This document shows positions 1-64,000 of a stretch of DNA of 64,000 bases, piece after piece. Each line of letters opens with the position of its first letter. The stretch's first letter is position 1. The notes under the pieces were generated by a model. It had not been told where the DNA came from. It ran no database searches and worked only from the letters and a program-made list of their open reading frames with translations. Position numbers and translations under genes: made by a program. Source of the stretch: Myxococcota bacterium (GTDB lineage: Bacteria > Myxococcota_A > UBA9160 > SMWR01); the NCBI GenBank assembly GCA_039030075.1, contig JBCCEW010000027.1, positions 1 to 64,000 on the forward strand. The letters are read 5' to 3'.

Positions 1-128
1 ACGGCCACCACCTTGCCCTCCGAGGGCTTCTCCTTCGCCGTGTCGGGAATGATGATCCCGCCCTTCGTCGTCTCTTCCTCGTCGATCCGCTTGACGAGAA
101 TCCGGTCCTGCAACGGACGGATCTTCAT
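1..128 (-). CDS. groES: GroES co-chaperonin, N-terminal part (runs off the window)
   Basis: The first 42 or so residues are readable from an ATG at 128-126: [14 protein letters not shown], then an acidic stretch and [21 protein letters not shown]. This is the typical start of the 10-kDa co-chaperonin that caps GroEL during ATP-driven protein folding in the cytoplasm. An AAGGAG ribosome-binding site sits 7 bases before the ATG. The gene continues past base 1, where groEL would normally follow. I see no CIRCE (HrcA) inverted repeat in the 450 bases upstream, so its heat-shock control is not evident here. Confidence 0.93.
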
Positions 129-585
129 GGGATTGCTCCTTGTCCATGTTGGATTGGGGGGCCCAGGCCGGGCTCACCGCCGGGGTGTTGTCGGATGCTT
201 CGGGGCCAGGCCCCACTGCGCACACCCCCCGGTCCCCAGGCGAGGGCGGCCGGGCGGCGTCGCAAAACGCCGGGTGTTCTAGGCACGGGCGGGCCGGGGT
301 CAACGCGTCGCGGCGGATTTTTTCGTGCGACGGGCGGGCGACCCGGTCCCTGGCGGTGGGGTTTTCCCTCGCCCGACGGACGGACCCGGCTGCCTACGGC
401 TTGTGCAGTGCCTGCTCAAGGTTCAGGCGGCCCGGTGGCTTGGGAGCGCCTCACGCGCGCTGCGACGCTCCGAGGCGGGCCGCTCGTGGCACATCGCTTG
501 CTTCCTCTCTCGCCGTCGCGGGCGCGCCCCGGAGATCGCCTGGATCTCCGCCCGGCGGTGTCCCGCACTCCATGGAGAACACCGC
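129..585. other. Intergenic region between groES and amtB
   Basis: This stretch separates two divergent genes. Open frames through it have no family resemblance and look like by-products of the high GC content. The only feature I can support is the sigma-54-type promoter at 487-502. A groES promoter must lie near 150-300 but I cannot place it with confidence. Confidence 0.5.
487..502 (+). promoter_or_regulatory. Sigma-54 (-24/-12) promoter for amtB
   Basis: TGGCACATCGCTTGCT matches the sigma-54 consensus TGGCACR-N4-TTGCW with the exact spacing between the GG and GC elements. It lies 84 bases before the GTG start of the ammonium transporter, which in many proteobacteria is activated by NtrC under nitrogen limitation. 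Strong by motif and context; no clear NtrC dimer site was identified upstream. Confidence 0.8.
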
Positions 586-1872
586 GTGCTCGACCCCAAG
601 CCCACGACCCGAGGCCTGCTCGCCGGCATCACCCTGCTCGGCCTGGCCCAATCCGCTTCGGCCGACGAGATCTCGGCCGGCGACACCGCCTGGATGCTGA
701 CCAGTACGGCGCTGGTCCTGATGATGACCCTCCCCGGCCTGGCGCTGTTCTACGGCGGCCTGGTCCGGGCCAAGAACATCCTCTCGGTGCTGATGCAGTG
801 TCTGATCTCCGCCGGCATGGCGGGGGTGCTGTGGGTGGTGGCCGGCTACAGCCTCGCCTTCGGCGAGGGCAACGCGTTCATCGGTGATCTCAGCATGCTG
901 GGCCTGGCGGGGATCACGCCGGACTCGGTGTCGGGCTCCATCCCCACCTACGTGTTCGTGATGTTCCAGGGCATGTTCGCGATCATCACGCCGGCGCTGA
1001 TGCTCGGCGCGTTCGCCGAGCGCATGCGCTTCGCCCCCTACCTGGCCTTCATCACGATCTGGCTGTTCGTCGTGTACATCCCGCTGGCTCACATGGTCTG
1101 GGGCGGCGGCTACATCGGCGAGACGATCGGCGCCCTCGACTTCGCCGGCGGCCTGGTCGTCCACATGTCGAGCGGTTTCTCGGCGCTGGCGGGCGCGATC
1201 ATCATCGGGCCGCGCCGCGGCTACATGAAGGACATGATGCCGCCCCACAGCCTGCCGCTCACCGTGATCGGCGCGGCGCTGCTGTGGGTGGGTTGGTTCG
1301 GATTCAACGCGGGCAGCGAGCTTGCCGCCGACGGCACCGCCGGCCTCGCGTTCCTGACCACGAACACGGCCGCGGCCACCGCTGTGCTCGCGTGGGTCGC
1401 CATCGAGTGGATCCACCGCGGCAACGCGACGGTACTCGGCGCGGCCACCGCGGCGGTCTCGGGCCTCGTGGCCATCACCCCGGCCTGCGCCTTCGTGACG
1501 CCGGTCGGTGCCATCTGGGTCGGTCTCGGCGGCGCGGTGATCTGCTACGTGGCCGTCACGATCCTGAAGCCGATGCTCGGCTACGACGACTCGCTCGACG
1601 TGTTCGGCGTGCACGGCATCGGCGGCCTATGGGGCGCACTCGCCACCGCGCTCTTCATCGCCGACTTCGCCCTGCCCGAGGGCCAGACCTGGGGCGGCCA
1701 GCTCTGGGCCCAGGTCCAGAGCATCGTCCTGGTCGCGGTCTACGCGCCCGTCGCCAGCGCCATCATCCTCTACGTGTTGAAGGCGGTCTTCGGCGGTCTG
1801 CGCGTCGGCGACGAGCAGGAGTCGCAGGGCGTGGACGTCGTCGAGCACAGCGAGACGGCCTACACCTCGTAA
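586..1872 (+). CDS. amtB: Ammonium transporter AmtB
   Basis: A 428-aa Amt/MEP/Rh-family inner-membrane channel for uptake of ammonium. The GTG at 586 is chosen because GGAG precedes it by 8 bases and translation begins with a signal-like hydrophobic segment ending in ASA, followed by the periplasmic start of TM1 (DTAWMLTSTALVLMMTLPG). Family signatures include LFYGGLVRAKN, GGLVVHMSSG and, near the C-terminus, DVFGVHGIGGLWGAL. About eleven hydrophobic helices follow and the length is normal. No glnK/PII gene is adjacent, which is unusual since amtB is often paired with glnK. The sigma-54 promoter at 487-502 suggests NtrC control. Confidence 0.95.
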   Translation: MLDPKPTTRGLLAGITLLGLAQSASADEISAGDTAWMLTSTALVLMMTLPGLALFYGGLVRAKNILSVLMQCLISAGMAGVLWVVAGYSLAFGEGNAFIGDLSMLGLAGITPDSVSGSIPTYVFVMFQGMFAIITPALMLGAFAERMRFAPYLAFITIWLFVVYIPLAHMVWGGGYIGETIGALDFAGGLVVHMSSGFSALAGAIIIGPRRGYMKDMMPPHSLPLTVIGAALLWVGWFGFNAGSELAADGTAGLAFLTTNTAAATAVLAWVAIEWIHRGNATVLGAATAAVSGLVAITPACAFVTPVGAIWVGLGGAVICYVAVTILKPMLGYDDSLDVFGVHGIGGLWGALATALFIADFALPEGQTWGGQLWAQVQSIVLVAVYAPVASAIILYVLKAVFGGLRVGDEQESQGVDVVEHSETAYTS

Positions 1873-1966
1873 GCGTGTGAACACCGGGTGCGGCGTCGTC
1901 GGGCGCCGCACCCGGCCACTTCCCGTATGCTCCCGTCTCGCGCCGCATGCCACGACGGAGAGAGCC

Positions 1967-2392
1967 GTGAAGTACCTGCACACGATGGTCCGGGTGACCG
2001 ACCTCGAAGATTCCCTCGAGTTCTACTGCGAGAAGCTCGGCCTCGAGGAAATCCGCCGGGTCGATGTCGAAGCCGGCCGTTTCACCCTCGTCTTCCTCGC
2101 GGCGCCCGGCGACAACGAGGCCCAGGTCGAGCTGACCCACAACTGGGATCCGGATCCGTCGCCCCTCGCCGGCGGCCGCAACTTCGGCCACCTCGCCTAC
2201 CGGGTCGACGACATCTACGAGGTCTGCCAGCGGTTGATGGACGGCGGCGTGACCGTGAACCGCCCCCCGCGCGATGGCCACATGGCCTTCGTGCGCTCGC
2301 CCGACGGCATCTCCATCGAGCTCCTCCAGAACGGGCCGCCGCTGTCCCCGCAGGAGCCCTGGGCCTCGATGCCCAACGAGGGAGAGTGGTAA
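1967..2392 (+). CDS. gloA: Glyoxalase I / lactoylglutathione lyase family protein
   Basis: A 141-aa protein of the VOC superfamily. Two beta-alpha-beta-beta-beta modules are readable: KYLHTMVRVTDLEDSLEFY at the N-terminus, then NFGHLAYRVDDIYEVCQRL and a closing DGISIELLQ. Metal ligands expected in glyoxalase I are present: His near the start of module 1, Glu in AQVELTHNW, His in FGHLAY and Glu in SIELLQ. It would isomerise the methylglyoxal-glutathione hemithioacetal to S-lactoylglutathione. The GTG start is preceded by GGAG. An upstream in-frame ATG at 1877 would add an unrelated N-terminal tail. Other VOC activities cannot be excluded. Confidence 0.85.
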   Translation: MKYLHTMVRVTDLEDSLEFYCEKLGLEEIRRVDVEAGRFTLVFLAAPGDNEAQVELTHNWDPDPSPLAGGRNFGHLAYRVDDIYEVCQRLMDGGVTVNRPPRDGHMAFVRSPDGISIELLQNGPPLSPQEPWASMPNEGEW

Positions 2393-2498
2393 TCAGGAGC
2401 GCGCAGAACTCGCCGTAAGGCGAGCCATCTGCACCGGTTCTGGGATCGCCGCCAGGCCGTGGGCGTCACGTCTGCGCCCGGCGTGGCCACTCCTACAC

Positions 2499-2696
2499 AT
2501 GAATTGGATCCTCCTCCCCGTGCGAACCGAACCGAGCCCCTTCCGGCGACGGATGGGCTGGAACCGTGAACAGCGCATCGCCCTGCTCAAGCGCCGGCTC
2601 GTCAGCGAGGCGGGTCTGAACGGCGCGAGCGCGATGGCCATCTCGACCGAGCTGGAATCCCTCCTCGCCGAAGAAGAGCGATCATTACAGAGTTAG
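2499..2696 (+). CDS. Possible small ORF, unknown function
   Basis: An open frame of 65 codons (47 if the ATG at 2553 is used) ending with a charged helical segment (REQRIALLKRRLVSEAG ... ELESLLAEEER). No good ribosome-binding site precedes either ATG and I recognise no family. Its TAG stop lies inside the palindrome at 2685-2719. It may be a small real gene, or a by-product of the spacing between the glyoxalase and paaX-like genes. Confidence 0.3.
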   Translation: MNWILLPVRTEPSPFRRRMGWNREQRIALLKRRLVSEAGLNGASAMAISTELESLLAEEERSLQS

Positions 2697-2719
2697 CGAT
2701 CCCATCGCTTTTTCTGTAA
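2685..2719. promoter_or_regulatory. 35-bp interrupted palindrome, probable operator of the paaX-like/desaturase operon
   Basis: TTACAGA-N3-AGCGAT-CCC-ATCGCT-N3-TCTGTAA is an exact dyad centred on 2702, with 13 of 16 arm positions paired. It ends 11 bases before the regulator's GTG and overlaps a possible -10 (TAACAT, 2717-2722) that would start transcription at or next to the GTG, implying a leaderless mRNA. The inner AGCGAT/ATCGCT hairpin followed by T5 could also act as a terminator for the small upstream ORF. Confidence 0.65.
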
Positions 2720-2729
2720 CATTGCGTGC

Positions 2730-3602
2730 GTGGCAGCCCCCACCGCGCGCAGCCTGATCCTCGACCTGCTCTCCACCCTTCGGGAGGGGAGCATGCCCGT
2801 GGCTGCGCTCGTGAAGGCGGGAGGCCTCTTCGGGCTCGCCGAGGGCAGCCTCCGCGTCGCCCTCACCCGCCTCGCGGCCGACGGCCGTGTCGAGCGCGAC
2901 GAGCGCGGGTCCTACCGCCTCGGTGCCGCCGCAGCCCCCGTGCAAGGCGTGGTGGGCGGCTGGCGCACCCTCGACCGCCGCCTGCGGCCATGGCGCGGCC
3001 CCTGGTGGGCGGTCCAGCGCCCGGAGCGCGCGCTGCGCGGGGCCGCTGGGCGACGCGCGGCCCAGGCCCTGCGACTCCACGGCTTCGCGTCCCTGCGCGC
3101 TGGGCTCTGGGTGCGTCCCGCCAACTGGCGTGAGCCCCTCGACACGCTGCGCGAGCGTCTCCACGCCATCGGGCTACCCGACGACGCCTGGGTGTTCGAG
3201 GTGCGCGATTTCGACACAGCGACCGATGCCCGGGCCCGCGCGTTGTGGGACGGCGCCGCCCTGGTCGCCGACTATCGACGCGCCACCCAGGCGCTGCGCA
3301 CCAGCGCCGCGAAGCTCCCCGAGCTCGACACAGGCGTTGCGATGCGCGAGTCGTTCTTGTTGGGCGGCAGCGTCGTGCAACAGCTGGTGCTCGACCCCTG
3401 GCTACCCGCACCGCTCGTCGACGAAGACGAGCGCCAGACGCTCCTCGAGACCATGCGCGAATACGACCGCCTGGGCCGCAGCGCCTGGGCCGACTTCCTC
3501 GGACGCTTCGGCGTCCCCCATCGCACGGCACCGGCGGATACCCGCTGGGCCGCAGCCGGTGCCTGGCCCGAGACCGCTGAGCACCTCGGAGGGAACCCGT
3601 GA
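2730..3602 (+). CDS. PaaX-family transcriptional regulator
   Basis: A 290-aa protein whose N-terminal winged helix (SLILDLLSTLREGSMPVAALVKAGGLFGLAEGSLRVALTRL, given here as the region about residues 8-50) and central/C-terminal PaaX domains (PDDAWVFEVRD; the ARALWD region) match the phenylacetyl-CoA-responsive repressor family. Proteins of this family bind acyl-CoA-type ligands. The stop codon overlaps the start of the desaturase by four bases (GTGA), so the two genes are one operon and the regulator probably controls the desaturase. There is no ribosome-binding site before the GTG, consistent with leaderless translation. The ligand is unknown; a long-chain acyl-CoA would fit the context but is inference. 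Confidence 0.85.
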   Translation: MAAPTARSLILDLLSTLREGSMPVAALVKAGGLFGLAEGSLRVALTRLAADGRVERDERGSYRLGAAAAPVQGVVGGWRTLDRRLRPWRGPWWAVQRPERALRGAAGRRAAQALRLHGFASLRAGLWVRPANWREPLDTLRERLHAIGLPDDAWVFEVRDFDTATDARARALWDGAALVADYRRATQALRTSAAKLPELDTGVAMRESFLLGGSVVQQLVLDPWLPAPLVDEDERQTLLETMREYDRLGRSAWADFLGRFGVPHRTAPADTRWAAAGAWPETAEHLGGNP

Positions 3603-4597
3603 ACGAATCGACTGCATCCGCGAGCGTAGAACCCGATGCACTGAGCTGGCGCGAACGCGTCACCCGGGAAGAGATCGACGGCTGGCTCGCCATGAACGAC
3701 TGGAAGAGCGCGTTCTCGATCGTGCTGAACTGGGCACTCGTGTTCGCGTCGATGGCGCTGGTCGCCGTGTGGCCGAACCCGCTGACGATCGTGTTCGCCC
3801 TCTTCGTGATCGGGGCGCGCCAGCTCGGCTTCGCCGTGATGATGCACGAGTCGTCCCACCGCACCCTGTTCTCCAACCGCAAGGTCAACGACTGGGTGGG
3901 CAACTGGCTGTGCGCCTACCCCGTCTGGAGCGACATCACGCCCTACCGTCCCTACCACCTGCAGCACCATGCCCACACCGGGAAGCGCAAGGACCCGGAC
4001 CTCGGCCTGGTGAAGCCCTTCCCGATCACGCGCACGAGCCTGACGCGGAAGATCTGGCGCGATCTCTCGGGCCAGACCGGTTGGAAGTTCGCGAAGGGCG
4101 GCTTCAAGCGGACCTTCGGCCGCTGGAACGAGGACGAGACCGCGCGGCGCGCGGCCCAGGGTGTGCTCGTCACGAACCTGGTGCTGCTGGGTCTGCTCAC
4201 GGCCGTGGGCCACCCGGCGCTCTACCTCTTGTGGGTCGTCGCCTGGCTCACCACGAACACGCTGGTGACGCGCATCCGCGCGATCGCCGAGCATGCCCTC
4301 ACCCCCGACGCCGAAGAGCCGAGCGGCCACACGCGCACGACGATCCCGGCCTGGTGGGAGCGGCTGTTGATCGCGCCGAACTGCGTCAACTACCACATGG
4401 AGCACCACCTGCTGATCATGGTGCCTCACTACAACCTGCGCGCGATGCACGAACGCCTGATGGAGCTGGGTGTCATCGACCCCGGTTGCATCACCCACGG
4501 CTACGCAGCGGTGCTGCGCCACGCGGCGAGCAAGCCCGACCAAGCGTCGGCCGCCGACGTCGGCGAGACCCTGCCGAAGCGCTACCCGCCGTTCTGA
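3599..4597 (+). CDS. Membrane fatty acid desaturase family protein
   Basis: A 332-aa integral membrane di-iron enzyme of the FA_desaturase superfamily. Three histidine clusters are visible: HESSH (about residue 84), HLQHHAHTG (about 120) and NYHMEHHLL (about 264). Hydrophobic helices lie before the first box and between the second and third. Such enzymes introduce double bonds or hydroxyl groups into acyl chains, using O2 and an electron donor. It is translated from a GTG overlapping the stop of the PaaX-type regulator. Substrate (phospholipid acyl chain, sphingoid, carotenoid-type) cannot be read from the sequence. Confidence 0.9.
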   Translation: MNESTASASVEPDALSWRERVTREEIDGWLAMNDWKSAFSIVLNWALVFASMALVAVWPNPLTIVFALFVIGARQLGFAVMMHESSHRTLFSNRKVNDWVGNWLCAYPVWSDITPYRPYHLQHHAHTGKRKDPDLGLVKPFPITRTSLTRKIWRDLSGQTGWKFAKGGFKRTFGRWNEDETARRAAQGVLVTNLVLLGLLTAVGHPALYLLWVVAWLTTNTLVTRIRAIAEHALTPDAEEPSGHTRTTIPAWWERLLIAPNCVNYHMEHHLLIMVPHYNLRAMHERLMELGVIDPGCITHGYAAVLRHAASKPDQASAADVGETLPKRYPPF

Positions 4598-4675
4598 GGC
4601 GCGGAGCCGCCGGGTCGCCACCGTTCACGCCGCGCGCATGAACCGCCCGCGCGCGTGGGCTAGGCTGCGGCTACT

Positions 4676-4751
4676 GCGCGAGTAGCTCAGTTGGTAGAGC
4701 ATCAGCTTCCCAAGCTGAGGGTCGCCGGTTCGAACCCGGTCTCGCGCTCCA
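4676..4751 (+). tRNA. tRNA-Gly (anticodon CCC)
   Basis: A 76-nt cloverleaf with a 7-bp acceptor stem (GCGCGAG/CTCGCGC), D arm GCTC...GAGC, anticodon stem TCAGC/GCTGA with loop TTCCCAA (anticodon CCC), T arm GCCGG-TTCGAAC-CCGGT, discriminator T and encoded CCA. Its 3' part (from 4702) forms the left attachment site of the mobile element, and the gene is kept intact by the insertion. Confidence 0.95.
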
Positions 4752-4752
4752 G
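4702..4752 (+). repeat. attL: 51-bp direct repeat within tRNA-Gly
   Basis: Bases 4702-4752 (anticodon stem to one base past CCA) are identical to 19889-19939. The sequences diverge on both sides (a/t-c and g/a-g). A tyrosine integrase gene lies just inside. This is the classic arrangement of an element integrated in the 3' half of a tRNA gene. Confidence 0.95.
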
Positions 4753-4760
4753 AGATTCCG

Positions 4761-4803
4761 AAGGCCTCGTAGTCGAAAACCGGCGCGGGGCCTTTGCTTT
4801 TTC
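4761..4803 (+). terminator. Terminator supplied by the element downstream of tRNA-Gly
   Basis: AAGGCC (4761-4766) pairs with GGCCTT (4789-4794), and the hairpin is followed by TTTGCTTTTT. It lies inside the element and replaces the tRNA gene's original terminator, which now sits at 19948-19986 beyond attR. Confidence 0.6.
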
Positions 4804-4864
4804 GTGCAGCGTCGCCGCTTGCGACACGGGTCGAGCGACTTCCTGCCACTGGGAAACGCGGAAC

Positions 4865-4883
4865 TGACGGCCTAGTGACGGCC
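4865..4883 (+). repeat. Paired TGACGGCC repeats at left end (possible integrase arm sites)
   Basis: TGACGGCC occurs at 4865-4872 and 4876-4883, start-to-start 11 bp, with the second copy running into the integrase stop codon. A matching pair lies near the right end (19778-19797) and an inverted pair at 9685-9703. Such tandem short repeats near both ends are what arm-type integrase sites look like. Confidence 0.5.
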
Positions 4884-6043
4884 TACGCGCCCGAGTCATC
4901 CGCGCCCGCGATCATGGCATCGAGCCCCGCCATCGCGGTCTCCAGGTTCTCGGGTATGTGCTTCGCGTAGATGTCGAGGGTGGTGCTCGCACGCGAGTGA
5001 CCCAGCATCGCCTGCGTGGTCTTGAGATCGGTCCCACCCCCGAGTACGAGCGTTGCCGCGGTGTGGCGAAGGGGCTGGAGCGACACCTTCTTCCCCTGCA
5101 ACCCGGCAGCCGCCACCACCGGCCGCAGGTTGCGTCGGCCCCAGTTCGAGAAGCGAATCGGCGTGCCGGCACCAGACGTGAAGACAAGCACCGTCGGATG
5201 CGGAGACGCGGGCAAGCTCTCGCGGTGCCGATTCACGGCCTGTCTGGCCCAGGACGGCAGCGGTACCGTCCTGCGTGACATCTTGGTCTTCAGGTCGGCG
5301 ATGTACTGGCGCCCCTGAGCGGTCTCCTTGAGCGCCTGGGCCAAACGGACACGGCCAGCGCCCAGGTCGATATCGCCCCAGCGCAGGCCGAACACCTCGC
5401 CGCGCCGAAGACTACACAGCCCCAACGCCAACGCAGCCTCGACCCACGGCGGCTGGGTGTCCCTGGCGACCGCGAGCAGGTGTTGAGCCTCCTGCGGAGT
5501 CAGGTGGGCGATCTCCGGCCTGGGGAGCTTCGGGCGGTCAACATGAGCAGTTGGGTTCGCCGCGAGCTTGCCCCTGCGCACTGCGAGCTCGAACACCCGA
5601 GCAGCCAGGTCCAACACCATCCGGCGCGTTCGCAGACCAACGCCAGCATCCCGCATGTCGTTCTTCAACGACTCGATATGGGCGTCCGTCACGCGCTTGA
5701 TCTGCATTCCTCCCAACCTGGGAACAAGGTGCTTGTTCAGCGTGCTTCTGTACGTGCCCAGTGTCGTGGGCTCAACAGCCTCCTCCTTTGAGGACAGGTA
5801 CAGCTGCACGAGGTCCGAGACAGTCATGAGTCCGGGGTCAGCGATGCGTCCACCGCTATCGAGGGTCTCCAGTGCCTTGCGAAGCGCTCGGTTCGCCTCT
5901 GTCTTCGTCTTGAAGTAGCCGAGCGTCCGACGACGCCGCTTGCCGCTGCCATCCCGGCCAAGATCGATCTGGGCCTGGTAGGGCCGACGGCGCCCTTCCC
6001 TCTTGGTGACGCTGCCGTCTCCTTGATCTCGTCGTTTTGCCAC
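4883..6043 (-). CDS. int: Tyrosine-recombinase integrase
   Basis: A 386-aa site-specific recombinase expected to catalyse insertion and excision at tRNA-Gly. It has an N-terminal arm-binding region (basic, residues 1-60), a SAM-like core-binding domain (about 73-160) and a catalytic domain (about 180-375). Catalytic positions seen: R213 (SLRRGE), K254, R326 (QPLRHTAAT), H349 (LGHS) and Y359 (TLDIYAKH). The first position of the usual HxxR box is Q323 rather than His. The GTG start is chosen because AGGAGG lies 8 bases upstream; it overlaps the stop of the upstream gene by one base (TAGTG), so the two are translationally coupled. Confidence 0.93.
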   Translation of the reverse strand: MAKRRDQGDGSVTKREGRRRPYQAQIDLGRDGSGKRRRRTLGYFKTKTEANRALRKALETLDSGGRIADPGLMTVSDLVQLYLSSKEEAVEPTTLGTYRSTLNKHLVPRLGGMQIKRVTDAHIESLKNDMRDAGVGLRTRRMVLDLAARVFELAVRRGKLAANPTAHVDRPKLPRPEIAHLTPQEAQHLLAVARDTQPPWVEAALALGLCSLRRGEVFGLRWGDIDLGAGRVRLAQALKETAQGRQYIADLKTKMSRRTVPLPSWARQAVNRHRESLPASPHPTVLVFTSGAGTPIRFSNWGRRNLRPVVAAAGLQGKKVSLQPLRHTAATLVLGGGTDLKTTQAMLGHSRASTTLDIYAKHIPENLETAMAGLDAMIAGADDSGA

Positions 6044-7020
6044 TACTTTGTCCTCCTGTTCTTTCCCTTGAGCCACCCTTGAACGGTCTTCGTATCCGAG
6101 TCGAGCTTCTTGGCGATCTTCGCCGGCGTCATACCCCTCTGCGCCAGCTTCACAGCCTCTCGCTTCCTCTCGCGATACGCCGCCATCCGGCACTTTTCGG
6201 AGCAGTACTCCCTGCTCCGGCGCGTCTTGCGACGGTTGTCCACGATGAAAACGTCGTTGCATACGAGGCATCGCTTCTCGACACGCTCAATGTCGAGCGA
6301 GTAGGCGAACTCCAACCAAATCAGCCCCAGTAGAGACCGAGCCTGATCTCTCATCTCAACGCGATCGCCATAGAGAACGGGCCGACGGAGCACGGCCGGA
6401 TCAAACGATTCTGTTTCGGGATGTAGCGAGCGACGCCGACCTCCGAACTGGTCGGTTACGCGTGCTACGACCAGTTGCCGCAACCGACGACTCGCTAGCT
6501 CCTTGCTGTCAAACCGCTCAGCAGACGAACGAGGGAGTAGGTTCGCCCAGACTTCCCCACCGCTCTCGGTCAATCCGACGCGCGAGCCCAACGAAGCCGA
6601 TGCTGTCTTGTGCCACCACGACAGCCTTTCGTTCATCTCCTTGAGTGTCCCGCTCTCCGCGGCCTCCCATGAGCTCATTGCGAGGCGCAGGTCCAGAGAT
6701 TCAGAGATCCAACTGTCAACTCGCTCCGCCCAGGGTTGCTCGCCCTCGGCGTCGTGGACTGTGACCGGGACTCGCTCCCAGATTCCGAGCATCCCGAACT
6801 CGTCCGCGAACGCCTGAACCGCGCCGAGAGCCTCTTCGCCTTGATAGGCGAACAGACTTGAGAATCGACGGTGCAGAGGTGGACCCCCCTCTGCGGGCAG
6901 GAAGAGATCCTCTTCGTCGCCGGTCCACCAGACGAGCCATGCCCCAGCTGGGGCTTCGTGAATGCCGTAGCCACCTGGGTCGCGGCGCCAATTCAGGACC
7001 ACGCGGTCCGCAAGCTCCAC
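6043..7020 (-). CDS. Zinc-finger/HTH protein coupled to the integrase, unknown function
   Basis: A 325-aa protein, first gene of the integrase operon. The N-terminal two thirds have no family I can name. Near residues 255-290 a zinc knuckle is readable: CLVCNDVF ... YCSEKCRMAAYRERK (CxxC and CxxxC pairs), resembling the zinc finger of CGNR/ABATE-type regulators. The last 45 residues form a basic HTH-like segment (GMTPAKIAKKLDSDTKTVQGWLK). The likely role is DNA binding, perhaps directing integrase or regulating the early region; this is inference. GTG start with GGAGGGGA upstream. It diverges from the excisionase-like gene at 7174. Confidence 0.7.
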   Translation of the reverse strand: MELADRVVLNWRRDPGGYGIHEAPAGAWLVWWTGDEEDLFLPAEGGPPLHRRFSSLFAYQGEEALGAVQAFADEFGMLGIWERVPVTVHDAEGEQPWAERVDSWISESLDLRLAMSSWEAAESGTLKEMNERLSWWHKTASASLGSRVGLTESGGEVWANLLPRSSAERFDSKELASRRLRQLVVARVTDQFGGRRRSLHPETESFDPAVLRRPVLYGDRVEMRDQARSLLGLIWLEFAYSLDIERVEKRCLVCNDVFIVDNRRKTRRSREYCSEKCRMAAYRERKREAVKLAQRGMTPAKIAKKLDSDTKTVQGWLKGKNRRTK

Positions 7021-7038
7021 CGGCTCCCCTCCATCGGT

Positions 7039-7062
7039 TGTTACGCGATGAACACGATAACA
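7039..7062. promoter_or_regulatory. Inverted repeat in the divergent early promoter region of the element
   Basis: TGTTA (7039-7043) and TAACA (7058-7062) are symmetric about 7050.5, beside an AT-rich run (ATATTTTTTA) that stands out in this GC-rich region and could hold a -10 element. The site lies between the leftward int operon and the rightward excisionase-like gene. The same half-site recurs in the palindrome at 13069-13090. Confidence 0.45.
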
Positions 7063-7173
7063 TATTTTTTACCGTGGTTGCGAATTTCGAGTCCCGACGG
7101 CACATTCCTCACTGCGGAACGCGGGAATACACACAGGTGGCCGAGCGTGTCCGCCTGGAACTCAGGAGGCCCT

Positions 7174-7404
7174 ATGCCGGATCGAGATCCTTCAAGCCCT
7201 CAAATCAATGCGGCGCACCAGGGCGACGACGAGTGGGAGGACGGTGCTCTCGGCGGCAGCAACCGCTGGGAGTTCATCGGGACCAGCAGATCGCGTTGGT
7301 ACGAGCTCGTCCGGGAGGGCGAACTTGTGGTCGCGCGCAACGGAAACCGACTGGTGTCTTCGGTCAAGAGTTCGAAGGCGTACCTGGCTCGGAACCGGGT
7401 CTGA
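7174..7404 (+). CDS. Excisionase/AlpA-like small DNA-binding protein
   Basis: A 76-aa protein beginning MPDRDPSSPQ with AGGAGG five bases before the ATG. The C-terminal half (GSNRWEFIGTSRSRWYELVREGELVVARNGNRLVSSV, described here as about residues 25-62) has the layout of MerR/Xis-type winged helices found in AlpA and excisionases: a helix-turn-helix followed by a short beta wing. Placed divergently from int and upstream of the replication gene, it is the likely directionality or early regulatory factor of the element. Lack of a close named relative keeps confidence moderate. Confidence 0.65.
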   Translation: MPDRDPSSPQINAAHQGDDEWEDGALGGSNRWEFIGTSRSRWYELVREGELVVARNGNRLVSSVKSSKAYLARNRV

Positions 7405-7479
7405 CCCCAACCCCTCAACGCAGAAGCGCCCCGCCCCCCGTATTCAGCGACGAGAGGGCCGAGGCGCTGGAGCGAAGCG

Positions 7480-9408
7480 ATGAGTTTATCGCGATGGACC
7501 CGAGAGCACCCCTGCCCCATCTGCAGCGGGCACGACAAGCTCCCACGCGGTCACGGAGAGCGCTGCCACGGGTACCTCTCTTCCGATTCCCTGTACGCCT
7601 ACTGCGCGCGAGAGGAACTCGCCGGCAGCCTGACGCCGCAGGGGGAGTCTGGATGCTACCCGCACCGTCTGGAGGGCAAGTGCCGCTGCGGCGAGACGCA
7701 CGGCATTGCCAAGTGCGCCTCGAAGCCAAACGGCGTGGCACGTAAGCGCGCGTTCTCCCCGAGTTCGGCAAATCGGTCCCATGGGTCCGTCTTGCGCGAC
7801 CTCGGCCCTGAGGTCGCCTCGTACCAGTACCAGGATGAGGACGGGCAGCCGCTCTTCGAAGTCGTGCGCTTCGAGGCCCCTGATGGCGGGAAGGAGTTCC
7901 GCCAGCGCGCCCCGGACGGCACCTGGAGCGTCCAGAGCATCCGGAAGGTGCCCTTCCACCTACCCGAGCTCCTCCGGGCCGTGGCGGCCGGCGACTCGAT
8001 CTACGTTGTCGAAGGCGAGAAGGACGTGCTCGCGGTCGAGGCAGCCGACTGCGCCGCCACCTGCAACCCCGGCGGCGCCGGGAAGTGGCAGGACGATTGG
8101 GCTCCGCTCTTCGACGGCGCCCACGTGATCGTCGTCCAGGACAAGGACGATCCCGGCGAGAAGCACGCCCGGAAGGTGTACCACTCACTAAAGAACGTAG
8201 TGGCCAGCATCCGTGTCGTGGAGGCTGCCAGCGGGAAGGACGCCGCGGACCACTTGAAGGCGGGGGAGCGGATCGACAGCTTGGTGGAAGTCAGCCTCGA
8301 GACCCAGGAAGACAGGACGGGGCGACTCAGGATCCTCACAGCCACCGAGATCGAGCAGGACCGGGCACCACGGGAGATCGTCGAACGCCTGATCCACGAG
8401 GACTCCCTGCACTCCATCGTTGCCCCTGCGAAGGGTGGGAAATCGTTCCTCGCTCTTCAGCTGGGACTTGCGGTTTCCCATGGTGAGCCCTTTCTCGGGC
8501 AGCGCACCCGCCAGGTACCGGTGCTCTATGTGTCCACTGAGCCTGGGATGAGCGCGGCGGTGCTCAGAGGGCGGCTCGCAGCTATCGCGCGGGATGTCGG
8601 ACTCCCCGCACCAGACTTCGACCGCGGGCTAAGGGTGGCTGCATCCACGACCGAGCGCGGTGCGCTCGACCTGGACCTGACAACGGATGAAGGCCGCGCC
8701 GAGCTGCGCGACGCAGTTCGAGAATCCGGGGCCGGCTTGGTGGTGCTGGACACCTTCTACAGCATGTCGGGGGACAAGGACATGATCGACAACCTCCAGA
8801 TGAAGGAGGTCTACCTCGAACTCTCGCGCCTGGGGAAGAACGAGAGATTCGCGAACGTCCTCCTCGACCATTCCGGGAAGTCCGCAGCCGAGGGGTTGCC
8901 AGTGAGCTTGTCCGCGATCGGCGCGTCTTCGAAGGGCGGCGCGTGCAACACCATCATTCAGCTGAACCGGCAAGGTGGCGCCTGGGAGATGAAGGTGGCC
9001 TCACACTTCGGCACCTGGGATGACCCGCTCGTCTTCACCCGCCCCATGTGTGACGGGAAGCCGGGCTTTGGCGTCGTGCCGACTAGCCACGCCGAAACCA
9101 ACGACATCGACATCTCCTGGCTCCAGGAGCTCTTCGAGAGCCATGGCGAACGAAGCGACGCGTACGAGGGCTGTCTCCACTTCGGCTCCGCTACCAAGCT
9201 CAAAGCAGCCCTTGCGAAGAACGGCATCACCAGCACCCCGAACCAGGAGGCCATCGACGCGGACATTCGACGGCAGTTCTGCTTCTGGCCAACCACCTCA
9301 CCCATGAACCGAGATGGGAAGCCGATCGAGGTCCTAGACGGATCCCGGAGCGCTCGAATCTATGTCTGGAGGTGGGGGGAAACGACCTCCACCACCGCCC
9401 CTATATAG
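7480..9408 (+). CDS. Toprim + RecA-like primase-helicase (element replication protein)
   Basis: A 642-aa protein with an N-terminal zinc-binding part (C12, C15, C29/H30, C42, then CRC near 68-70), a Toprim domain (VEGEKD at 177-182; DKDDPG at 221-226) and a RecA/AAA-type ATPase with Walker A APAKGGKS (315-322) and Walker B LVVLDTF near 415-421. This layout is that of phage and satellite primase-helicases which prime and unwind the element's own origin. The C-terminal 150 residues may bind DNA. GGAG precedes the ATG. A 10-bp inverted repeat (9385-9394/9422-9431) spans the gene's end. Confidence 0.85.
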   Translation: MSLSRWTREHPCPICSGHDKLPRGHGERCHGYLSSDSLYAYCAREELAGSLTPQGESGCYPHRLEGKCRCGETHGIAKCASKPNGVARKRAFSPSSANRSHGSVLRDLGPEVASYQYQDEDGQPLFEVVRFEAPDGGKEFRQRAPDGTWSVQSIRKVPFHLPELLRAVAAGDSIYVVEGEKDVLAVEAADCAATCNPGGAGKWQDDWAPLFDGAHVIVVQDKDDPGEKHARKVYHSLKNVVASIRVVEAASGKDAADHLKAGERIDSLVEVSLETQEDRTGRLRILTATEIEQDRAPREIVERLIHEDSLHSIVAPAKGGKSFLALQLGLAVSHGEPFLGQRTRQVPVLYVSTEPGMSAAVLRGRLAAIARDVGLPAPDFDRGLRVAASTTERGALDLDLTTDEGRAELRDAVRESGAGLVVLDTFYSMSGDKDMIDNLQMKEVYLELSRLGKNERFANVLLDHSGKSAAEGLPVSLSAIGASSKGGACNTIIQLNRQGGAWEMKVASHFGTWDDPLVFTRPMCDGKPGFGVVPTSHAETNDIDISWLQELFESHGERSDAYEGCLHFGSATKLKAALAKNGITSTPNQEAIDADIRRQFCFWPTTSPMNRDGKPIEVLDGSRSARIYVWRWGETTSTTAPI

Positions 9409-9431
9409 GAGGTCATGGTGATGGTGGAGGT
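9385..9431. repeat. Inverted repeat spanning the end of the primase gene
   Basis: ACCTCCACCA (9385-9394) is the exact reverse complement of TGGTGGAGGT (9422-9431), with a 27-base loop that holds CTATATAGGAGG. It could form a transcript hairpin over the stop codon or mark an origin-proximal site. No T-tract follows. Confidence 0.4.
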
Positions 9432-9909
9432 CAGCGGTGAAACGAGTGTCACACGGAAGCAAGCCGAGCTGGCGCTCGCGCGCCCAGCTTCGGCTCTTGC
9501 ATTCCGTAGGGATGACTGGTGTAGGTCGGTGGCGGTTGGTGTCGGTGGTGAGAGTGGACCGGGTCCGTCAGCGTTTTCTGCCCCGATTCGGGACCGGGTT
9601 AAACGTCATGGAAGCGCGCGCAGATTTCGGGGCGACCTGGGAGAATTGACCCCCCGGTATGCCGCTGCGAACAGCCTCCCCCCTGGCCGTCAGTTGGCCG
9701 TCGAGGCAGAAAACCGCAGCCACCACAGTCGCTTGGCGCTGACCCTTAGCTACGCAAGCGCAGGGTACTCGCCGTTGACCCGAGGGAATGCTGCGGCCGC
9801 CGGCGATTCGCGGGGACAGAGGGAGAGGAGGTCCCCCTCCTCGTGGGTTCACCTCGGGCCGCCTCAACGATTCACAGGGCACGATGCCCAAAGAAAGGGA
9901 GAACGAACC
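9409..9909. other. Long intergenic stretch after the primase gene, possible origin region
   Basis: No convincing gene lies here. A 70-codon frame from a GTG at 9437 has a fair GGAGG site but no family resemblance, and a frame from 9415 runs through into the next gene. The stretch holds an inverted TGACGGCC-type pair (9685-9703) and a purine/pyrimidine hairpin (GAGGAGG...CCTCCTC near 9825-9842). Its place directly after the primase gene is typical of a satellite replication origin, but I see no clear iteron array. Confidence 0.4.
9685..9703 (-). repeat. Inverted TGACGGCC pair inside the element
   Basis: GGCCGTCA (9685-9692) and GGCCGTCG (9696-9703) are, on the minus strand, CGACGGCC and TGACGGCC with the same 11-bp period as the left-end pair at 4865-4883. 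It may be a third binding site of the same protein. Confidence 0.4.
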
Positions 9910-10260
9910 TTGAGCTTGAACAACAACGAACTCTTCATCGGAGCCTGCGTCCGGAACGACCACGAGCGGGCCGCTCTGTTGTTCCTAGAGGAGGCGTTTG
10001 CGGCGGAAGACGACGCTTTCTCCAAGACTCAGGAACTCGCGTACATCGACTATTGGTGTGACTACGACACCGATCCGCTCGGGCTCGTGATTGTCGAGCG
10101 CACCCAGGATTGGCTACGAGCCTACTACCCGGACAGCCTGGGCTTCATGGCACCGGGGAAGCAGTTGCCCTTTGCGCAAGCCATCATCGCGCGGTTCAGG
10201 GAGATCTGGCCCGCGCGTGCGAGTGCGCCGTGCGACGATTCAACCTCGCCGGTGAATTAG
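9910..10260 (+). CDS. Hypothetical protein
   Basis: A 116-aa acidic protein starting LSLNNNELFIGACVRNDHE from a TTG that has GGGAG 9 bases upstream; the open frame extends further up but that part has no protein-like character. It contains several aromatic and acidic residues (YIDYWCDYDTDP) and no motif I can name. It overlaps the next gene by about 30 bases, suggesting co-translation with the HTH protein. Confidence 0.5.
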   Translation: MSLNNNELFIGACVRNDHERAALLFLEEAFAAEDDAFSKTQELAYIDYWCDYDTDPLGLVIVERTQDWLRAYYPDSLGFMAPGKQLPFAQAIIARFREIWPARASAPCDDSTSPVN

Positions 10261-10574
10261 TCCAGGACCCGGACCTCTCCCGCCAGTTCACGGGCGCGTG
10301 TGTTCGGGCCTGGCGGGAGTCCACGGGCCTCTCCAGGGCTCGTCTGGCCGCCATCCTCGGCTGCTATGAGAGCACTGTCCAGAGATGGGAAGCCAGTGCC
10401 GTGGTGGCGCCCCGGGTCGTGTTCCAGCTGGCGGGCACGGAAAGACTCGTCCGACGCCTGAACTACCAGCGGCGGGAGGCCAAGCACTCCCGGGACTACC
10501 GGCGTCGTCGCGACGTTTGCGAAGACCGGATCAAACGCGGTTTGAAATCAGAGCCGGAAGTGCCCCTCTGGTAG
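10230..10574 (+). CDS. Small helix-turn-helix protein
   Basis: About 114 aa from a GTG at 10230 (start uncertain; the frame is open from 10110). The segment ACVRAWRESTGLSRARLA followed by AILGCYESTVQRWEAS is a Cro/XRE-type HTH, with a basic Arg/Lys-rich C-terminus (YQRREAKHSRDYRRRRD). It is likely a DNA-binding regulator of the element. No ribosome-binding site is close to the GTG, so translation may be coupled to the preceding gene, which it overlaps. Confidence 0.55.
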   Translation: MRRFNLAGELVQDPDLSRQFTGACVRAWRESTGLSRARLAAILGCYESTVQRWEASAVVAPRVVFQLAGTERLVRRLNYQRREAKHSRDYRRRRDVCEDRIKRGLKSEPEVPLW

Positions 10575-10688
10575 CAGGCATGAGAAAGATTGCCCTGGAC
10601 AGTGGCGGAGGTGCCTGGACAGGCCGTATCTTTCCGAGTTACCCCCTCCAAGAAACCAGCAACTTCCTCCGTGAAGAGGAAACGGTCA

Positions 10689-11396
10689 ATGGCGACCGAA
10701 TTTGGAGATGTATCCGTAGCAGGACCCCAACAGCCCCAGGTCCCGATCACAGGCTTGCCGCCGCAGGTCTTGCAGCAGATCGCCAACCAGGCGAGTCAGC
10801 AAGCGGCGATTCAGTCGGCCAAGACGCACTATGTCTCGTTCTCTGCCGAGGTGGTGCCGCACACGATCGAATCGTTGCTCGCACTGTGCGCCGACCTGGT
10901 GAACAAGCATCAGCCGGACGAGATCTACCTCGCCCTCAATACCCCTGGCGGCCAGGTCGCCTGCGGGATCGGTGCGTACAACATGCTCCGGGCACTGCCG
11001 GTGAAGATCATCACGCACAACGTGGGTGCGGTTGATTCGATCGGAAACGTGATCTTCCTAGCGGGTGACCAGCGCTATTGCTGCTCGAACGCGGGTTTCA
11101 TGTTCCATGGCGTCGGATTCGACATCAATGGACAGAACCTGCGCCTGGAGCGGAAGCTACTCGGAGAGCGACTCGACGCTTTGCAGGCAGACGAGCGCAA
11201 GATCGCCAGCATCATCTCCGATCGGACCGAGATGACGGACGATCAAGTCGAAGAGTCCTTCCTGAACCAGGTCACCCGCGATCCGGACTTCGCAAAATCC
11301 AACGGTATTGTTCACGAAGTCCGAGACCTGGACATTCCGAAAGGCGCACCCATTTACCAGCTTGTATTCCAGCGGCAGGGCGTCGTTGTCCGGTAG
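10689..11396 (+). CDS. ClpP-like serine peptidase
   Basis: A 235-aa protein of the ClpP/crotonase fold. NTPGGQVACGIGAYNML (84-100) matches the ClpP substrate-groove motif; S117 in GAVDSIGNVIFLAG and H140 in NAGFMFHG take the places of the catalytic Ser and His, and D198 in TRDPDF is the likely third residue. A 45-residue Gln-rich N-terminus is extra. No Clp ATPase is nearby. In phages and satellites ClpP-like proteins act as head-maturation proteases, but they lie in the head operon, whereas this one stands alone. A role in regulation or defence is equally possible. GAGGAA precedes the ATG; the frame upstream to 10590 is not needed. Confidence 0.8.
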   Translation: MATEFGDVSVAGPQQPQVPITGLPPQVLQQIANQASQQAAIQSAKTHYVSFSAEVVPHTIESLLALCADLVNKHQPDEIYLALNTPGGQVACGIGAYNMLRALPVKIITHNVGAVDSIGNVIFLAGDQRYCCSNAGFMFHGVGFDINGQNLRLERKLLGERLDALQADERKIASIISDRTEMTDDQVEESFLNQVTRDPDFAKSNGIVHEVRDLDIPKGAPIYQLVFQRQGVVVR

Positions 11397-11599
11397 GGTC
11401 GGGAGGAATTCGTCGGTCACGGGGGGGAGCCTATCACGCACCATGATACACCCCTGTGAAGCAGTTCACCGATGACATTATCGGCAGGTCGATCCAGAGG
11501 GATTAGCGACATTCTGTTCGAGTCGCAAATTCTGGGGGTTGGCCGTCTTGTTGCGCATTCGTTAAGGAGCTCTAGATCCCCCTTTTCCACACCTGCGCC

Positions 11600-12103
11600 C
11601 TACTCCAGCGCCCTCAGCACCTCGGTGCTGTTTTCCGCCGTCTTGCGGGCGAGGTCCTCGAACCCTGGGTTGGCGGCCAGCTGACGCACTCGCTCCTGGA
11701 CCGCGACTAGTTCTGCCCGCTGCACCGGGAGTCGCTCTCGGAGGCTGAGGAGCCTGCGGAGCCGCTGTGTGCGGCCCTTGGCAGTGAGCACCTTGCCCTT
11801 GCTGCGGCCACTGCGCGCGCGCATCGGTTCACCGCTCACGAACTCGGCCTCAATCCGCGCGGCCTCCTTCTCCGCGTCTCGGATCCGCGCTCGAAGCCCC
11901 TGAGCGTGGGACTCCAACAGGGACCGCTCCGAGGTGGCCTCGGGCAGGATCGCGTCCAGTCGGTGCCACCGCGCCACCATGGCGGCGAGCTGGTCAGCGG
12001 GTCGTTCCAGCACCCGGCGTTGGTGGTCCTCGTCAAGGCCCAGGACAACCTGGGCGGCCTTCTCGCGCAACTGCATCTGTTCTGCTTCGTTCAGCATCAG
12101 CAT
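11600..12103 (-). CDS. Hypothetical coiled-coil protein
   Basis: A 167-aa, highly charged, almost entirely helical protein (MLNEAEQMQLREKAAQVV ... ARIRDAEKEAARIEAEF ... RLRRLLSLRERL) with heptad-like spacing. GGAGATC stands just before the ATG. It is the last gene of a leftward group with 12120-12554 and 12554-13042. No function is recognisable; the helical, repetitive nature would suit a structural or scaffold-type role. Confidence 0.6.
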   Translation of the reverse strand: MLMLNEAEQMQLREKAAQVVLGLDEDHQRRVLERPADQLAAMVARWHRLDAILPEATSERSLLESHAQGLRARIRDAEKEAARIEAEFVSGEPMRARSGRSKGKVLTAKGRTQRLRRLLSLRERLPVQRAELVAVQERVRQLAANPGFEDLARKTAENSTEVLRALE

Positions 12104-12119
12104 GATCTCCAGCTTGGGG

Positions 12120-12554
12120 TTAGTTCAGAGTTTCAGTGCTCGGCTCAGCGAGCCTGCCACCCTGCCGGGCCAGAATGGCGGCCTCCTCTGAGAGCCGGAC
12201 GAAGGTACGCATGCTTCCGCCCTGGAGTGAGTCCGTGTAATCGAGGAAAGCGGGTAGACGCAGGAGTTCGGCGTAGACCTGCATCGCCTTCCAGTCGGCT
12301 CTCGGGCGAACCAACCTCTCAGGTTTGCCCGTGTCGATGATGCGATGGCACGTCCAAAGGAGCTCGTTCGCGCTGAACGACATGCTGACCCATTCCTTGT
12401 GGGAGGGATCGTCACTAGGAATGTGCGTAAGGGCGTCGTGGATGAGCTCGAAGGTCTCGTAGTGGTACTCGCGGAGCCATCGACGGGCGCGCTTCGGCGT
12501 CAGCTTGTTCCAGGGGACGGGAACGAAATCGATGTGGAATCTGTCGATACCCAT
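12120..12554 (-). CDS. Hypothetical protein, coupled to its upstream neighbour
   Basis: A 144-aa protein starting MGIDRFHIDFVPVPWNKL, with GGAGG upstream. Its ATG shares one base with the stop of the gene before it (TGATG). The sequence has the helical, aromatic-rich look of an alpha-helical bundle (RWLREYHYETFELIHDALTH). The opening motif xIDFVPVPWNK resembles the opening of the neighbouring 162-aa protein (TNVIPVPEWKNRGEAL...), so the two may be diverged relatives. Confidence 0.65.
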   Translation of the reverse strand: MGIDRFHIDFVPVPWNKLTPKRARRWLREYHYETFELIHDALTHIPSDDPSHKEWVSMSFSANELLWTCHRIIDTGKPERLVRPRADWKAMQVYAELLRLPAFLDYTDSLQGGSMRTFVRLSEEAAILARQGGRLAEPSTETLN

Positions 12555-13042
12555 CACCGCCCCTCCGACCGATAGGTCTCGGCGCGATCCGACCTCATCT
12601 CGCGCGACCACCAATGAGAGGCTTCGGCCTTGAGCTGGGTCGCCGCATTCTCCAGCGCCGCGGTGAGAAGCTCGTAGGTCCTGGGCCAGAGCTGCGCCCC
12701 CTTGTCGCCGTACCCGAAGCCGTCGTCCGTCTTGTCGCGAAGCTCTCGGATGCTGCGGGCGATCTCCTGGGTCTGCTCCGAGGCGTGCACCGAATCTACG
12801 TCGAGTCGGCAGCGCGGGTGTTCGAGGAACTCCGGCACCGCCTGCAAGACCATGGCGAAGTCCTCCAGGAGCATCTCGGGAACGTAGACGCCGGCGTGCA
12901 CGAGGTCCGCGAGCACGAGCGTCCAGTCCCGGAAATCGCCGCGGAGCCAATCGAGGGCCTCGCCGCGGTTCTTCCACTCGGGAACCGGAATGACGTTGGT
13001 GGGGATCGATACGATGGGGCCGGGCTGGACTGTGTCGGACAT
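12554..13042 (-). CDS. Hypothetical protein, first gene of a leftward operon
   Basis: A 162-aa acidic helical protein (MSDTVQPGPIVSIPTNVIPV ...). GGAG lies 8 bases before the ATG. Its N-terminus shares the pattern IPVPxWxxRxEAxxWLR with the next protein (FVPVPWNKLTPKRARRWLRE), followed in both by a helical region. The palindrome at 13069-13090 lies just upstream and is probably its operator. Function unknown. Confidence 0.65.
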   Translation of the reverse strand: MSDTVQPGPIVSIPTNVIPVPEWKNRGEALDWLRGDFRDWTLVLADLVHAGVYVPEMLLEDFAMVLQAVPEFLEHPRCRLDVDSVHASEQTQEIARSIRELRDKTDDGFGYGDKGAQLWPRTYELLTAALENAATQLKAEASHWWSREMRSDRAETYRSEGR

Positions 13043-13068
13043 GGGTGGACTCCAGTGGTGGGAGGCAT

Positions 13069-13126
13069 TGTTAACATTTAAGCGTTAACATAGGCTGCCA
13101 TGGAGCCGCAACGGGTAAGTGTTAAC
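13069..13126. promoter_or_regulatory. GTTAAC palindrome and extra half-site between divergent genes
   Basis: TGTTAAC (13069-13075) and GTTAACA (13084-13090) form an exact inverted repeat; a third GTTAAC lies at 13121-13126. They sit between the leftward hypothetical operon and the rightward zinc-ribbon/YaaC-like genes, where a repressor could control both. Half-sites resemble those at 7039-7062. Confidence 0.55.
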
Positions 13127-13134
13127 TTTCCCGG

Positions 13135-13335
13135 GTGGGGCTAAAGAGGCTTGAGGCCGAGCACCGGACTCGGCGGAAGACCGTCGTGGTCGACGAGTAT
13201 CGGTGCGTCGTCTGCGGCGAGTGGACAGCGGCGAAGCGCCCTCGGCTGACGTGCTCGGACTCACATCGTGTGATGCTGGCGCGGATGCGGAAGCGCGGCG
13301 AGATGCCCCCGCACACCCGGTCAACGGAGTGTTAG
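13135..13335 (+). CDS. Small zinc-ribbon protein
   Basis: A 66-aa basic protein from a GTG. YRCVVCGEWTAAKRPRLTC followed by SDSH gives a CxxC...CxxxH pattern of a treble-clef or zinc-ribbon finger, followed by a basic tail (RVMLARMRKRGEMPPH). It is probably a nucleic-acid-binding or adaptor protein. The start has no good ribosome-binding site, and it lies 4 bases before the YaaC-like gene, so the two may be co-expressed. Confidence 0.5.
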   Translation: MGLKRLEAEHRTRRKTVVVDEYRCVVCGEWTAAKRPRLTCSDSHRVMLARMRKRGEMPPHTRSTEC

Positions 13336-13339
13336 CCAG

Positions 13340-14350
13340 ATGCGCCTCCACTATGTCGGTTCGTTCCAGCGAGGGCACCACCACCCGTCTGAAAGCGCGG
13401 CCGGAGAAGCATGGGGCCAGCTCTCACGGTACGGAGCGGTCAACTTTCTATCAGCCTTCAGCGGAAATATCGGCGGCGAAGATCCCGACCGTCCGCGAAT
13501 AACGTCGTATGCGGCCGTACGGATCCGTCAGGGGGTTGAGTTTCGGAGTTTTTCGCAAGACGGCTCGCTTCTGACTGCGCCGCTCTCCTTGTACTACGCC
13601 GCGTTGAACGCCGCACGCGCGTGCCTCGCGCTCGAAACGGGAACCGAATCTGGGAAGAGCCACGGGCTCACGTTTCGCCTGGGCGAAAGCCTGATGGATT
13701 GCCATGCGATCATCGCCAAAGGTACGTACGCAGATCTCCTTGCCGCGTTCGACGTGTCGTTCGAGGTCGGAGACGAAATCTCGTTGCGAGATGCCCTATC
13801 GGCGATTCCAGAGATAGCTCACGAGTTCAACTCCCCGGACCGGGGATTGACGAACGTGTACTCGGTCTCGGTCAAAGCGGCACGAGGCGAACTAACGCTT
13901 CGCGTGAACGACTCCTACCGGCCTCTTGAGGATTTTGCAGCCAGCTGGCGAGATTGGTTTCCGATCCTCGCAACGATCTGCGCGTACAACGAGAACGAAC
14001 GCAGCCTGGCCCTGGTCGATGCAGGGTCAATCGCTGGCCCGGAAACCGTTGAAGAGTTCTGCAACGCTCACCTTGAGACCAGCCTCACGTGGCTCAATGC
14101 TCCAATCTGGTGGCTTATTCGACACCCCGTATCGAAGCTGGAATTGCCACGGATCGCCTACTACTTCGTTGCCCTCTTCATCCTGGGAAGCGTCGTCCGC
14201 TATGAACCCGAGATGATGATCGAAGCTGCATCACCTGATGACGAGCTCAACTGGTTCTTGCAGCGATTCCTTGCAGCGGCAGATCGGCATGTGCCACAGC
14301 TGCTCGTCTCGCGGCTCCGCGGACACAACGTGTTTTTCCCCTCGGTCTAG
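13340..14350 (+). CDS. YaaC-like protein of unknown function
   Basis: A 336-aa protein with GGAG 9 bases before the ATG. The order of motifs - W-x-L-x-x-Y near residue 25, an SYAAVRIRQG segment, TAPLSLYYAALNAARACLAL (about 80-98), then SHGLTFRL - is that of the YaaC-like family and of other HEPN-type helical proteins in which PLxxYYxxxNxxRA packs against a His-Gly-Leu turn. No R-x4-6-H motif is seen. A C-terminal hydrophobic stretch (IAYYFVALFILGSVVRY) may contact the membrane. Base composition is lower in GC than the chromosome. Possibly cargo of the element. Confidence 0.55.
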   Translation: MRLHYVGSFQRGHHHPSESAAGEAWGQLSRYGAVNFLSAFSGNIGGEDPDRPRITSYAAVRIRQGVEFRSFSQDGSLLTAPLSLYYAALNAARACLALETGTESGKSHGLTFRLGESLMDCHAIIAKGTYADLLAAFDVSFEVGDEISLRDALSAIPEIAHEFNSPDRGLTNVYSVSVKAARGELTLRVNDSYRPLEDFAASWRDWFPILATICAYNENERSLALVDAGSIAGPETVEEFCNAHLETSLTWLNAPIWWLIRHPVSKLELPRIAYYFVALFILGSVVRYEPEMMIEAASPDDELNWFLQRFLAAADRHVPQLLVSRLRGHNVFFPSV

Positions 14351-14360
14351 CCGTGCTCGC

Positions 14361-15245
14361 CTACGCTCCCGACCCGCGAGCTCTGCGCTGCGCCGCCAAC
14401 TCACGGAGGAGCGATTCGACGGTCGCCCCAACGCGTGGCACGCGTTGTTCAACGAAGATCGGATCGTCGATCTCCGGCAACGCCCTAGGTAACGCTCCCA
14501 GAATCCGCGCCTGGGCCTGGAGGACGCTTAAGGTCATGACGACGAAGAGGCCGGGGTCATCCGGGTCGAACTCTTGCGCCTTGATCTGAATAGCCTGGTG
14601 AAACTTCCCGCCCGCAACCTCGTGCTTTACGTCAAGTCCGAAGGCGATTCCCAGGAATCGAGAATGCATTGCAAACGAAGACGCCCGCTCGTAGGCATCG
14701 TGTAGCCCGAAGTCTCTCGCGGCCGACCGAACCGCGTGTTGGTGTGTCTGGAAGAACGCGCGGCCGTCGGCTTCGGTTGAGATGTCCTGCCACTCCGACG
14801 CGATCTCAGGGCTCTCACTCATGAGGTAACAAAGCGAAAGAGACTCCACCTGCAGTCTTGTGTAGGCAAACGGGGCGGAGAGTCGAAAGCGAAGCAGATC
14901 CGCGAACGCGGCCGAGTTCAATACTGCGATCTTGGCAAGGAGAGTGCCTCGTGATTCGCGGCTCCTGAAAGCGTGCAGCGCATCCCTCACCCGGGGGTTT
15001 GTGCCCGCATGAGCCGGGAGCTCGCCGTCGGATTCCAGGCCTAGCTCCTCTACAAGCTCTTGAATGGGTTCGTAGTGCCGGTCGCTGAAGCTCTGGGTAA
15101 GCACGCGCAACGCGGTGTCATAGAGACCGCATACGTCATTGAGAGCCGACCAGAAACCGGGACAATGATCGCTGAGCACGCTCTTGCAAATCGGGACGTT
15201 CTCATTGTCCGCTTGCAGAAGCTCATCGATAGTCGGGCTAAGCAT
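14361..15245 (-). CDS. Hypothetical helical protein, element cargo
   Basis: A 294-aa protein, almost all helical, converging on the YaaC-like gene. The central part (TRLQVESLSLCYLMSESPEIASEWQDI in two pieces, about residues 130-157) resembles the conserved helix of DUF5677-type proteins, in which an Arg and Glu on one helix face a Leu-rich partner. I cannot assign a function. The start has only a weak ribosome-binding site. It heads a leftward series with the genes at 15279, 15771, 16428 and 16938 that are each separated by tens of bases rather than overlapping. Confidence 0.5.
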   Translation of the reverse strand: MLSPTIDELLQADNENVPICKSVLSDHCPGFWSALNDVCGLYDTALRVLTQSFSDRHYEPIQELVEELGLESDGELPAHAGTNPRVRDALHAFRSRESRGTLLAKIAVLNSAAFADLLRFRLSAPFAYTRLQVESLSLCYLMSESPEIASEWQDISTEADGRAFFQTHQHAVRSAARDFGLHDAYERASSFAMHSRFLGIAFGLDVKHEVAGGKFHQAIQIKAQEFDPDDPGLFVVMTLSVLQAQARILGALPRALPEIDDPIFVEQRVPRVGATVESLLRELAAQRRARGSGA

Positions 15246-15278
15246 GTGTTCGTACCCGCCGTTTGACCGCGCGACGAC

Positions 15279-15737
15279 CTATCGAAGCTCGTCTCGGATC
15301 CGTAAGGCCTCCTGAACCACATCCCGTTTGTCGAGGTTCGTGTCAGGGTCTCCTCCCGAAACTGCGTTCGAGAGGTACACCAAGCCCTCCCGCGCGATGG
15401 CGATATTCGAAAGGCTCGGAACTATCCCTAGGTACGCCCAAACGCGATAGTGCGGAACGAGATGTGCGCGTGCTGCGAGCTGCGTGGCTCTCTGCCGCAG
15501 GACGAGAGAGGATTCCATCTCCCGCTCAGGAGAGTGCGCGCCCGGATTGGCGAAGACATTCGAGTGGAACACGAGGTCATCGGCAACTTCACCGATCAGC
15601 ATTCGCAGACCCTGAACGGGCTCCAGAACAACTTTGAGTAGTACTTGTCCCACAACGAATACTGCGACTCCTCCGAGTACTGTGAATGCCATCGTGACGG
15701 CCGCCTGCTGAAACTCAACCACAGAGCCCTCCTCCAC
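15279..15737 (-). CDS. Single-pass membrane protein of unknown function
   Basis: A 152-aa protein with one N-terminal membrane helix (AVTMAFTVLGGVAVFVVGQVL), then a cytoplasmic helical part with conserved-looking features: PVQGLRMLIGEVADDL, FHSNVFANP, VLRQRATQLAARA and a closing LGIVPSLSNIAIAREGLVYL-SN. This pattern (one TM, Arg-rich helix, P-S-x-x-N and L-S-N) is shared by a widespread family with no assigned function. GTG start with GGGAG seven bases upstream. Confidence 0.6.
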   Translation of the reverse strand: MEEGSVVEFQQAAVTMAFTVLGGVAVFVVGQVLLKVVLEPVQGLRMLIGEVADDLVFHSNVFANPGAHSPEREMESSLVLRQRATQLAARAHLVPHYRVWAYLGIVPSLSNIAIAREGLVYLSNAVSGGDPDTNLDKRDVVQEALRIRDELR

Positions 15738-15770
15738 CCCAAGCTCCCAGGGGCCGCTTAGTCACAGAAC

Positions 15771-16340
15771 TTAGTCGCTGCGCGATCGCACTCCGAACTC
15801 AGCGAGGAACGGCGCAAGATCTTCTGGTACCGAAGTGAAGTGCTTTGAGGAACGCTCGCGGAAACGCTCGAACAGAACGTCGTCAATTGCGATGCGCTTC
15901 AAGTAGCGCCTCACGGCCTCCACGAACGCCGATACAAGCTCCTCGACCCGCACAGCTACGAACTGGTCGGGAGCGAGGGCCTTCATTGCATTGGAAATCG
16001 CGTCGAAATCAGACTGACCATACGAGTAGCCTATGCTCCGAACGCCGAACTTCGCTCCAACCCGCGAATCCGGTGTCAGCGTATGGAGCAAACCGCATCT
16101 AGCTGCATAGAGCTCAAGAGCGGTGCACTCCAGCGCGCTATCGGGGAGCAGATAGCTATCGACCCATCTCGTGAACGACTCGCGCACCGACTGATCCGCC
16201 GGGGCGGTTAGCCAGCTCAGCGCGTCAATCCCGGTGTAAAGCAAAATCAGGGCCGGGATGGGTAGGCCTTCCGCAACGCAGCGCTCGATTCCCTGACGGA
16301 GCTGAACAAGCGTTCGCGATGTTCCCTCGGCGTGCTCCAT
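15771..16340 (-). CDS. HEPN-type protein (candidate ribonuclease)
   Basis: A 189-aa helical protein. LILLYTGIDALSWL (32-45), FTRWVDSYLLP (56-66) and ELYAARCGLLHTLTPDS (76-92) are the conserved blocks of a HEPN-like family, with the R-x4-H motif at R81-H86 that forms the active site in HEPN RNases of toxin-antitoxin and abortive-infection systems. The gene stands alone between two membrane-protein genes; no MNT nucleotidyltransferase partner is adjacent. Its place in the cargo region suggests a defence or toxin role, which is inference. Confidence 0.65.
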   Translation of the reverse strand: MEHAEGTSRTLVQLRQGIERCVAEGLPIPALILLYTGIDALSWLTAPADQSVRESFTRWVDSYLLPDSALECTALELYAARCGLLHTLTPDSRVGAKFGVRSIGYSYGQSDFDAISNAMKALAPDQFVAVRVEELVSAFVEAVRRYLKRIAIDDVLFERFRERSSKHFTSVPEDLAPFLAEFGVRSRSD

Positions 16341-16427
16341 TCATCTATCCGGTGAGATTCAGCATCATCTTGTCTGGTGCAGCTCGCAGCAGCGGGCACG
16401 GTTCTTCCGAACACACGGACTCGCCAA

Positions 16428-16856
16428 CTAGGCGCGTCTTTCGGGCGCCCGCGATCTCATATAGAGCTTGCCGAGCGAAGTCAGCTGAACTTCCGCTGCG
16501 TCAGCCAAGTAGGCATTCCTTGGAACAGTCATCACCAAGCCAAAGTTCCGCAGCGGACGAATCAGCTTTCGCTGGCTTGATGAAGGCTTCTCTGGATACT
16601 GAATGGCGCCCGAGGCGTGGATCTCGTCTAGGTACGCCTGCTCCGAGTCAGTGAGCGAGCCGCCCACTTGCTCCTGGAGTGCTCCTTCCAGCTCGGGAAG
16701 GCTCGTCTCGATCTTCTGGCCGAAGAGAGAAAGCGTGAGCTTCGAGCCACCGAGCAAGGCGGGAAGACTACCGCGAACCACCACGACTCCGATCAGTGCA
16801 ACTACAGGCCAAGCGAGAACTTTCAGTAACTTGATCGTCTCATCTAAAGACAACAT
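16428..16856 (-). CDS. Membrane-anchored protein with C-terminal winged-helix-like part
   Basis: A 142-aa protein with one N-terminal membrane helix (VLAWPVVALIGVVVV), a short linker with polar beta-strand character (KLTLSLFGQKIET) and a C-terminal segment (SQRKLIRPLRNFGLVMTVPRN ... VQLTSLGKLYM) reminiscent of a small winged helix. The layout suggests a membrane sensor or anchor that pairs with another cargo protein. No family recognised and the ribosome-binding site is weak. Confidence 0.5.
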   Translation of the reverse strand: MLSLDETIKLLKVLAWPVVALIGVVVVRGSLPALLGGSKLTLSLFGQKIETSLPELEGALQEQVGGSLTDSEQAYLDEIHASGAIQYPEKPSSSQRKLIRPLRNFGLVMTVPRNAYLADAAEVQLTSLGKLYMRSRAPERRA

Positions 16857-16937
16857 GACCGGAAAGATGCCCCCGTATTCAGTGCCTCACATGGCTGATC
16901 TGGCCCCAGGATGCTCCGTACCGCTCAACCCGCGGAC

Positions 16938-17309
16938 CTAGAGGAAGCTCCAGCGTGCTGAGAGGTAGGAGGAACACAGGATCATTGCATTCGCAACGAG
17001 GTACCTATTGTAGGGACCTCGCTTCTCCGTAGGAGCGTACTGTGCACGGTGAACTGTCTTGAACAGTAGCCATCCACCGATCGCGCCAACTTGAGAAGAC
17101 ACGATGAGCATCGGGTACGCCAGCATCTCGAAGATACCGAGAACTAGCGGTAGCCAACTCGAAGTGCGAAACGCCGTGGGCCATGGCACTTGAGTGCGAG
17201 AGGCCAGTTCGTGGGAAGTGACCGCTCGGACAGCGAGGGGGCTAGCAGCCGCCAACGCTAGGTACACGAGCCAGCAGTCAGGGCTCCTCGTAAGAAGCGT
17301 CTCCACCAT
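16938..17309 (-). CDS. Small multi-pass membrane protein
   Basis: A 123-aa protein with about three hydrophobic segments: CWLVYLALAAASPLAVRAV, WLPLVLGIFEMLAYPMLIV and a C-terminal LVANAMILCSSYL. AAGGAG lies three bases before the ATG. The central YNRYLVANA motif after a basic loop (EKRGPYNRY) has no family I can name. It is followed by about 175 bases without a gene before the phage-like operon. Confidence 0.5.
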   Translation of the reverse strand: MVETLLTRSPDCWLVYLALAAASPLAVRAVTSHELASRTQVPWPTAFRTSSWLPLVLGIFEMLAYPMLIVSSQVGAIGGWLLFKTVHRAQYAPTEKRGPYNRYLVANAMILCSSYLSARWSFL

Positions 17310-17485
17310 CAGCTCCTTGGCTCATCCGAAGTAGCCCCTGAATGTGTAGGGAGAGATCCGCTCATCCAGCGGGACCAGCTTCCGACGAAACGGCACAAAA
17401 GGGCAACACAGAAAGGTCTCTGGGACAGCCCCGAACAGAGGAATGCGCAAGCTCGATTGCCCTCCCGACACTACCAATCGGGCGA

Positions 17486-18028
17486 CTATGCGATGTTGCC
17501 TCCCAGCACGCTCGGCCCACCCGTCGCGGGAAGGCGTCGACCGGTTCCCGTCGTGAGCCTCGTCGAGCTGGAAGACGACCGGGGCACGGAGTTGATGAAG
17601 CCACTCGCTGAGCGCACCCCACCGGAGACGGAGAGAAGCGCCCCCTCGATGGCCTGGTTGCGAGCAGCGCGCTTGAAGGCACGGCCCTCTGCCACCTGTT
17701 GGGCTGCCAGCCGTCGCCCGCGCTCACGGAGGCGCTGAACAGCGAACTGCTCGCGGAAGACGCTCTCCGCCAGCTGGCCCAGGGGCGTGCCCGTATCGAC
17801 CCGCACGCCGGCACCGGCGAACGAGGACCGAATGGTCCCGCGTTCGTAGAGCCCCTCCAGTCTGCGGAGGAACACCTCCTGCTCGGCGTCCTGCCGAATC
17901 TGAATCGCGTTCTTCCGCGCTGTGCGCCGAGCGCGAACGCCCGCGCGACGCAGCTCCACGGCATTGAGGATCGATCCTGCCCCCTGCCCAGCCAGGCCGA
18001 GGGCGAGTAGTGCGGCGGCTGCTGCCAT
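17486..18028 (-). CDS. Phage internal virion/structural-like protein
   Basis: A 180-aa Ala/Arg-rich protein. The N-terminal segment LLALGLAGQGAGSILNAVE, the middle FAGAGVRVDTGTPLGQLAES and the Ala-rich GRAFKRAARNQAIEGALLSVSGG match a common layout of internal virion or head-associated proteins of short-tailed phages (hydrophobic start, a SGVRVxTGSPLxxL-type box, then a repeated A-R-x2-A region). It is the last gene of a tightly overlapping four-gene operon (TAATG junction with the gene before). Identification rests on pattern only. Confidence 0.55.
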   Translation of the reverse strand: MAAAAALLALGLAGQGAGSILNAVELRRAGVRARRTARKNAIQIRQDAEQEVFLRRLEGLYERGTIRSSFAGAGVRVDTGTPLGQLAESVFREQFAVQRLRERGRRLAAQQVAEGRAFKRAARNQAIEGALLSVSGGVRSASGFINSVPRSSSSSTRLTTGTGRRLPATGGPSVLGGNIA

Positions 18029-18363
18029 TATCCGAGACTCCTATTCGAGAGAAGGGGTGTTCCGAGGGCATTGCGGCGGTTCTGCTCCGCCAGGTTCCCG
18101 CCGGTGCCCAAGAGCGAGGTTCGCCCTTGCGAGCTACGGACCCGGAACTGGGTCAGCGCCGCCTTCCGACGCTCTCGCTCCACCTCCTCCGGGTCTGCCT
18201 CGTCTTCGGGAACGGGTGGGTTCCGGCCTGTCGTATCGCCGAGATTCTTCCGGGCGATGCCGCGCAACGCGGGGTCGAGCAGCGGGCCAGCCAGCAAGCT
18301 GGTGACGGCGCTGCCCGTGCTGTCCCGCAGCGTGCGGCGAACGACTTTCTTGAAGGTGCCCAT
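18028..18363 (-). CDS. Small phage-like hypothetical protein
   Basis: A 111-aa protein starting MGTFKKVVRRTLRDS after AAGGAGG. A hydrophobic segment (VTSLLAGPLLDP) is followed by an acidic/proline linker (NPPVPEDEADPEEVERERRK) and an Arg/Gly/Ser tail (RVRSSQGRTSLLGTGGN ... GTPLLSN) of a kind often seen in small head-associated proteins. Start and stop overlap its neighbours by one base each (TGATG, TAATG), so the four genes are translated as a coupled unit. Confidence 0.5.
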   Translation of the reverse strand: MGTFKKVVRRTLRDSTGSAVTSLLAGPLLDPALRGIARKNLGDTTGRNPPVPEDEADPEEVERERRKAALTQFRVRSSQGRTSLLGTGGNLAEQNRRNALGTPLLSNRSLG

Positions 18364-18932
18364 CAGGCCGCCTCCTTCGCTGTTTGGGGAAGGAGCAAGT
18401 GCCATGCGCCGGGCTTGTTGAGCGCCACCAACGTGCCCGAGCCGGGGGGCAATGCGTGTGGTCCGAAAGCGCAATGCAGCCGACCGGTGTGGCCGCTCAG
18501 CGTGTACCGGCCGCCGACGCGGACGCAGTTGACGAAAAACCGGGCTTCGATCCAGTCATCGGATTCCGGATTGCCGATGCCAACCCCCTTGTTCCCAGGC
18601 ACGAGCGGCGAGTGGGCGTCATCGAGGGCGCCGTGACCGCCGACCAGCACCCCGAGCGGCGTGATGAGGTTCACGCGGGGCGACCGCCGTGCGTTCTCAG
18701 CCGTGCCGCGAGGCACCACGAGCTCTACCCGTACTGAGGCGCCGCCCTCCTCCGCGAACAGTCCACCATCGCTCGCTTGTAGGGCCGTGAGCCCCATCAA
18801 CTTGGCGGAACCACCACACACGCTCGCATTGGTTGTGAGCGTGTAGTCCATGGTCAGCTCGTGGTTCGCGTAGTTGATCGCCTGTTTGACGACAGGTGTC
18901 GGAATCGCAATCTCGACGCGTTGGGTGTTCAT
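18363..18932 (-). CDS. Phage-like hypothetical protein, beta-rich
   Basis: A 189-aa protein, N-terminus helical/polar (VEIAIPTPVVKQAINYANHEL) then a long beta-rich part with Gly/Val stretches (VRVELVVPRGT, NLITPLGVLVGGHG, GRYTLSGHTGRLHC). It lies where a capsid or decoration protein would follow a scaffold gene, but at 189 aa it is shorter than an HK97-type major capsid protein and I see no coat-protein signature. Its start overlaps the stop of the scaffold-like gene (TGATG). Confidence 0.5.
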   Translation of the reverse strand: MNTQRVEIAIPTPVVKQAINYANHELTMDYTLTTNASVCGGSAKLMGLTALQASDGGLFAEEGGASVRVELVVPRGTAENARRSPRVNLITPLGVLVGGHGALDDAHSPLVPGNKGVGIGNPESDDWIEARFFVNCVRVGGRYTLSGHTGRLHCAFGPHALPPGSGTLVALNKPGAWHLLLPQTAKEAA

Positions 18933-19615
18933 CAGCTCTCCTTCTTTGCCGTCACGCCGTGGTGCGTTCGGCGACGGTGCAGCTCATCGAGCTCGGCACG
19001 GCGCTTTGCGTGGTCGGGGTGCCCGCCGTCGAGCAGCTCCCGCTTATGCTTTTCCCAGAAGGTATTGATCGCGTCCGCTTCAACCGCTTCACCTTCACCG
19101 AGACGCGCCACTCGCTCTTGCTCGGCGCGAGCCTCGGAACGGGCCACGATCCGGTGCAGCCCGTCCAGCTGGCGCCGTCGCAGATCCTGCAGCGGGTGAC
19201 CGTTCGAGTAGAGCTCCCGGTCATGAGCAAGACGGAAGCGGCCTATTTCGTCGCGAGCCTGTGCGGAAGTCAACGACAGTGGGTCGACGCCGGTCTCCAG
19301 GCGATAGCTCTCGAACTCACTCGCTTGCTGCGCGAGTCGACGAATGACGTGCGGGTTGTTGCCGCGCGTTCCGAACTCGGGATCGGGCTCGTTCACGAGC
19401 GCGTCGAACTCGCTACCGAAAACGCGCTGGGCGAAGACCGACGCCGACTCGACGGCCTCGTGAGCGGGCTGACTCGGGTTGGCTGCTTCGAGCTGGTCGA
19501 GCGCGAGGCTGCGGGGATCGGGCGGCGACGCCGGGACGGGCAGGGAAACAGTCGCCGAGGTGGCGTTTTCCGACGCCGCCGCCGAATCAGATTCCTGGGT
19601 GAGGATGGATTCCAT
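18932..19615 (-). CDS. Scaffold-like phage protein
   Basis: A 227-aa acidic, helical protein, first gene of the operon, with AGGAGG nine bases before the ATG. After a low-complexity Ala/Pro N-terminus, two copies of a helix-turn motif are seen: RELYSNGHPLQDLRRRQLDGL and RELLDGGHPDHAKRRAELDEL (each about 20 residues). The pattern N/D-G-x-HPxH-x-x2-R-x3-L-x-x-L is typical of the C-terminal helices of phage scaffolding proteins that bind coat subunits. Upstream only 270 bases remain before attR, so the rest of a head module (terminase, portal) is missing here. Confidence 0.5.
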   Translation of the reverse strand: MESILTQESDSAAASENATSATVSLPVPASPPDPRSLALDQLEAANPSQPAHEAVESASVFAQRVFGSEFDALVNEPDPEFGTRGNNPHVIRRLAQQASEFESYRLETGVDPLSLTSAQARDEIGRFRLAHDRELYSNGHPLQDLRRRQLDGLHRIVARSEARAEQERVARLGEGEAVEADAINTFWEKHKRELLDGGHPDHAKRRAELDELHRRRTHHGVTAKKES

Positions 19616-19777
19616 GGCTGAGAGCCTCCTGGTGCTTGGAGGAACTCCCACGAGGCCATCGGCGGTCGCGCGACCGTATCGAGAATCTCACCTCTATGTT
19701 TCCCCCGAGATGACATTCTACACCACGAGGATCAGGAATTGGGCCGCAATCTCGCCCTACTCATTCGTGTGTTCTTT

Positions 19778-19797
19778 TGACGGCCCGTTTGACGGCC
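19778..19797 (+). repeat. Paired TGACGGCC repeats at right end (possible integrase arm sites)
   Basis: TGACGGCC at 19778-19785 and 19790-19797 (start-to-start 12 bp), about 92 bp inside attR. Same 8-mer as the pair at 4865-4883, in the same orientation. It is the counterpart expected for arm-type binding sites. Confidence 0.5.
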
Positions 19798-19888
19798 AAC
19801 GGGGCGCACACCGCCAGACACTGATGGATGGTCGGGCCCGCAAGCCACCGAAGTCACACGCACCCGGACAACCGTGGACGCACCCCTT

Positions 19889-19939
19889 TCAGCTTCCCAA
19901 GCTGAGGGTCGCCGGTTCGAACCCGGTCTCGCGCTCCAG
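19889..19939 (+). repeat. attR: 51-bp copy of the tRNA-Gly 3' end
   Basis: Identical to 4702-4752. It lacks the 5' half of the tRNA (acceptor 5' strand and D arm), so it is not a functional tRNA gene. Chromosomal sequence resumes after 19939 with the tRNA gene's original terminator. Confidence 0.95.
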
Positions 19940-19947
19940 GTTTTCGG

Positions 19948-19986
19948 AGCCCCTTCGCGTGTTTGCGCGAGGGGGCTTCGTCGTTT
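19948..19986 (+). terminator. Original terminator of the tRNA-Gly gene, displaced by the insertion
   Basis: AGCCCCTTCGC (19948-19958) pairs with GCGAGGGGGCT (19967-19977, one G-T pair), followed by TCGTCGTTTT. It lies nine bases beyond attR and would have directly followed the tRNA before the element inserted. Confidence 0.75.
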
Positions 19987-20122
19987 TAGGGGCCTGCCGC
20001 GCTGCATGAACTTTGCGGCCAGGGATGCGTCCCAGTCCTGGGTCTCCCATGGACGCTCGAAGATCGGGCCTCGCCTCCACGTCGCTCTGCGTGTGATGAT
20101 GCAACGACCAAACGGAGGCCCG

Positions 20123-21679
20123 ATGCGTCACGTCCGGTTCACGCTGCTCCTCGCCTGCCTCACCTTGCTGGGTGCGACCTCCAGCTCCGCTGTCGTCATC
20201 AACAACGGCAAGGCCCCGCCGAATCCGGAGAACGTCATCGACGGCGGCGATCCCGTCGCCCTTTGGGTTCGCAACGCGCGTTGCACGATGACGCCGTGCG
20301 CCCTTCCCGGCCGGTCGACGACAGCCGAGATCACCGGCAGCGCGCTCATCACCCAGGTCACCGTCTCCGAGTCCTCCGTGTTGCAGATCACCGGCGGGCG
20401 CATCGACGCGAACGCGTTTCCGATCATGACGCTGCACGAACAGGCCACCCTCGTCGCCCTGGGCGGCAGCGTCGGGCGCGCCGTGCGCCTCGAGGATGCG
20501 ACGCGCGCAGTCATCGACGGAGGCGTCTTCGAGGATTCCGTTTCATTGGGCCCCGGCCCTCGCTACCCCGCGCCCTTCGCGCCCGAGCTGGAGCTGCTCT
20601 CCGGGGATCTGGCAGGCGGCCTCCTCGTGTTCGGCAACGCGGTCGCACGGATCCAAGGAGGACGCGTCAACGACGTGGTGGCGCGCGACGACAGCGTCGT
20701 CCAGATCTTCGGAGGTCAGATCGATGGGACCGGGGTCAGCGCGGGAATCCTCACGACCGCCGATCGAGGCCGGATCGAGGTGATCGGCAGTGACTTCGCC
20801 ATCGACGGGCAGCCGATCGGCTTCGGCCTGATCCCGACGACGGGACGCGCGCTGACCGGGTCCTTCGCCTCGGGTGAGCCGTTCAGCGCCTCGGTCCGGA
20901 CACTCGCGGCCGAACGCCGGCGCGTGTTCGTCCTCGAGGCACCCGCTCCGCTGCCCGACGCGGACTCCGATGGCGTTCCCGACCACCGCGATTTCTGCGC
21001 CGGATTGCCCGGCGGCTCGGTCGACGCGGACGCGGACCGGGTCGGCGACGACTGCAACGATGCACTCGACCAGGACGGCGACGAGTTCGCGGACACGCTC
21101 GACGTGTGTCCAGCGATCGCCGACCCGGACCAGGCGGACGCCGACGTGAACGGGATCGGCGACGCCTGCAACGACGCGCTCGACGAGGACGGCGACGAGT
21201 ACGAAGACGATGTCGACACCTGTCTCGGGCTCCCGAACGCGAATCAGGACGACAGCGACGGCGACAGCCTGGGCGACGCCTGCGACCCCTACCCGACGGA
21301 CGCTGCGAACCTGGCTGCACTCGAGGCCCTCGAGACGGCGTTGATCGAGAACGAGACACTCACCCTCGAACTCGCCGAGGTCGAAACGGGCCTGCAGATG
21401 TGCCTCGACGACCCGCCGTTCCTGGATGCGGACCTCGATGGCGAGCACGATCGCACCGATCGCTGCCCGGCGACTCCAGCCGGATCCACCATCGATGGCT
21501 TTGGCTGCTCTCGCCCACAGTTCTGCGAGGGCTTCCCCGTGTCGAACCGTCGAGAACGGCGCGCCTGTCGGTTCGCGGTTTGGGGCGGACGCGACCCCTC
21601 GCGGATCCGCCGGGACTGCCGCGTGGTCGGCTGGGGGACGTCCCTCACCTGCCGCGCGATCGAACCGGGGCGCTGGTAG
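20123..21679 (+). CDS. Secreted beta-helix and thrombospondin type 3 repeat protein
   Basis: A 518-aa exported protein: signal peptide (RFTLLLACLTLLGATSSSA), a region of about 60-280 with repeated Val/Ile/Gly strands like a right-handed beta-helix, then calcium-binding thrombospondin type 3 repeats (DADSDGVPDHRD, DADRVGDDCNDALDQDGDE, DSDGDSLGDACD), a short coiled coil (ALETALIENETLTLELAEVE) and a last DADLDGEHDRTDRCP repeat. TSP3 repeats usually join modules at the cell surface. No OmpA domain follows. ACGGAGG precedes the ATG. It lies next to attR but shows normal chromosomal composition. Confidence 0.75.
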   Translation: MRHVRFTLLLACLTLLGATSSSAVVINNGKAPPNPENVIDGGDPVALWVRNARCTMTPCALPGRSTTAEITGSALITQVTVSESSVLQITGGRIDANAFPIMTLHEQATLVALGGSVGRAVRLEDATRAVIDGGVFEDSVSLGPGPRYPAPFAPELELLSGDLAGGLLVFGNAVARIQGGRVNDVVARDDSVVQIFGGQIDGTGVSAGILTTADRGRIEVIGSDFAIDGQPIGFGLIPTTGRALTGSFASGEPFSASVRTLAAERRRVFVLEAPAPLPDADSDGVPDHRDFCAGLPGGSVDADADRVGDDCNDALDQDGDEFADTLDVCPAIADPDQADADVNGIGDACNDALDEDGDEYEDDVDTCLGLPNANQDDSDGDSLGDACDPYPTDAANLAALEALETALIENETLTLELAEVETGLQMCLDDPPFLDADLDGEHDRTDRCPATPAGSTIDGFGCSRPQFCEGFPVSNRRERRACRFAVWGGRDPSRIRRDCRVVGWGTSLTCRAIEPGRW

Positions 21680-21712
21680 CGCCGGCGGAATCGCGCGACA
21701 TCGCCGTCGCGG

Positions 21713-22474
21713 CTAGTCCGAGCGCCTCCGGGCACAGCGCCGCCGCGCGATCCCGTTCGGCATCCCCATCCCTGATACGCCCAGCGCCACGAGGAGCCCC
21801 GTGGACGGCTCGGGGACGGGCGTGAACTCGAACTGGGTGACCAGGCCAAACGGCAGCAGAAACTCGGCCTGGTCCGCGTCTGGGCCAGAAGCGAATCCGA
21901 CGTTGTAACGAGAATCGCCATCGGTGTCGGCGTCGAGCCACACCACGACGCCGTCCTGGCCGGTCACCTTCCATTCGAGCAAGAGGTTCCCGAGCGCCGG
22001 GTCGTAGCGAAACGGATTCGCGAACGGAACCTCGACCTCGAAGGGGCTGGGGCTGCGGTTGTCGCTCGACTGGGAACGGATCGAGAGCGGGCCATCTCGG
22101 ACGACCGCCGCGTCCGCGCCGCGGTTCGCGGCGAACGCGGACGACTGCTGATCGGGAGCGACCGATGTGGTCGAGAGGACGATCTCCACCTGGTCGAAGT
22201 TCTGGAAGAAGATCGTCTCGAACGGAGAGCGCCGAAAACGCACGCCGCTGATCTCCATCTCGCCGGCCCCGAACATGCTCGCGGCGAAGATGTGCTGGGT
22301 GCGCGATTCCCCTCGGAAACGAACGCCGATGTACCCGGCTTCCTCGTTCTCGAACTCGGGGGGCGTGACCAGCGTTGCGGCGGCCACGCCGGACGCCCAA
22401 GCCAGACACACGACCAGGAACGTCGTGGCGCACATCGAGGCGCGGGCACTCCAAGCAGAGGGACGGAACGTCAT
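21713..22474 (-). CDS. PEP-CTERM sorted exported protein
   Basis: A 253-aa protein with an N-terminal signal (SARASMCATTFLVVCLAWASGVAAA in two pieces) and a C-terminal sorting signal: TPVPEPSTGLLVALGVSG followed by a hydrophobic helix and IARRRCARRR. PEP-CTERM proteins are processed by exosortase and often linked to extracellular polysaccharide. The middle is beta-rich with Asp-rich loops (LDADTDGDSRY). No exosortase gene is in the window. GGAGG precedes the chosen ATG. It converges on the TSP3 gene. Confidence 0.85.
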   Translation of the reverse strand: MTFRPSAWSARASMCATTFLVVCLAWASGVAAATLVTPPEFENEEAGYIGVRFRGESRTQHIFAASMFGAGEMEISGVRFRRSPFETIFFQNFDQVEIVLSTTSVAPDQQSSAFAANRGADAAVVRDGPLSIRSQSSDNRSPSPFEVEVPFANPFRYDPALGNLLLEWKVTGQDGVVVWLDADTDGDSRYNVGFASGPDADQAEFLLPFGLVTQFEFTPVPEPSTGLLVALGVSGMGMPNGIARRRCARRRSD

Positions 22475-22531
22475 GGCGGGGCCTCCGGGCCCATCCTCTC
22501 CGCTCGGGCACACCCGCGCAGGTGCGCCTTC

Positions 22532-23596
22532 CTACTCCGGGTAGCGCTCGAGCGGTTGAGAGCAGTCAGCGCACGTCTCGGCCGGCGCCCGGTACTCGGT
22601 GTGGCAGCTTGGGCAGAAGCCCACCGCCCATGGATCCTGTCGCGTGGGTCCCGCGAGCAGCCCCTCAATCGGCTCCCCGAGTTCCCGGGTCAGCTGCTCC
22701 AGCGCGCGCAGCTCGAGCGGCGCGAGGACACCATCCGCGCCTCGGGCCGCCAGGATCTCGGACCGGAGTGCAGCCTGGCGCGCGTCTCCCGCCAGGAGCA
22801 ATGCCGCGAGAACGGCCGGGTGAACGCGGCCCAGCGCTTCGGCCTCGACGCGGTGGTACGCACGCAACAACTGCGGCGGATAGACGAAGGCCTCGAAGAG
22901 CAGCTGGACCCGCTCGCCCAGGGCTCCCGGGCGCACCGCGCGATCGCTCCTAGCCAACGCCAGCAGACACACCAGGTGCCAGAACAGGACTGCTGGAAAT
23001 GCAAGCGAAAGCGCTCTTTCGCTCCCGACGGCGGCAACCGCGATCGGCAGAAGCACGAGCAGGCCCAGGGCATAGACGTTCAGGACCCAGCGGAGGCCGC
23101 GCGTTGCACGGGCGAGCGAGTCGCTCCTCTCCGAGAAAGAAGCCACGTCGGTATCGCGCGCCAGCTGCTCCGCAGTCCCGGCGAGCCATACCTCGTTCTC
23201 GCTGCCCCCTGCGCTCGCGATCAGCGACTCGATCGCGCGCGCGCTCGCCTCACTGGCACCGCGCGCGAAAGGGCGACCATCGACGCGAACCAGCGTCCCG
23301 GTCCGCGTGACCTCGGGGGCTACCCCAGGATCCCAATCGGCCTCAGCCGCGGGCGGTGTCCATGCCGACCACCGGGAAGCCACACCCGGACTCCGGAATC
23401 CGGTCTCGGATTCGACCCAAGGCAGCCGCTCGCCAACCGGATTCGAACTCGACGGAAGCGGATTCGTGAGCCTCCACCCCGGCCCCGCGGATGCAACGAA
23501 GCCACCCGGCCCCATCCTGAAGAGCACGGAGCGCGCCGGCAAATGCACCGCACACTGCAGTCCGTACAAGAGCCACAGTGCGAACACGAACTCCAC
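22532..23596 (-). CDS. Membrane protein with C-terminal zinc ribbon
   Basis: A 354-aa protein with hydrophobic helices at the N-terminus (EFVFALWLLYGLQCAVHL) and in the middle (WVLNVYALGLLVLLPIAVAA and ALSLAFPAVLFWHLVCLLALA), a polar region and a C-terminal zinc ribbon: CPSCHTEYRAPAETCADC. The first part contains a soluble periplasmic-like domain (about 60-165). No family assigned. The GTG start is preceded by GAGGG. Its function may involve membrane-associated protein recognition by the ribbon, but this is guesswork. Confidence 0.6.
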   Translation of the reverse strand: MEFVFALWLLYGLQCAVHLPARSVLFRMGPGGFVASAGPGWRLTNPLPSSSNPVGERLPWVESETGFRSPGVASRWSAWTPPAAEADWDPGVAPEVTRTGTLVRVDGRPFARGASEASARAIESLIASAGGSENEVWLAGTAEQLARDTDVASFSERSDSLARATRGLRWVLNVYALGLLVLLPIAVAAVGSERALSLAFPAVLFWHLVCLLALARSDRAVRPGALGERVQLLFEAFVYPPQLLRAYHRVEAEALGRVHPAVLAALLLAGDARQAALRSEILAARGADGVLAPLELRALEQLTRELGEPIEGLLAGPTRQDPWAVGFCPSCHTEYRAPAETCADCSQPLERYPE

Positions 23597-23705
23597 ACAA
23601 CCCTCACGCGACCGTCAGGGCTACCAACAGTCCTCTTTCATCCCGCTGGAAGGACCCTGCGTGGCGCCTGCCGCCCGGCATCGCTCCGAACGCCAAACCA
23701 CGCGT

Positions 23706-24590
23706 TCAGCCGATGGGCTGCTCCGGGTCGTGCTCCGCGGATCGCCCGGAGAAGAAGAACCGCTTGATGCCCGCGCCCAGCGCCACGAAGAATACGGCAA
23801 TCGGCTTCCAGAGTTTCGCAAGAAGGCCGCTTTGTGCGAGAGCCGCTGCGCCGCCACCGACCACGAGCGCGGCGAGCCCATAGGTAGCGAGCTTGTCCGT
23901 TCCCGGAACGTACTCGGCGTACGTGCTTCCCGGGCGATAGCGGTACCCCGCGAGCAGCGCATCCACCTTCGCCATCGCACTGTCCAGCTCTTCGGGAGCG
24001 GCTACGAGCGTCGCCGTCATGACACCGCGGCGCCCCAGGAGCTTCACGATGCGATTGATGTTCTGGCCCTCGTCCGTCTCACCGATGATGGCCCAGCTGA
24101 GATTGTTGGTACGCGCGTCGTAGTGGGGCTGTTCGTGCCAACCGATGATCGACATCGTGGACCAACCGCGCTCCGCGCGTTCCGCATTCGCGACTTCCGT
24201 TCCTTCGCGAATCGAGGCCAGAAGAGCGTCTGCATCCAGGTCCTCGCGCTCGGAATCGTCGACGTACCCACTCTCGTCGAACTCGAAGATCACGAACCAG
24301 CCCTCTTCATCCGAGGCCGCGGCGATCGTGCCCACCTCCATTCCGCTGATCGGATTGTGGGTGAGCTCCATCAGGCGCCGGGAGTCCTCCGCATCGAGAT
24401 AGACGGTGTTCTCGTCCAGGTCGATCTCGGCCAGATCGTCACCCAGGGGCGCCGTGCCGGGACCGAGCGTCCAGGACAACTGCGGGGGCTCTTCCGAATC
24501 GGCCTGGGCCCCGATCGGGATCGGACTCGCAAGGAGAAACACGGCCCCCACCACGAGCCCGATTCGGATGCCACGGAGTTCGAACCGCAT
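23706..24590 (-). CDS. DUF2167 family membrane-anchored protein
   Basis: A 294-aa exported protein with signal peptide (VVGAVFLLASPIPIGAQA) and the conserved order of DUF2167: LGDDLAEIDLDENTVYLD, ELTHNPISGMEVG, WFVIFEFDESGYVDDSE, DADALLASIREGT, GWHEQPHYDARTNNLSWAI, IVKLLGRRGVMTATLVA, then YGLAALVVGGGAAAL and a C-terminal hydrophobic helix pair with a basic end. The family's molecular role is unknown. GGAGGGGA is adjacent to the ATG. It is 110 bases downstream of nothing co-directional and probably forms its own unit. Confidence 0.85.
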   Translation of the reverse strand: MRFELRGIRIGLVVGAVFLLASPIPIGAQADSEEPPQLSWTLGPGTAPLGDDLAEIDLDENTVYLDAEDSRRLMELTHNPISGMEVGTIAAASDEEGWFVIFEFDESGYVDDSEREDLDADALLASIREGTEVANAERAERGWSTMSIIGWHEQPHYDARTNNLSWAIIGETDEGQNINRIVKLLGRRGVMTATLVAAPEELDSAMAKVDALLAGYRYRPGSTYAEYVPGTDKLATYGLAALVVGGGAAALAQSGLLAKLWKPIAVFFVALGAGIKRFFFSGRSAEHDPEQPIG

Positions 24591-24843
24591 TCCCCTCCCC
24601 CTCCTTTTCGGGCAGTCAGCTGCCCATTTCTGTGTTGCGTGAACACTCTACTCGGGATTCGGCTGTGGGGGGAACGCAAGAGCGTGCCCTTTGCCGGGAC
24701 CGCTCCAGGGCGTGGTTGACGGCGTTTCCGAGCGCCCGCTTCGGTAGAACCCTCGACGCCGCGCTTGGCGCGGGCGGCTCCCGAGGCGCGCGCCCAGACA
24801 CCGAATCTCGCCCTGATGGCTGAACCCGCCGAAGCACTCGGAT

Positions 24844-25593
24844 ATGCACCCGATTGCCGACGACCGCCTGGCCCTCGTGCGCGACGACCTCGTCGCCCTG
24901 GACGGCCAGTTCGATCTGCTGCGCGCGAGCGACGCCCTGCCCTTCCGAAGCGTCCTCGACATCGGCTTCGGCCGCGGCGGCGCCTCGGTCTACTTCGCTT
25001 CGGCCGGGAAGCAGGTGACGGCGCTGAGCCTCACCGAGATCGGCGTCGACTACCCGCGCGAGATCGCCGACCAGGACTACCCGGCCGACCTGATGGACGA
25101 GCTCGGCATCGTGCGCAGCGGTGTCGATTTCCACGACTTCGACGCCGCGCCGGGGAGCTTCGATGCGATCTGGGCCGCCCACATCCTCGAGCACTCCCTC
25201 GACCCGGGCCGCTTCCTGCGCCGCTCCCACGCGCTGCTCGCCGACGACGGCTGGCTGTTGATCTCGGTGCCGCCCTTCAAGCACCAGGTGGTGATGGGTC
25301 ACGTGTGCGTCGGCTGGAACCTCGGCCTCTTGATGCACGCGCTCGTGGTGACGGGCTTCGACGTCCGCAGCGGACGCTTCGTGCGCCACGGCTACAACAT
25401 CGCCGCCTTCGTACAGAAGGGGAACCCGCTCGAACCGCTGATCGCCCGCGGCGCGAGCTACGACGAGCTCTCGGTCACCGCCTTCCAGGAACCCTACTGC
25501 GAGAGCTGCTGGCCCTTCCGGGTGAAGCAGGGCTTCGAAGGGGATCTCGAGGCCATCAACTGGGAATGGCCGGACGGCGCCGGCCCGGGCTGA
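24844..25593 (+). CDS. Class I SAM-dependent methyltransferase
   Basis: A 249-aa cytoplasmic protein. Motif I is SVLDIGFGRGGASV (about 36-49), motif II region acidic (LSLTEIGVD), and the post-motif IWAAHILEHSLDPGRFLRRSHALL with LISVPPF is typical of Methyltransf_11/UbiE-type enzymes. The substrate cannot be read. It is transcribed away from the DUF2167 gene across a 250-base gap in which I see no clear promoter, and it ends 11 bases before the convergent GST gene. Confidence 0.8.
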   Translation: MHPIADDRLALVRDDLVALDGQFDLLRASDALPFRSVLDIGFGRGGASVYFASAGKQVTALSLTEIGVDYPREIADQDYPADLMDELGIVRSGVDFHDFDAAPGSFDAIWAAHILEHSLDPGRFLRRSHALLADDGWLLISVPPFKHQVVMGHVCVGWNLGLLMHALVVTGFDVRSGRFVRHGYNIAAFVQKGNPLEPLIARGASYDELSVTAFQEPYCESCWPFRVKQGFEGDLEAINWEWPDGAGPG

Positions 25594-25604
25594 GCCCTAC
25601 CCCG

Positions 25605-26249
25605 TCAGGCGGCTGCGGCCGCCTTCGCGATCGCCTCGAACTCGTGCGCCACGGCCGGCCGTGACGCCACGCGCCCCGCCCAGTCGGCGAGATGGGAGAG
25701 TGCGGGATCGAAGCCGGCGCCCAGCGAAGCGGCGAAGCCGAGCGAGACGTAGACGCTCACGTCGGCCACCCCGAAGTCGCTGCACAGGAAGGCGCGATTG
25801 GCGAGGGTGCGGTCGAGATGCGCGTGAAACCCTCGGTACGCAGCGAGCGCGGCCTCCTGGGCTGCCGCGTCGCGGCCGTCCGCATCCGCGTCGAGAAAAA
25901 CCTCACGGATCAACACCGTGAGGTGCTCTTTGCAGAAGTGGTCGCCCATGTCTTCCCACATGCGCGCCTCGGCACGTTCGCGCGGGCCCTTCGGGTAGAG
26001 CGGCACGTCCGGATGGGCCTCTTCCAGATACTCGAGGATCACCGTGGAGTCGACGACGGCGAGCCCTTCGAGCGCCAGCACCGGCACTTCTCCGCGCGGG
26101 CTCAGTGCCCGGAAGGCCTCGGGCTTCGGGCCCCAGCGGTTCTTCCGCGTCCAGGGAATCTCGCGGTGGGTGTAGGCGAGCTGCTTCTCGGCGAGCGCGA
26201 TGCGCACCTTCGCGCTGAACGGACTGAGAATGCCGGACCAGAGTTCCAT
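25605..26249 (-). CDS. Glutathione S-transferase family protein
   Basis: A 214-aa protein with an N-terminal thioredoxin-like domain and helical C-terminal domain. LSPFSAKVRIALAEKQL is the glutathione-binding start; the usual Cys/Ser position is S12. GEVPVLALEG and VVDSTVILEYLEE provide the cis-Pro loop and the Asp/Ser contact to the gamma-glutamyl group. Normal GST length. It may conjugate or isomerise an electrophile. The following genes (26340, 27013) do not overlap it. Confidence 0.9.
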   Translation of the reverse strand: MELWSGILSPFSAKVRIALAEKQLAYTHREIPWTRKNRWGPKPEAFRALSPRGEVPVLALEGLAVVDSTVILEYLEEAHPDVPLYPKGPRERAEARMWEDMGDHFCKEHLTVLIREVFLDADADGRDAAAQEAALAAYRGFHAHLDRTLANRAFLCSDFGVADVSVYVSLGFAASLGAGFDPALSHLADWAGRVASRPAVAHEFEAIAKAAAAA

Positions 26250-26339
26250 ACGAGACCTCCCGGGCGCGAGCGCAGTGTCGCACGAGCAGGAACACCGACC
26301 ATTCCCTCCCGGGTAAGGGAAACCCCGCCTCCGCCGGCC

Positions 26340-26906
26340 TCAGGCCTTCGCCGGGCCCGCCCCCAGTTCCTCGAAGCGCGCACCGAAGGGCTCGTTCTCG
26401 AGGTCGAGCGCGTTCACGAGGAAGCTGACGGTGTGGTAGAGGCCCACCGTGTAGATCAGCTCCAGGATCTCGAGCGGTTCGAAGTGTTCGCGCAGGCCTT
26501 CCCAACCCGCGTCCGAGAGCGTGGCCGTGTCGTGCAATTCGTCGCAGAGCCGGACCAGCGCGGCCTGGCGCGGTGCGAAGGCTGGATCGTCGGCCGTGCC
26601 ATCGACCGTGGCGCGCAGCACGTCTTCTCCGAGTTCGAGCGGCCGCCCGAAGGCGTTGACATGGACGCCCCACTCGTACTCGGCGCGGCAGCGCGCGGTC
26701 GTCCGGTGGATCACGATCTCGCGATCGCGGATCGGCACGGGCCCCCGGTCGAGCACCCCAGCGCGCATGAAGCGGGGGAACAGTCGCTCGCTGCGGGCCA
26801 TCACGCGGAAGAGCACGAGCGGGTCCATGCCCTCAGGCATGACGAGATCGAAGAGCTTCTGGGCCTCGGGATCGTACGGGGGGTCGACGGGGGCGATTCG
26901 GGGCAT
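26340..26906 (-). CDS. Carboxymuconolactone decarboxylase family protein
   Basis: A 188-aa AhpD-like helical protein. LFRVMARSERLFPRFMRAG and DREIVIHRTTARCRAEYEWGVHVNAF match the CMD fold in which E-Y-E-W-x-x-H lines the active site; the CxxC of peroxidase-type members is absent, so it is not an alkylhydroperoxidase of that type. It diverges from the HxlR-type regulator across a 106-base gap that contains repeated palindromic sites, so it is the likely regulated target. Confidence 0.85.
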   Translation of the reverse strand: MPRIAPVDPPYDPEAQKLFDLVMPEGMDPLVLFRVMARSERLFPRFMRAGVLDRGPVPIRDREIVIHRTTARCRAEYEWGVHVNAFGRPLELGEDVLRATVDGTADDPAFAPRQAALVRLCDELHDTATLSDAGWEGLREHFEPLEILELIYTVGLYHTVSFLVNALDLENEPFGARFEELGAGPAKA

Positions 26907-26927
26907 CGGTTCCTCGGCTGCGGGCGC

Positions 26928-26976
26928 GCTACTATTTTCGTAGCAAGCGAGAAGCTAGTGCTTCGATTTTCGTAGC
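26928..26976. promoter_or_regulatory. Probable HxlR operator with 32-bp repeat
   Basis: GCTAC-N7-GTAGC is an exact inverted repeat at 26928-26944, and ATTTTCGTAGC occurs at 26934-26944 and again at 26966-26976. The 32-bp offset puts the copies on the same face of the helix about three turns apart. It lies between the divergent CMD and HxlR-type genes. Confidence 0.6.
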
Positions 26977-27012
26977 GCAAGACTCCGAACGATCCACCAC
27001 CGAAGGAAGCCC

Positions 27013-27354
27013 ATGCCTCCGCCCCGTCCTGGCCAACGCGTTCGCGGCAGCCGCACCGGTCGCCCGGTCATGGCGCTGCTCGACCTGCTCGGGCGGCGCT
27101 GGACCCTGCGCGTGCTCTGGGAGCTCCGCGACGGCCCGCGCTCCTTTCGCGGACTGCGCTCGGCGTGCGACGACATCTCGCCGAGCACGCTGAACGCACG
27201 ACTCACGGAACTCCGCGACGCGGGGCTCATCGTGCTGGAAGAGCCCGAAGGCTATGCCCTCACCGATCAGGCCATGGACCTCTGCAAGCTGCTCCTGCCC
27301 CTGGACGGCTGGGCCCGGCGTTGGGGGAAACGCCTGCCAACGAACGGGAGCTGA
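27013..27354 (+). CDS. HxlR-family winged-helix regulator
   Basis: A 113-aa DNA-binding protein: LLGRRWTLRVLWELRDGPRS is the hallmark of HxlR proteins (GxxWxxxIL-x-L), followed by FRGLRSACDDISPSTLNARL (recognition helix) and the wing GLIVLEEPEGYALTD. The upstream palindromic repeats are its probable operator and the divergent CMD gene its probable target. Many HxlR regulators sense oxidants or aldehydes via Cys; a Cys (C57, SACDD) is close to the recognition helix. Confidence 0.9.
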   Translation: MPPPRPGQRVRGSRTGRPVMALLDLLGRRWTLRVLWELRDGPRSFRGLRSACDDISPSTLNARLTELRDAGLIVLEEPEGYALTDQAMDLCKLLLPLDGWARRWGKRLPTNGS

Positions 27355-27409
27355 GGGCGCCGTGGTATCGTCCGCGCGGTCGTCGCACCGAAGGCCAGGA
27401 GGTTGCGGA

Positions 27410-28816
27410 ATGCGTGGGGGTCGGGTCCGTCGGGGTGTCGTCGCGCTGGCGACCGGCATCGTGCTCGCACTTCCGGCCGCCTCGGGAGCCGCGCCACGCG
27501 GCGCCATCCTGGTGCTCGTCGACACGCTCCGCGCCGACCACGTGGGCTACGCCGGCTACGAACGTCCCACCTCCCCCGCGCTCGACGGGCTGGCGAAGCA
27601 GGGCGTCGTCTTCGAGCAGGCGATCGCCTATTCGAGCTGGACACTGCCCTCGGCCGTAGCGCTCTTCTCGGGACGTTGGGGCGACAGGCGCGCCTACGAC
27701 ACCGACCGACGCAAGCTGCGCCGTTCCTTCGCCGAGCACTTCCAGGCCGCCGGCGTCCGCACCGCTGCCTTCACCGAAGGCGGCTACGTCTCGCGCCATT
27801 TCGGGTTTCAGCGCGGCTTCGAAACTTATGTCGAGGAAGAGGGACCCGTGCGCCTGGTGGTCGGCGATGCCGCGGCCAAGAACCGACGCGCCGGGTCGGT
27901 CGACCGCACCTTCCGTCAGGCGATCCAGTGGCTCCGCTCGAACAAGGACGAGCGCTTCTTCCTGGTGATCCACACCTACGAGCCCCACACCCCCTACCAG
28001 CGACACCACTTCGCGGGCCGCCTCTCGCCAGGTCGCATTGGGCCCGTCCTGCACAGTGCGCCGCTGAAGGACTTCCAGACCGGGAAGAAGCACTTCGCTC
28101 CGTCCGAGATCGAGTACATGCGCGCGCTCTACGACGGCGGCATTCTCGAAACCGACCGCCACCTGGCGAGGCTACTCGGCGCTCTGTCCGAGCTCGGTCT
28201 GTCTGGCCAAACGGTGGTCGCGGTCTCGAGCGACCACGGGGAAGAACTGGGCGATCACTACCTCGGCTTCAGCGGCGACCACGGCCACTCGCTCTACGAC
28301 GAGCTCGTGCGCGTGCCGCTCGTCATCCGCGATCCGACCCGCAAGCGGCCCGTCACCCGGGTGAAGGCGCAGGTGCGCAGCATCGACATCCTGCCCACCC
28401 TCGCCGACCTGATGGGGCTGCCCCGCGCCATGGGCGTCGAAGGTCAGAGCCTCGCACCGCTCATGAACGGAACGGAACGCCAGGGACGCATCGCCTACGG
28501 GGGCGCGGTGAAGGTCGCCCCGCGCCGGAACTTCGTCCGCCACCTGGGCTGGAAGTACATCGAGGCCGTGCCCGAAGGCGCCGCGGCCAGCCCGCTCCGC
28601 CCACGCCCTGCCCCGGTCGAACTCTACGACCTCACGGCCGACCCCGGCGAGCGCAAGAACCTCGCAGCAGAGCAGCCCGAGACCGTCGAGCGCTTCCGCG
28701 CCTGGCTGGCCGCGCACCGGGCCGAAGCGCGCGGAGGGGCGCCGCAGCCCGCCGTCGACGAGGACCTGCCCGAGGAGCTTCGCGAGCGCTTGCGTTCGCT
28801 CGGCTACGTCGAGTAG
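27410..28816 (+). CDS. Sulfatase-fold exported hydrolase without formylglycine cysteine
   Basis: A 468-aa protein of the alkaline phosphatase/sulfatase superfamily: signal peptide (GVVALATGIVLALPAASGA), metal ligand D38 (LVLVDTLRADH), nucleophile region SSWTLPSAVALFSG (75-88) and second metal site SSDHGEELGDH, ending with LRSLGYVE. In type I sulfatases the motif begins Cys or Ser-x-Pro-x-Arg and is turned into formylglycine; here Thr78 takes the Cys position and the Arg is Ala. This is the pattern of phospho-transferring members of the superfamily (LTA-synthase-like), so a phosphoester or phosphoethanolamine substrate may be more likely than sulfate. AGGAGG precedes the ATG. Confidence 0.85.
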   Translation: MRGGRVRRGVVALATGIVLALPAASGAAPRGAILVLVDTLRADHVGYAGYERPTSPALDGLAKQGVVFEQAIAYSSWTLPSAVALFSGRWGDRRAYDTDRRKLRRSFAEHFQAAGVRTAAFTEGGYVSRHFGFQRGFETYVEEEGPVRLVVGDAAAKNRRAGSVDRTFRQAIQWLRSNKDERFFLVIHTYEPHTPYQRHHFAGRLSPGRIGPVLHSAPLKDFQTGKKHFAPSEIEYMRALYDGGILETDRHLARLLGALSELGLSGQTVVAVSSDHGEELGDHYLGFSGDHGHSLYDELVRVPLVIRDPTRKRPVTRVKAQVRSIDILPTLADLMGLPRAMGVEGQSLAPLMNGTERQGRIAYGGAVKVAPRRNFVRHLGWKYIEAVPEGAAASPLRPRPAPVELYDLTADPGERKNLAAEQPETVERFRAWLAAHRAEARGGAPQPAVDEDLPEELRERLRSLGYVE

Positions 28817-28852
28817 CCCGCTCGCGGCGGCTTCCGCGGCCCGAAACGACGA

Positions 28853-28887
28853 AGCCCCGGCGAGTAGTTCTCGCCGGGGCTCTTCTC
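28853..28887. terminator. Strong hairpin terminator after the sulfatase-like gene
   Basis: AGCCCCGGCGAG (28853-28864) and CTCGCCGGGGCT (28870-28881) are exact complements with a 5-base loop, followed by TCTTCT. It may also serve the convergent gene ending at 28977. Confidence 0.75.
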
Positions 28888-28976
28888 GCAGCCTCGGATT
28901 GGTTCCACCCGGGAATCGTCACCGAACGCCGCGAGCCCCCATCTCCGTGACTCCGCGTCGGAGTCACCCGATCCGG

Positions 28977-29471
28977 CTAGTCGTCGTAGCAGTCGTCGTC
29001 GTAGTACCGATCGCGGTAGCGCGAGTGACGGTGGCCGCGATGGCGGTAGCCGTCGTCGTAGCTCTTCTCGTACCGCTCGTAGCGCTCGTACCCGTGACGC
29101 CGACCCCGCGGCGGTCGGTCGTAGGGGTCGCCGTCGTAGTAGTGATACTCCTTGCGCACTTTGTGGATGTTGACCGGCTGATATGGCGGGTGATGGACGT
29201 AGCCGCGCTGGCGATAGCCGCGGTGCCCATACCCGTGACCCCGGTAGGGCCCGGCGTAGCCGTGACCGGGACCCAGCAGGATCTGCTGCAGGAGAAACTT
29301 GCCGCCGCCCACCACTTCGTGGGCCGCGATCGCACCCAGCGCCGTCTTGAACCCGTCTTCGAACTCGTCGCCGGCCTGCGCGGGGGTCGCCATCGCCAGC
29401 CCCGCGACGACGCCCATCGCACCCAGCCAACCTGCGGTGCGCGTCGCCTTCCCTCGATTCCTTCGCTCCAT
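28977..29471 (-). CDS. Exported Tyr/His/Gly/Arg-rich protein
   Basis: A 164-aa protein with signal peptide (WLGAMGVVAGLAMATPAQA) and a C-terminal half (about residues 72-164) dominated by Tyr, His, Gly, Arg and Asp in short repeats (GHGYAGPYRGHGYGHRGYRQ, then RYERYEKSYDDGYRHR and a YYDDDCYDD end). A conserved-looking helix (FEDGFKTALGAIAAHEVVGG) lies between. Such low-complexity, aromatic-rich secreted proteins may bind metals or nucleic acids or aid surface structures; no family is assigned. GGAGG lies 6 bases before the ATG. Confidence 0.7.
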   Translation of the reverse strand: MERRNRGKATRTAGWLGAMGVVAGLAMATPAQAGDEFEDGFKTALGAIAAHEVVGGGKFLLQQILLGPGHGYAGPYRGHGYGHRGYRQRGYVHHPPYQPVNIHKVRKEYHYYDGDPYDRPPRGRRHGYERYERYEKSYDDGYRHRGHRHSRYRDRYYDDDCYDD

Positions 29472-29794
29472 CGCGAACCTCCTCCCATTCTCGTATTCGG
29501 GGACACTTCCCGTCCGTCCGAGGCTCTTGGGTCTTGGGGGATGGGACGCCCCGCAAAAGCGGGGTATTCGCGGTTTTGGCGAATCCGGGCCGATTGCCGC
29601 GCAGATTCCCAGCAGCGCCGCGGCCGATTCCGAAGCGACTGGAATCATTCAGGATTTCAGGAGCGCCCCGACGGCCCGCCGGGTCCCCTGAATCGTCCGG
29701 GCTGGCCTACCGTCCGTCCTGGGGCCGTGGGCGGCGGCCGATTCCCGGGTGAGACGTCTCGCGTCCGCCCTGCGAGGGACCGATCTCCAAGGTG
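29472..29794. other. Structured intergenic region between divergent genes
   Basis: No gene is supported. Two tandem hairpins lie at 29549-29564 (CCCCGC-AAAA-GCGGGG) and 29566-29584 (ATTCGC-N7-GCGAAT), and further short complements follow (ATTCAGGA...TTTCAGGAG, CCCCTGAATC near 29647-29697). The region is upstream of both the Tyr-rich protein gene and pbp1b. Read on the minus strand, the hairpins would lie in the 5' leader of the Tyr-rich gene. Confidence 0.5.
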
Positions 29795-32158
29795 ATGGCC
29801 CAAACCGACCTGCGCACCGGAATCCGACGCGCCTTGCTCGGCCTCGGGGTCGTCACGCTGGTGGCCAGTGCCGTGCTGTTCGTGAGCGTGCAGTGGCCGA
29901 TCGCATTGCCGCCCCTCGAGCTGCCGGTGGTCGTCGAGAGCCGCCCGCATCGACTCGCGCCAGGGAACGACGTCGAGGCCCAGCGCCTCTGGGATCGACT
30001 CGCGCGCATCGGCTACCGCGAGACCGAGGAAGCCCGACCCGGCCCCGGCGAGTTTCATCGCAACCGCCGCGGGCTGCGCCTGCAGCGTCCGCAGCCCACC
30101 CCGCCTGGGGCGTCCCTCGAACTCCAGATCGACCTCGATACGCGGGGGCGCATCGTCGCGCTCCGCGACGACACCGGCCGCCGCCTCCGCGAAGCCCACC
30201 TGGCCCCGGAGAAGATCGAGTCCTTCCAGGGCGGGCGGCACCTCGACCGCCGGCCCGTCTCGTTGCAGGCGATCCCGCCGCATCTCGTCGACGCGGTGCT
30301 CGTGGTCGAAGACCGGCGCTTCTTCGAACACCGCGGGCTCGATCTCTGGCGCACCTTCGGCGCCTTCCTCGCCAACGTGCGGGCGCGCGGGGTCACCCAG
30401 GGCGGCAGCACCATCACCCAGCAGCTCGCGAAGAACGTCTTCCTCACCCACGAGCGAACGCTGGCGCGCAAATTGCGCGAGGCCTGGCTCTCGCTGCGCC
30501 TCGAGCGGAGCTACGACAAGCCCGAACTGCTCGAGGCCTACCTGAACACGATCTATCTGGGACAGCGCGGGCCCACCTCGATCCTCGGCATGGAAGCCGC
30601 GGCCCAGCACTACTTCGGGAAGTCGACGCGCGCACTCGACGTAGGAGACGCGGCGCTGCTCGCCGGGTTGATCCACGGCCCCGGTCTCTACAACCCCTTC
30701 ACCCATCCCGAACGTGCCCAGAAGCGGCGCGATCGCGTGCTCAAAATGCTGGGTGAAACCGGCGCCCTCGAAGAAGTGGTCGTGGAACGCGCGCTGTCCA
30801 AACCGCTCGGCACTCGCGACACGCCACCCGAGCGCACCGACGCGCCCTACTTCCTCGCCAAGCTCGAACGCGACATCGAGGCGGTCGTGGGTGCCAACCA
30901 GAAGGCGCTGCGCATCCGCACCGGCCTCGATGCCGAGTGGCAACGGGTGGCCCAACGCGCCGTCGAGGCGGGGCTCACCCAGCTCGAAGCCGACTTCCCG
31001 AAGATCGTGCGGGAAGACGCCCCCCTCCAGGCAGCTCTGATCGCGATCGATCCGTCCAACGGTGCGATCCGCGCGCTCGTCGGGGGCCGCGACTGGAAGG
31101 CGAGTCAGTTCGACCGTGTGACCCAGGCGCGCCGGCAACCGGGAAGCGTCTTCAAGCCGGTCGTCGCGCTCGCCGGGCTCGCCCGGGCCGCCGACGGTCT
31201 ACCCCTCTACACCCTTGCTTCGGTGCTCGAGGACGAGCCGCTACGCGTCGAGACCCCCGAAGGCGTCTGGGAGCCGGCGAACTACGACGGCGAGTTCAGT
31301 GGGACGACCAACCTGCGCACCGCCCTCGAGAAGTCCCTCAACGTGCCGATCGCGCGTCTCGGGCTCGACCTCGGGGCCGAGCGCATCGTCGCGACGGCGG
31401 AAGCGATGGGCATCGAGTCTCCGCTGCGCCCGGTCGCGAGCCTGGCGCTCGGGTCGAGCGAAGTCACTCCGCTCGAGATCGCGGAAGCCTACGCGCTCCT
31501 GGCCAACGGTGGATACCGCATCGAAGCCCGCTCCTTCGAGCAGGTTCAGGGTCCGGAGGGACCGCTCGCCCGGATCGATCCGGAACGGGTCGAGGCGTTC
31601 GCGCCCGCGGAGGTGGCTCTGGTCACATCGGCCCTCCGCGGGGCCGTCGAGCGCGGGACCGGACGCGGGCTCCGTGCCCGCGGCTATCGCGGCGACATCG
31701 CCGGCAAGACCGGTACCACGAACGATCACCGCGATGCTTGGTTCGTCGGCTACGCACCCGAACTCGTCGTCGTGGCCTGGGTCGGCTACGACGACGGCAA
31801 GTCCTTCGGCCTCACCGGCGCCCAAGCCGCGCTGCCCATCGTCGCGCGCTTCCTCGTCGACACGCTCGGAGCCCGAGGCGGCGCGAGCTTCCGACGCCCC
31901 CCACACCTCGAACGCGTGGCGATACACGCGCCCACCGGGCTCCGCGCCGGTTTCCTGTGCAGCGGCGAACCCGAGCTCTTCCTGGCCGGCACCGCGCCGC
32001 GCGAGCGCTGCGCACCGAGCTTCTTCGATCGCGACCGGACCTGGGATCGCCCGCGCGAGCAACCGCGTCCCGAGCGCCCCCGACGTCGGCGGACGGAACG
32101 GAACACCTGGTTCGACCGGGTGCTCGACGCGGTCGACGACATCGCCGAGGGCCGCTAG
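29795..32158 (+). CDS. mrcB: Bifunctional penicillin-binding protein 1B
   Basis: A 787-aa class A PBP: N-terminal membrane helix (LLGLGVVTLVASAVLFVSV), UB2H domain (about 50-105), GT51 glycosyltransferase (VEDRRFFEHRG at about 172, GGSTITQQLAKN) and transpeptidase with SxxK at S452 (PGSVFKPVV), SLN (EKSLNVP) and KTGTTN near residue 645. It polymerises lipid II and crosslinks peptidoglycan. The UB2H domain, which binds LpoB in E. coli, separates it from PBP1A. ATG 29795 is chosen over the GTG one codon earlier. An Arg/Pro/Glu-rich tail ends the protein. Confidence 0.95.
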   Translation: MAQTDLRTGIRRALLGLGVVTLVASAVLFVSVQWPIALPPLELPVVVESRPHRLAPGNDVEAQRLWDRLARIGYRETEEARPGPGEFHRNRRGLRLQRPQPTPPGASLELQIDLDTRGRIVALRDDTGRRLREAHLAPEKIESFQGGRHLDRRPVSLQAIPPHLVDAVLVVEDRRFFEHRGLDLWRTFGAFLANVRARGVTQGGSTITQQLAKNVFLTHERTLARKLREAWLSLRLERSYDKPELLEAYLNTIYLGQRGPTSILGMEAAAQHYFGKSTRALDVGDAALLAGLIHGPGLYNPFTHPERAQKRRDRVLKMLGETGALEEVVVERALSKPLGTRDTPPERTDAPYFLAKLERDIEAVVGANQKALRIRTGLDAEWQRVAQRAVEAGLTQLEADFPKIVREDAPLQAALIAIDPSNGAIRALVGGRDWKASQFDRVTQARRQPGSVFKPVVALAGLARAADGLPLYTLASVLEDEPLRVETPEGVWEPANYDGEFSGTTNLRTALEKSLNVPIARLGLDLGAERIVATAEAMGIESPLRPVASLALGSSEVTPLEIAEAYALLANGGYRIEARSFEQVQGPEGPLARIDPERVEAFAPAEVALVTSALRGAVERGTGRGLRARGYRGDIAGKTGTTNDHRDAWFVGYAPELVVVAWVGYDDGKSFGLTGAQAALPIVARFLVDTLGARGGASFRRPPHLERVAIHAPTGLRAGFLCSGEPELFLAGTAPRERCAPSFFDRDRTWDRPREQPRPERPRRRRTERNTWFDRVLDAVDDIAEGR

Positions 32159-32222
32159 CAGGTTGCTGAAGAACCCTGGACAGAGCCACGCGGCGGGAAT
32201 GGGTCTCAGCGGCCTGTTGACC

Positions 32223-33380
32223 TCAGTCGTCGAGGAGCTCCATGAAGAGATCGTCGACGTCGTCGCCTTCCTTCGGCGGCGCGTCGAGCGGCTCGTCCAG
32301 CTGGATCTCGGTCTCGGCGACCGGCTCGGCGTCGGCAGCCGGCGCGTCGAAGTCCATCACCACAGTCGACGGCGCGGCCTCGGGCAACGGTTCCATCTCG
32401 CGCTCGCCCGACGCGAAGATCGTGTCGAGTTCTTCGTCTGTCTCGAGCGGCGGCAGGGCCTGGAGCGGCTCCGGTTCCGCAGACGCCGGCGCTGCAGCCG
32501 CGGCTGCCGGAGCGGGAGCCGGTGCCACGGGGGCCTCTTCCTGCGCCGCTTCCGGCGCGCCTTCGATCGGACCCCACGCCAGGTCTGCGTAGGCCTTCTC
32601 GACGTCGTTTCGCGCAACCTGGTCGCGCTGGGCCACCCACGCCTCGAAGAGCGCGTTGTCGGCGAGGATGTTCATGCGTCCGGGCGCACCATCGGCGAGT
32701 GCGTGCAGCGCGGCGGTGGCGCCGGGCAACAGGATCTCGGGGTTCCCCCCGGCCACCTGGACGCGCGATCCGAGGTAGCCCGCCGCCTCGGCGCGCGGTA
32801 GCGCGCGGAGCTCCACCCGCACGTCGACGTGGTGGGCCAGCGTCGGGTCGGATGCGATCGTCTCGGAGAGTCCCTCGGTGCCGACCAGCACCACCGTGAT
32901 CAAGCGGCGCTCCTCGTACTCGAGCTTCACGAGTGAACACACTTCCGACAGGGTCTCGACATCGGCGAGTCCCTGGGCGTCGTCGATGATCACGACGGCG
33001 CGGCGACCGTCCTCGTGGATGATCGCCAGACGCTCGTAGATCTGGCCGATCAGCACATCGCGGTCCGCCTCGGGTTCTTCGACCCCGAGCTGGCGCGCCA
33101 TTCGGACGAGCAGCCAGTCGGCGCTCACCGCACGGCGCAGCACGACCATCATGCCGGCTTCGAAGAGTTCCTCTTCGAGCTCTTCGTAGAGACGGCGCAC
33201 CACGCGCGTCTTCCCCGAGCCCACTCCGCCCGACAACACCACGAGCCCGCGCCCCTGACGTACGGCACGATCGATCCGTGCGAGCGCGTCCTCCTGGGAG
33301 GGCAGCCGCACGTCGAACTTGTCGAGCGGATCGCTGCGGAACGGATCCTCGACGAGCTGGAAGTGTCGTAGGTGCTCCAT
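32223..33380 (-). CDS. ExeA/GspA-type AAA ATPase beside the pilus genes
   Basis: A 385-aa protein: N-terminal AAA domain typical of ExeA/GspA/MshM proteins (MEHLRHFQLVEDPFRSDPL at the start, Walker A LSGGVGSGKT near 48-57, Walker B AVVIIDDAQ near 127), then a long Ala/Pro/Glu low-complexity region and an acidic C-terminus. GspA-like ATPases help secretins cross the peptidoglycan. No peptidoglycan-binding domain is present; the acidic tail replaces it. It follows the TPR gene by eight bases and is the last gene of the leftward pilus-associated run. Confidence 0.85.
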   Translation of the reverse strand: MEHLRHFQLVEDPFRSDPLDKFDVRLPSQEDALARIDRAVRQGRGLVVLSGGVGSGKTRVVRRLYEELEEELFEAGMMVVLRRAVSADWLLVRMARQLGVEEPEADRDVLIGQIYERLAIIHEDGRRAVVIIDDAQGLADVETLSEVCSLVKLEYEERRLITVVLVGTEGLSETIASDPTLAHHVDVRVELRALPRAEAAGYLGSRVQVAGGNPEILLPGATAALHALADGAPGRMNILADNALFEAWVAQRDQVARNDVEKAYADLAWGPIEGAPEAAQEEAPVAPAPAPAAAAAAPASAEPEPLQALPPLETDEELDTIFASGEREMEPLPEAAPSTVVMDFDAPAADAEPVAETEIQLDEPLDAPPKEGDDVDDLFMELLDD

Positions 33381-33388
33381 GGGTCCTC

Positions 33389-36300
33389 TTATACGAAGGA
33401 GATCTTCTTCTTCTTGCGCCGCGCCTTCGTCGCCGGCGAGGCCGGGGCGTCGGGCACGTCGCGCACGCTCTCGGCCGCGTCGGGAGCGGCTTCGTCGTCG
33501 GAGGCCTCGTCCTCGATCACGACGGCTTCGGCCTCGACTTCGTTCGCTTCGGCGACGAGGTCGTCGAAGGTCTCGCCCTCGGCGACCGCCGTGCCGTCGT
33601 CTTCCTCGAGGACCGCGTCCATCACATCGTCGAAGGACTCGAAGTCCTCGCCTGCATCCGCGTCGGGAGCGGAATCGGGATCATCGAGCCCGGCGAGCAA
33701 TGACTCCACGTCCTGGAAGCCGGGGCGCTCTTCGGCGACGGCCTGCCACGCCGCGCGCGCACCGTCCAGCTCTCCCAGCATCTGCAGGGAGCGGCCCAGG
33801 TCGAGGCGTCCGGCGAGCGCCTGCTCGGGATGGAGACCATCGAGGGTCAGCAGCTGCTCGAGGTGCTCGACCGCGAGCGGCGCCTGGTCTCCATCGATTG
33901 CGCACAGGCCGATCAGGTGGAGGCACTCGGCTGTACGACCCGGGTCGGCCATCGCCGCCCGCAACTCGTGGATCGCGTCGTCGTAGAGGCCCATCTCCTT
34001 GTAGGCGATGGCCAGGTCGTAGTGGGCCTGGTGATCGCCGTCGGTCAGGGTCTCGCTCACACCCTTCTTGAACGCAGAGAACACGGCGGCGAAGCCGTCG
34101 TCGTCGCTCCCGCCGATCGAACCCGCGCTCGTGGCGTCGTCTTCGTCGTCGAACGCATCCGAGAGCGCAGCCGCCAGATCGAAGTCGCCCGCTTCCACCG
34201 GCGGCGCCGGATCGGGCTCGACCTCGGCCGCCACCGCGGCGACCTCCTCGGCCACGTCTTCGATCGTCGCGCCTGCCGGCTCCTCGGCCGACTCCTCTTC
34301 CGGCGCTTCGGACGCTGCGGCCCGCTCGGCCACGTCCTCCGAGGCGTTTTCCTCGACCACGGATGCGGGCGTCGCTTCGGCTGCGGCGTCCGCCAGGGCC
34401 GTCTTCGGCGCCTGGATCTCCTGGGTATCCGAGGGATCGGCCGTGATCTCGCCGGTCGCGTCGTCGCCCGTCTCGACGGCGACGTCGTCGACGAGTCCGA
34501 CTTCATCGTCGAGAGCGACCTCATCGGCGAGTGCGGCGTCGTCGGCCGCCGCATCGAGATCCGAGAGGTCCGCGGAGTCGGCGAGGCTCTCCTCGTCGGC
34601 CACCTGCAGGGCGTCTTCATCCCGCGGAATCGCGCTTCGGGTGACCTCGCCCGAGGAACCCGCGTCGTCTGCTCCAACGGCGTCGTCGAGGGTGATCTCG
34701 GGAGCCGCCTCGGCCGCGGGCTCGGCCGCGGGAGTCGCGCCACCCAGCGCCGTCGGGCTCCCGCCCTTCGCCGCCATCACCTCACCGAGACGCACGAGCG
34801 CGCGGGGGTGGTTCGGTGCCACCGACAGCACGCGCTGATAGATGGCCTCGGCTTCGTCGAACAAGCCCTGCTGGACGTAGAAGTCGGCCTCTTCGAGGTC
34901 TTCGAGCACCTGCTGGGTCGTCGAGGTGCTGAGACTGTTGCCGTCGAAACTGTCCTGGACGGCAGCCTCGGCCATCGACAGCGACATCCCCTGGGCATCC
35001 TCGAATGGGCCGTCTTCCTGGCCGCCGCCGTCGGGAATCTCGACATCGAGGTCCGCCAGCGCTTCGTCGTCCGGGAGCGACACCGGGTCGTCCTCGCCGG
35101 CGAGATCCTCGTCGTCGATCGACAGATCGATCTCGATCGAAGCCGGGTCTTCGAAGCCGTCGTCGCCGGGCGCGCCAGCATCCGGCGTGAGCGGCGCCGA
35201 CGGATCGGCCGCGGGCGGTGCCGGGTCGAGGGACGCGGCCGCGCTCTCGTCGAGGGCCGCGATTCGTCCGCGCAAGACGCGCACGGCGTCGGCATCTTCG
35301 TCTTCATCGGCGCGCTTCGCGGCGCGCAGCCAGACCTCGACGGCCCGGTCGTTCTGACCCGACTCGGCGAAGGCCTCGCCGAGCTTCTCGAGTGCCGAGC
35401 GATGGTCGGGGTCGGTCGCGATGACCTGCTCGAGGTGATCGATCGCCTTGTCACTCTTGCCGTAGCGGAGATAGACGCTCGCCTCGGCCAGCAGCTGTTC
35501 GACGTCGAACTCGGGTGCTGCCGAAGCCGCCGGGGCGCTCGCCGCCGCGGGCTTGACGATCTGCGGCTGCACGACCGGCTCGTCGAGGACGATCTCGTCG
35601 TCGAGATCGATCTCCACTTCCGCCGGCGCAGCTTCGGGCTCGGGCGTCGGTTCGGGAGCGGGCTCGTCGAGCACGATCTCGGGTCCCGCGTCGTCGAGGT
35701 CGGGACCGGACGTCGCCGGCGCGTCGTCTTCGAGGAGCGGCTCATCGAGGAGCGGATCGTCGAGGTCCGACGCGAGATCGTCCATCAGGGCGGGCTGCTG
35801 CTGCGATCCCGCGTCGTTGCCGATGCTGTCTTCGTTGCCGAAGTCGAGGGACGGCTCGAGGCCCTGGTCCTCGGGGAACTCCTGATCGAAGAGTGCGTCT
35901 TCGCCGTCCAGGAACTCGTCGTCGCCGAGGGCATCGCCGCCGTCGGCCGAGAGTTCCTGTGCCGGGACGAAGCGCTGCAGGATGCTGCGCGCCTGGTCCT
36001 CGTCCCCCCGCTGGCGATAGAGATCCGCGAGCTTCCGGTAGACCTCGCCGCGCTCGTTCGGTCGTTCGAGGCGATCGTAGAGCCCGGCGAGGACCTCGTA
36101 GCGCTCGACGGTGCCCGCATCGAGCTGCAGCGCACGCTCGGCGAGCGGGACCGCTTCGGCGAGCTTGCCGCGTTCACTCAGGTTGCGCGCGAGCGAACCC
36201 ATCGCGGCGACGTTGCTCTCGTCGAGCTCGAGGATCCGTCGGTAGACGTTGCCGACGCTCTCGACGTCGCCCTGGCGTTCGAGCTCTTCGGCAGCGAGGG

Positions 36301-36811
36301 AGTACTCGCTCACCGCGTCCTCGTTGCGGCCTTCCTGACGCAACAGGTCGGCGACCTTGATGCGACTCATCGTGTTCGCCGGGTCGACGTTTGCCATCCG
36401 GCGGAGCAGCTCGAGCGCTTCCTCGCGCTCGCCGCTCTTGTAGTAACCGTCGGCAGCGGTCTGGAGCGCGGCGATCGCTTCCGCCGTCAGCCCCATCCGC
36501 TCGTACAGCTCGGCCAGCGGCGTGTACGCGGCCAGTCGCTCGGCATCGAGCGAGAGGATCTGCTTGAAGACGGCGACCGCGCGGGCGTCGAAGCCCTCGG
36601 TCATGTACTGCTCGGCGACGCGGGTGTAGGTATCGACCGCTTCGTCGACCTGCCCCCAACGCCGATGCGCGTCGCCGATCTCCAGACGCAGCTTGGCGTC
36701 CTTCGGATCGAGCTTCAGGAGCTTCTGGTACTCGGCCAGCGCCTTCTCTTTGGCGCCTTTCTGAGCCAGCTTCCGCGCGCTCTCGAGGATCTTCCGCTTG
36801 TTCGCCGCCAA
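33389..36811 (-). CDS. Large acidic TPR protein
   Basis: A 1140-aa cytoplasmic protein. Residues 1-280 hold about seven tetratricopeptide repeats (ALAEYQKLLKLDPKDAKLRL, AVAVFKQILSLDAERLAAYT and so on). The middle (about 290-930) is very acidic, low-complexity linker with short TPR islands (YLRYGKSDKAIDHLEQVIAT, YVQQGLFDEAEAIYQRVLSV), and the C-terminal 200 residues include another TPR block. The last ten residues are basic (KARRKKKKISFV). It is likely a scaffold for pilus or polarity proteins. A similar design is seen in deltaproteobacterial motility regulators. It is followed by the ExeA-like ATPase. Confidence 0.75.
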   Translation of the reverse strand: MAANKRKILESARKLAQKGAKEKALAEYQKLLKLDPKDAKLRLEIGDAHRRWGQVDEAVDTYTRVAEQYMTEGFDARAVAVFKQILSLDAERLAAYTPLAELYERMGLTAEAIAALQTAADGYYKSGEREEALELLRRMANVDPANTMSRIKVADLLRQEGRNEDAVSEYSLAAEELERQGDVESVGNVYRRILELDESNVAAMGSLARNLSERGKLAEAVPLAERALQLDAGTVERYEVLAGLYDRLERPNERGEVYRKLADLYRQRGDEDQARSILQRFVPAQELSADGGDALGDDEFLDGEDALFDQEFPEDQGLEPSLDFGNEDSIGNDAGSQQQPALMDDLASDLDDPLLDEPLLEDDAPATSGPDLDDAGPEIVLDEPAPEPTPEPEAAPAEVEIDLDDEIVLDEPVVQPQIVKPAAASAPAASAAPEFDVEQLLAEASVYLRYGKSDKAIDHLEQVIATDPDHRSALEKLGEAFAESGQNDRAVEVWLRAAKRADEDEDADAVRVLRGRIAALDESAAASLDPAPPAADPSAPLTPDAGAPGDDGFEDPASIEIDLSIDDEDLAGEDDPVSLPDDEALADLDVEIPDGGGQEDGPFEDAQGMSLSMAEAAVQDSFDGNSLSTSTTQQVLEDLEEADFYVQQGLFDEAEAIYQRVLSVAPNHPRALVRLGEVMAAKGGSPTALGGATPAAEPAAEAAPEITLDDAVGADDAGSSGEVTRSAIPRDEDALQVADEESLADSADLSDLDAAADDAALADEVALDDEVGLVDDVAVETGDDATGEITADPSDTQEIQAPKTALADAAAEATPASVVEENASEDVAERAAASEAPEEESAEEPAGATIEDVAEEVAAVAAEVEPDPAPPVEAGDFDLAAALSDAFDDEDDATSAGSIGGSDDDGFAAVFSAFKKGVSETLTDGDHQAHYDLAIAYKEMGLYDDAIHELRAAMADPGRTAECLHLIGLCAIDGDQAPLAVEHLEQLLTLDGLHPEQALAGRLDLGRSLQMLGELDGARAAWQAVAEERPGFQDVESLLAGLDDPDSAPDADAGEDFESFDDVMDAVLEEDDGTAVAEGETFDDLVAEANEVEAEAVVIEDEASDDEAAPDAAESVRDVPDAPASPATKARRKKKKISFV

Positions 36812-36967
36812 TGCCCCGCCCAGCTTCCACCGACTCGCAAGCGATCGGGGAATGGCACCGCAAGGATCCGGTGCTCATTTACCTATCGGTTGCCCAGACG
36901 CCCTCTTGAGGCAGGCATCGGCGGCCCCCACGGGGATCCACTGGGTCGGTGGGGGGCAGGCGCGGTC

Positions 36968-37420
36968 CTAGCGGGCGGCCTCCAGGTGGCCGAGCAAGGC
37001 TTCGAGCCCCAGGCGATAGCTCTGGGCGCCGAAGCCCGCGACCAGGCCGACGGCCACCCCCGAGACGTAGGAGTGGTGCCGGAACGACTCCCGAGCGAAC
37101 ACGTTCGAGAGATGGACCTCGACCACGGGCAGACCCGTGCCGGCCAGGGCATCGCGCAAGCTGACACTCGTGTGGGTCAGTCCGGCCGGGTTGATCAGCA
37201 GACCGTCGAAGGCACCGATCGCGGCCTGGATCCGGTCGACCAGCTCGCCTTCGTGGTTGCTCTGGAAGCTCTCGACGGTCGCGCCGCGTTCCTTCGCGAG
37301 GCGTGCGAGGCCCTCGTCGATGCTGACGAGGGTGTCGCGGCCGTAGATCTCCGGCTCCCGCGTTCCGAGCAGGTTGAGATTCGGTCCGTGCAGGACCAGG
37401 ATCCTCGGCGACGCGCTCAC
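36968..37420 (-). CDS. aroQ: Type II 3-dehydroquinate dehydratase
   Basis: A 150-aa enzyme of the shikimate pathway that dehydrates 3-dehydroquinate to 3-dehydroshikimate and forms dodecamers. [15 protein letters not shown] carries the catalytic Arg and Tyr; [27 protein letters not shown] and [17 protein letters not shown] carry the rest of the active site. GTG start after GGGGGT. It lies in the pilus-linked aro cluster with aroB. Confidence 0.95.
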
Positions 37421-37483
37421 GTGACCCCCACCGCGAGTTCGGTTGATCGGATCCCCGCTGGCAACGGCGCCCTTGTCCGGGCG

Positions 37484-37858
37484 CTAGAGCTCCTGGCGAA
37501 TCGCCAGCAGGTGTCGGCGGAGGAGATAGCGCGCCTTGCCCAGGTTGCCATCCGGCGTCACCACCAGTGCGAGGAAGGTCTCCTCATCGACCGGGCGGAA
37601 CACCAGGCTCATCTGGGACAGGCACACGACGGTTTCCTCGACCGCCCCGCCCTCGAGCGAATCCGAGGCCTTGCGAATCTCATCGAGGATGCGGCCGAAC
37701 TCGACGCCGGCGGTGCCGAAGTCGTCCTGGAGCGCGCCATCCGGCACGGGCCCGAGCACGACCTCTTCGATCGGAATGCCGTCGGCACCCATCAGCACGG
37801 CGCCGATGCCGCCTCCGCACTCCTGAACGATTTCAGTGAGGATCGATCGAAAGCTCAT
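37484..37858 (-). CDS. Roadblock/LC7 domain protein (MglB-like)
   Basis: A 124-aa single-domain protein. FRSILTEIVQECGGGIGAVLMGADGIPIEEV, described as about residues 3-33, is the typical opening of a Roadblock/LC7 domain, followed by the LSQMSLVFRPVDEETFLALV strands and C-terminal helix. Roadblock proteins such as MglB regulate the small GTPase MglA, which positions type IV pili at the cell pole in Myxococcus. No mglA is in the window, so the partner is unknown. Its ATG overlaps the upstream TPR gene (ATGA). Confidence 0.85.
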   Translation of the reverse strand: MSFRSILTEIVQECGGGIGAVLMGADGIPIEEVVLGPVPDGALQDDFGTAGVEFGRILDEIRKASDSLEGGAVEETVVCLSQMSLVFRPVDEETFLALVVTPDGNLGKARYLLRRHLLAIRQEL

Positions 37859-38571
37859 TGCATTCTCCGGGCGTTGTCGAGCCAGCGCTCGAGCGTGGCG
37901 AGCGTCCCGACAGGGGCTTCGCGAAGCAGAGGCGCGGCGACGGGCTCCGCGGTGGGCACGTCTTCGAGGTTCGCACGGATCCGTGCGGCCCCCTCGCTGT
38001 CGCCCTGCCGCTCGAGGAGGGCGGCCATCGTCTCCGTCGCAAAGGTCGGGTTGTCGGCCAGCGGATCGCCGGCCACCTCGGCGATCGGCGGATCGTCTCC
38101 CGCCCAGCCGGCATCCGCTTGGATCGCAGCCTCTTCGGCCACGCGATCCGGCGTGATCATCTCTTCGATCTCGGGGGTGGCGGCCGCGAAGGCGCGCTCG
38201 AACTCATGCTCGGACACGCCCTCGGCTTCGACTTCGACTTCGGGCTCCTCCGACTCTTCCGTGACGGGAGTCTCGGGGAGCAGCTCGGCCGCCTGAGGCG
38301 CTTCGGCGTACGGGCCGAGGGCGCCCTCTGCCCAGGCCTCGAGTCGCTCGCGAACAGTCGGGTCCTTGCCCGCGTCGAGCTGGATCAACAGCCACACCAT
38401 CCGGCCTTCGGCCGAGTCCGGCGACGCCACGAGACCGCGCTCGGCGGCCTCGCGCGCCTCTTCGAGGCGCCCGGCCCGGCGCAGCATCTCCGCGAGCGCG
38501 GGGAACGCGGGGTTGCCCGGATCGTGATCGCAGATGCGTTCGAGATCGGCAATCGGGTCTTCGAAAGCCAC
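37855..38571 (-). CDS. TPR protein coupled to the Roadblock protein
   Basis: A 238-aa protein with two N-terminal TPR-like helix pairs (ADLERICDHDPGNPAFPALAE, EEAREAAERGLVASP) and a long acidic region. Its stop overlaps the start of the Roadblock gene by four bases (ATGA), so the two proteins are probably made in equal amounts and may form a complex. It follows aroB by eight bases. GTG start with GGGGGA upstream. Confidence 0.7.
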   Translation of the reverse strand: MAFEDPIADLERICDHDPGNPAFPALAEMLRRAGRLEEAREAAERGLVASPDSAEGRMVWLLIQLDAGKDPTVRERLEAWAEGALGPYAEAPQAAELLPETPVTEESEEPEVEVEAEGVSEHEFERAFAAATPEIEEMITPDRVAEEAAIQADAGWAGDDPPIAEVAGDPLADNPTFATETMAALLERQGDSEGAARIRANLEDVPTAEPVAAPLLREAPVGTLATLERWLDNARRMQ

Positions 38572-38579
38572 GATTCCCC

Positions 38580-39743
38580 CTAGCGTCCCGCGCGCGTCCG
38601 CACGGCCTTCTTCCCGCGCCCCCGAACCGTCCGCGGAAGCCCCGCGGCGATCTCCGAAGGCGTGAGCGGAACGGTCTTCGCCGACCCGATGCCTTCGAGG
38701 ACCACGTACTGGATGCGCGAGTCCTGTTTCTTCTTATCGACCCCCAGGGCGTCGAGATAAGCCTTTCTGTCGAAGGCCGGCGGCTCGGTCGGCAGGCCCA
38801 GACGCGAGAGCAGGGCTTCGATCCGCTCACGGGTGCCGGCCGGGGAGAGATCGAGCGCCTCGGAGCGTTCGGCGGCGTAGACCATGCCGATCGCCACCGC
38901 CTCGCCGTGGAGGAGCCCTCGATAGCGCTTCAAGGCTTCGATGGCGTGCCCCAGCGTGTGCCCGAAGTTGAGCAACATGCGCACGCCCTGCTCGCGTTCG
39001 TCACGGCGCACGACCTCGGCCTTGATCTCGACGGCCCGCGAGATCGCGCGAACCAGTGCCTTCTCCTCGAGGTCCATCAGGGCCTCGGCATCGCGCTCCA
39101 GGGCCGCGAAGAACTCGGCGTCCCAGATCGCGGCCTTCTTCACGACCTCCGCGAAGCCGGCTGCGCGCTCGCGGTCCGGCAGGCTCCGCAGGGTCTCGAT
39201 GTCGACCGCCACGAGCTTCGGCTGATGAAAGGCGCCGACCAGGTTCTTCCCCTCGGAGAGGTTCACACCGGTCTTGCCGCCGATGCTCGAATCGACCATC
39301 GCGAGGACCGTCGTGGGTACCTGGACGAAGGGAATGCCGCGCAGAAAGGTCGCGGCCACGAAGCCAGTGAGATCTCCGACCATGCCGCCACCCAGGGCGA
39401 CGAGCACGGTCTTGCGGTCGACCTTCTCTTCGAGCAGGGCGTGGTAGAGCTTTTCGACCTGGCGGAGGTTCTTCGAGCGATCGCCATCGGGCACTTCGAT
39501 GCGGGTCGCCCGGATCCCAGCGGACGCCAACGACCGCTTCGCGCGTCCCACGTAGCGACGCCCGACGGGCGGCACGGTGAGGATCACGGCGCGCTTCGCG
39601 CCGGTGCACACCGCCACCCGAGCGCCCAGATCGTCGAGCGTGCCGGCTCCGATCTCGACGGCGTACGAACGCTCGTCGAGCTCGACGTAGACCCGCTCGA
39701 GCTCCCTGCCCTGCCGCTTTCCCGGCGGCTTCTCACCCGTCAT
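38580..39743 (-). CDS. aroB: 3-dehydroquinate synthase
   Basis: A 387-aa NAD- and zinc-dependent enzyme that converts DAHP to 3-dehydroquinate, the second step of the shikimate pathway. Signatures include ALGGGMVGDLTGFVAATFLRG, the PTTVLAMVDSSIGGKTGVN motif, and the zinc-binding NFGHTLGHAIE. The ATG at 39743 lacks a strong ribosome-binding site. The pilQ-aroB order is common in proteobacteria. A basic 15-residue C-terminal tail (RGRGKKAVRTRAGR) is extra. Confidence 0.95.
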   Translation of the reverse strand: MTGEKPPGKRQGRELERVYVELDERSYAVEIGAGTLDDLGARVAVCTGAKRAVILTVPPVGRRYVGRAKRSLASAGIRATRIEVPDGDRSKNLRQVEKLYHALLEEKVDRKTVLVALGGGMVGDLTGFVAATFLRGIPFVQVPTTVLAMVDSSIGGKTGVNLSEGKNLVGAFHQPKLVAVDIETLRSLPDRERAAGFAEVVKKAAIWDAEFFAALERDAEALMDLEEKALVRAISRAVEIKAEVVRRDEREQGVRMLLNFGHTLGHAIEALKRYRGLLHGEAVAIGMVYAAERSEALDLSPAGTRERIEALLSRLGLPTEPPAFDRKAYLDALGVDKKKQDSRIQYVVLEGIGSAKTVPLTPSEIAAGLPRTVRGRGKKAVRTRAGR

Positions 39744-39783
39744 GCGCGGCAGTATACAAAGGTACTCGGGCCCGAAACGCGAA

Positions 39784-39815
39784 GCGGCGGAGATGCCCGT
39801 GGGCACCCCCGCCGC
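39784..39815 (-). terminator. Hairpin between pilQ and aroB
   Basis: GCGGCGG (39784-39790) pairs with CCGCCGC (39809-39815), and within it GCCC (39795-39798) pairs with GGGC (39801-39804). It lies 22 bases after the pilQ stop on the minus strand. No T-tract follows, so it may attenuate rather than end transcription. Confidence 0.4.
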
Positions 39816-39837
39816 CGTCGGTCCTGGCCTCTTGGAT

Positions 39838-42800
39838 CTAGCTGGCGTCGCCGCCCGGCGTCTGGACGATGCGCGGGCTCACGAACACCAACAGCTCCTT
39901 GCGGCTGTCGCTGTACTCGTTGCTCTTGAAGAGCCGACCGAGGCCGGGCAGTCGCGACAGGTACGGAACCCGCGACTCGCGCTCGGAGCGGTCGACCACG
40001 TAGATGCCACCGAGTACGAGCGTCTGCCCGTCCTTCACCAGCGTCTCGGTCTGGACCTGGTTCTTGGCGATCGCCGGAGAACCGGTCAGGGTGAAGACGC
40101 TGTCGTCCGGAGCGTTCCGGCTGACCTCGATCTCCATGATGATGCTGGCGTCGGCCGTGATGTGCGGCGTGACGTCGAGCTTCAGCACCGCGTCGACGAA
40201 CTCGAGCTGGGCGTCACCGTTCTCGAAGGTCTGGAACGGAATCGACACACCCTGTTCGATGTTGGCCGTGCTGTTGTCCAGCGTGACGATGCGCGGGCTC
40301 GAGATGACCTTGCCGTCACCGTTGACCTCGGCTGCCTGGAGCTCGACTTCGAAGTTGAACTTCTGGTCGAGGACCGAGGCCGCGAGGCCCAACAGGCCGG
40401 TCGGGCCGGCGGTGATCGGGTTCCCGAACACCACCTGGTTGCCCAGGCCGTCGGCGATGCCGTCATCGTCACCCTGCTGGAACACGTAGTCCCGGGTACC
40501 GAGCGTGGACTCGGTGGCCGGGTTTGCCCCGAAGGTCCAACGGCTACCGAGCTCGCGCGAGAAGTCGAGGCTGGCCTCGACGATCTTCGCTTCGATCATC
40601 ACCTGCGGCGTCATCGTGTCGACGGCCTTCACGAGCGCCGTCGCCTCGTCGATCACCGACGCGATGTCCTTGATGATCAGGGTGTTGGTCCGCGTGTCGG
40701 TGTTCACCGAACCGCGCGGGGTCAACAGCTCCTTGACCATGCGGGACACGTCGGCAACGTCCGCGTAGTTGACCGGCTGGAGCTTGACCACGAGGTCCTC
40801 CAGCTTCTCCTTCGCGCGACGCTCCTGAAGCCGCAGCTCCTCTTCCTGGGCCAGTACGTCCGCCGCAGCGATGCGGAGCACGTTACCGATCCGGGCGAAG
40901 CCGAGGCCCTTCGTCAGCAGGATCACGTCCAGTGCCTGGTCCCAGGGAACGTCCACGAGTCGAATCGTGACCTTCCCCTTCACCTCGTCACCGGCGATCA
41001 CGTTGAGGTCGGAGACCTCGGCGATCAGGCGGAGCACGTCGGCGATGTCGACTTCCTTGAAGTCGAGGGAGATGCGACGGCCGGCGTATTCCTTGCCGTC
41101 CATCAGGCTGCCTTCGTTCAGGATCTCGATCGCGGCCGGCGGGGCGCCGTTCGCAGCGTCCGCGGGCAGCCCCGCGATCTCGAGGCCCGCTTCGGGCGGC
41201 GCGATGGCAGCCGGAGCCGTGAGCGGCGCAGGCGCGGTCACGACCGAGTCGCTACCGAGCGCCGGAGCCGAACTCGGAACCTGGGCCACCTGGGTGTCCT
41301 GGTAGGCCGGCGGCGTCGCCGCCAGACCACCCGACCGCGGGAAGTCCATGATCAGGACCGAACCGCGGCGCGTCACCGTGGGCTTCAGGTTCGCCGCCCG
41401 CTTCACGACGATCCGCACTTCGGGCGTCTCGACGTCGGGCTGATCGAAGGCCGTCACCAGCGACACCGCACCCGGGTTCTCGGGAGCGATCCGCACGGCG
41501 GCATCCGGCGAGATCTTCGCGCTCGAGATGCTCAGGATCACGGTCTCGGGCTCGGGCTCGAACACCAGGTAGTCGACGGCCGACTCGCCCATGATCATGA
41601 CCCGATCGGTCTCGTCCTGGGCGTCGTACTCGACCCCGTAGATCGTGACCGGACCGCTGCCACTGTTCGCGGCAAGCGTCTCGTCAGGCGTGGTCTCGGC
41701 CAGGGGCGCCTCGTCCGAGGTCTCCCAGGCTTCGGTCTCGGTCTCTTCCCAAGCCGTCTCGGTCTCGGTCTCCGCGGCCCAAGCCTCGTCGTCCGAATCC
41801 GGGGTGACCTCGGCGACCGTCTCGGCCACCTCCGACTCCACGGTCTCGACCGGCAGCTCCTCGTCGAGGGCCTCCATCGTGTCGGCCACGACCGGGGCCG
41901 CTGCACCCATCAGGCTCGCCACCTTGTCCTCGAGCATGGCGCCCTCACCGAGCGCCACGACCAGGCCGGTGGGCACCGGAATCACCCGGCGACCATCGAA
42001 GGGAGCGTCCGCGGACCCACCGTCCACGACCACACGCACCTTGTCGGCGTGAGCACCGACCCGCACGCGACTGACCTGCGCGGAGCCGACCTCGACCTGC
42101 TGACCCTTCACCTCGCTCTGCAGCTCAGGGAGATCGAGCACCAGGCGAGCCGGATCTTCGAGCGTGAAGGTCACGGCGGTTTCGACACTGCCGTTCGCCA
42201 TCAGGTGAATGAGCGAGCCCTCGCCCACCGCGCTGGCGTCGACACCCGAGAGCACGGTCGCGGCGGCCACCGAGGCCTGGGCCTCGTCACCGTCCCAACC
42301 CGTCTCGGCGTCCGCCACCGCGTCTTCCTCGGTCTCGGCGGCCCACGGATCTTCTTCCGCGGCGTCGTCCTCCCAACCGGTAGCGTCATCGCCCGAGGCG
42401 TCCGCCATCGCGTCGAGAGGCATCACGTCGATCTCGAGACCGACCTCGTTGGCCTGAATCTCGTAGTCGGCGGGACCGGTGAGCGCGATCGCCAGGCGCG
42501 TCATCGTGCCAGCGCCGGCTCCCGAATGCTCTTCCACCTCGACGCTCTCGATCAGGCCGTCACCGACCGGGATCGACCCCTCGAGGTTACCCACGGACAC
42601 ACTCGCGAGATCTACGATCAACCGGTCGTCCCCATCCTGGAACGCCGTGAAGATCGGCTGCACCGGCCCGATCACGGTCACCGTCGACCCCTCGACCGAG
42701 GCATCGACCATCACGTCGACCACCTCGTTCGTTACAGCCGCGGTGTCGGTCGGCGGAGCACTCGAGCTCGCGCACGCACCCATCGCGAGTACGCCACAAA

Positions 42801-42858
42801 GCGCAGCCGCAACAGCCACCTGGAACTTCAAAGTCTTCCACTCCAGCATCGAAATCAT
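39838..42858 (-). CDS. pilQ: Type IV pilus secretin PilQ with two acidic Trp-rich inserts
   Basis: A 1006-aa outer-membrane secretin through which the pilus passes, longer than the usual 700-900 aa. It has a signal peptide with possible lipobox (CGVLAMGAC), AMIN domains at about 45-147, 200-305 and 400-510, an STN/secretin N region (ISLDFKEVDIADVLRLIAEV near 617) and the C-terminal secretin domain (VISSPRIVTLDN; LVLGGIYV; ending FVSPRIVQTPGG). Between the AMIN domains lie Glu/Asp/Trp/Thr-rich inserts at about 155-195 and 328-394. The start at 42858 overlaps pilP by four bases; the ATG at 42849 has better Shine-Dalgarno spacing (AAGGGGG). Confidence 0.93.
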   Translation of the reverse strand: MISMLEWKTLKFQVAVAAALCGVLAMGACASSSAPPTDTAAVTNEVVDVMVDASVEGSTVTVIGPVQPIFTAFQDGDDRLIVDLASVSVGNLEGSIPVGDGLIESVEVEEHSGAGAGTMTRLAIALTGPADYEIQANEVGLEIDVMPLDAMADASGDDATGWEDDAAEEDPWAAETEEDAVADAETGWDGDEAQASVAAATVLSGVDASAVGEGSLIHLMANGSVETAVTFTLEDPARLVLDLPELQSEVKGQQVEVGSAQVSRVRVGAHADKVRVVVDGGSADAPFDGRRVIPVPTGLVVALGEGAMLEDKVASLMGAAAPVVADTMEALDEELPVETVESEVAETVAEVTPDSDDEAWAAETETETAWEETETEAWETSDEAPLAETTPDETLAANSGSGPVTIYGVEYDAQDETDRVMIMGESAVDYLVFEPEPETVILSISSAKISPDAAVRIAPENPGAVSLVTAFDQPDVETPEVRIVVKRAANLKPTVTRRGSVLIMDFPRSGGLAATPPAYQDTQVAQVPSSAPALGSDSVVTAPAPLTAPAAIAPPEAGLEIAGLPADAANGAPPAAIEILNEGSLMDGKEYAGRRISLDFKEVDIADVLRLIAEVSDLNVIAGDEVKGKVTIRLVDVPWDQALDVILLTKGLGFARIGNVLRIAAADVLAQEEELRLQERRAKEKLEDLVVKLQPVNYADVADVSRMVKELLTPRGSVNTDTRTNTLIIKDIASVIDEATALVKAVDTMTPQVMIEAKIVEASLDFSRELGSRWTFGANPATESTLGTRDYVFQQGDDDGIADGLGNQVVFGNPITAGPTGLLGLAASVLDQKFNFEVELQAAEVNGDGKVISSPRIVTLDNSTANIEQGVSIPFQTFENGDAQLEFVDAVLKLDVTPHITADASIIMEIEVSRNAPDDSVFTLTGSPAIAKNQVQTETLVKDGQTLVLGGIYVVDRSERESRVPYLSRLPGLGRLFKSNEYSDSRKELLVFVSPRIVQTPGGDAS

Positions 42859-43484
42859 CCCCCTTCGTTCCGACGCATGCGCATCTCGATGTCCTTGGTC
42901 GTCTCCTGACCGAGGTAATCGACGTAGGTCTCCTTGACCACGACCGTGTTGTCATCGATCGAGATCACGTGACCTTTGTTCTTGCCCACCTTGGCGCCCT
43001 CGCCAACGATGTAACTCTCACCCGACGGATCCTCGAGCAGCGCCCGGGCATTCCCGGTACGCCACACCACGGCCACCACCTCGAGCTGCGTCAGATCGAA
43101 CTGCTCGAGGGGTCCAGCCTCCGCCAGGGGCACCAGGCGATCGGGTCGATCCCAGGTGAAGCTGCGGAACGGGTCCCGCTTCCCGGTGGAGTCATAGGTG
43201 TATCCGTTGTCGATCAGTGCCACCGACGTCACCGCACTGGGGGCCGTCGCAGGCTTCCTCTCGACCGGCTTCGGCCGCTGTGCAACAGCCGCCTTCGCCG
43301 CAGCGCTACCGGCTCGGGCCTTCTCGGCCAGCGCCGCGCGCTTCGCACTCTCTTCGCGTTCCTTTGCGAAGTCGGTCGTCGTCGGACCCGAAACCTCGTT
43401 CGAGCACCCGAGCGACGTCGCGAGCATCACGCTCACGATGGCCGACCCCACCCCTCCGACGCGTCGACTCTTGCGCATCATCAT
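42855..43484 (-). CDS. pilP: Type IV pilus assembly lipoprotein PilP
   Basis: A 209-aa inner-membrane lipoprotein: signal peptide ending in SLGCSNE (lipobox), a proline/Ala-rich linker, then the beta-barrel domain (YDSTGKRDPFRSF, FDLTQLEVVAVVWRTGNARALLED, YIVGEGAKVGKN, VVVKETYVDYLGQ). PilP links the PilN/PilO dimer to PilQ. Its stop overlaps pilQ. Second-last gene of the pilMNOPQ operon. Confidence 0.95.
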   Translation of the reverse strand: MMMRKSRRVGGVGSAIVSVMLATSLGCSNEVSGPTTTDFAKEREESAKRAALAEKARAGSAAAKAAVAQRPKPVERKPATAPSAVTSVALIDNGYTYDSTGKRDPFRSFTWDRPDRLVPLAEAGPLEQFDLTQLEVVAVVWRTGNARALLEDPSGESYIVGEGAKVGKNKGHVISIDDNTVVVKETYVDYLGQETTKDIEMRMRRNEGG

Positions 43485-43492
43485 GATTCGCC

Positions 43493-44083
43493 TCAGCCTT
43501 GGCCCACGAAGCGGAACGTCGTCGCGGTGCCATTCACCGTCAACCGCGTCTCCACTTCGGATTCGTTCGCGACCTTCATCTTGATCGCGCCCATGTTCAC
43601 GATCCGGGGCAGCTTCGCGATCAGGTCGAAGAAGCGGGCAACCTCGTGATAGTTGCCCTCGAGCTTGATCGCGATCGGCACCTCGGCGTAGAAGTCGTGG
43701 ACCACCTCGTTCTTACGCTTGAACGACTTGATCTCGATCCCCGCCGTCTTGCCGAGGTTGCTGATGTCCGCGAGGAGCACTTCCAGCTGCTTCTGGTTCG
43801 GCAGCTGGCGGAGCGCGGCTGCGAGCTGCACCTCGAGTTCCGTGATCTCCGCCTCGAAAGCGGAGATGTTCGCGGCGATCGAGCGTACCTCGGAGAGCTT
43901 GCGCTGAAGCTCCATCTCCTTGGCCTGGAGCGTCTTCAGACGCTCGTTCTCGGCCTCATAGATGCTGAAGTAGTAGCCCGCACAGATCGCGGCAACGATC
44001 CCGAAAAGGATGCCGATGCGGGCCCCCTTCGGGAGCTTCGCGACCTGCTCGAGACGACTCTGGAGTTCCGGTGAAAGTTCCAT
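43493..44083 (-). CDS. pilO: Type IV pilus inner-membrane protein PilO
   Basis: A 196-aa protein with one membrane helix (IGILFGIVAAICAGYYFSI, about 23-41), a coiled coil (ENERLKTLQAKEMELQRKL) and a ferredoxin-like periplasmic domain (KRKNEVVHDFYAEVPIAIKL; YHEVARFFDLIAKLPRIVNM). It forms heterodimers with PilN and bridges PilM to PilP/PilQ. Gene order and size fit pilO. Confidence 0.95.
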   Translation of the reverse strand: MELSPELQSRLEQVAKLPKGARIGILFGIVAAICAGYYFSIYEAENERLKTLQAKEMELQRKLSEVRSIAANISAFEAEITELEVQLAAALRQLPNQKQLEVLLADISNLGKTAGIEIKSFKRKNEVVHDFYAEVPIAIKLEGNYHEVARFFDLIAKLPRIVNMGAIKMKVANESEVETRLTVNGTATTFRFVGQG

Positions 44084-44095
44084 GGGACGCTCCGA

Positions 44096-44659
44096 TCAGC
44101 TCTGGGCATTCTTCGGCGGCGTGACCACCGAAGCCTGGATCTTGAACTTGACGACCTTCAGCCCGTCCGGGCCCTTCGCCAGCTCGGTGCTGTCGAGATC
44201 GACGTCCGAGAAGTAGGGCGAGTCACCCAGCGAACCGAGGAAGACGGCCACCAGCTCGTTGTCGAGGCTGCGCCCCGACAGGCTGATCGTCGTGCCCTTG
44301 GTCTCCACGTTGTCGAGCCAGAGGCGCTCGGGCGTGTGGGTGGCGAGCTCGTCCATGACCCGCACCGGACCCTGCCGCGCGCGATCGAGACCTTCGATGA
44401 TGTCGATCTTGCGCTCGAGGGACGCCTTCTTCTTGCGGAAGGCCTCCACTTGCTGGAGCTGGGGCTTGAACTTCTCGATGTCCGCTTCCATCTGGGCGAC
44501 GCGCTGCTCGGCCACGGAGATCTGATCCGTGATCCGATCGTGGACGTACCAGATGGTCACTGCGACCAGGAGCAGCGTGATCGCGAGTTGCGTGACGTGC
44601 TGCCGCAGGTCGGCAGCACGCTTCGCCTCACGTACCGGAAGAAGGTTGATCTGAATCAT
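44096..44659 (-). CDS. pilN: Type IV pilus inner-membrane protein PilN
   Basis: A 187-aa protein beginning MIQINLLPVREAKR, the cytoplasmic motif that docks onto PilM, then a membrane helix (LAITLLLVAVTIWYV), a coiled coil and a periplasmic domain. ATG is chosen over the GTG one codon before; it shares one base with the pilM stop (TGATG) and has GGAGG four bases upstream. Confidence 0.95.
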   Translation of the reverse strand: MIQINLLPVREAKRAADLRQHVTQLAITLLLVAVTIWYVHDRITDQISVAEQRVAQMEADIEKFKPQLQQVEAFRKKKASLERKIDIIEGLDRARQGPVRVMDELATHTPERLWLDNVETKGTTISLSGRSLDNELVAVFLGSLGDSPYFSDVDLDSTELAKGPDGLKVVKFKIQASVVTPPKNAQS

Positions 44660-45732
44660 CACGCCTCCGGGTCACGCAGCGCGAGGCCAACGCCGACGCT
44701 GAGTGCAGGTGCCACATCCTCGAGATACTCCGGCTCGAACTTGTTGCTGGGCAGCATCCGCTGGAGGGGGTTGAGCACCTCCACCGGAAGGCCGGTCCGC
44801 TCACGGAAGGCGTCCGGGAAGCCGGAGACCTTCGCGGCACCGCCCGAGAGGAACACCTTCTCGATGCGGCTGTCGGCGCTCGTAGCACCGTAGAAATCGA
44901 GCGAACGGCTGATCTCGCCGATCACCGTCTCGGTCACCGACTGGATCGCCCGCTCGACTTCCTGCGGCACGACGTCCTGGCTCTCCGATCCGCGACCACC
45001 GAGCTTGATCCGCTCGGCCTCCTGGAAGGAGATGGACAGCGCCTTCTGGATCTCTTCGGTGTACTGGTTGCCCGCCGTCGTGATGTCACGCGTGAAGCAG
45101 GGAACACCGTTCGAGACGATGTTGATGTTCACGACCTGGGCCCCGATGTTCACCAGCGCGACCGTCTCACCCGCGGGTTCGTAGTTCGCCTCGAAGGCGT
45201 TCTCGACCGCGAAGGCGGCGACGTCGATGGCCACCGGCACGAGCCCGGCCTCACTGATCACCTGTACGTAGTCGTCGATGAGATCCTTCTTCGCGGCGAC
45301 GAGCAGCACTTCCATCTGCCCCTCATCGCTTGCGCCTTCGAGGATCTGGAAGTCGAGGTTGACCTCGTTCACGTCGAACGGGATGTACTGCTCGGCCTCC
45401 CAGCGGATCTGCTCGTCGAGTTCGTCCCGGGTCATGGAAGGCAGGCTGACCTTCTTCACGATGACCGAGTGGCCCGACACCGCCGCGGCGACGTTCTTCG
45501 TGCGGATCTTTCCGTTCTCCATCGCTTCCTGGATGGACTCGGTGATCGCGCTCGCGTTCAGGAAGGCCCCCTGAACGATCGCTTCGGAGGGCAGGTCGGC
45601 GACGCCGAGGGCCGAGAGCTCGAAGCTACCCGAGCGACCCTTCTGCGTTAGCTCGACCGCCTTGATCGTGGACGACCCGACATCGAGTCCCACGATCGAC
45701 TGGCTACTGAAGCTGGGAAAGCTGAGTTTCAC
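44659..45732 (-). CDS. pilM: Type IV pilus actin-like protein PilM
   Basis: A 357-aa cytoplasmic ATPase of the actin/FtsA fold: VGLDVGSSTIKAVEL (phosphate 1), VALVNIGAQVVNINIV (phosphate 2) and VFLSGGAAKVSGFPDAF (adenosine motif). It binds the N-terminus of PilN and forms the cytoplasmic ring of the pilus base. First gene of pilMNOPQ. Confidence 0.95.
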   Translation of the reverse strand: MKLSFPSFSSQSIVGLDVGSSTIKAVELTQKGRSGSFELSALGVADLPSEAIVQGAFLNASAITESIQEAMENGKIRTKNVAAAVSGHSVIVKKVSLPSMTRDELDEQIRWEAEQYIPFDVNEVNLDFQILEGASDEGQMEVLLVAAKKDLIDDYVQVISEAGLVPVAIDVAAFAVENAFEANYEPAGETVALVNIGAQVVNINIVSNGVPCFTRDITTAGNQYTEEIQKALSISFQEAERIKLGGRGSESQDVVPQEVERAIQSVTETVIGEISRSLDFYGATSADSRIEKVFLSGGAAKVSGFPDAFRERTGLPVEVLNPLQRMLPSNKFEPEYLEDVAPALSVGVGLALRDPEA

Positions 45733-45759
45733 GTTCGTTCCCCCGTGAGGCGATGGGCC

Positions 45760-46008
45760 TCAGGAAGTGCGTCCCGTCGTCATCGTCACGCTGCTCTGGA
45801 CCAACTCGTCCGTGACACCAAACACGCGATCCTTGTCACTGACGCGGAGCCCGAGTGCGACGAGCACCTTCCGCTTGGTATCGAGGCGGCACGGACGGCC
45901 CGCTTCGACTCGATCGATCGTCAAGGTGGACAGCCCCGCCTTGCGCGCGAGTTCCGCCTTGCTCATCATCAGAGCTTCGCGAAACCGCTGTACGTTGTTG
46001 CTCGGCAC
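45760..46008 (-). CDS. Small XRE-type regulator upstream of pilM
   Basis: An 82-aa HTH protein: VQRFREALMMSKAELARKAG followed by LSTLTIDRVEAGRPCRLDTKRKVLVALGL is a complete XRE domain. GTG at 46008 is chosen because it gives a natural start (MPSNNVQRFREAL) after a GGGGGGAGA stretch; a TTG at 46047 is possible. It lies 27 bases before pilM and may regulate the pilus operon. Confidence 0.75.
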   Translation of the reverse strand: MPSNNVQRFREALMMSKAELARKAGLSTLTIDRVEAGRPCRLDTKRKVLVALGLRVSDKDRVFGVTDELVQSSVTMTTGRTS

Positions 46009-46187
46009 TCTCTCCCCCCAGCAGCTGCAGTCGACGTTCAGGTCCAACAGGAGCGACCTGGCAGATATCGGCGACCGGTTTCCGTGACTTGAGGTAACGC
46101 TGCCTCCGTACTGCGGCGGATTTGCGTTGTGCGTGCGCGGGGGTTGCGGCGTTTCGGAGAGGTCGAGGTGGAGCGGAATCGTTGCCT

Positions 46188-47603
<1,416 letters not shown>

Positions 47604-47632
47604 CCGCTCGCGCCGCGACCGCGCCGCTCCTC

Positions 47633-47694
47633 GCAAGAACTTGCGCGGCTCGCCGTTTCTTGCGGATTCGAGCCCGTCGGGCGCATACGCAAGT
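47633..47694. promoter_or_regulatory. Upstream activator sites for the minor-pilin promoter
   Basis: CGCAAG-AA-CTTGCG (47633-47646) is a perfect 14-bp palindrome. The same half-sites recur as CTTGCG (47660-47665) and CGCAAG (47689-47694). The group lies 50-111 bp upstream of the sigma-54 promoter at 47744, where an NtrC-type activator would bind. Confidence 0.7.
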
Positions 47695-47743
47695 GCCCGA
47701 CGAACCTCAAGCCGCGGCGGCCGGAAACCGATTCAACGTCGGT

Positions 47744-47758
47744 TGGTATAGAGCTTGC
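47744..47758 (+). promoter_or_regulatory. Sigma-54 promoter of the fimT-pilVWX operon
   Basis: TGG-N8-TTGC with the exact sigma-54 spacing (TGGTATAGAGCTTGC), 15 bases before the fimT ATG. Together with the palindromes upstream and the NtrC-type gene next door this is a complete sigma-54 unit. Confidence 0.75.
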
Positions 47759-47772
47759 GAAGAGGTAGCGAC

Positions 47773-48438
47773 ATGCGCAGCGATCTCGCCAGGAAGCGCC
47801 AGGCCGGACTGTCGATTGTCGAACTCGTGATCGTGGCGGCGATCATCGCGTTCGTCACGGCATTGGCGGTTCCCAACTTCCTACGCTGGAGTGACGACGA
47901 GCGGGTCAAGTCCGCGGCCCGTTCGGTGTCGGATGCATTCAACCTCGCCCGTTCCGAGGCGATCCGCACGGGCGACAATCACCTGCTCATCTTCGGAATG
48001 GCGCTCAGCGCCACCGAACCGATCGTCGTCGTGAACGACGGGCCCCAGACGACCGCGAACTGCACGATCGACGCGAACGAAGTGGTCCACTTCGTCGCTG
48101 CCGCTCAGGGCGTGAACTGGGGCACCTCGACGGGAGCCGCGAACGGTACCCTCGGTCCCGACGACGCCGGCGCACTCCCCGCCAACGTAGCCACCGGCTG
48201 GACCTTCTCCGATGCGGGCGGCGCCAACACGGCGAGCTGGATCCTCTTCCAGGCCGACGGCATCCCGCGCACGTTCACCGCGAGCGGAGGCGCCTGCACC
48301 GCGATCGGCACGGCCGGTCAGGGCGGCGGCGGTATCTACCTCACGAACAACAACCGCGACTACGCGGTGGTCCTTCGACCCCTCGGAACCGCGCGGGTCC
48401 ACAAGTGGGACCCGAACGCGTCTGCTTGGAGCAACTGA
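47773..48438 (+). CDS. fimT: Minor pilin FimT/GspH-like
   Basis: A 221-aa protein with a type III prepilin signal (RKRQAGLSIVELVIVAAIIAFV: G/L cleavage, E5) and the GspH/FimT region (RSVSDAFNLARSEAIRTGDNHLLIF) followed by a Gly-rich beta domain. PilD would cleave after Gly in the leader. GAGG precedes the ATG and the stop overlaps pilV by one base. Minor pilins start pilus assembly. Confidence 0.88.
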   Translation: MRSDLARKRQAGLSIVELVIVAAIIAFVTALAVPNFLRWSDDERVKSAARSVSDAFNLARSEAIRTGDNHLLIFGMALSATEPIVVVNDGPQTTANCTIDANEVVHFVAAAQGVNWGTSTGAANGTLGPDDAGALPANVATGWTFSDAGGANTASWILFQADGIPRTFTASGGACTAIGTAGQGGGGIYLTNNNRDYAVVLRPLGTARVHKWDPNASAWSN

Positions 48439-48920
48439 TGCAGCCGACTGCTCACCGTCACCGTCGACGCCGCTCGGGCGGCTTCTCCCTCCTCGAGGTC
48501 GTGATCGCCATCGGCATCCTGTCGTTCGGCCTGCTCGGCCTCGCCCTCATGCAGGTCCACGCCCTCACCCAGGGCCGGGCCGGCCGCCACACCGGCGACG
48601 CCGCCGCCGTCGCGCGTACCTATATCGAGCAGGTGCATCGCATTCCCTGGGCCGTGCTGACGCCGGCGGTGGGAGCCGGCTGGCAGAATCCGGCCTGGGC
48701 ATCCGCACCGCCCACCTGGAACAACCTGGTCGACAACCCCGCTGGCGGCACCAGCACCGAGCACAGCTACGGCATCCAGTGGCGCGTGAGCGCGATCGGC
48801 GGCACGGCCTGTGTCCGCGACGTCGAGATCCAGGTGAACTGGACCGAGGAGAACTTCCCCGCCGGCAAGCAGGTCGTCCTCGCGACCCGCCGCTACGACT
48901 GGGGAGGTGCCACGTGCTGA
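48438..48920 (+). CDS. pilV: Minor pilin PilV
   Basis: A 160-aa prepilin-like protein: RRRRSGGFSLLEVVIAIGIL (leader with G/F cleavage, E5) and a beta domain containing YGIQWRVSAIGGTACVRDVE. Its ATG overlaps the fimT stop (TGATG). Second gene of the minor-pilin operon. Confidence 0.9.
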   Translation: MQPTAHRHRRRRSGGFSLLEVVIAIGILSFGLLGLALMQVHALTQGRAGRHTGDAAAVARTYIEQVHRIPWAVLTPAVGAGWQNPAWASAPPTWNNLVDNPAGGTSTEHSYGIQWRVSAIGGTACVRDVEIQVNWTEENFPAGKQVVLATRRYDWGGATC

Positions 48921-49915
48921 GCCATTCCAGCCAGCGACGCGGCTTTACCCTCGTCGAGCTCCTCATCGCGATCGCCGCCATGGGGTTCGTGCTCGTCTAC
49001 ACGCTGGGCACCTTCACGGCGAACCGCAACACCTACGTGGTGATCGAGAACGTCTCGGAAGCCCACCAGAACACGCTGGCCATCGCGAGCCTCGTGGAGC
49101 GGGACATCCGCAATGCGGGCTACATGGTGCCTCCGGGCGCCGCCGCCTGCGGGGTCGATCTCGCAGCCGCGCCCGACACGCTCTTCGTCAGCGATTCGGA
49201 CGCGATCCGCACCGCCGACACCCTGCCGAGCGAGCTGGCGGGCGGTTCGAACAACATCGCGCTCTCGACGATTCCGGGCAGCTGGTCGGGTCCTCAGAAC
49301 ATCAACCTCGGCGAACTCGCCGTCGACGACCAGGTCACCTACGACACCGACGCCACGGTGGGTGCAGACAGTGACTTCCAGGTCAATGGCGGCGTCATCT
49401 TCACCGACCTCGACAACCCGGACCGCGGCGTGCACTGCGGCATCGTGACCGCGGTGGACACCGCCAACGATCGGATCACCGTCAACAAGCTGAGCCCGGG
49501 CACGCCTGCGACTTCGGGCAACTGGGCGTTCGTGCCCGCGCACGTCTATCGCATCAACGGCAACGCCCTCGAGCGCAACGGAGTCGTGATGGCCCGCAAC
49601 GTCGAGGACCTCCAGCTGGCCTGGTTCTACGACCTCGACGAGGACGGCCAGGTCGATGCGAACGAGGACCTGGGCGCTGGCGGAACCGAGCCCAACTACA
49701 CGGCGGACGATATCGGCGGTGGCGGCACGAATGCCGACCCTGCCCTGCTCCGCGAGATCCGCTTCAACCTGATCGTCCGCACGGCGGAGAACGACCCGAC
49801 CAACACCACCTCGGCGGGCACCGGTCAGGTCCGTGAGAACCGGGTCAACCCGCCGGGCCCGGACGGCCGCAGGCGTCGGGTCCACACCGCCACGATCCGC
49901 CTCCGGAATCTCTAG
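48914..49915 (+). CDS. pilW: Minor pilin PilW
   Basis: A 333-aa prepilin-like protein: SQRRGFTLVELLIAIAAMGF (leader with G/F cleavage, E5), LASLVERDIRNAGYMVPPGA typical of PilW, and a long beta-rich domain with Asp-rich loops (FYDLDEDGQVDANEDLGAGG resembles a calcium-binding loop). GTG start with GGGAGG upstream, overlapping the end of pilV. Confidence 0.9.
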   Translation: MLSHSSQRRGFTLVELLIAIAAMGFVLVYTLGTFTANRNTYVVIENVSEAHQNTLAIASLVERDIRNAGYMVPPGAAACGVDLAAAPDTLFVSDSDAIRTADTLPSELAGGSNNIALSTIPGSWSGPQNINLGELAVDDQVTYDTDATVGADSDFQVNGGVIFTDLDNPDRGVHCGIVTAVDTANDRITVNKLSPGTPATSGNWAFVPAHVYRINGNALERNGVVMARNVEDLQLAWFYDLDEDGQVDANEDLGAGGTEPNYTADDIGGGGTNADPALLREIRFNLIVRTAENDPTNTTSAGTGQVRENRVNPPGPDGRRRRVHTATIRLRNL

Positions 49916-49929
49916 AAGTGAGGAACGCC

Positions 49930-50409
49930 ATGGAACACGCGCACCCGCGCTCGCGTCGTGAAGGCGGCGCCGCCCTTCTGGTCGCGGTCATGATGCTCGC
50001 CCTGATGGGCATCATCGGTTTCGCGTCGATGGACACCGTCATGCGCGATCGCCAGGTCGCGGGCAATACCAGCCTCTCTCAGACGGCCCTCTATGCGGCC
50101 GACGCCGGCGTCGCCAGCACCCTGGACGTGCTTCGCACCGAGGTCACCACGTCGGCTCTGACGCCGGGCGACTGCCTCACCGGGACCGTGCCCGTAGCGA
50201 CACTCCCCAACAACTCGTCGTACGGACCCGACTCGACGGCTCCGAACCAGATCTGCATGCTGGCCGCGGCCGAGCCGTGCATCGAAGACACCAGCCTCGA
50301 GCTGAGCTTCTTCTACACGGTCTGGAACATCCAGAGCGAGGGTACTGCTCCCGGCGGCGCCACTGCGCGCGTCCAGGCGACGGCCGGACGCTGCCACTCC
50401 TTCAATTGA
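49930..50409 (+). CDS. pilX: Minor pilin PilX-like
   Basis: A 159-aa protein with an N-terminal hydrophobic segment after RREGGAALLVAVMMLALMGI and the PilX-type motif MDTVMRDRQVAGNTSLSQTALYAADAG. The usual Glu5 is not obvious (GGAALLVAV), as in other PilX proteins. GAGGAAC precedes ATG 49930; a GTG at 49918 is also in frame. It ends the operon; pilY1, expected next in other species, is absent. Confidence 0.85.
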   Translation: MEHAHPRSRREGGAALLVAVMMLALMGIIGFASMDTVMRDRQVAGNTSLSQTALYAADAGVASTLDVLRTEVTTSALTPGDCLTGTVPVATLPNNSSYGPDSTAPNQICMLAAAEPCIEDTSLELSFFYTVWNIQSEGTAPGGATARVQATAGRCHSFN

Positions 50410-50490
50410 CCCCCCCGAAGCGAACCACGAACCCATCACGGAGCCCGTGAACGGCTCGATCGGCCGCGCGCACAGGCAGAACCGGAACTC

Positions 50491-50524
50491 GAGACGTCCT
50501 GAGGGACGTCTCCGAACGATTTTG
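50491..50524 (+). terminator. Hairpin after the minor-pilin operon
   Basis: GAGACGTCC (50491-50499) pairs exactly with GGACGTCTC (50504-50512), loop TGAG, followed by CGATTTT. A probable intrinsic terminator for fimT-pilVWX. Confidence 0.6.
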
Positions 50525-50526
50525 TG

Positions 50527-50544
50527 GCTCCCGGATCCGGGAGC
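50527..50544. promoter_or_regulatory. 18-bp perfect palindrome before the lipoprotein gene
   Basis: GCTCCCGGATCCGGGAGC is perfectly self-complementary and ends 15 bases before the ATG at 50560, right before the ribosome-binding site GGGGAG. As RNA it would fold next to the RBS and could hinder initiation; as DNA it could be an operator. Confidence 0.5.
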
Positions 50545-50559
50545 GAGGGGAGAACCAAG

Positions 50560-51573
50560 ATGATTCGACCGATGACGCGCACGCTCGGCGTGCTTGCGAG
50601 TCTCGGCCTCTGCACTGCGTGTGGCGGCGGCGACGACTCCGCCACGACGGGAGCGTCGATGGACGCCGCCACCCAGCCCGTCGAGCAGGCCACCACCAAT
50701 GCCACGAACTCGGCGCCCGCCATCACCCGGGTGGAGCTCTCTCCGAGTTCGCCCCAGCCCGGCGAACGCCTGACGGTGGAGATCCAGGCCAGCGACCCGG
50801 AGAACCAGCAGCTCCGCTACGAGTACGAGTGGTTCGTGAACGAGGTGCGCGCGGCGTCGACCGAGTCCAGCTATCACATCGAGGGCAACGTCGGGAAGGG
50901 CCAGACGATCCGCGTCTCGGTGATGGCCTACGACGGGATCGACCGCAGCCCGGCTGTCACCGACTCGGTCCGCATCGGGAACTCGGCGCCGACCCTCCAT
51001 GCCCTACGGCTCGACCCCGAGGAGCGGGTCTCCGCGGGGAGTGACGTGACCGCCCGGCCCCAGGCAACGGATCAGGACGACGACCCGCTCGAGTACACCT
51101 ATCGCTGGGACGTGAACGGCGAGACGGTGTGGACCGAGAGCGATGTCTTGTCGTCAGAGCTCTTCGAGCGCGGCGACTCGATCGTCGTGACCGTGACCGC
51201 CTCGGACGGGAACGACGAGAGCAACGAGATTCGCAGCGCCCCGATCCCGGTCGTGAACTCGAACCCGGTGATCACCTCGACGCCGGGCGCCTTCGACGAC
51301 GAGGGCCGCTTCATCTATCCGCTCGAGGTGAGCGACCCCGACGGCGATCAGAAGTTCCGCTACCGCCTGGCGAAGGGGCCGCTCGGGATGGAGATCGACA
51401 TCGTCGACGGGACCGTGCGCTGGACGCCGACCGAATCACAGGCCGGGAAGCACCCGGTCCGGATCGAGGTCAGCGACGCGAACGGGGGCATGGCGACCCA
51501 GTCCTTCCTCGTCACGCTGAACTTCGAAGACCTCGACGAGCTGGCGAACACCCCGCCGGCCTCGAACGAGTAA
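50560..51573 (+). CDS. Lipoprotein with PKD/cadherin-like repeats
   Basis: A 337-aa exported protein: signal peptide with lipobox (LASLGLCTAC followed by GGGDD), then three immunoglobulin-like modules each opening with NSAPAITRVELSPSSPQPGE, NSAPTLHALRLDPEERVSAG or NSNPVITSTPGAFDDEG, and containing D-x-D-x-D loops (QDDDPLEYTYRWDVNGE). Such repeats occur in surface proteins and adhesins. GGGGAG precedes the ATG. It may be surface-exposed and linked to the pilus region, though it has its own leader after a terminator. Confidence 0.8.
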   Translation: MIRPMTRTLGVLASLGLCTACGGGDDSATTGASMDAATQPVEQATTNATNSAPAITRVELSPSSPQPGERLTVEIQASDPENQQLRYEYEWFVNEVRAASTESSYHIEGNVGKGQTIRVSVMAYDGIDRSPAVTDSVRIGNSAPTLHALRLDPEERVSAGSDVTARPQATDQDDDPLEYTYRWDVNGETVWTESDVLSSELFERGDSIVVTVTASDGNDESNEIRSAPIPVVNSNPVITSTPGAFDDEGRFIYPLEVSDPDGDQKFRYRLAKGPLGMEIDIVDGTVRWTPTESQAGKHPVRIEVSDANGGMATQSFLVTLNFEDLDELANTPPASNE

Positions 51574-51611
51574 CGCGGGCCTTCGCGCGGGACGTCTGCG
51601 GGCGTCCCGCG

Positions 51612-53105
51612 CTACCCCGCGTCGGCGTTTCGGACGCCGCGCCCGGACCGCGCAGCCACCGATGGGAGGCGCAGGGCGAAGACGGCCCCACCGAGCGCAC
51701 CCGGCGGCTCGAGCGACAGGTGTCCTTCCTGTTGTTCTGCGACGCGCAGGGCGTTCGAGAGTCCGAGGCCCGTGCCATCCCCCGGATCCTTGGTCGTGAA
51801 GAACGGGTCGAAGATCCGTTCCAGGTCCTCGGACGCGATTCCCGGACCATCGTCCTCGACCCGGACCTCGACCGCATCGAAGCGCGTGCGGCCCTCGGCC
51901 GCCGCCGCGTCTTCCCCCGCACGGACCCGCGCAGGAGCCGGCCCCACCCGAATGGCAACCCGTCCCGAGGTGGGATCCACCGCGTCGGCGGCGTTCACCA
52001 CCAGGTTCAGTACGGCCTGCACCACTGCGCTGCGGTCGGCATAGGCCTGCGGAGCCTCGGGTCGAACCTCGACTTCGAGCGCGATACCGGAGTAGCGACG
52101 CTGGGCCGACACCAGATCGACGACCTCTGCCACGAGCGCCGCCACGTCGACCGGACCCTGATCACCACGGGCGGGCCGCGAGAAGTCGAGCAGCTCGCGC
52201 AGGATCGAGCGGACGCGCGCCCCCTCGCGCTGGGCCTTCGCCAAGTGGGATCGGGTGGCGTCCTCCAGCGCGGGGTCACGCCCGACCAGATCGAGATACG
52301 CCAGCAACGCTCCCATCGGGTTGCCCACTTCATGGGCGACACCCGACGCGAGACGACCCACCGCCGCGAGGCGCTCCGCACGATCCAGACCGTCTCGTGC
52401 GGTGCGCAGGCTCTGGTTGCTCTCGCGCAGATCGGCAACCGCCTTCTGCAACGCCTCGGTGCGGGCCTCGAGCGCCTCGGCCATCTGGTTGAACGCACGC
52501 GCGACGTCCGCGGTCTCGGCCACCCCTTCTTCGGGCACGCGTTCCTCCAGGCTCCCCTCACCCACCGCGCGCACTGCGCCAGCCAGGCGTTGCAGAGGAC
52601 CCACGACGCGGCCGCGCAGGACCGTGACCCCGAAGGCCGTGAAGACGGTCACCGAGCCGAGCGCCAGCCCGGCGAGCAGGAGCGGTGGCGCGGCGGGCGG
52701 TAGCCGCATGACCGAGACGCCTCGGCTCTCGGGGACGGCGAAGCGCACGGGCTCCCACGGCGCGCCCGAGGCCAGCAGAGGCGCGTTCTCGTCGCGCGCC
52801 GCGGCCGCGATCTCGAGCGATGCGGCATCGATGGTTTGATCGGTGGCGCGCGGCTGGACCGTCCCGTCCGGACGCACCAGCCACCAGTCACTGCCCGGCG
52901 GTCCCAGCTTGAGTCCGAGCGGTGCGTCCGCCGCCTTCACCAGCGACTGGGCGGCGAGCGGGCGCAGCTGCTCGAGCTGGTCGCTCTGGATCCGCAGCCC
53001 GAGCGACACGAGCAAGCTCGTCGCGGTGGCCATGACGAGGCCGAGCCCGATCAGCAGCTCGGCCTGGAGGCCTCGCAGGCGGGGCGGCCCGGTGCGCCAG
53101 CCCAC
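51612..53105 (-). CDS. Membrane sensor histidine kinase downstream of pilR
   Basis: A 497-aa kinase: two membrane helices ([20 protein letters not shown], about 16-35; [19 protein letters not shown], about 142-160) flanking a periplasmic sensor region, a HAMP linker, HisKA domain with H258 ([15 protein letters not shown]) and HATPase domain ([35 protein letters not shown]). The GTG start lies three bases after the pilR stop, so the kinase is in the pilS-pilR transcription unit, and a second input to PilR is likely. Confidence 0.9.
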
Positions 53106-53108
53106 GGG

Positions 53109-54502
<1,394 letters not shown>

Positions 54503-54506
<4 letters not shown>

Positions 54507-56209
54507 GCCAGCGCTCCCTCTCCGCAGGGCAGTCGAATCTCCACCTTCGTGGCGAAGCCCGACGGCCCCTGGGTCACCCGGATCACGCCGCGGTGCTCCT
54601 GGATCACCCGGTGGACCGTGGCGAGACCGAGCCCGGTCCCGCGCGGCTTCGTGGTGTAGAAGGGATCGAACATGTGCTCCGCGACTTCCGGCGGCACGCC
54701 CACGCCCTGATCGAGGACGCAGATCTCCACCGAGTGGGGCTTCCCCTGGGGATTGGATCGGCGATCTTCGCCTTCCTCTTGAGCCTCGTCCCGACCCGGC
54801 CGGGCCTCGATCCGGACGCAGCCTCCGTCGGGCATCGCCTGGATCGCGTTGTTCACCAGGTTCCAGAGCACCTGCCGCAGCTGGGCCGGGTCGGCATCGA
54901 CCTCCAGCCCATCCGCCACGTCGCACTCCACCTCGATGCCTTCGAGGGCCGACGCCTCGAGCATGTCGAGAACGCCGTCGAAGACCTCGGTGACCAGCAC
55001 CCATTCCCGGCGCGTCTCGCCGGGCCGCGCAAACTGCAGGAAGTCGCTGATCAGCCCGTCGAGACGGTCGACCTCGCGCACCACGATCTCCATCAGACGC
55101 TTCGACTCGGCGCCCGCGCCCACGGCCGGTGTCTGGGCGTGCATCATCTGGATCGATCCCGAGATCGCGGCGAGCGGATTGCGCACCTCGTGGGCGATGC
55201 TCGCGGACAGCTCACCCACCGCAGCCAGCCGCTCGGAACGGCGCAGCTCCTGCTCCATTGCGACGACGTCGGTGACGTCCTGGAAGATCACCACCTCGCC
55301 CCGGGCCTCGCCGCCGCCGTCGCGGAGCACGTAGGTCGCCAGCCCGAGATGCAGCTCGCGCCCCTCCTGGCCGGCGAAACGCATCCGCGATCGCGAGAGC
55401 GCGCCGCCTTCGCTCTGCACACAACGGAGCGCTTCGAGTCCGGGCAGGATCTCGTCGACGACACGCCCCAGCGCCTGGGATCGCGACAGCCCGGTGATGC
55501 GCTGGGCCTCCTGATTGAAGGAGGTCACATGGCCCGTGAGATCCGTCGTCAGCAAGCCACTCTTCAGGCTCTCCACCGTGTGCTGATGGAGTGTACGGAG
55601 CTGGAGCAGATCCTCGGTGCGTTCATCGAGGGCGCGACCCGCGCGCACGAGCTCCCGGGCCAGGAACCCGGCGAGCCCCCCGGCGGCGAAGAGACCCGAC
55701 GACAGCACCAGCCAGCTGGTGAGCAACACGCTCGGCGGGGCGGAGCCCACCCCGGGCCCCAACCAGCCGAAGGCCCCGATCGCCAGCACCAGCCCATAGG
55801 TCGCGGAGCCGACCGCACTGCACAGCAGCGCCCCGAGCCCCGGGAAGAGCACCCCCGAGTACAGGCCGACGGCCACGTAGAGGAAGGTGAAGACGGAGTC
55901 CTTCCCACCAGAGAAGAGCACCAGCGCCGAGACCAGCGCGAGGTCGGTCGCCACGTTGATGGCGCCGAAGCGGTGAGGACGGCGGATCGCCCCGACGAAG
56001 GGCCGGTACACCAGCGTCGCCACGAAGCACAGGGCGACCGTGACGTAGAAGCCCGGCCACGACGTGGCGTGGTTCTCGGCCCCGCTGATGAAGTCGAGGA
56101 TCAGCCCGATCCCGAGGCTCGCGAGAGCGAGCGCGAGCCTCGCTCCCATCAACACCAGCAGCAGGCGTTCGACCTGGCCCTGCCGGTGCTCGCGAACCCG
56201 TGAGATCAC
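54503..56209 (-). CDS. pilS: Type IV pilus sensor kinase PilS
   Basis: A 568-aa kinase: about six N-terminal membrane helices (30-180), a PAS domain (about 205-315, DLTGHVTSFNQEAQRITGLS), HisKA with H340 (SASIAHEVRNPLAAISG) and HATPase (NLVNNAIQAMPDGG, DQGVGV, FDPFYTTKPRGTGLGLAT). PilS is the polar kinase that senses membrane pilin and controls PilR. GTG start. Confidence 0.93.
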
Positions 56210-56256
56210 GGGAAGCCCCCTCCCCTGTCCGTCCGGAGCGCGCCCAGAACGAGCGA

Positions 56257-57468
56257 CTAGCCGATCGTCTCGGCGATCTTGAAGATCGGGAGGTACATGG
56301 CAATCAGGAGACCACCGACGGAGCCACCGAGGAACACCATCATCAACGGCTCGAGCATCGAGGTCAGTGCGTCCACCGCCGTATCGACCTCTTCGTCGTA
56401 GAAGTCGGCGATCTTCGAGAGCATCGTCTCCATCGCACCGGTTTCCTCACCGACCGCGATCATCTGGGTCACCATCCCCGGGAAGACGTCCGACTCGGCG
56501 AGCGGCTCCGCGATCGTCTTGCCTTCCGCAATGGCGGCCCGCACGTCGCGCAGGGCATCCTCGATCACCATGTTGCCGGCGGTCCGCGCGACGATGTCGA
56601 GGCCGTCGAGAATCGGGACACCCGAAGCGATCATCGTGCCGAGGGTCCGGGTGAAGCGTGCCACCGCCACCTTCTGGAGCAGCGACCCGAAAACCGGCGC
56701 CTTCAAGAACAAGCCGTCCGTCGTCCGACGGAACTTCTCGTTCCGCTTGCGAGCGCTCAGGAAGGCAATGATCACCGTGATGATCGAGATCAGGAAGAGG
56801 CCGATCCACTCCTGCATGAAGTGCGAGAGATTCACGACGACCTGAGTGGGACCGGGAAGCTCGCCGCCGAAGTCCGCGAACATCTTCTCGAAGGTCGGGA
56901 TCACGTAGACGAGCATGCCGGCAACCACGGCGATCGCCACGACCAGGACGGTGGTCGGATAGACCATCGCGCCCTTCACCTTCCGCTTCAGCGCGTCGGC
57001 CTTCTCGAGGTAGACCGCGAGGCGGTTCAGGATCGTGTCGAGAATACCGCCGATCTCACCGGCCTGGACCAGGTTGACGAAGAGATCGTCGAAGGGCTTC
57101 GGGTGCTTGCGAAGCGCGTCGGCAAAGGTCGAACCCTGCTCGACGTCGTTCTTCACCTCGCGGAGGATCTTCTTGAACGTCTTGTTCGGCTGCTGATCCG
57201 AGAGGATCTCCAGGCACTGCACGAGCGGGAGGCCCGCGTCGATCATCGTCGCGAACTGGCGCGTGAAGATGACCAGGTCGCGGGTCGTGATCCCCTCCTG
57301 GAGGAAGGGAAGATACTCGGAGACGTCCTTCGCCTTCTCCTTCACCGTCACCGGCAGGAGCATCTGCGCGCGAAGCTGTGCCATCACGGCGGCTTCGTTC
57401 ACCGCCTCGATCTCACCCTTCTTCAGCGCGCCTTGGCGCGTCCGCGCCTTCCACTGAAAGATCGCCAT
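56257..57468 (-). CDS. pilC: Type IV pilus inner-membrane platform protein PilC
   Basis: A 403-aa GspF-family protein: FQWKARTRQGALKKGEIEA at the start, two T2SS-F cytoplasmic domains (about 60-190 and 265-390) and three membrane helices (TTVLVVAIAVVAGMLVYVIP, IGLFLISIITVIIAFLS, MMVFLGGSVGGLLIAMYLPI). PilC transmits motion from PilB/PilT to the pilin. AAGGAG precedes the ATG. Confidence 0.95.
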   Translation of the reverse strand: MAIFQWKARTRQGALKKGEIEAVNEAAVMAQLRAQMLLPVTVKEKAKDVSEYLPFLQEGITTRDLVIFTRQFATMIDAGLPLVQCLEILSDQQPNKTFKKILREVKNDVEQGSTFADALRKHPKPFDDLFVNLVQAGEIGGILDTILNRLAVYLEKADALKRKVKGAMVYPTTVLVVAIAVVAGMLVYVIPTFEKMFADFGGELPGPTQVVVNLSHFMQEWIGLFLISIITVIIAFLSARKRNEKFRRTTDGLFLKAPVFGSLLQKVAVARFTRTLGTMIASGVPILDGLDIVARTAGNMVIEDALRDVRAAIAEGKTIAEPLAESDVFPGMVTQMIAVGEETGAMETMLSKIADFYDEEVDTAVDALTSMLEPLMMVFLGGSVGGLLIAMYLPIFKIAETIG

Positions 57469-57500
57469 CGTCTACTCCTTGCCCCTCGAAGAGCGCAGCA

Positions 57501-58607
57501 TCAGGATTCGGTCGGACGGGCTGCACCCGCGCCGGGAGCTCCGGGGCCCTTGCCGATCAGGTTCCGCAGCTCTTCCGGATCCGCGCTGCGGCCCATGGCA
57601 TCGTCCATCGAGACCAGGCGCCGCTGGTAGAGATTCGCCAGCGACTGGTTCATCGTCTGCATCCCGAAGCGCTCCTGACCCACCTGCATGGCCGAGTAGA
57701 TCTGGTGGATCTTGTCCTCGCGCATCAGGTTCCGGATCGCCGCGTTCGGCACCATCACTTCCAGAGCCATCGCGCGACCCGGACCATTCGCCCGGGGCAG
57801 CAGCGACTGGCACATCACCCCTTCGAGCACGAAGGAGAGCTGGGCCCGCACCTGGGCCTGCTGGTACGGCGGGAACACGTCGACGATGCGGTTGATCGTC
57901 TGCACCGCCGAGTTGGTGTGCAGGGTCGCGAATGCCAAGTGACCCGTCTCGGCGACCGTGAGGGCCGCTTCGATGGTCTCGAGGTCGCGCATCTCACCAA
58001 TCAGCACGACGTCCGGGTCCTGCCGTAGGATGTACTTCAGTGCCTGCTTGAAGCCGTGGGTGTCGGCCCCGACCTCACGCTGGTTGAGCACGCACCCCTT
58101 GTGGTGGTGCAGGTACTCGATCGGGTCCTCGATCGTGACGATGTGCTCGTTCCGCTCGTTGTTGATCTTGTCGATCATCGTGGCGAGCGTGGTCGACTTC
58201 CCGGAACCGGTCGGGCCCGTGACCAGGATGAGCCCCCGCGGCTTCTGCGCCAGCTCGGTGACCACCTTCGGGAGACCGAGCTCTTCGAAGGTCTTGATCT
58301 TGAAGGGAATCGCGCGGAAGGCCCCGGCCACGTTGCCGCGCTGGACGAAGATGTTGCCGCGGAAGCGGGAGAGCTTCTGCACGCTGAAAGAGAGGTCCAG
58401 CTCGTTCATCTCTTCGAACTGGTGCTTCTGGGAGTCGGTGAGCACCGAGTAGCAGAGCTGCTTCGTCTCGGGCGGAGACAGCGGCGGCATCCGCAGCGGG
58501 TGCAGCTTGCCATCGATTCGAAGCTGGGGCGCCGTGCCGGTCGTGATGTGAAGGTCGCTGGCGCCCTTCTCGATCATCGCCTTCAGCAGCTGGTGCATGT
58601 TCGCCAT
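57501..58607 (-). CDS. pilT: Pilus retraction ATPase PilT
   Basis: A 368-aa hexameric ATPase: Walker A GPTGSGKSTTL, Asp box (ITTGTAPQLR region near start), Walker B VVLIGEMRD, His box (GHLAFATLHTNSA) and the AIRNLMRE motif needed for retraction. Ends with a Pro/Ala-rich tail. Placed between pilB and pilC. Confidence 0.96.
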   Translation of the reverse strand: MANMHQLLKAMIEKGASDLHITTGTAPQLRIDGKLHPLRMPPLSPPETKQLCYSVLTDSQKHQFEEMNELDLSFSVQKLSRFRGNIFVQRGNVAGAFRAIPFKIKTFEELGLPKVVTELAQKPRGLILVTGPTGSGKSTTLATMIDKINNERNEHIVTIEDPIEYLHHHKGCVLNQREVGADTHGFKQALKYILRQDPDVVLIGEMRDLETIEAALTVAETGHLAFATLHTNSAVQTINRIVDVFPPYQQAQVRAQLSFVLEGVMCQSLLPRANGPGRAMALEVMVPNAAIRNLMREDKIHQIYSAMQVGQERFGMQTMNQSLANLYQRRLVSMDDAMGRSADPEELRNLIGKGPGAPGAGAARPTES

Positions 58608-58621
58608 GAGAAATGGAACTC

Positions 58622-60322
58622 CTAGTAGTCAGCCGAGGAGACGCGGAAGACTTCGCTCAGGGTCGTCGTACCCTCGGCGAGCTTCGTCAGCGCACTCATC
58701 CGGAGGGTCTGCATACCGAGGCGCATCGCCTCGCGTTTGAGCTCGAGCGAGGAAGCGCCATTCAGCACGAACTCCTTCAGCTCTTCCTTGAGCTCCATCA
58801 CTTCGTAGAGCGCGATTCGGCCCTTGAAACCGGTGTCCGAGCAGTTCCGGCAGCCGCGCCCCTTGTGCGGCGTGACGCCCTTCGCCTTCTCGGCGTCCAT
58901 GCCCGCCTCGACGAGGGCCTCGGTCGTCACCTCGTCGTCCGTGTCCTTGCACTCTTCGCAGATCCGCCGCGCCAGGCGCTGGGCCACGATGCAGTTGACC
59001 GACGAAGAGACGAGGAAGGGCTCGATGCCCATGTTCAGGAGTCGATTGACGGTCGAGGGCGCGTCATTGGTGTGGAGCGTCGAGAGCACCATGTGGCCGG
59101 TGAGCGCCGCCTTGACGGCGATCTCGGCCGTTTCGAAGTCTCGAATCTCACCGACCATGATGATGTCGGGGTCCTGACGCAGGAACGATCGAAGCGCGGC
59201 CGCGAAGTTCAGGCCGATCTCGTCGTGCATCTGCACCTGGTTGATGCCGGCGAGGTTGAACTCGACAGGATCCTCGGCGGTGGACAGGTTCTCCGAGAGC
59301 TGGTTCAGCTCGGAGAGGGCCGAGTACAGCGTGGTCGTCTTACCGGAACCGGTGGGGCCCGTGACGAGCACCATCCCGTAGGGCTGGTGGATCGAGTTCT
59401 TGAAGACGTCGAGCTGCTCCTGCTCGAAGCCCAGCTTGGTCATGTCGAGCTGCAGGTTCGACTTGTCCAAGAGACGCAGACAGATCTTCTCGCCGAAGAG
59501 CGTCGGCAGCACCGAGACACGGAAGTCCATCTCTTTTCCGCGTCCGAGCTTCAGCTTGATGCGTCCGTCCTGGGGCAGACGCCGCTCGGCGATGTCGAGC
59601 TCGGACATGATCTTCACGCGCGAGGTGATGGCGTTCTTGAGCTTCATCGGCGGCTTCATCACTTCGTAGAGGACGCCGTCGATGCGGTAGCGGACGCGGA
59701 AGGCCTTCTCGTAGGGCTCGACGTGGATGTCCGATGCGCTCTTCTTGATCGCGTCGGTGAGGATCAGGTTCACCAGCTTGACGACGGGGGCGTCTTCCGA
59801 CGCCTTCGCCATCTCGGCCATGTCGAAATCGTCGGAATCCTGGACGATGTCGATGTCCGAGTCGTCGAAGTCGCCCATGACGTCTTCGAGCGAGGACGCC
59901 TGGTCGTAGTACTGGTCATAGGCGCGTCGGATCGACTCTTCCGAGGCGACGACCGGCTGGATGTTGTAGCCGGTGAGGAACTTGATGTCGTCGAGGGCGA
60001 AGATGTTCGAGGGGTCGGCGGTCGCCAGGATCAGCGTCGATCCCGCGCGATTCACGGGCAGCACGTTGTGCTTCGTCGCGACCTCTTCCGGGACGAGTTC
60101 GATGACGGCGCGATCGATCTCGAACTCCTCGAGGTTGATCGAGGGAACGCCGTATTGCTTCGCGACGAAGTCGGCCAACTCGTTTTCATCGAGGAAGCCA
60201 AGCTTCGTGATCTGGGCCCCGAGCCGCGCGCCGCTGCCCTTCGCCTCCGTCCGTGCGTCCCGAAGCTGGTCCGCCGTCAGGAGGTTTTCCTTGACCAGGA
60301 GCTCGCCGATCCGCTCGTTCAC
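58622..60322 (-). CDS. pilB: Pilus extension ATPase PilB
   Basis: A 566-aa GspE-family ATPase: N-terminal MshEN domain (NERIGELLVKENLLTADQLR) and second N domain, Walker A GPTGSGKTTTLYSAL, Walker B IIMVGEIRDFET, His box HMVLSTLHTND and a zinc-binding C-terminus (CEEC ... GCRNCSDTGFKGR). The GTG start has GGAGGG five bases upstream. First gene of pilB-pilT-pilC-pilS-pilR. Confidence 0.96.
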   Translation of the reverse strand: MNERIGELLVKENLLTADQLRDARTEAKGSGARLGAQITKLGFLDENELADFVAKQYGVPSINLEEFEIDRAVIELVPEEVATKHNVLPVNRAGSTLILATADPSNIFALDDIKFLTGYNIQPVVASEESIRRAYDQYYDQASSLEDVMGDFDDSDIDIVQDSDDFDMAEMAKASEDAPVVKLVNLILTDAIKKSASDIHVEPYEKAFRVRYRIDGVLYEVMKPPMKLKNAITSRVKIMSELDIAERRLPQDGRIKLKLGRGKEMDFRVSVLPTLFGEKICLRLLDKSNLQLDMTKLGFEQEQLDVFKNSIHQPYGMVLVTGPTGSGKTTTLYSALSELNQLSENLSTAEDPVEFNLAGINQVQMHDEIGLNFAAALRSFLRQDPDIIMVGEIRDFETAEIAVKAALTGHMVLSTLHTNDAPSTVNRLLNMGIEPFLVSSSVNCIVAQRLARRICEECKDTDDEVTTEALVEAGMDAEKAKGVTPHKGRGCRNCSDTGFKGRIALYEVMELKEELKEFVLNGASSLELKREAMRLGMQTLRMSALTKLAEGTTTLSEVFRVSSADY

Positions 60323-60479
60323 CGAAACCCTCCAGTTCCGCAATCTCAGGCCGGGCTCTCGCGCAGCTCCCGGGAAACGCGTCCAAGACGCGGGAAGCCT
60401 GCGAGATCCCGCAGAAATATCGGCCCGCGGCGGGACCAGCTTTACCGCTGGCGCGGCCCGAAGGCGGCGCGGCGGTGCT

Positions 60480-61514
60480 TCAGGAGGCGCGTTCGAGTTC
60501 GCTGAGACGCGTCCGCTGACCGCGGAGCATCCAGGCTCCGAGTGCGGTGAGCGTCACCCAGAACACCACGTGGCAGAGGGTTCCGATCGCGACGGAGGTT
60601 TCCGCCGGGAGTCCAAAGCGCTCCAGCACGAGACGACACGCGGTGTGGTAGAGCCCGAAGAAGCCCGGGGCCGACGGCAGGGCCACCGCGACCCCCACGG
60701 CGGTCAAGGTCATCCAGCCAGCCGCCAGGGTCCGCTCCGTGCTCCCGAAATCGACGCCGAGTGACCAGAAGCCGGCCAGGAACGGAATTGGAGAAACCAC
60801 CACCCAGATCCCGATCGAGTGAAAAAGCACCCAAACCAGGTGGGACCCGCCCCGCAGCGATGCCAGACCGTCCGCGAAGCTGCGCAGCTGCTCGAGGATC
60901 CACTCGGCCGGGCCGCGCGGAAACGGACGCAGGCCCCATTCAGCGACGGCCAGGCTGCGCTCGGGAGCCGCCCGGACCGCCACGATCGCGAGCGCCGGGA
61001 GCACGACCAGAGGGGAGAGCCAGAGGACGCCACGCTGCCAGGTCGCGACCTCCTCGCCGCCAAAGAAGGCGATGACGCCCAGTGCCAGCCCGATCACGCA
61101 GAGGGTGTCGAGGACCCGCTCGATCACCACCGTGCTCAGGATCGCGGCCGCCGACAGCCCACGCTCACGGGCCAGGAGCCAGCAGCGGATGAACTCGCCC
61201 ATCCGCAGCGGGAAGACGTTGTTCGCCATGAAGCCCACCGCCACCGCGCGAAATACGGGCAGCGTGGGGAGTTCGCCCATCCCGACCAGCAGGTGCTTCC
61301 AGCGCAAGGCGCGCAGGTACACGGCGAGCAGATGCGCGGGAATCGAGACCGCGAGCAGGAGCGCCCAATCGGCACGGCGAAACTCGCGCCACACCTCGCG
61401 GAATTCGACGCCCCGCAACGCGAAGTAGAACGCGACGGCGGTGATGGCGAGCCCGAGCCAGATCCGGGGATCGCGCAGCCCTGCGGGTCGAGGGATCGGC
61501 GTCGGGTCGCTCAG
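60480..61514 (-). CDS. Lysylphosphatidylglycerol synthase-type (UPF0104) membrane protein
   Basis: A 344-aa protein with about eight membrane helices, matching the flippase/synthase transmembrane domain of LPG_synthase_TM: RALRWKHLLVGMGELPTLPVFRAVAVGFMANNVFPLRMGEFIR (about residues 60-103), ILSTVVIERVLDTLCVIGLALG, and LPSAPGFFGLYHTACRLVLERFG. No soluble synthase domain, so it is more likely a transporter-like protein. There is no ATG, GTG or TTG in the right place; a CTG at 61514 overlaps the ribF stop (CTGA) and gives an ordinary length. Confidence 0.8.
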   Translation of the reverse strand: MSDPTPIPRPAGLRDPRIWLGLAITAVAFYFALRGVEFREVWREFRRADWALLLAVSIPAHLLAVYLRALRWKHLLVGMGELPTLPVFRAVAVGFMANNVFPLRMGEFIRCWLLARERGLSAAAILSTVVIERVLDTLCVIGLALGVIAFFGGEEVATWQRGVLWLSPLVVLPALAIVAVRAAPERSLAVAEWGLRPFPRGPAEWILEQLRSFADGLASLRGGSHLVWVLFHSIGIWVVVSPIPFLAGFWSLGVDFGSTERTLAAGWMTLTAVGVAVALPSAPGFFGLYHTACRLVLERFGLPAETSVAIGTLCHVVFWVTLTALGAWMLRGQRTRLSELERAS

Positions 61515-62461
61515 GAAGCTTCCAACCGACGCTTGGCCTCGGCGACGTCCCGCGCGATCTGGGCGCGGAGCGCGTCGACACCCGGAAACTTCTGCTCGGC
61601 GCGGATGCGCGACGAGAACGACAGCTCCACCTTCCGATCGTAGAGGTCGCCCTGCCAGTCCAGCACGTGCGCCTCGGCGACCACCTCGTCTCCGTCCTTG
61701 AAGGTCGGGCGCCGTCCCACGTTGGTGACGACCGGCAGTCGAGACTCGCGGCCCGGCTCCCCTGCGTCGAGGAACCGCAGCTCTCCCGTGTAGACGCCCG
61801 GCGAGGGCAACACCTCGTTCTCGGAGTCGAGGTTCGCCGTCGGGAACCCGATCGTGCGGCCGCGCTGATCGCCCGTCACGATCCGACCGCGCACGGCGTA
61901 GGGGCGACCGAGCATCCGCCCGGCCACTTCGAGCTCGCCCTCGGCGAGGAGCCCCCGGATCCGTGTCGAATTGACGTCGCCCTCGTCCATCGTGACTTCG
62001 GGAATGATCGTGACCGCGAACCCGAGACGCGGACCGAGCTCGGTCAAGAGCCGCATCGAGCCCTTTCGGTCTCGGCCGAAGTGGAAGTCGTATCCGACGT
62101 ACACCTCGGTCGGGGCGATCCGATGGTGGAGGCAATCCCGGATGAACACCTCCGGGTCGGTCTTCGCGAACTCGAGGGTGAAGGGCTCGATCACGACGGC
62201 GTCGACCCCCTGCGCCTCCAGGAGTTCGATCTTCTGCTCGGTCGTCGTGAGCAGTGCGGGTGCGCTTTCCTGGCGCAGGACCTTCCGCGGGTGGGGATCG
62301 AAGGTGTAGACGACGGCCTGCCCACCGTGCTCGCGAGCCCGTTCGACGACCGTCTCCAGGATGGCCCGATGTCCGAGATGGATCCCGTCGAAGTTGCCGA
62401 CGGTCACGACGGGACGCTCGAGTTGTCCGGCAGCTTCTGCGCTGCCCTGCCAGATCCTCAA
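61511..62461 (-). CDS. ribF: Bifunctional riboflavin kinase / FAD synthetase
   Basis: A 316-aa enzyme: N-terminal FMN adenylyltransferase (VTVGNFDGIHLGHRAIL; STRIRGLL) and C-terminal riboflavin kinase (GRPYAVRGRIVTGDQRGRTIGFPTAN; VTNVGRRPTF). It makes FMN and FAD from riboflavin. Start TTG at 62461 with GAGGA upstream; the next ATG is far inside the conserved domain. The stop overlaps the CTG start of the following membrane protein. Confidence 0.95.
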   Translation of the reverse strand: MRIWQGSAEAAGQLERPVVTVGNFDGIHLGHRAILETVVERAREHGGQAVVYTFDPHPRKVLRQESAPALLTTTEQKIELLEAQGVDAVVIEPFTLEFAKTDPEVFIRDCLHHRIAPTEVYVGYDFHFGRDRKGSMRLLTELGPRLGFAVTIIPEVTMDEGDVNSTRIRGLLAEGELEVAGRMLGRPYAVRGRIVTGDQRGRTIGFPTANLDSENEVLPSPGVYTGELRFLDAGEPGRESRLPVVTNVGRRPTFKDGDEVVAEAHVLDWQGDLYDRKVELSFSSRIRAEQKFPGVDALRAQIARDVAEAKRRLEAS

Positions 62462-62557
62462 CCCTGGAATCCTCGCCTCTGCTCGCGTCCAGCGCCCCGG
62501 TGTATGCCCGGGCCCCTCGGCGTGCGCCCGTCCCGCCCCTGCGGCTAGGCTCCCGCC

Positions 62558-63628
62558 GTGCGCATCCTGTCGCGCTACTTCGTCTTCGGCTACCTGAGGT
62601 TTTACGCCGGGATCATCGCCGTGTCGATGCTCGTCATCGCCATCATCGAGATGATGGTGAACTTCGACGACGTCATCGATTACGGGGAAGGGATCCGGGG
62701 GCTGGCATCCTACCTCTTCCTGCGGCTGCCCTCGTACTACCTGCCGTTCCTGATCCCCGTAGCGTCGTTCGGCGCGGCCTTCCTGTGCCTCGGCTTGCCG
62801 GCGCGGTCGCTAGAGATCCTGGCGACGAAGGCCAGCGGGATCTCGCCGCGACGCCTCGCCGCGCCGATCCTGGGCGTCGCCCTGCTGCTCTCCGGTCTCG
62901 CCCTGTGGCTCAACGAGACCCTGGTCCGCGATACCGCCCGGCGCTTCGACGCGGCCGAGCACGGCGGCAGCGAGGAGCTCTTCGAGTCGCGTGGGGCCTT
63001 CTGGTACCAGCGCGGAGAGACGCTCTTCAGCGTCGAGGAGGCGGACCGCGAGTCACGAGAACTGCGCGGCGTCACGATCTACGAACGCGACCGGCAGGGG
63101 CGGCTCCTGCGCAGCGTTCAGGCCGAGGCAGTCCAGATCGGCGAGGACCAGCGCTGGCGGCTGGTGAACGCGGTGTTCCGGGAGTTCTCGCCGGAGAACA
63201 CCACCGCCGCGCCGCGCGTGCGGGCCGAGGCGGAGACCTGGCTCGACTTCGGCGGGGATCTGGCGCTGCTCGACGCCGACCCGCGCAATCTCTCCCTGTT
63301 CGGGCTCTCCCGCTACATCGAGGCGATCGAGCACGATGGCCGCGACACGACCCGCTACCGGGCACTCTGGCACGCCCGCGTCGCCGACCCACTGACGGTG
63401 CTCCTGTTCGCGCTGCTCGGCGCCCCTCTCGGCATGGGGGTCGAACGTTCGCGCAGCCTGGCGGTCGCCGCGCTGAAGGGCATCGTCGTCGTCGGAGCGT
63501 ACTATGGGCTCCAGACGACCTTCGCCCTCATCGGCTCGGCGGGGTTCGGCATCGGCGTGGCGGCGCCCTGGCTGCTGCTGATCGGCTTCACCGCCCTCGG
63601 CCTCTGGCTGCTCTACCGAGGCGGATGA
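62558..63628 (+). CDS. LptF/LptG family lipopolysaccharide export permease
   Basis: A 356-aa inner-membrane permease: RYFVFGYLRFYAGIIAVSM at the start, IIEMMVNFDDV, LATKASGISPRRLAAPIL (EL/AxxASGIS motif), a periplasmic beta-jellyroll (about 120-265) and a C-terminal TM block (DPLTVLLFALLGAPLGMGVERS). Partners of LptB2FG lift LPS toward the outer membrane. GTG start. Whether it is LptF or LptG cannot be decided from this copy alone. Confidence 0.9.
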   Translation: MRILSRYFVFGYLRFYAGIIAVSMLVIAIIEMMVNFDDVIDYGEGIRGLASYLFLRLPSYYLPFLIPVASFGAAFLCLGLPARSLEILATKASGISPRRLAAPILGVALLLSGLALWLNETLVRDTARRFDAAEHGGSEELFESRGAFWYQRGETLFSVEEADRESRELRGVTIYERDRQGRLLRSVQAEAVQIGEDQRWRLVNAVFREFSPENTTAAPRVRAEAETWLDFGGDLALLDADPRNLSLFGLSRYIEAIEHDGRDTTRYRALWHARVADPLTVLLFALLGAPLGMGVERSRSLAVAALKGIVVVGAYYGLQTTFALIGSAGFGIGVAAPWLLLIGFTALGLWLLYRGG

Positions 63629-63681
63629 TGGTCTGACGCGGGGCGGTTCCCTACCGCCGGACCTGCGTCCGCCGTCCCGCC

Positions 63682-64000
63682 TCAGCGTCGCCTGCGCGGT
63701 GCCGGTTTGGGCCCTTCCGGATCCTGCAGATACTGGAAGAACTCGGTGTCCGGCGAGAGCACCAGAGTGGTGCGGCTGTCGATCGACTTCCGGTAGGCCT
63801 CGAGACTGCGCAGGAACGAGTAGAACTCGGGGTCTTCGCCGTAGGACTCGGCGTAGATCCGGGTCGACTCGGCATCGCCCTCGCCGCGCGCGATCTCGGC
63901 ATCGCGCCGCGCATTGGCCACGATCACACGCGCCTCGCGGTCTGCTTCGGCGCGGATCCGGCGCGCTCGCTCGTCGCCCTCGGCCCGGTTCTTCCTCGCG
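63682..64000 (-). CDS. hflC: HflC, C-terminal part (runs off the window)
   Basis: About 105 C-terminal residues of an SPFH/prohibitin protein: EGDERARRIRAEADREARVI, NARRDAEIARGEGDAESTRI, YAESYGEDPEFYSFLRSLEAYRKSI and LSPDTEFFQYL. HflC and HflK form a membrane complex that modulates FtsH. The upstream part, and hflK, would lie beyond base 64000. It converges on the LptF/G gene. Confidence 0.9.
   Translation of the reverse strand, partial: ARKNRAEGDERARRIRAEADREARVIVANARRDAEIARGEGDAESTRIYAESYGEDPEFYSFLRSLEAYRKSIDSRTTLVLSPDTEFFQYLQDPEGPKPAPRRRR

Follow-up and report, generated by a model that had tools for sequence, protein, structure and literature searches.

A candidate phage satellite at a tRNA-Gly gene of a Myxococcota bacterium carries a shortened podovirus-type scaffold gene

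A 15-kb insertion at a tRNA-Gly gene of a Myxococcota bacterium (GCA_039030075.1, contig JBCCEW010000027.1; assembly of 5.76 Mb in 55 contigs) combines the early genes of a mobile element with a short run of phage-head-like genes—is it what remains of a prophage, or a satellite that depends on one? The original prediction, made from a 64,000-nucleotide stretch of this contig (hereafter the window), compared it with PICI-type phage satellites and described its head genes as a truncated operon. Here we argue that the element is probably, though by no means certainly, an integrative phage satellite that uses the particles of podovirus-type helpers and carries a mini-scaffold that would alter capsid assembly.

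The boundaries of the element are set by five features:

4676..4751, plus strand: tRNA-Gly (anticodon CCC; ARAGORN, Rfam), the integration target
4702..4752, plus strand: attL, a perfect 51-bp repeat overlapping the 3' end of the tRNA
4761..4801 (about), plus strand: hairpin and T-run directly 3' of the tRNA (AAGGCC...GGCCTTTGCTTTTT), a replacement terminator from the element
19889..19939, plus strand: attR, the second copy of the 51-bp repeat
19945..19980, plus strand: hairpin with a 16-bp stem, the probable native tRNA-Gly terminator, displaced

The two repeat copies are identical and occur exactly twice in the window, as predicted for the attachment sites; they bound an insertion of 15,187 bp with a GC content of 58-66%, against 68-70% in the flanks. 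Integration at tRNA-Gly(CCC) is well supported. The hairpin that directly adjoins attR is most simply read as the native terminator of the tRNA, now 15 kb away, because similar hairpins stand directly 3' of tRNA-Gly in the related genomes G002 (93% over 45 bp), G007 and G006 (84% over 38 bp). Integrase genes also lie just past the hairpin in G002 and G006, and the comparison is to be read with that caution.

The tRNA-Gly(CCC) gene is a repeatedly used integration site. No integrase lies beside it in one genome of the same genus and two of the same family: G001 (same genus) is without one in the 9 kb to the right of the tRNA, G008 in the 2.3 kb examined, and G007 beside the tRNA; G008 keeps the same left-hand desaturase gene and tRNA at 73% DNA identity. 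Other integrases occupy the site in G006 and G002, and in G051:C56, from the same order, a 13.2-kb element at tRNA-Gly(CCC) has a third att copy, indicating tandem occupation. Two concerns had accompanied the original prediction—that relatives might hold a conserved full prophage here, and that none might have an empty site—and neither is borne out: no full prophage was seen at the relatives' tRNA-Gly sites examined, and empty sites or other elements were found there.

Genes for integration, regulation and replication, followed by a peptidase gene, make up the left-hand part of the element:

4883..6043, minus strand: tyrosine integrase (Pfam PF00589 Phage_integrase 1.4e-16; phrog_1 1.1e-66)
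6043..7020, minus strand: HTH or putative zinc-finger gene (HTH_23 1.5e-4)
7174..7404, plus strand: small HTH protein, possibly excisionase/AlpA-like
7480..9408, plus strand: Toprim/AAA_25 primase-helicase (AAA_25 1.4e-26; Toprim; phrog_239 2.5e-29)
9910..10260, plus strand: 116-aa predicted protein (codon-model gene call)
10110..10574, plus strand: HTH regulator (HTH_31 2e-5), starting at either 10110 or 10230
10689..11396, plus strand: stand-alone ClpP-like peptidase (PF00574 5.4e-17)

The integrase, primase-helicase and ClpP-like peptidase named in the original prediction are confirmed by these Pfam and PHROGs matches, and the reading frames of the integrase, the HTH genes and the primase-helicase are intact, as had been claimed for the primase and regulators. 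The stop codon of the first HTH gene overlaps the start codon of the integrase, and this gene has three weak matches within the order. From the PICI gene set, integrase and primase are clear; the regulator matches are HTH_31 (2e-5) and, for the predicted excisionase-like protein, HTH_17, which agrees with the prediction but is weak (E 0.07).

A primase match is found in eight of the 61 genomes searched, the window's own genome counted. At four loci in relatives of the same order, integrase and primase stand together with tRNA att repeats, in elements of 9-26 kb:

G051:C16, 26.3 kb, at tRNA-Cys
G051:C56, 13.2 kb, at tRNA-Gly
G056:C10, 9.4 kb, at tRNA-Pro
G048:C70, 13 kb, at tRNA-Arg, with a weaker 23-bp repeat

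Relatives of the primase were found in none of the viral contigs; in the genome contigs they were limited to the G048 element and one other MAG. Five aligned primase sequences diverged too strongly to be scanned for a shared pattern.

The ClpP-like peptidase also matches PHROGs head proteases (1.2e-14), but a role as head protease is unsupported, because the gene lies in the early region beside a regulator, outside the head operon, and its product resembles other ClpPs no less closely than head proteases. Its best solved relative is 9uxt, a 183-aa 'Clp protease' (2.3e-22), and the peptidase is about as distant from the ClpPs of plasmids as from those of phages. Between this gene and the head operon lie further genes and cargo:

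11600..12097, minus strand: small predicted gene, no family in Pfam/PHROGs
12120..12554, minus strand: small predicted gene overlapping its neighbour, no family in Pfam/PHROGs
12554..13042, minus strand: small predicted gene, no family in Pfam/PHROGs
13340..14350, plus strand: YaaC-like cargo gene (PF14175 3.8e-24)
14361..17309, minus strand: five cargo genes (at 14361, 15279, 15771, 16428 and 16938)

The YaaC-like gene is shared with the G051:C16 element (39% identity, E 5e-45). Two other cargo genes have PHROGs matches, 15279-15737 to phrog_7512 (4.9e-11) and 15771-16340 to phrog_12390 (3e-5).

The character of the element turns on the four-gene operon at its right-hand end, which runs from 19615 down to 17486:

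18932..19615, minus strand: gene 1, mini-scaffold of 227 aa, matching the C-terminal region of a scaffold profile
18363..18932, minus strand: gene 2, 189-aa predicted protein
18028..18363, minus strand: gene 3, small protein with a C-terminal GR-S-LL motif
17486..18028, minus strand: gene 4, the last, internal virion protein of the phrog_418 family (2.6e-4)

All four frames are intact, the starts are preceded by purine-rich Shine-Dalgarno-like sequences, and each stop codon abuts or overlaps the start of the next gene. Profiles were made from podovirus-type phages (HTVC010P, VP5, SPN1S, Ab31, K228, Greip and two Manatee Spring phages) and from prophages of relatives (G075:C2, G097:C23, G050:C260 and G012:C31). 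Against 151 background proteins, gene 1 ranked first with the scaffold profile (87.8%, E 3.3e-6; next best 0.021) and gene 4 first with the internal virion protein profile (88.8%, E 2.5e-6; next best 0.027); when the element was translated in six frames, the two profiles reached 1.7e-9 and 3.1e-8, respectively. Judged by these profile matches, both genes are clearly phage-derived and of podovirus type.

The scaffold match is limited to the C-terminal region, which consists of a G-N-(D/H)-P stretch and a helix-turn-helix whose turn contains HP; nothing in the mini-scaffold corresponds to the first ~190 residues of a normal scaffold. In podovirus scaffolds that have been studied well, it is the C-terminal region that binds the coat protein. 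In the mini-scaffold the helix-turn-helix is doubled, with the C-terminus of the G097 scaffold giving two separate tblastn matches that coincide with the two copies, and the single-sequence model is all-helical (pLDDT 72), with short turns at both GHP sites. With its C-terminal motif doubled and its N-terminal part missing, the protein looks remodelled, not decayed.

The other two operon genes are less easily placed. Gene 3 ends in GRTSLLGTGG...LG, and a small gene near podovirus portals has GRSSTLLTG...KTLLG; this likeness is at motif level and not significant, and the idea that gene 3 encodes a small portal-associated (gp7.3-like) protein was set aside. No relatives of gene 2 appeared in Pfam, PHROGs or the profile comparisons, and its single-sequence model is uninformative (pLDDT 31). 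The predicted four coupled phage-head-like genes are thus coupled and intact and two of them are phage-derived, with one matching at motif level and one without a match. No close relatives of the head genes were found in viral contigs and phage records, and no sibling with the same operon in the genomes and viral contigs searched. Weak order-level matches of gene 4 in G055, which has internal stops, and of gene 2 in G068, which lies amid acyl-CoA dehydrogenase genes, were judged to be chance.

As originally predicted, no terminase, portal, capsid or tail gene of the element is recognisable by Pfam or PHROGs; tblastn with 379 podovirus proteins found no remnants of them, and a search of the six-frame translation with profiles of coat, portal, tail tube and decoration protein gave nothing meaningful. 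Neither a TerS or packaging-specificity gene nor a cpm match was found in Pfam or PHROGs. In the podovirus-type phages compared, a small GR-type gene is followed by portal, scaffold, coat, tail tube and IVP-B, whereas the element has scaffold, the 189-aa protein, the small GR-type gene and IVP-B, with no remnants between. On this sequence evidence the description as a truncated head operon does not hold: the four genes are intact, condensed and reordered.

These observations bear on what the element could be instead of a satellite. The main rival, which we regard as unlikely, is a defective, rearranged podovirus-type prophage that has lost its portal, coat, tail and terminase, the remainder drifting to loss or being domesticated. 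The integrase, the primase and the two virion genes are all of phage type, and podovirus-type prophages are found in relatives; however, a defective prophage should leave remnants of a colinear structural operon, and here there are no fragments of portal, coat, tail-tube or terminase genes and the order differs from that of the podovirus-type phages compared. Frames that are all intact, four tightly overlapping genes, and a scaffold that is reorganised rather than broken argue in the same direction.

Less probable still is a non-transferring defence island, in which phage-derived proteins, chiefly the mini-scaffold, would poison the assembly of incoming podovirus-type phages, with ClpP, the YaaC-like protein and other cargo contributing. 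One would expect a C-terminal scaffold fragment to behave as a dominant-negative inhibitor, and a large share of the element is cargo without an assigned function; yet pure defence would not call for the integrase, att sites and primase-helicase that the element has kept, PADLOC found no defence gene in it, and it is hard to see what an internal virion protein would contribute to assembly poisoning. Very improbable, finally, is an ordinary integrative island whose scaffold and virion matches are fortuitous likenesses between proteins that are helical or of low complexity. Within a single compact operon two genes independently top 151 proteins with profiles of the same phage group, their lead over the next-best protein is four orders of magnitude in E-value, and the phrog_418 match is independent; these weigh against chance, even though much of the element has no assigned function, one operon gene has no relatives at all, and Foldseek returned nothing significant for the mini-scaffold model.

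The satellite-type nature of the element is supported by its tRNA att sites, integrase-HTH-primase core, 15-kb size, missing virion and packaging genes and cut-down scaffold; what satellites generally share is present, namely att repeats with an integrase of their own and an incomplete set of virion and packaging genes. Because it has no shell, packaging or tail genes and carries a shortened, doubled podovirus scaffold, we infer that it hijacks the particles of another virus, depending on a helper and redirecting its capsid. Recombination by the tyrosine integrase, directed to the 3' end of the tRNA-Gly(CCC) gene, would have produced attL and attR and given the tRNA a new terminator. Infection by, or induction of, a short-tailed helper may then switch on the HTH proteins, whereupon the element would excise and be replicated by its primase-helicase. 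Since the element itself encodes neither a portal or coat nor a terminase or tail, its DNA would be packaged in helper particles. The 227-aa mini-scaffold may compete with that of the helper and so redirect how capsids assemble, in the manner of CpmB in SaPIs; the internal virion protein, perhaps along with the products of genes 2 and 3, would be taken into the particle and help to deliver the DNA. The YaaC-like protein and other cargo may serve the host or the element.

Helpers of a suitable kind exist nearby, as podovirus-type prophages are present in the same order and the same family (G012:C31). The window's assembly itself contains no HK97 capsid, podovirus-type portal or phrog_2 terminase; satellites without a possible resident helper occur in some genomes (PMC11389934).

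A close parallel is EcCIMP1, a PICI of E. coli MP1 with helper phage vB_EcoP_Kapi1, which has no identifiable capsid or terminase genes and carries DNA-transfer-protein-like genes (PMC11773190). Like our element it has an integrase, a regulator and a primase, together with genes resembling its helper's DNA-transfer and head-morphogenesis proteins (PMC11773190). In contrast, its mobility is experimentally established and no scaffold-like gene is described, whereas our element, which comes from an uncultured lineage unrelated to E. coli, encodes both a C-terminal scaffold protein and a protein of IVP-B type. Satellite proteins related to, or acting as, capsid scaffolds include SaPI CpmB and Rcm, P4 Sid and PLE TcaP (PMC10945586). 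CpmB and Rcm have motifs in common with the helper scaffold, with which they are proposed to compete (PMC12409344); Sid and TcaP act from outside as external scaffolds and do not derive from pieces of a scaffold. The mini-scaffold differs from CpmB and Rcm in its origin in the podovirus scaffold family and its doubled C-terminal motif, and its redirecting role is putative; its gene is an analogue of cpmB, not a homologue.

Other comparisons place the element outside the named satellite classes. PICI features include phage-dependent induction and a conserved organisation of the replication origin (PMC6092414). The cf-PICIs and the ~9-kb capsid-bearing elements of the same order are likewise tRNA-borne with an integrase, HTH and primase core, but encode an HK97-type capsid, and the window's element has none. 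PICMIs of Vibrionaceae share an integrase with an overlapping gene, an HTH/AlpA-type gene and a primase, but are smaller, lie next to fis and have no capsid-remodelling genes (PMC10803314). We do not file the element as a PICI, cf-PICI or PICMI because it lacks, respectively, TerS and cpm genes, its own capsid and the fis site; the predicted likeness to PICI-type satellites therefore stands for satellite-type features and falls short of membership. The podovirus-type phages and prophages HTVC010P, VP5, SPN1S, Ab31, G012:C31, G075:C2 and G097:C23 have homologues of both the scaffold's C-terminal region and the internal virion protein; unlike them, the element is without portal, coat, tail tube and terminase and has a different order.

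We put forward tentatively, at somewhat below even confidence, that the element represents a satellite lineage in an uncultured order, with a doubled-motif capsid redirector and its own internal virion protein for a hijacked podovirus-type particle. In the literature considered here, capsid-redirecting satellite proteins come from few helper systems (SaPI, P4 and PLE). If our reading is true, a mini-scaffold from the widespread podovirus scaffold family would be an independent case of capsid redirection with a clear sequence logic—the N-terminal part lost, the C-terminal motif doubled—and satellite parasitism would extend to an uncultured lineage. It is also a caution that an operon taken for a 'truncated prophage' may have been assembled for a purpose.

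Capsid genes are carried by compact tRNA-borne elements in relatives of the same taxonomic order. These, and the other loci considered here, are as follows (genome:contig, locus handles in brackets):

G056:C10 369471-378870 (L018), capsid-bearing element, tRNA att repeats
G075:C2 473070-482221 (L057), capsid-bearing element, tRNA att repeats
G022:C44 57866-66945 (L052), capsid-bearing element, tRNA att repeats
G035:C1 75977-85222 (L053), capsid-bearing element, tRNA att repeats
G051:C56 46485-64084 (L020, L030), tandem elements at tRNA-Gly(CCC), three att copies
G005:C96 1-12954 (L022), 13-kb integrase/terminase contig, same family as the window genome
G051:C16 34439-60738 (L015, L028), 26-kb composite tRNA-Cys element
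Window 32223-36811, TPR gene and ATPase operon

The four capsid-bearing elements are 9.0-9.4 kb long, with repeats of 39-55 bp at both ends, and all encode an integrase, an HTH protein, a primase/helicase, and an HK97 capsid protein—in two of the four the capsid genes look like protease-capsid fusions. The G056:C10 element additionally carries TerS; no portal, large terminase, or tail gene was recognised in any of the four. They look like capsid-forming satellites. On the G005:C96 contig, an integrase is encoded together with a large terminase that matches phrog_2 at 2.8e-26, and the primase there is a distant relative; this is either a prophage or a larger satellite, with the contig ends cutting through it.

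At tRNA-Gly(CCC) in G051:C56, a 13.2-kb element lies in tandem with a 4.4-kb remnant containing a second integrase fragment (82% identical). The tRNA-Cys element of G051:C16 is composite: besides its two integrases it encodes an IS30-like transposase, and its YaaC-like gene is akin to that of the window element. Another cargo protein of the window element (15771-16340) contains an R-x4-H motif (RCGLLH), which we take to be reminiscent of HEPN nucleases; no family match stands behind this reading.

In several relatives (G002, G007, G014, G016) the TPR and ATPase operon lies immediately 5' of tRNA-Gly, whereas in the window it is convergent and approximately 12 kb away—this displacement points to an old rearrangement near the tRNA-Gly site.

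Follow-up and report, generated by a model that had tools for sequence, protein, structure and literature searches.

A 15.2-kb integrative element, apparently intact, occupies a tRNA-Gly (CCC) gene in the window, that is, the whole 64-kb stretch of DNA analysed here. At its right-hand end it carries a cassette of four genes, two of which appear to encode a scaffold-derived protein and an ejection protein of podophage type. The cassette is probably the late operon, directed at the virion, of an intact satellite that is PICI-like and depends on podoviruses, and its scaffold would redirect the coat protein of the helper. The element is called PICI-like, rather than a PICI, because no small terminase or packaging-redirection gene was found in it.

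The assignment of the cassette to the right-hand end of this element follows from the att repeat, the integrase and the paired arm-like sites (Table 1). The two att cores are identical at 51 of 51 positions in a blastn self-comparison (E 8.6e-21). Close direct pairs of the 8-mer TGACGGCC occur only twice in the 64-kb window (4865/4876 and 19778/19790), and since one pair stands beside each att core, as integrase arm sites should, we regard these pairs as arm-site-like. The true start of the integrase probably lies inside the listed ORF. When the element is circular, the cassette comes directly behind the integrase, with attP between them. Its PICI-type traits include insertion at an att site together with a tyrosine integrase gene, a primase-type replication gene of its own (TOPRIM + AAA_25) and, as described below, the lack of portal, large terminase, coat and tail genes.

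Table 1. Features of the integrative element and its boundaries (positions in the window).
Feature	Position	Strand	Evidence or remark
tRNA-Gly (CCC), integration target; 3' part is the att core	4676-4751	+	ARAGORN, Rfam RF00005
attL core, 51 bp, identical to attR	4702-4752	+	blastn self-comparison
Arm-type-site-like pair, TGACGGCC twice, 11 bp apart, beside attL	4865-4883	+	
Tyrosine integrase, adjoins tRNA	4883-6271	-	PF00589 1.4e-16; phrog_1 1.1e-66
325-aa protein with C-terminal HTH, probably regulatory	6043-7020	-	HTH_23 E 1.5e-4, under curated cut-off
TOPRIM + AAA_25 primase-helicase, replication	7480-9408	+	PF13481 1.4e-26; Toprim matches; phrog_239 2.5e-29
HTH regulator	10110-10574	+	HTH_31 2e-5, under curated cut-off; L193 homologue E 1.5e-9
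ClpP-like serine protease	10590-11396	+	PF00574 5.4e-17; phrog_94 head maturation protease 1.2e-14
Three small family-less genes (162, 144, 167 aa)	11600-13042	-	
Lower-GC accessory block: YaaC-like, phrog_7512, phrog_12390, others	13340-17309	.	
180-aa internal virion (ejection) gene, putative	18028-17486	-	podophage phrog_418 type
111-aa gene	18363-18028	-	tentative podophage 'KTLLG' protein relative
189-aa orphan gene	18932-18363	-	coat position, directly after scaffold gene
227-aa scaffold-like gene	19615-18932	-	first of the four cassette ORFs
Arm-type-site-like pair, TGACGGCC twice, 12 bp apart, beside attR	19778-19797	+	
attR core	19889-19939	+	a terminator-like hairpin (19945-19980) comes next

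The middle of the element holds genes of other kinds. The ClpP-like protein matches a head-maturation-protease profile, yet its gene is grouped with the replication and regulatory genes, away from the cassette; a role as prohead protease was considered and is left open. For the three small family-less genes, Pfam and PHROG gave no match worth naming, and those of 162 and 144 aa overlap by one base at 12554. The accessory block has a GC content of 0.59, as against 0.63 across the whole element, and is probably cargo.

The four cassette genes form a real operon and are not a chance arrangement, as is clear from the one-base overlaps and from a ribosome site for each gene. All three junctions between 19615 and 17486 are one-base overlaps (TGATG, TGATG and TAATG), and each start has a Shine-Dalgarno-like site (AGGAGG for the 227-aa gene, AAGGAG for the 189-aa gene, AAGGAGG for the 111-aa gene and TAGGAG for the 180-aa gene). 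The GC bias by codon position is of the coding type in all four. No close relative of the four-gene cassette was found, and it is absent from all 15 of the loci examined around related primases.

The first gene of the operon encodes a 227-aa protein that is not recognised by Pfam, PHROGs or PDB sequences and that yielded nothing in direct searches of IMG/VR and INPHARED. It contains a 34-residue internal repeat, the score of which was reached by none of 2000 shuffles, and its two HPxH/HPxD motifs lie within this repeat. The protein contains two copies of a domain with the pattern TPxEA...I...D...HPxH...L, which is the C-terminal domain of podophage scaffolds (phrog_3742-like). From 17 podophage scaffolds, hand-picked for the domain and with the window sequence left out, a profile was built of the final 62 residues; it ranks the 227-aa ORF first among the 829 ORFs of the window (E 6.2e-5, 18.9 bits), the next ORF having an E of 2.5. 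Its score was reached by none of 1000 shuffles, either for the whole protein or for each copy. Residues 62-153 also align to the scaffold of a prophage in genome G096, again with 0 of 1000 shuffles as good.

A full-length scaffold profile gives the 227-aa protein an E of only 1.1. The weakness of this match is explained by a missing N-terminal half, and the C-terminal domain modelled alone gives the signal. Of the 277 positions in the scaffold profile, only 201-275 are matched; each of the 118 scaffolds collected from podophage loci starts at or before position 80. By profile match, the N-terminal half of podophage scaffolds (the LGRP region) is absent from the protein, which is therefore classed as scaffold-derived and not as an ordinary scaffold. 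Judged by its sequence, it is a podophage scaffold that has lost its N-terminal half and has its terminal domain doubled. A single-sequence structure model is all-helical (pLDDT 71.8) and places both HP motifs at inter-helix turns. A fold search with it found no significant match, which is no surprise for a helical model built from a single sequence.

The last gene of the operon encodes a 180-aa protein, residues 3-142 of which are matched by positions 8-147 of the 166 in phrog_418, an internal virion protein family (E 2.6e-4). A separate ejection profile built from podophages ranks this ORF first of the 829 in the window (E 0.006; 0 of 1000 shuffles). When the protein was compared with 66 podophage families in an unsupervised test, the internal virion protein family again came out best, scoring 12.2 bits (shuffle maximum 6.5). 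The closest relative found belongs to a prophage in genome G028, which is from the same bacterial family as the host. A direct search of IMG/VR and INPHARED with the protein found nothing, nor did a query made of a three-row alignment of ejection proteins. The profile matches support membership of the podophage internal virion (ejection) family. The original prediction had described four coupled genes with one-base overlaps, among them a scaffold-like protein with two HPxH-type motifs and an internal-virion-like protein, and all of these points are borne out.

The neighbouring 111-aa protein resembles, tentatively, a small podophage protein that ends in KTLLG. This was its best match among the 66 podophage families (10.0 bits, shuffle maximum 3.4), and the genes for 'KTLLG' proteins sit near portal or ejection genes in podophages. 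A profile restricted to the C-terminus, where the family has a [KR]GR..T[IL]LT.. / KTLLG signature, gave no confirmation: 29 of 1000 and 787 of 1000 shuffles scored as high or higher.

Genes for TerL, portal, coat, tail A and tail B are absent from the element, whether intact or decayed, as judged by tblastn and profiles with queries from seven podophage loci. These queries gave clear hits in the G028 prophage, which served as positive control. The cassette had been singled out for the lack of a capsid gene; this proves correct, and portal, terminase and tail genes are missing as well. A small terminase or packaging gene was likewise not recognised in the element, either by Pfam and PHROGs above noise or with the small terminase of a second element, L193, as query. 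Not every PICI has a small terminase. The host genome, a draft in 55 contigs that is 95% complete, shows neither a podophage portal (phrog_332) nor a Terminase_6N match, and its only phrog_418 protein is that of the cassette; hence no resident podophage helper is visible to these profiles.

The second element, L193 (G045:C282), was found by a whole-genome search of 377 genomes of the phylum with a scaffold C-terminal alignment that included the two window copies. It comes from the same bacterial order as the host. Like the window element, it has a tRNA target, with att repeats at tRNA-Arg (CCG), and encodes homologues of the window integrase (1.9e-14), the TOPRIM/AAA_25 primase (4.7e-11) and the HTH regulator (1.5e-9), the last being the gene directly upstream of the L193 scaffold gene. 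An excisionase-like HTH is also present. The 255-aa scaffold-like protein of L193 matches phrog_3742 only at 172-284 of 287 (E 5.1e-16) and starts at position 160 of the 277-position scaffold profile, so that here too only the C-terminal half is represented. No portal or coat was detected in L193 by tblastn and profiles, and tail genes are lacking in both elements. L193 differs from the window element in having one terminal domain, no ejection protein and, directly after the scaffold gene, a small terminase (phrog_51, 1.1e-7). An integrase, a primase and a small terminase without portal or coat are the usual make-up of a PICI-type satellite, to which L193 adds a phage-type scaffold cut down to the C-terminal half.

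Several other loci came to light in these searches. The L193 region (2347-18802) has three att-like repeats (2347-2398, 16259-16312 and 18742-18802), and a second piece of about 2.5 kb seems to follow the element, with a NACHT/Mrr-type nuclease gene at 16680-18413; this is perhaps a tandem integration carrying a defence gene. A match to the L193 scaffold in IMG/VR (L196) proved to be an ordinary podophage contig and was set aside. In the Deltaproteobacteria MAG OFTM60 (L003/L036), two copies of a phrog_11043 small protein (3797-4171 and 6096-6377) lie close to a related TOPRIM/AAA_25 element, which may be one further satellite or a tandem pair. Podophage-type prophages with scaffold, coat and ejection genes are found in the phylum at L194 (G096:C23), L181 (G028:C31) and L009-L010 (G069:C2). 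All of these are candidate helper types for the satellites, including the G028 prophage from the host's own family.

A podovirus-dependent satellite would work as follows. When a short-tailed phage with a matching coat infects the cell, the element would be excised and copied by enzymes that it encodes. The helper coat protein could then be bound by the doubled scaffold, which would replace the helper's own scaffold or act alongside it, and the coats would form shells that serve the satellite and are probably smaller than those of the helper. The hybrid particle would incorporate the 180-aa protein, perhaps together with those of 111 and 189 aa, and the helper would supply coat, portal, terminase and tail. 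Helper dependence, binding to the helper coat, a change in capsid size and the placing of the ejection protein in a hybrid particle are what we infer from the genes. Action on a helper's capsid is the best supported of the ideas in the original prediction, which had ascribed it to the 189-aa protein as a decoration protein; the 227-aa scaffold appears to be the agent instead. Counting against a satellite are the lack of a recognised packaging gene, which is the main gap, the unexplained 189-aa gene, which makes up a quarter of the cassette, and the failure to see a resident helper.

The strongest of the alternatives, itself unlikely, is a podophage remnant, from which deletion removed terminase, portal, coat and tail but not the genes for integration and replication. 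Such a shrunken prophage would account for the podophage origin of all recognisable cassette genes and for their one-base overlaps, which are frequent in podophages of this type, and the draft state of the host genome, in 55 contigs, also counts in its favour. However, no fragment of any missing gene is present, the three coupled junctions are exact and accompanied by four ribosome sites, and the att ends and arm-like sites are intact; on the same evidence, the deletion scar that had been offered as one explanation for the missing coat gene is unlikely. The scaffold, moreover, shows more than a cut, since its C-terminal domain is doubled. It is mainly the independent case of L193, which pairs a scaffold of this kind with a small terminase and has no portal or coat, that leads us to prefer a satellite over a remnant.

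A less probable alternative still is an anti-phage island, in which the cassette would act as a decoy scaffold that jams the assembly of an infecting podophage to the benefit of the host, the element itself not being packaged. A doubled domain of the coat-binding type without the N-terminal half would make a good competitor, and the element has accessory genes and no recognised packaging gene of its own. An ejection protein, however, would be needless for a decoy alone, as would replication genes for an immobile defence island. Several known satellites do both.

The gene for the 189-aa protein directly follows the scaffold gene, which is the place of the coat gene in podophages. The protein has no match in Pfam, PHROGs, PDB sequences or the 66 podophage families, and no relatives in IMG/VR, INPHARED or the 377 genomes of the phylum. 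A weak match in genome G055 (E 4.8e-4) was rejected as an antisense frame of an acyl-CoA dehydrogenase gene. Comparison with profiles of the BcepC6B gp09-like and HTVC010P-like post-coat proteins gave no match, and these families are too diverse for the absence to count. Structure prediction had been suggested for both the 227-aa and the 189-aa protein; for the latter it gave an unusable model (pLDDT 31.5). The proposal that the protein is a very short coat is unlikely: it matches no coat profile or sequence, is shorter than the 280 aa or more expected of an HK97-type coat and falls far short of the coats of related phages (284-330 aa). That the element is a complete miniature virus making its own particle from a small, non-HK97 coat is thus very improbable, in spite of the gene's position and of a mostly strand DSSP assignment in that very poor model, since the protein is unlike any coat, the scaffold is of the type found in HK97-coat podophages, and no portal, terminase or other packaging ATPase is recognised in the element. 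The 189-aa protein is perhaps virion-associated, possibly as a decoration protein or in some other virion role.

A precedent for redirection of a helper coat by a satellite scaffold is provided by SaPI1 of Staphylococcus aureus, whose CpmB protein has the same coat-binding C-terminus as the 80alpha scaffolding protein, competes with that protein for the coat and yields smaller capsids (PMC5644958). SaPI1, a PICI, is like the window element in its size of about 15 kb and in having an integrase and a primase. CpmB resembles the 227-aa protein in being an internal scaffold, in consisting of helices only and in having its coat-binding C-terminus in common with a phage scaffold. The window element differs in the podophage family of its scaffold, in the two copies of the terminal domain, in showing no small terminase and in its extra virion-type genes (ejection, 111 aa and 189 aa), and a size change would here be deduced from genes. 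Other satellites that remodel a helper capsid include P4, with the external scaffold Sid and the decoration protein Psu, and the Vibrio cholerae PLE with its capsid-remodelling protein (PMC6893505, PMC10945586). Sid is an external scaffold, whereas the 227-aa protein is an internal one like those of phages; the searches made with the cassette proteins turned up no sequence relation to Sid, Psu or the PLE protein. The scaffold C-terminus and the internal virion protein, and tentatively the 111-aa protein as well, have their source families in podophages of the HTVC010P, BcepC6B and G028/G096 prophage type. These phages have TerL, portal, coat, tail A, tail B and a full-length scaffold; in contrast, the window element is without the first five, and its scaffold is shortened and doubled.

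A few satellites that exploit long-tailed phages of well-studied hosts are known to have scaffolds that hijack capsids. The window element would be a short-tailed-phage case, in an uncultured lineage, and it offers a clear structural hypothesis, in which a phage scaffold was reduced to the half that binds the coat and was then doubled. More such satellites can likely be found by looking for scaffold C-termini without a neighbouring portal, given that L193 has both a scaffold and a small terminase. The cassette also raises a question, which we did not meet in the open-access literature searched, namely why a satellite should bring its own ejection protein. A bolder proposal, possible but rather doubtful, is that podovirus satellites of one lineage in this bacterial class make hybrid particles, for which they supply an internal scaffold with two coat-binding domains, an ejection protein of their own and perhaps the 189-aa protein as a virion component. 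If this is true, such satellites would control both the size of the shell and the entry of DNA into the next cell.
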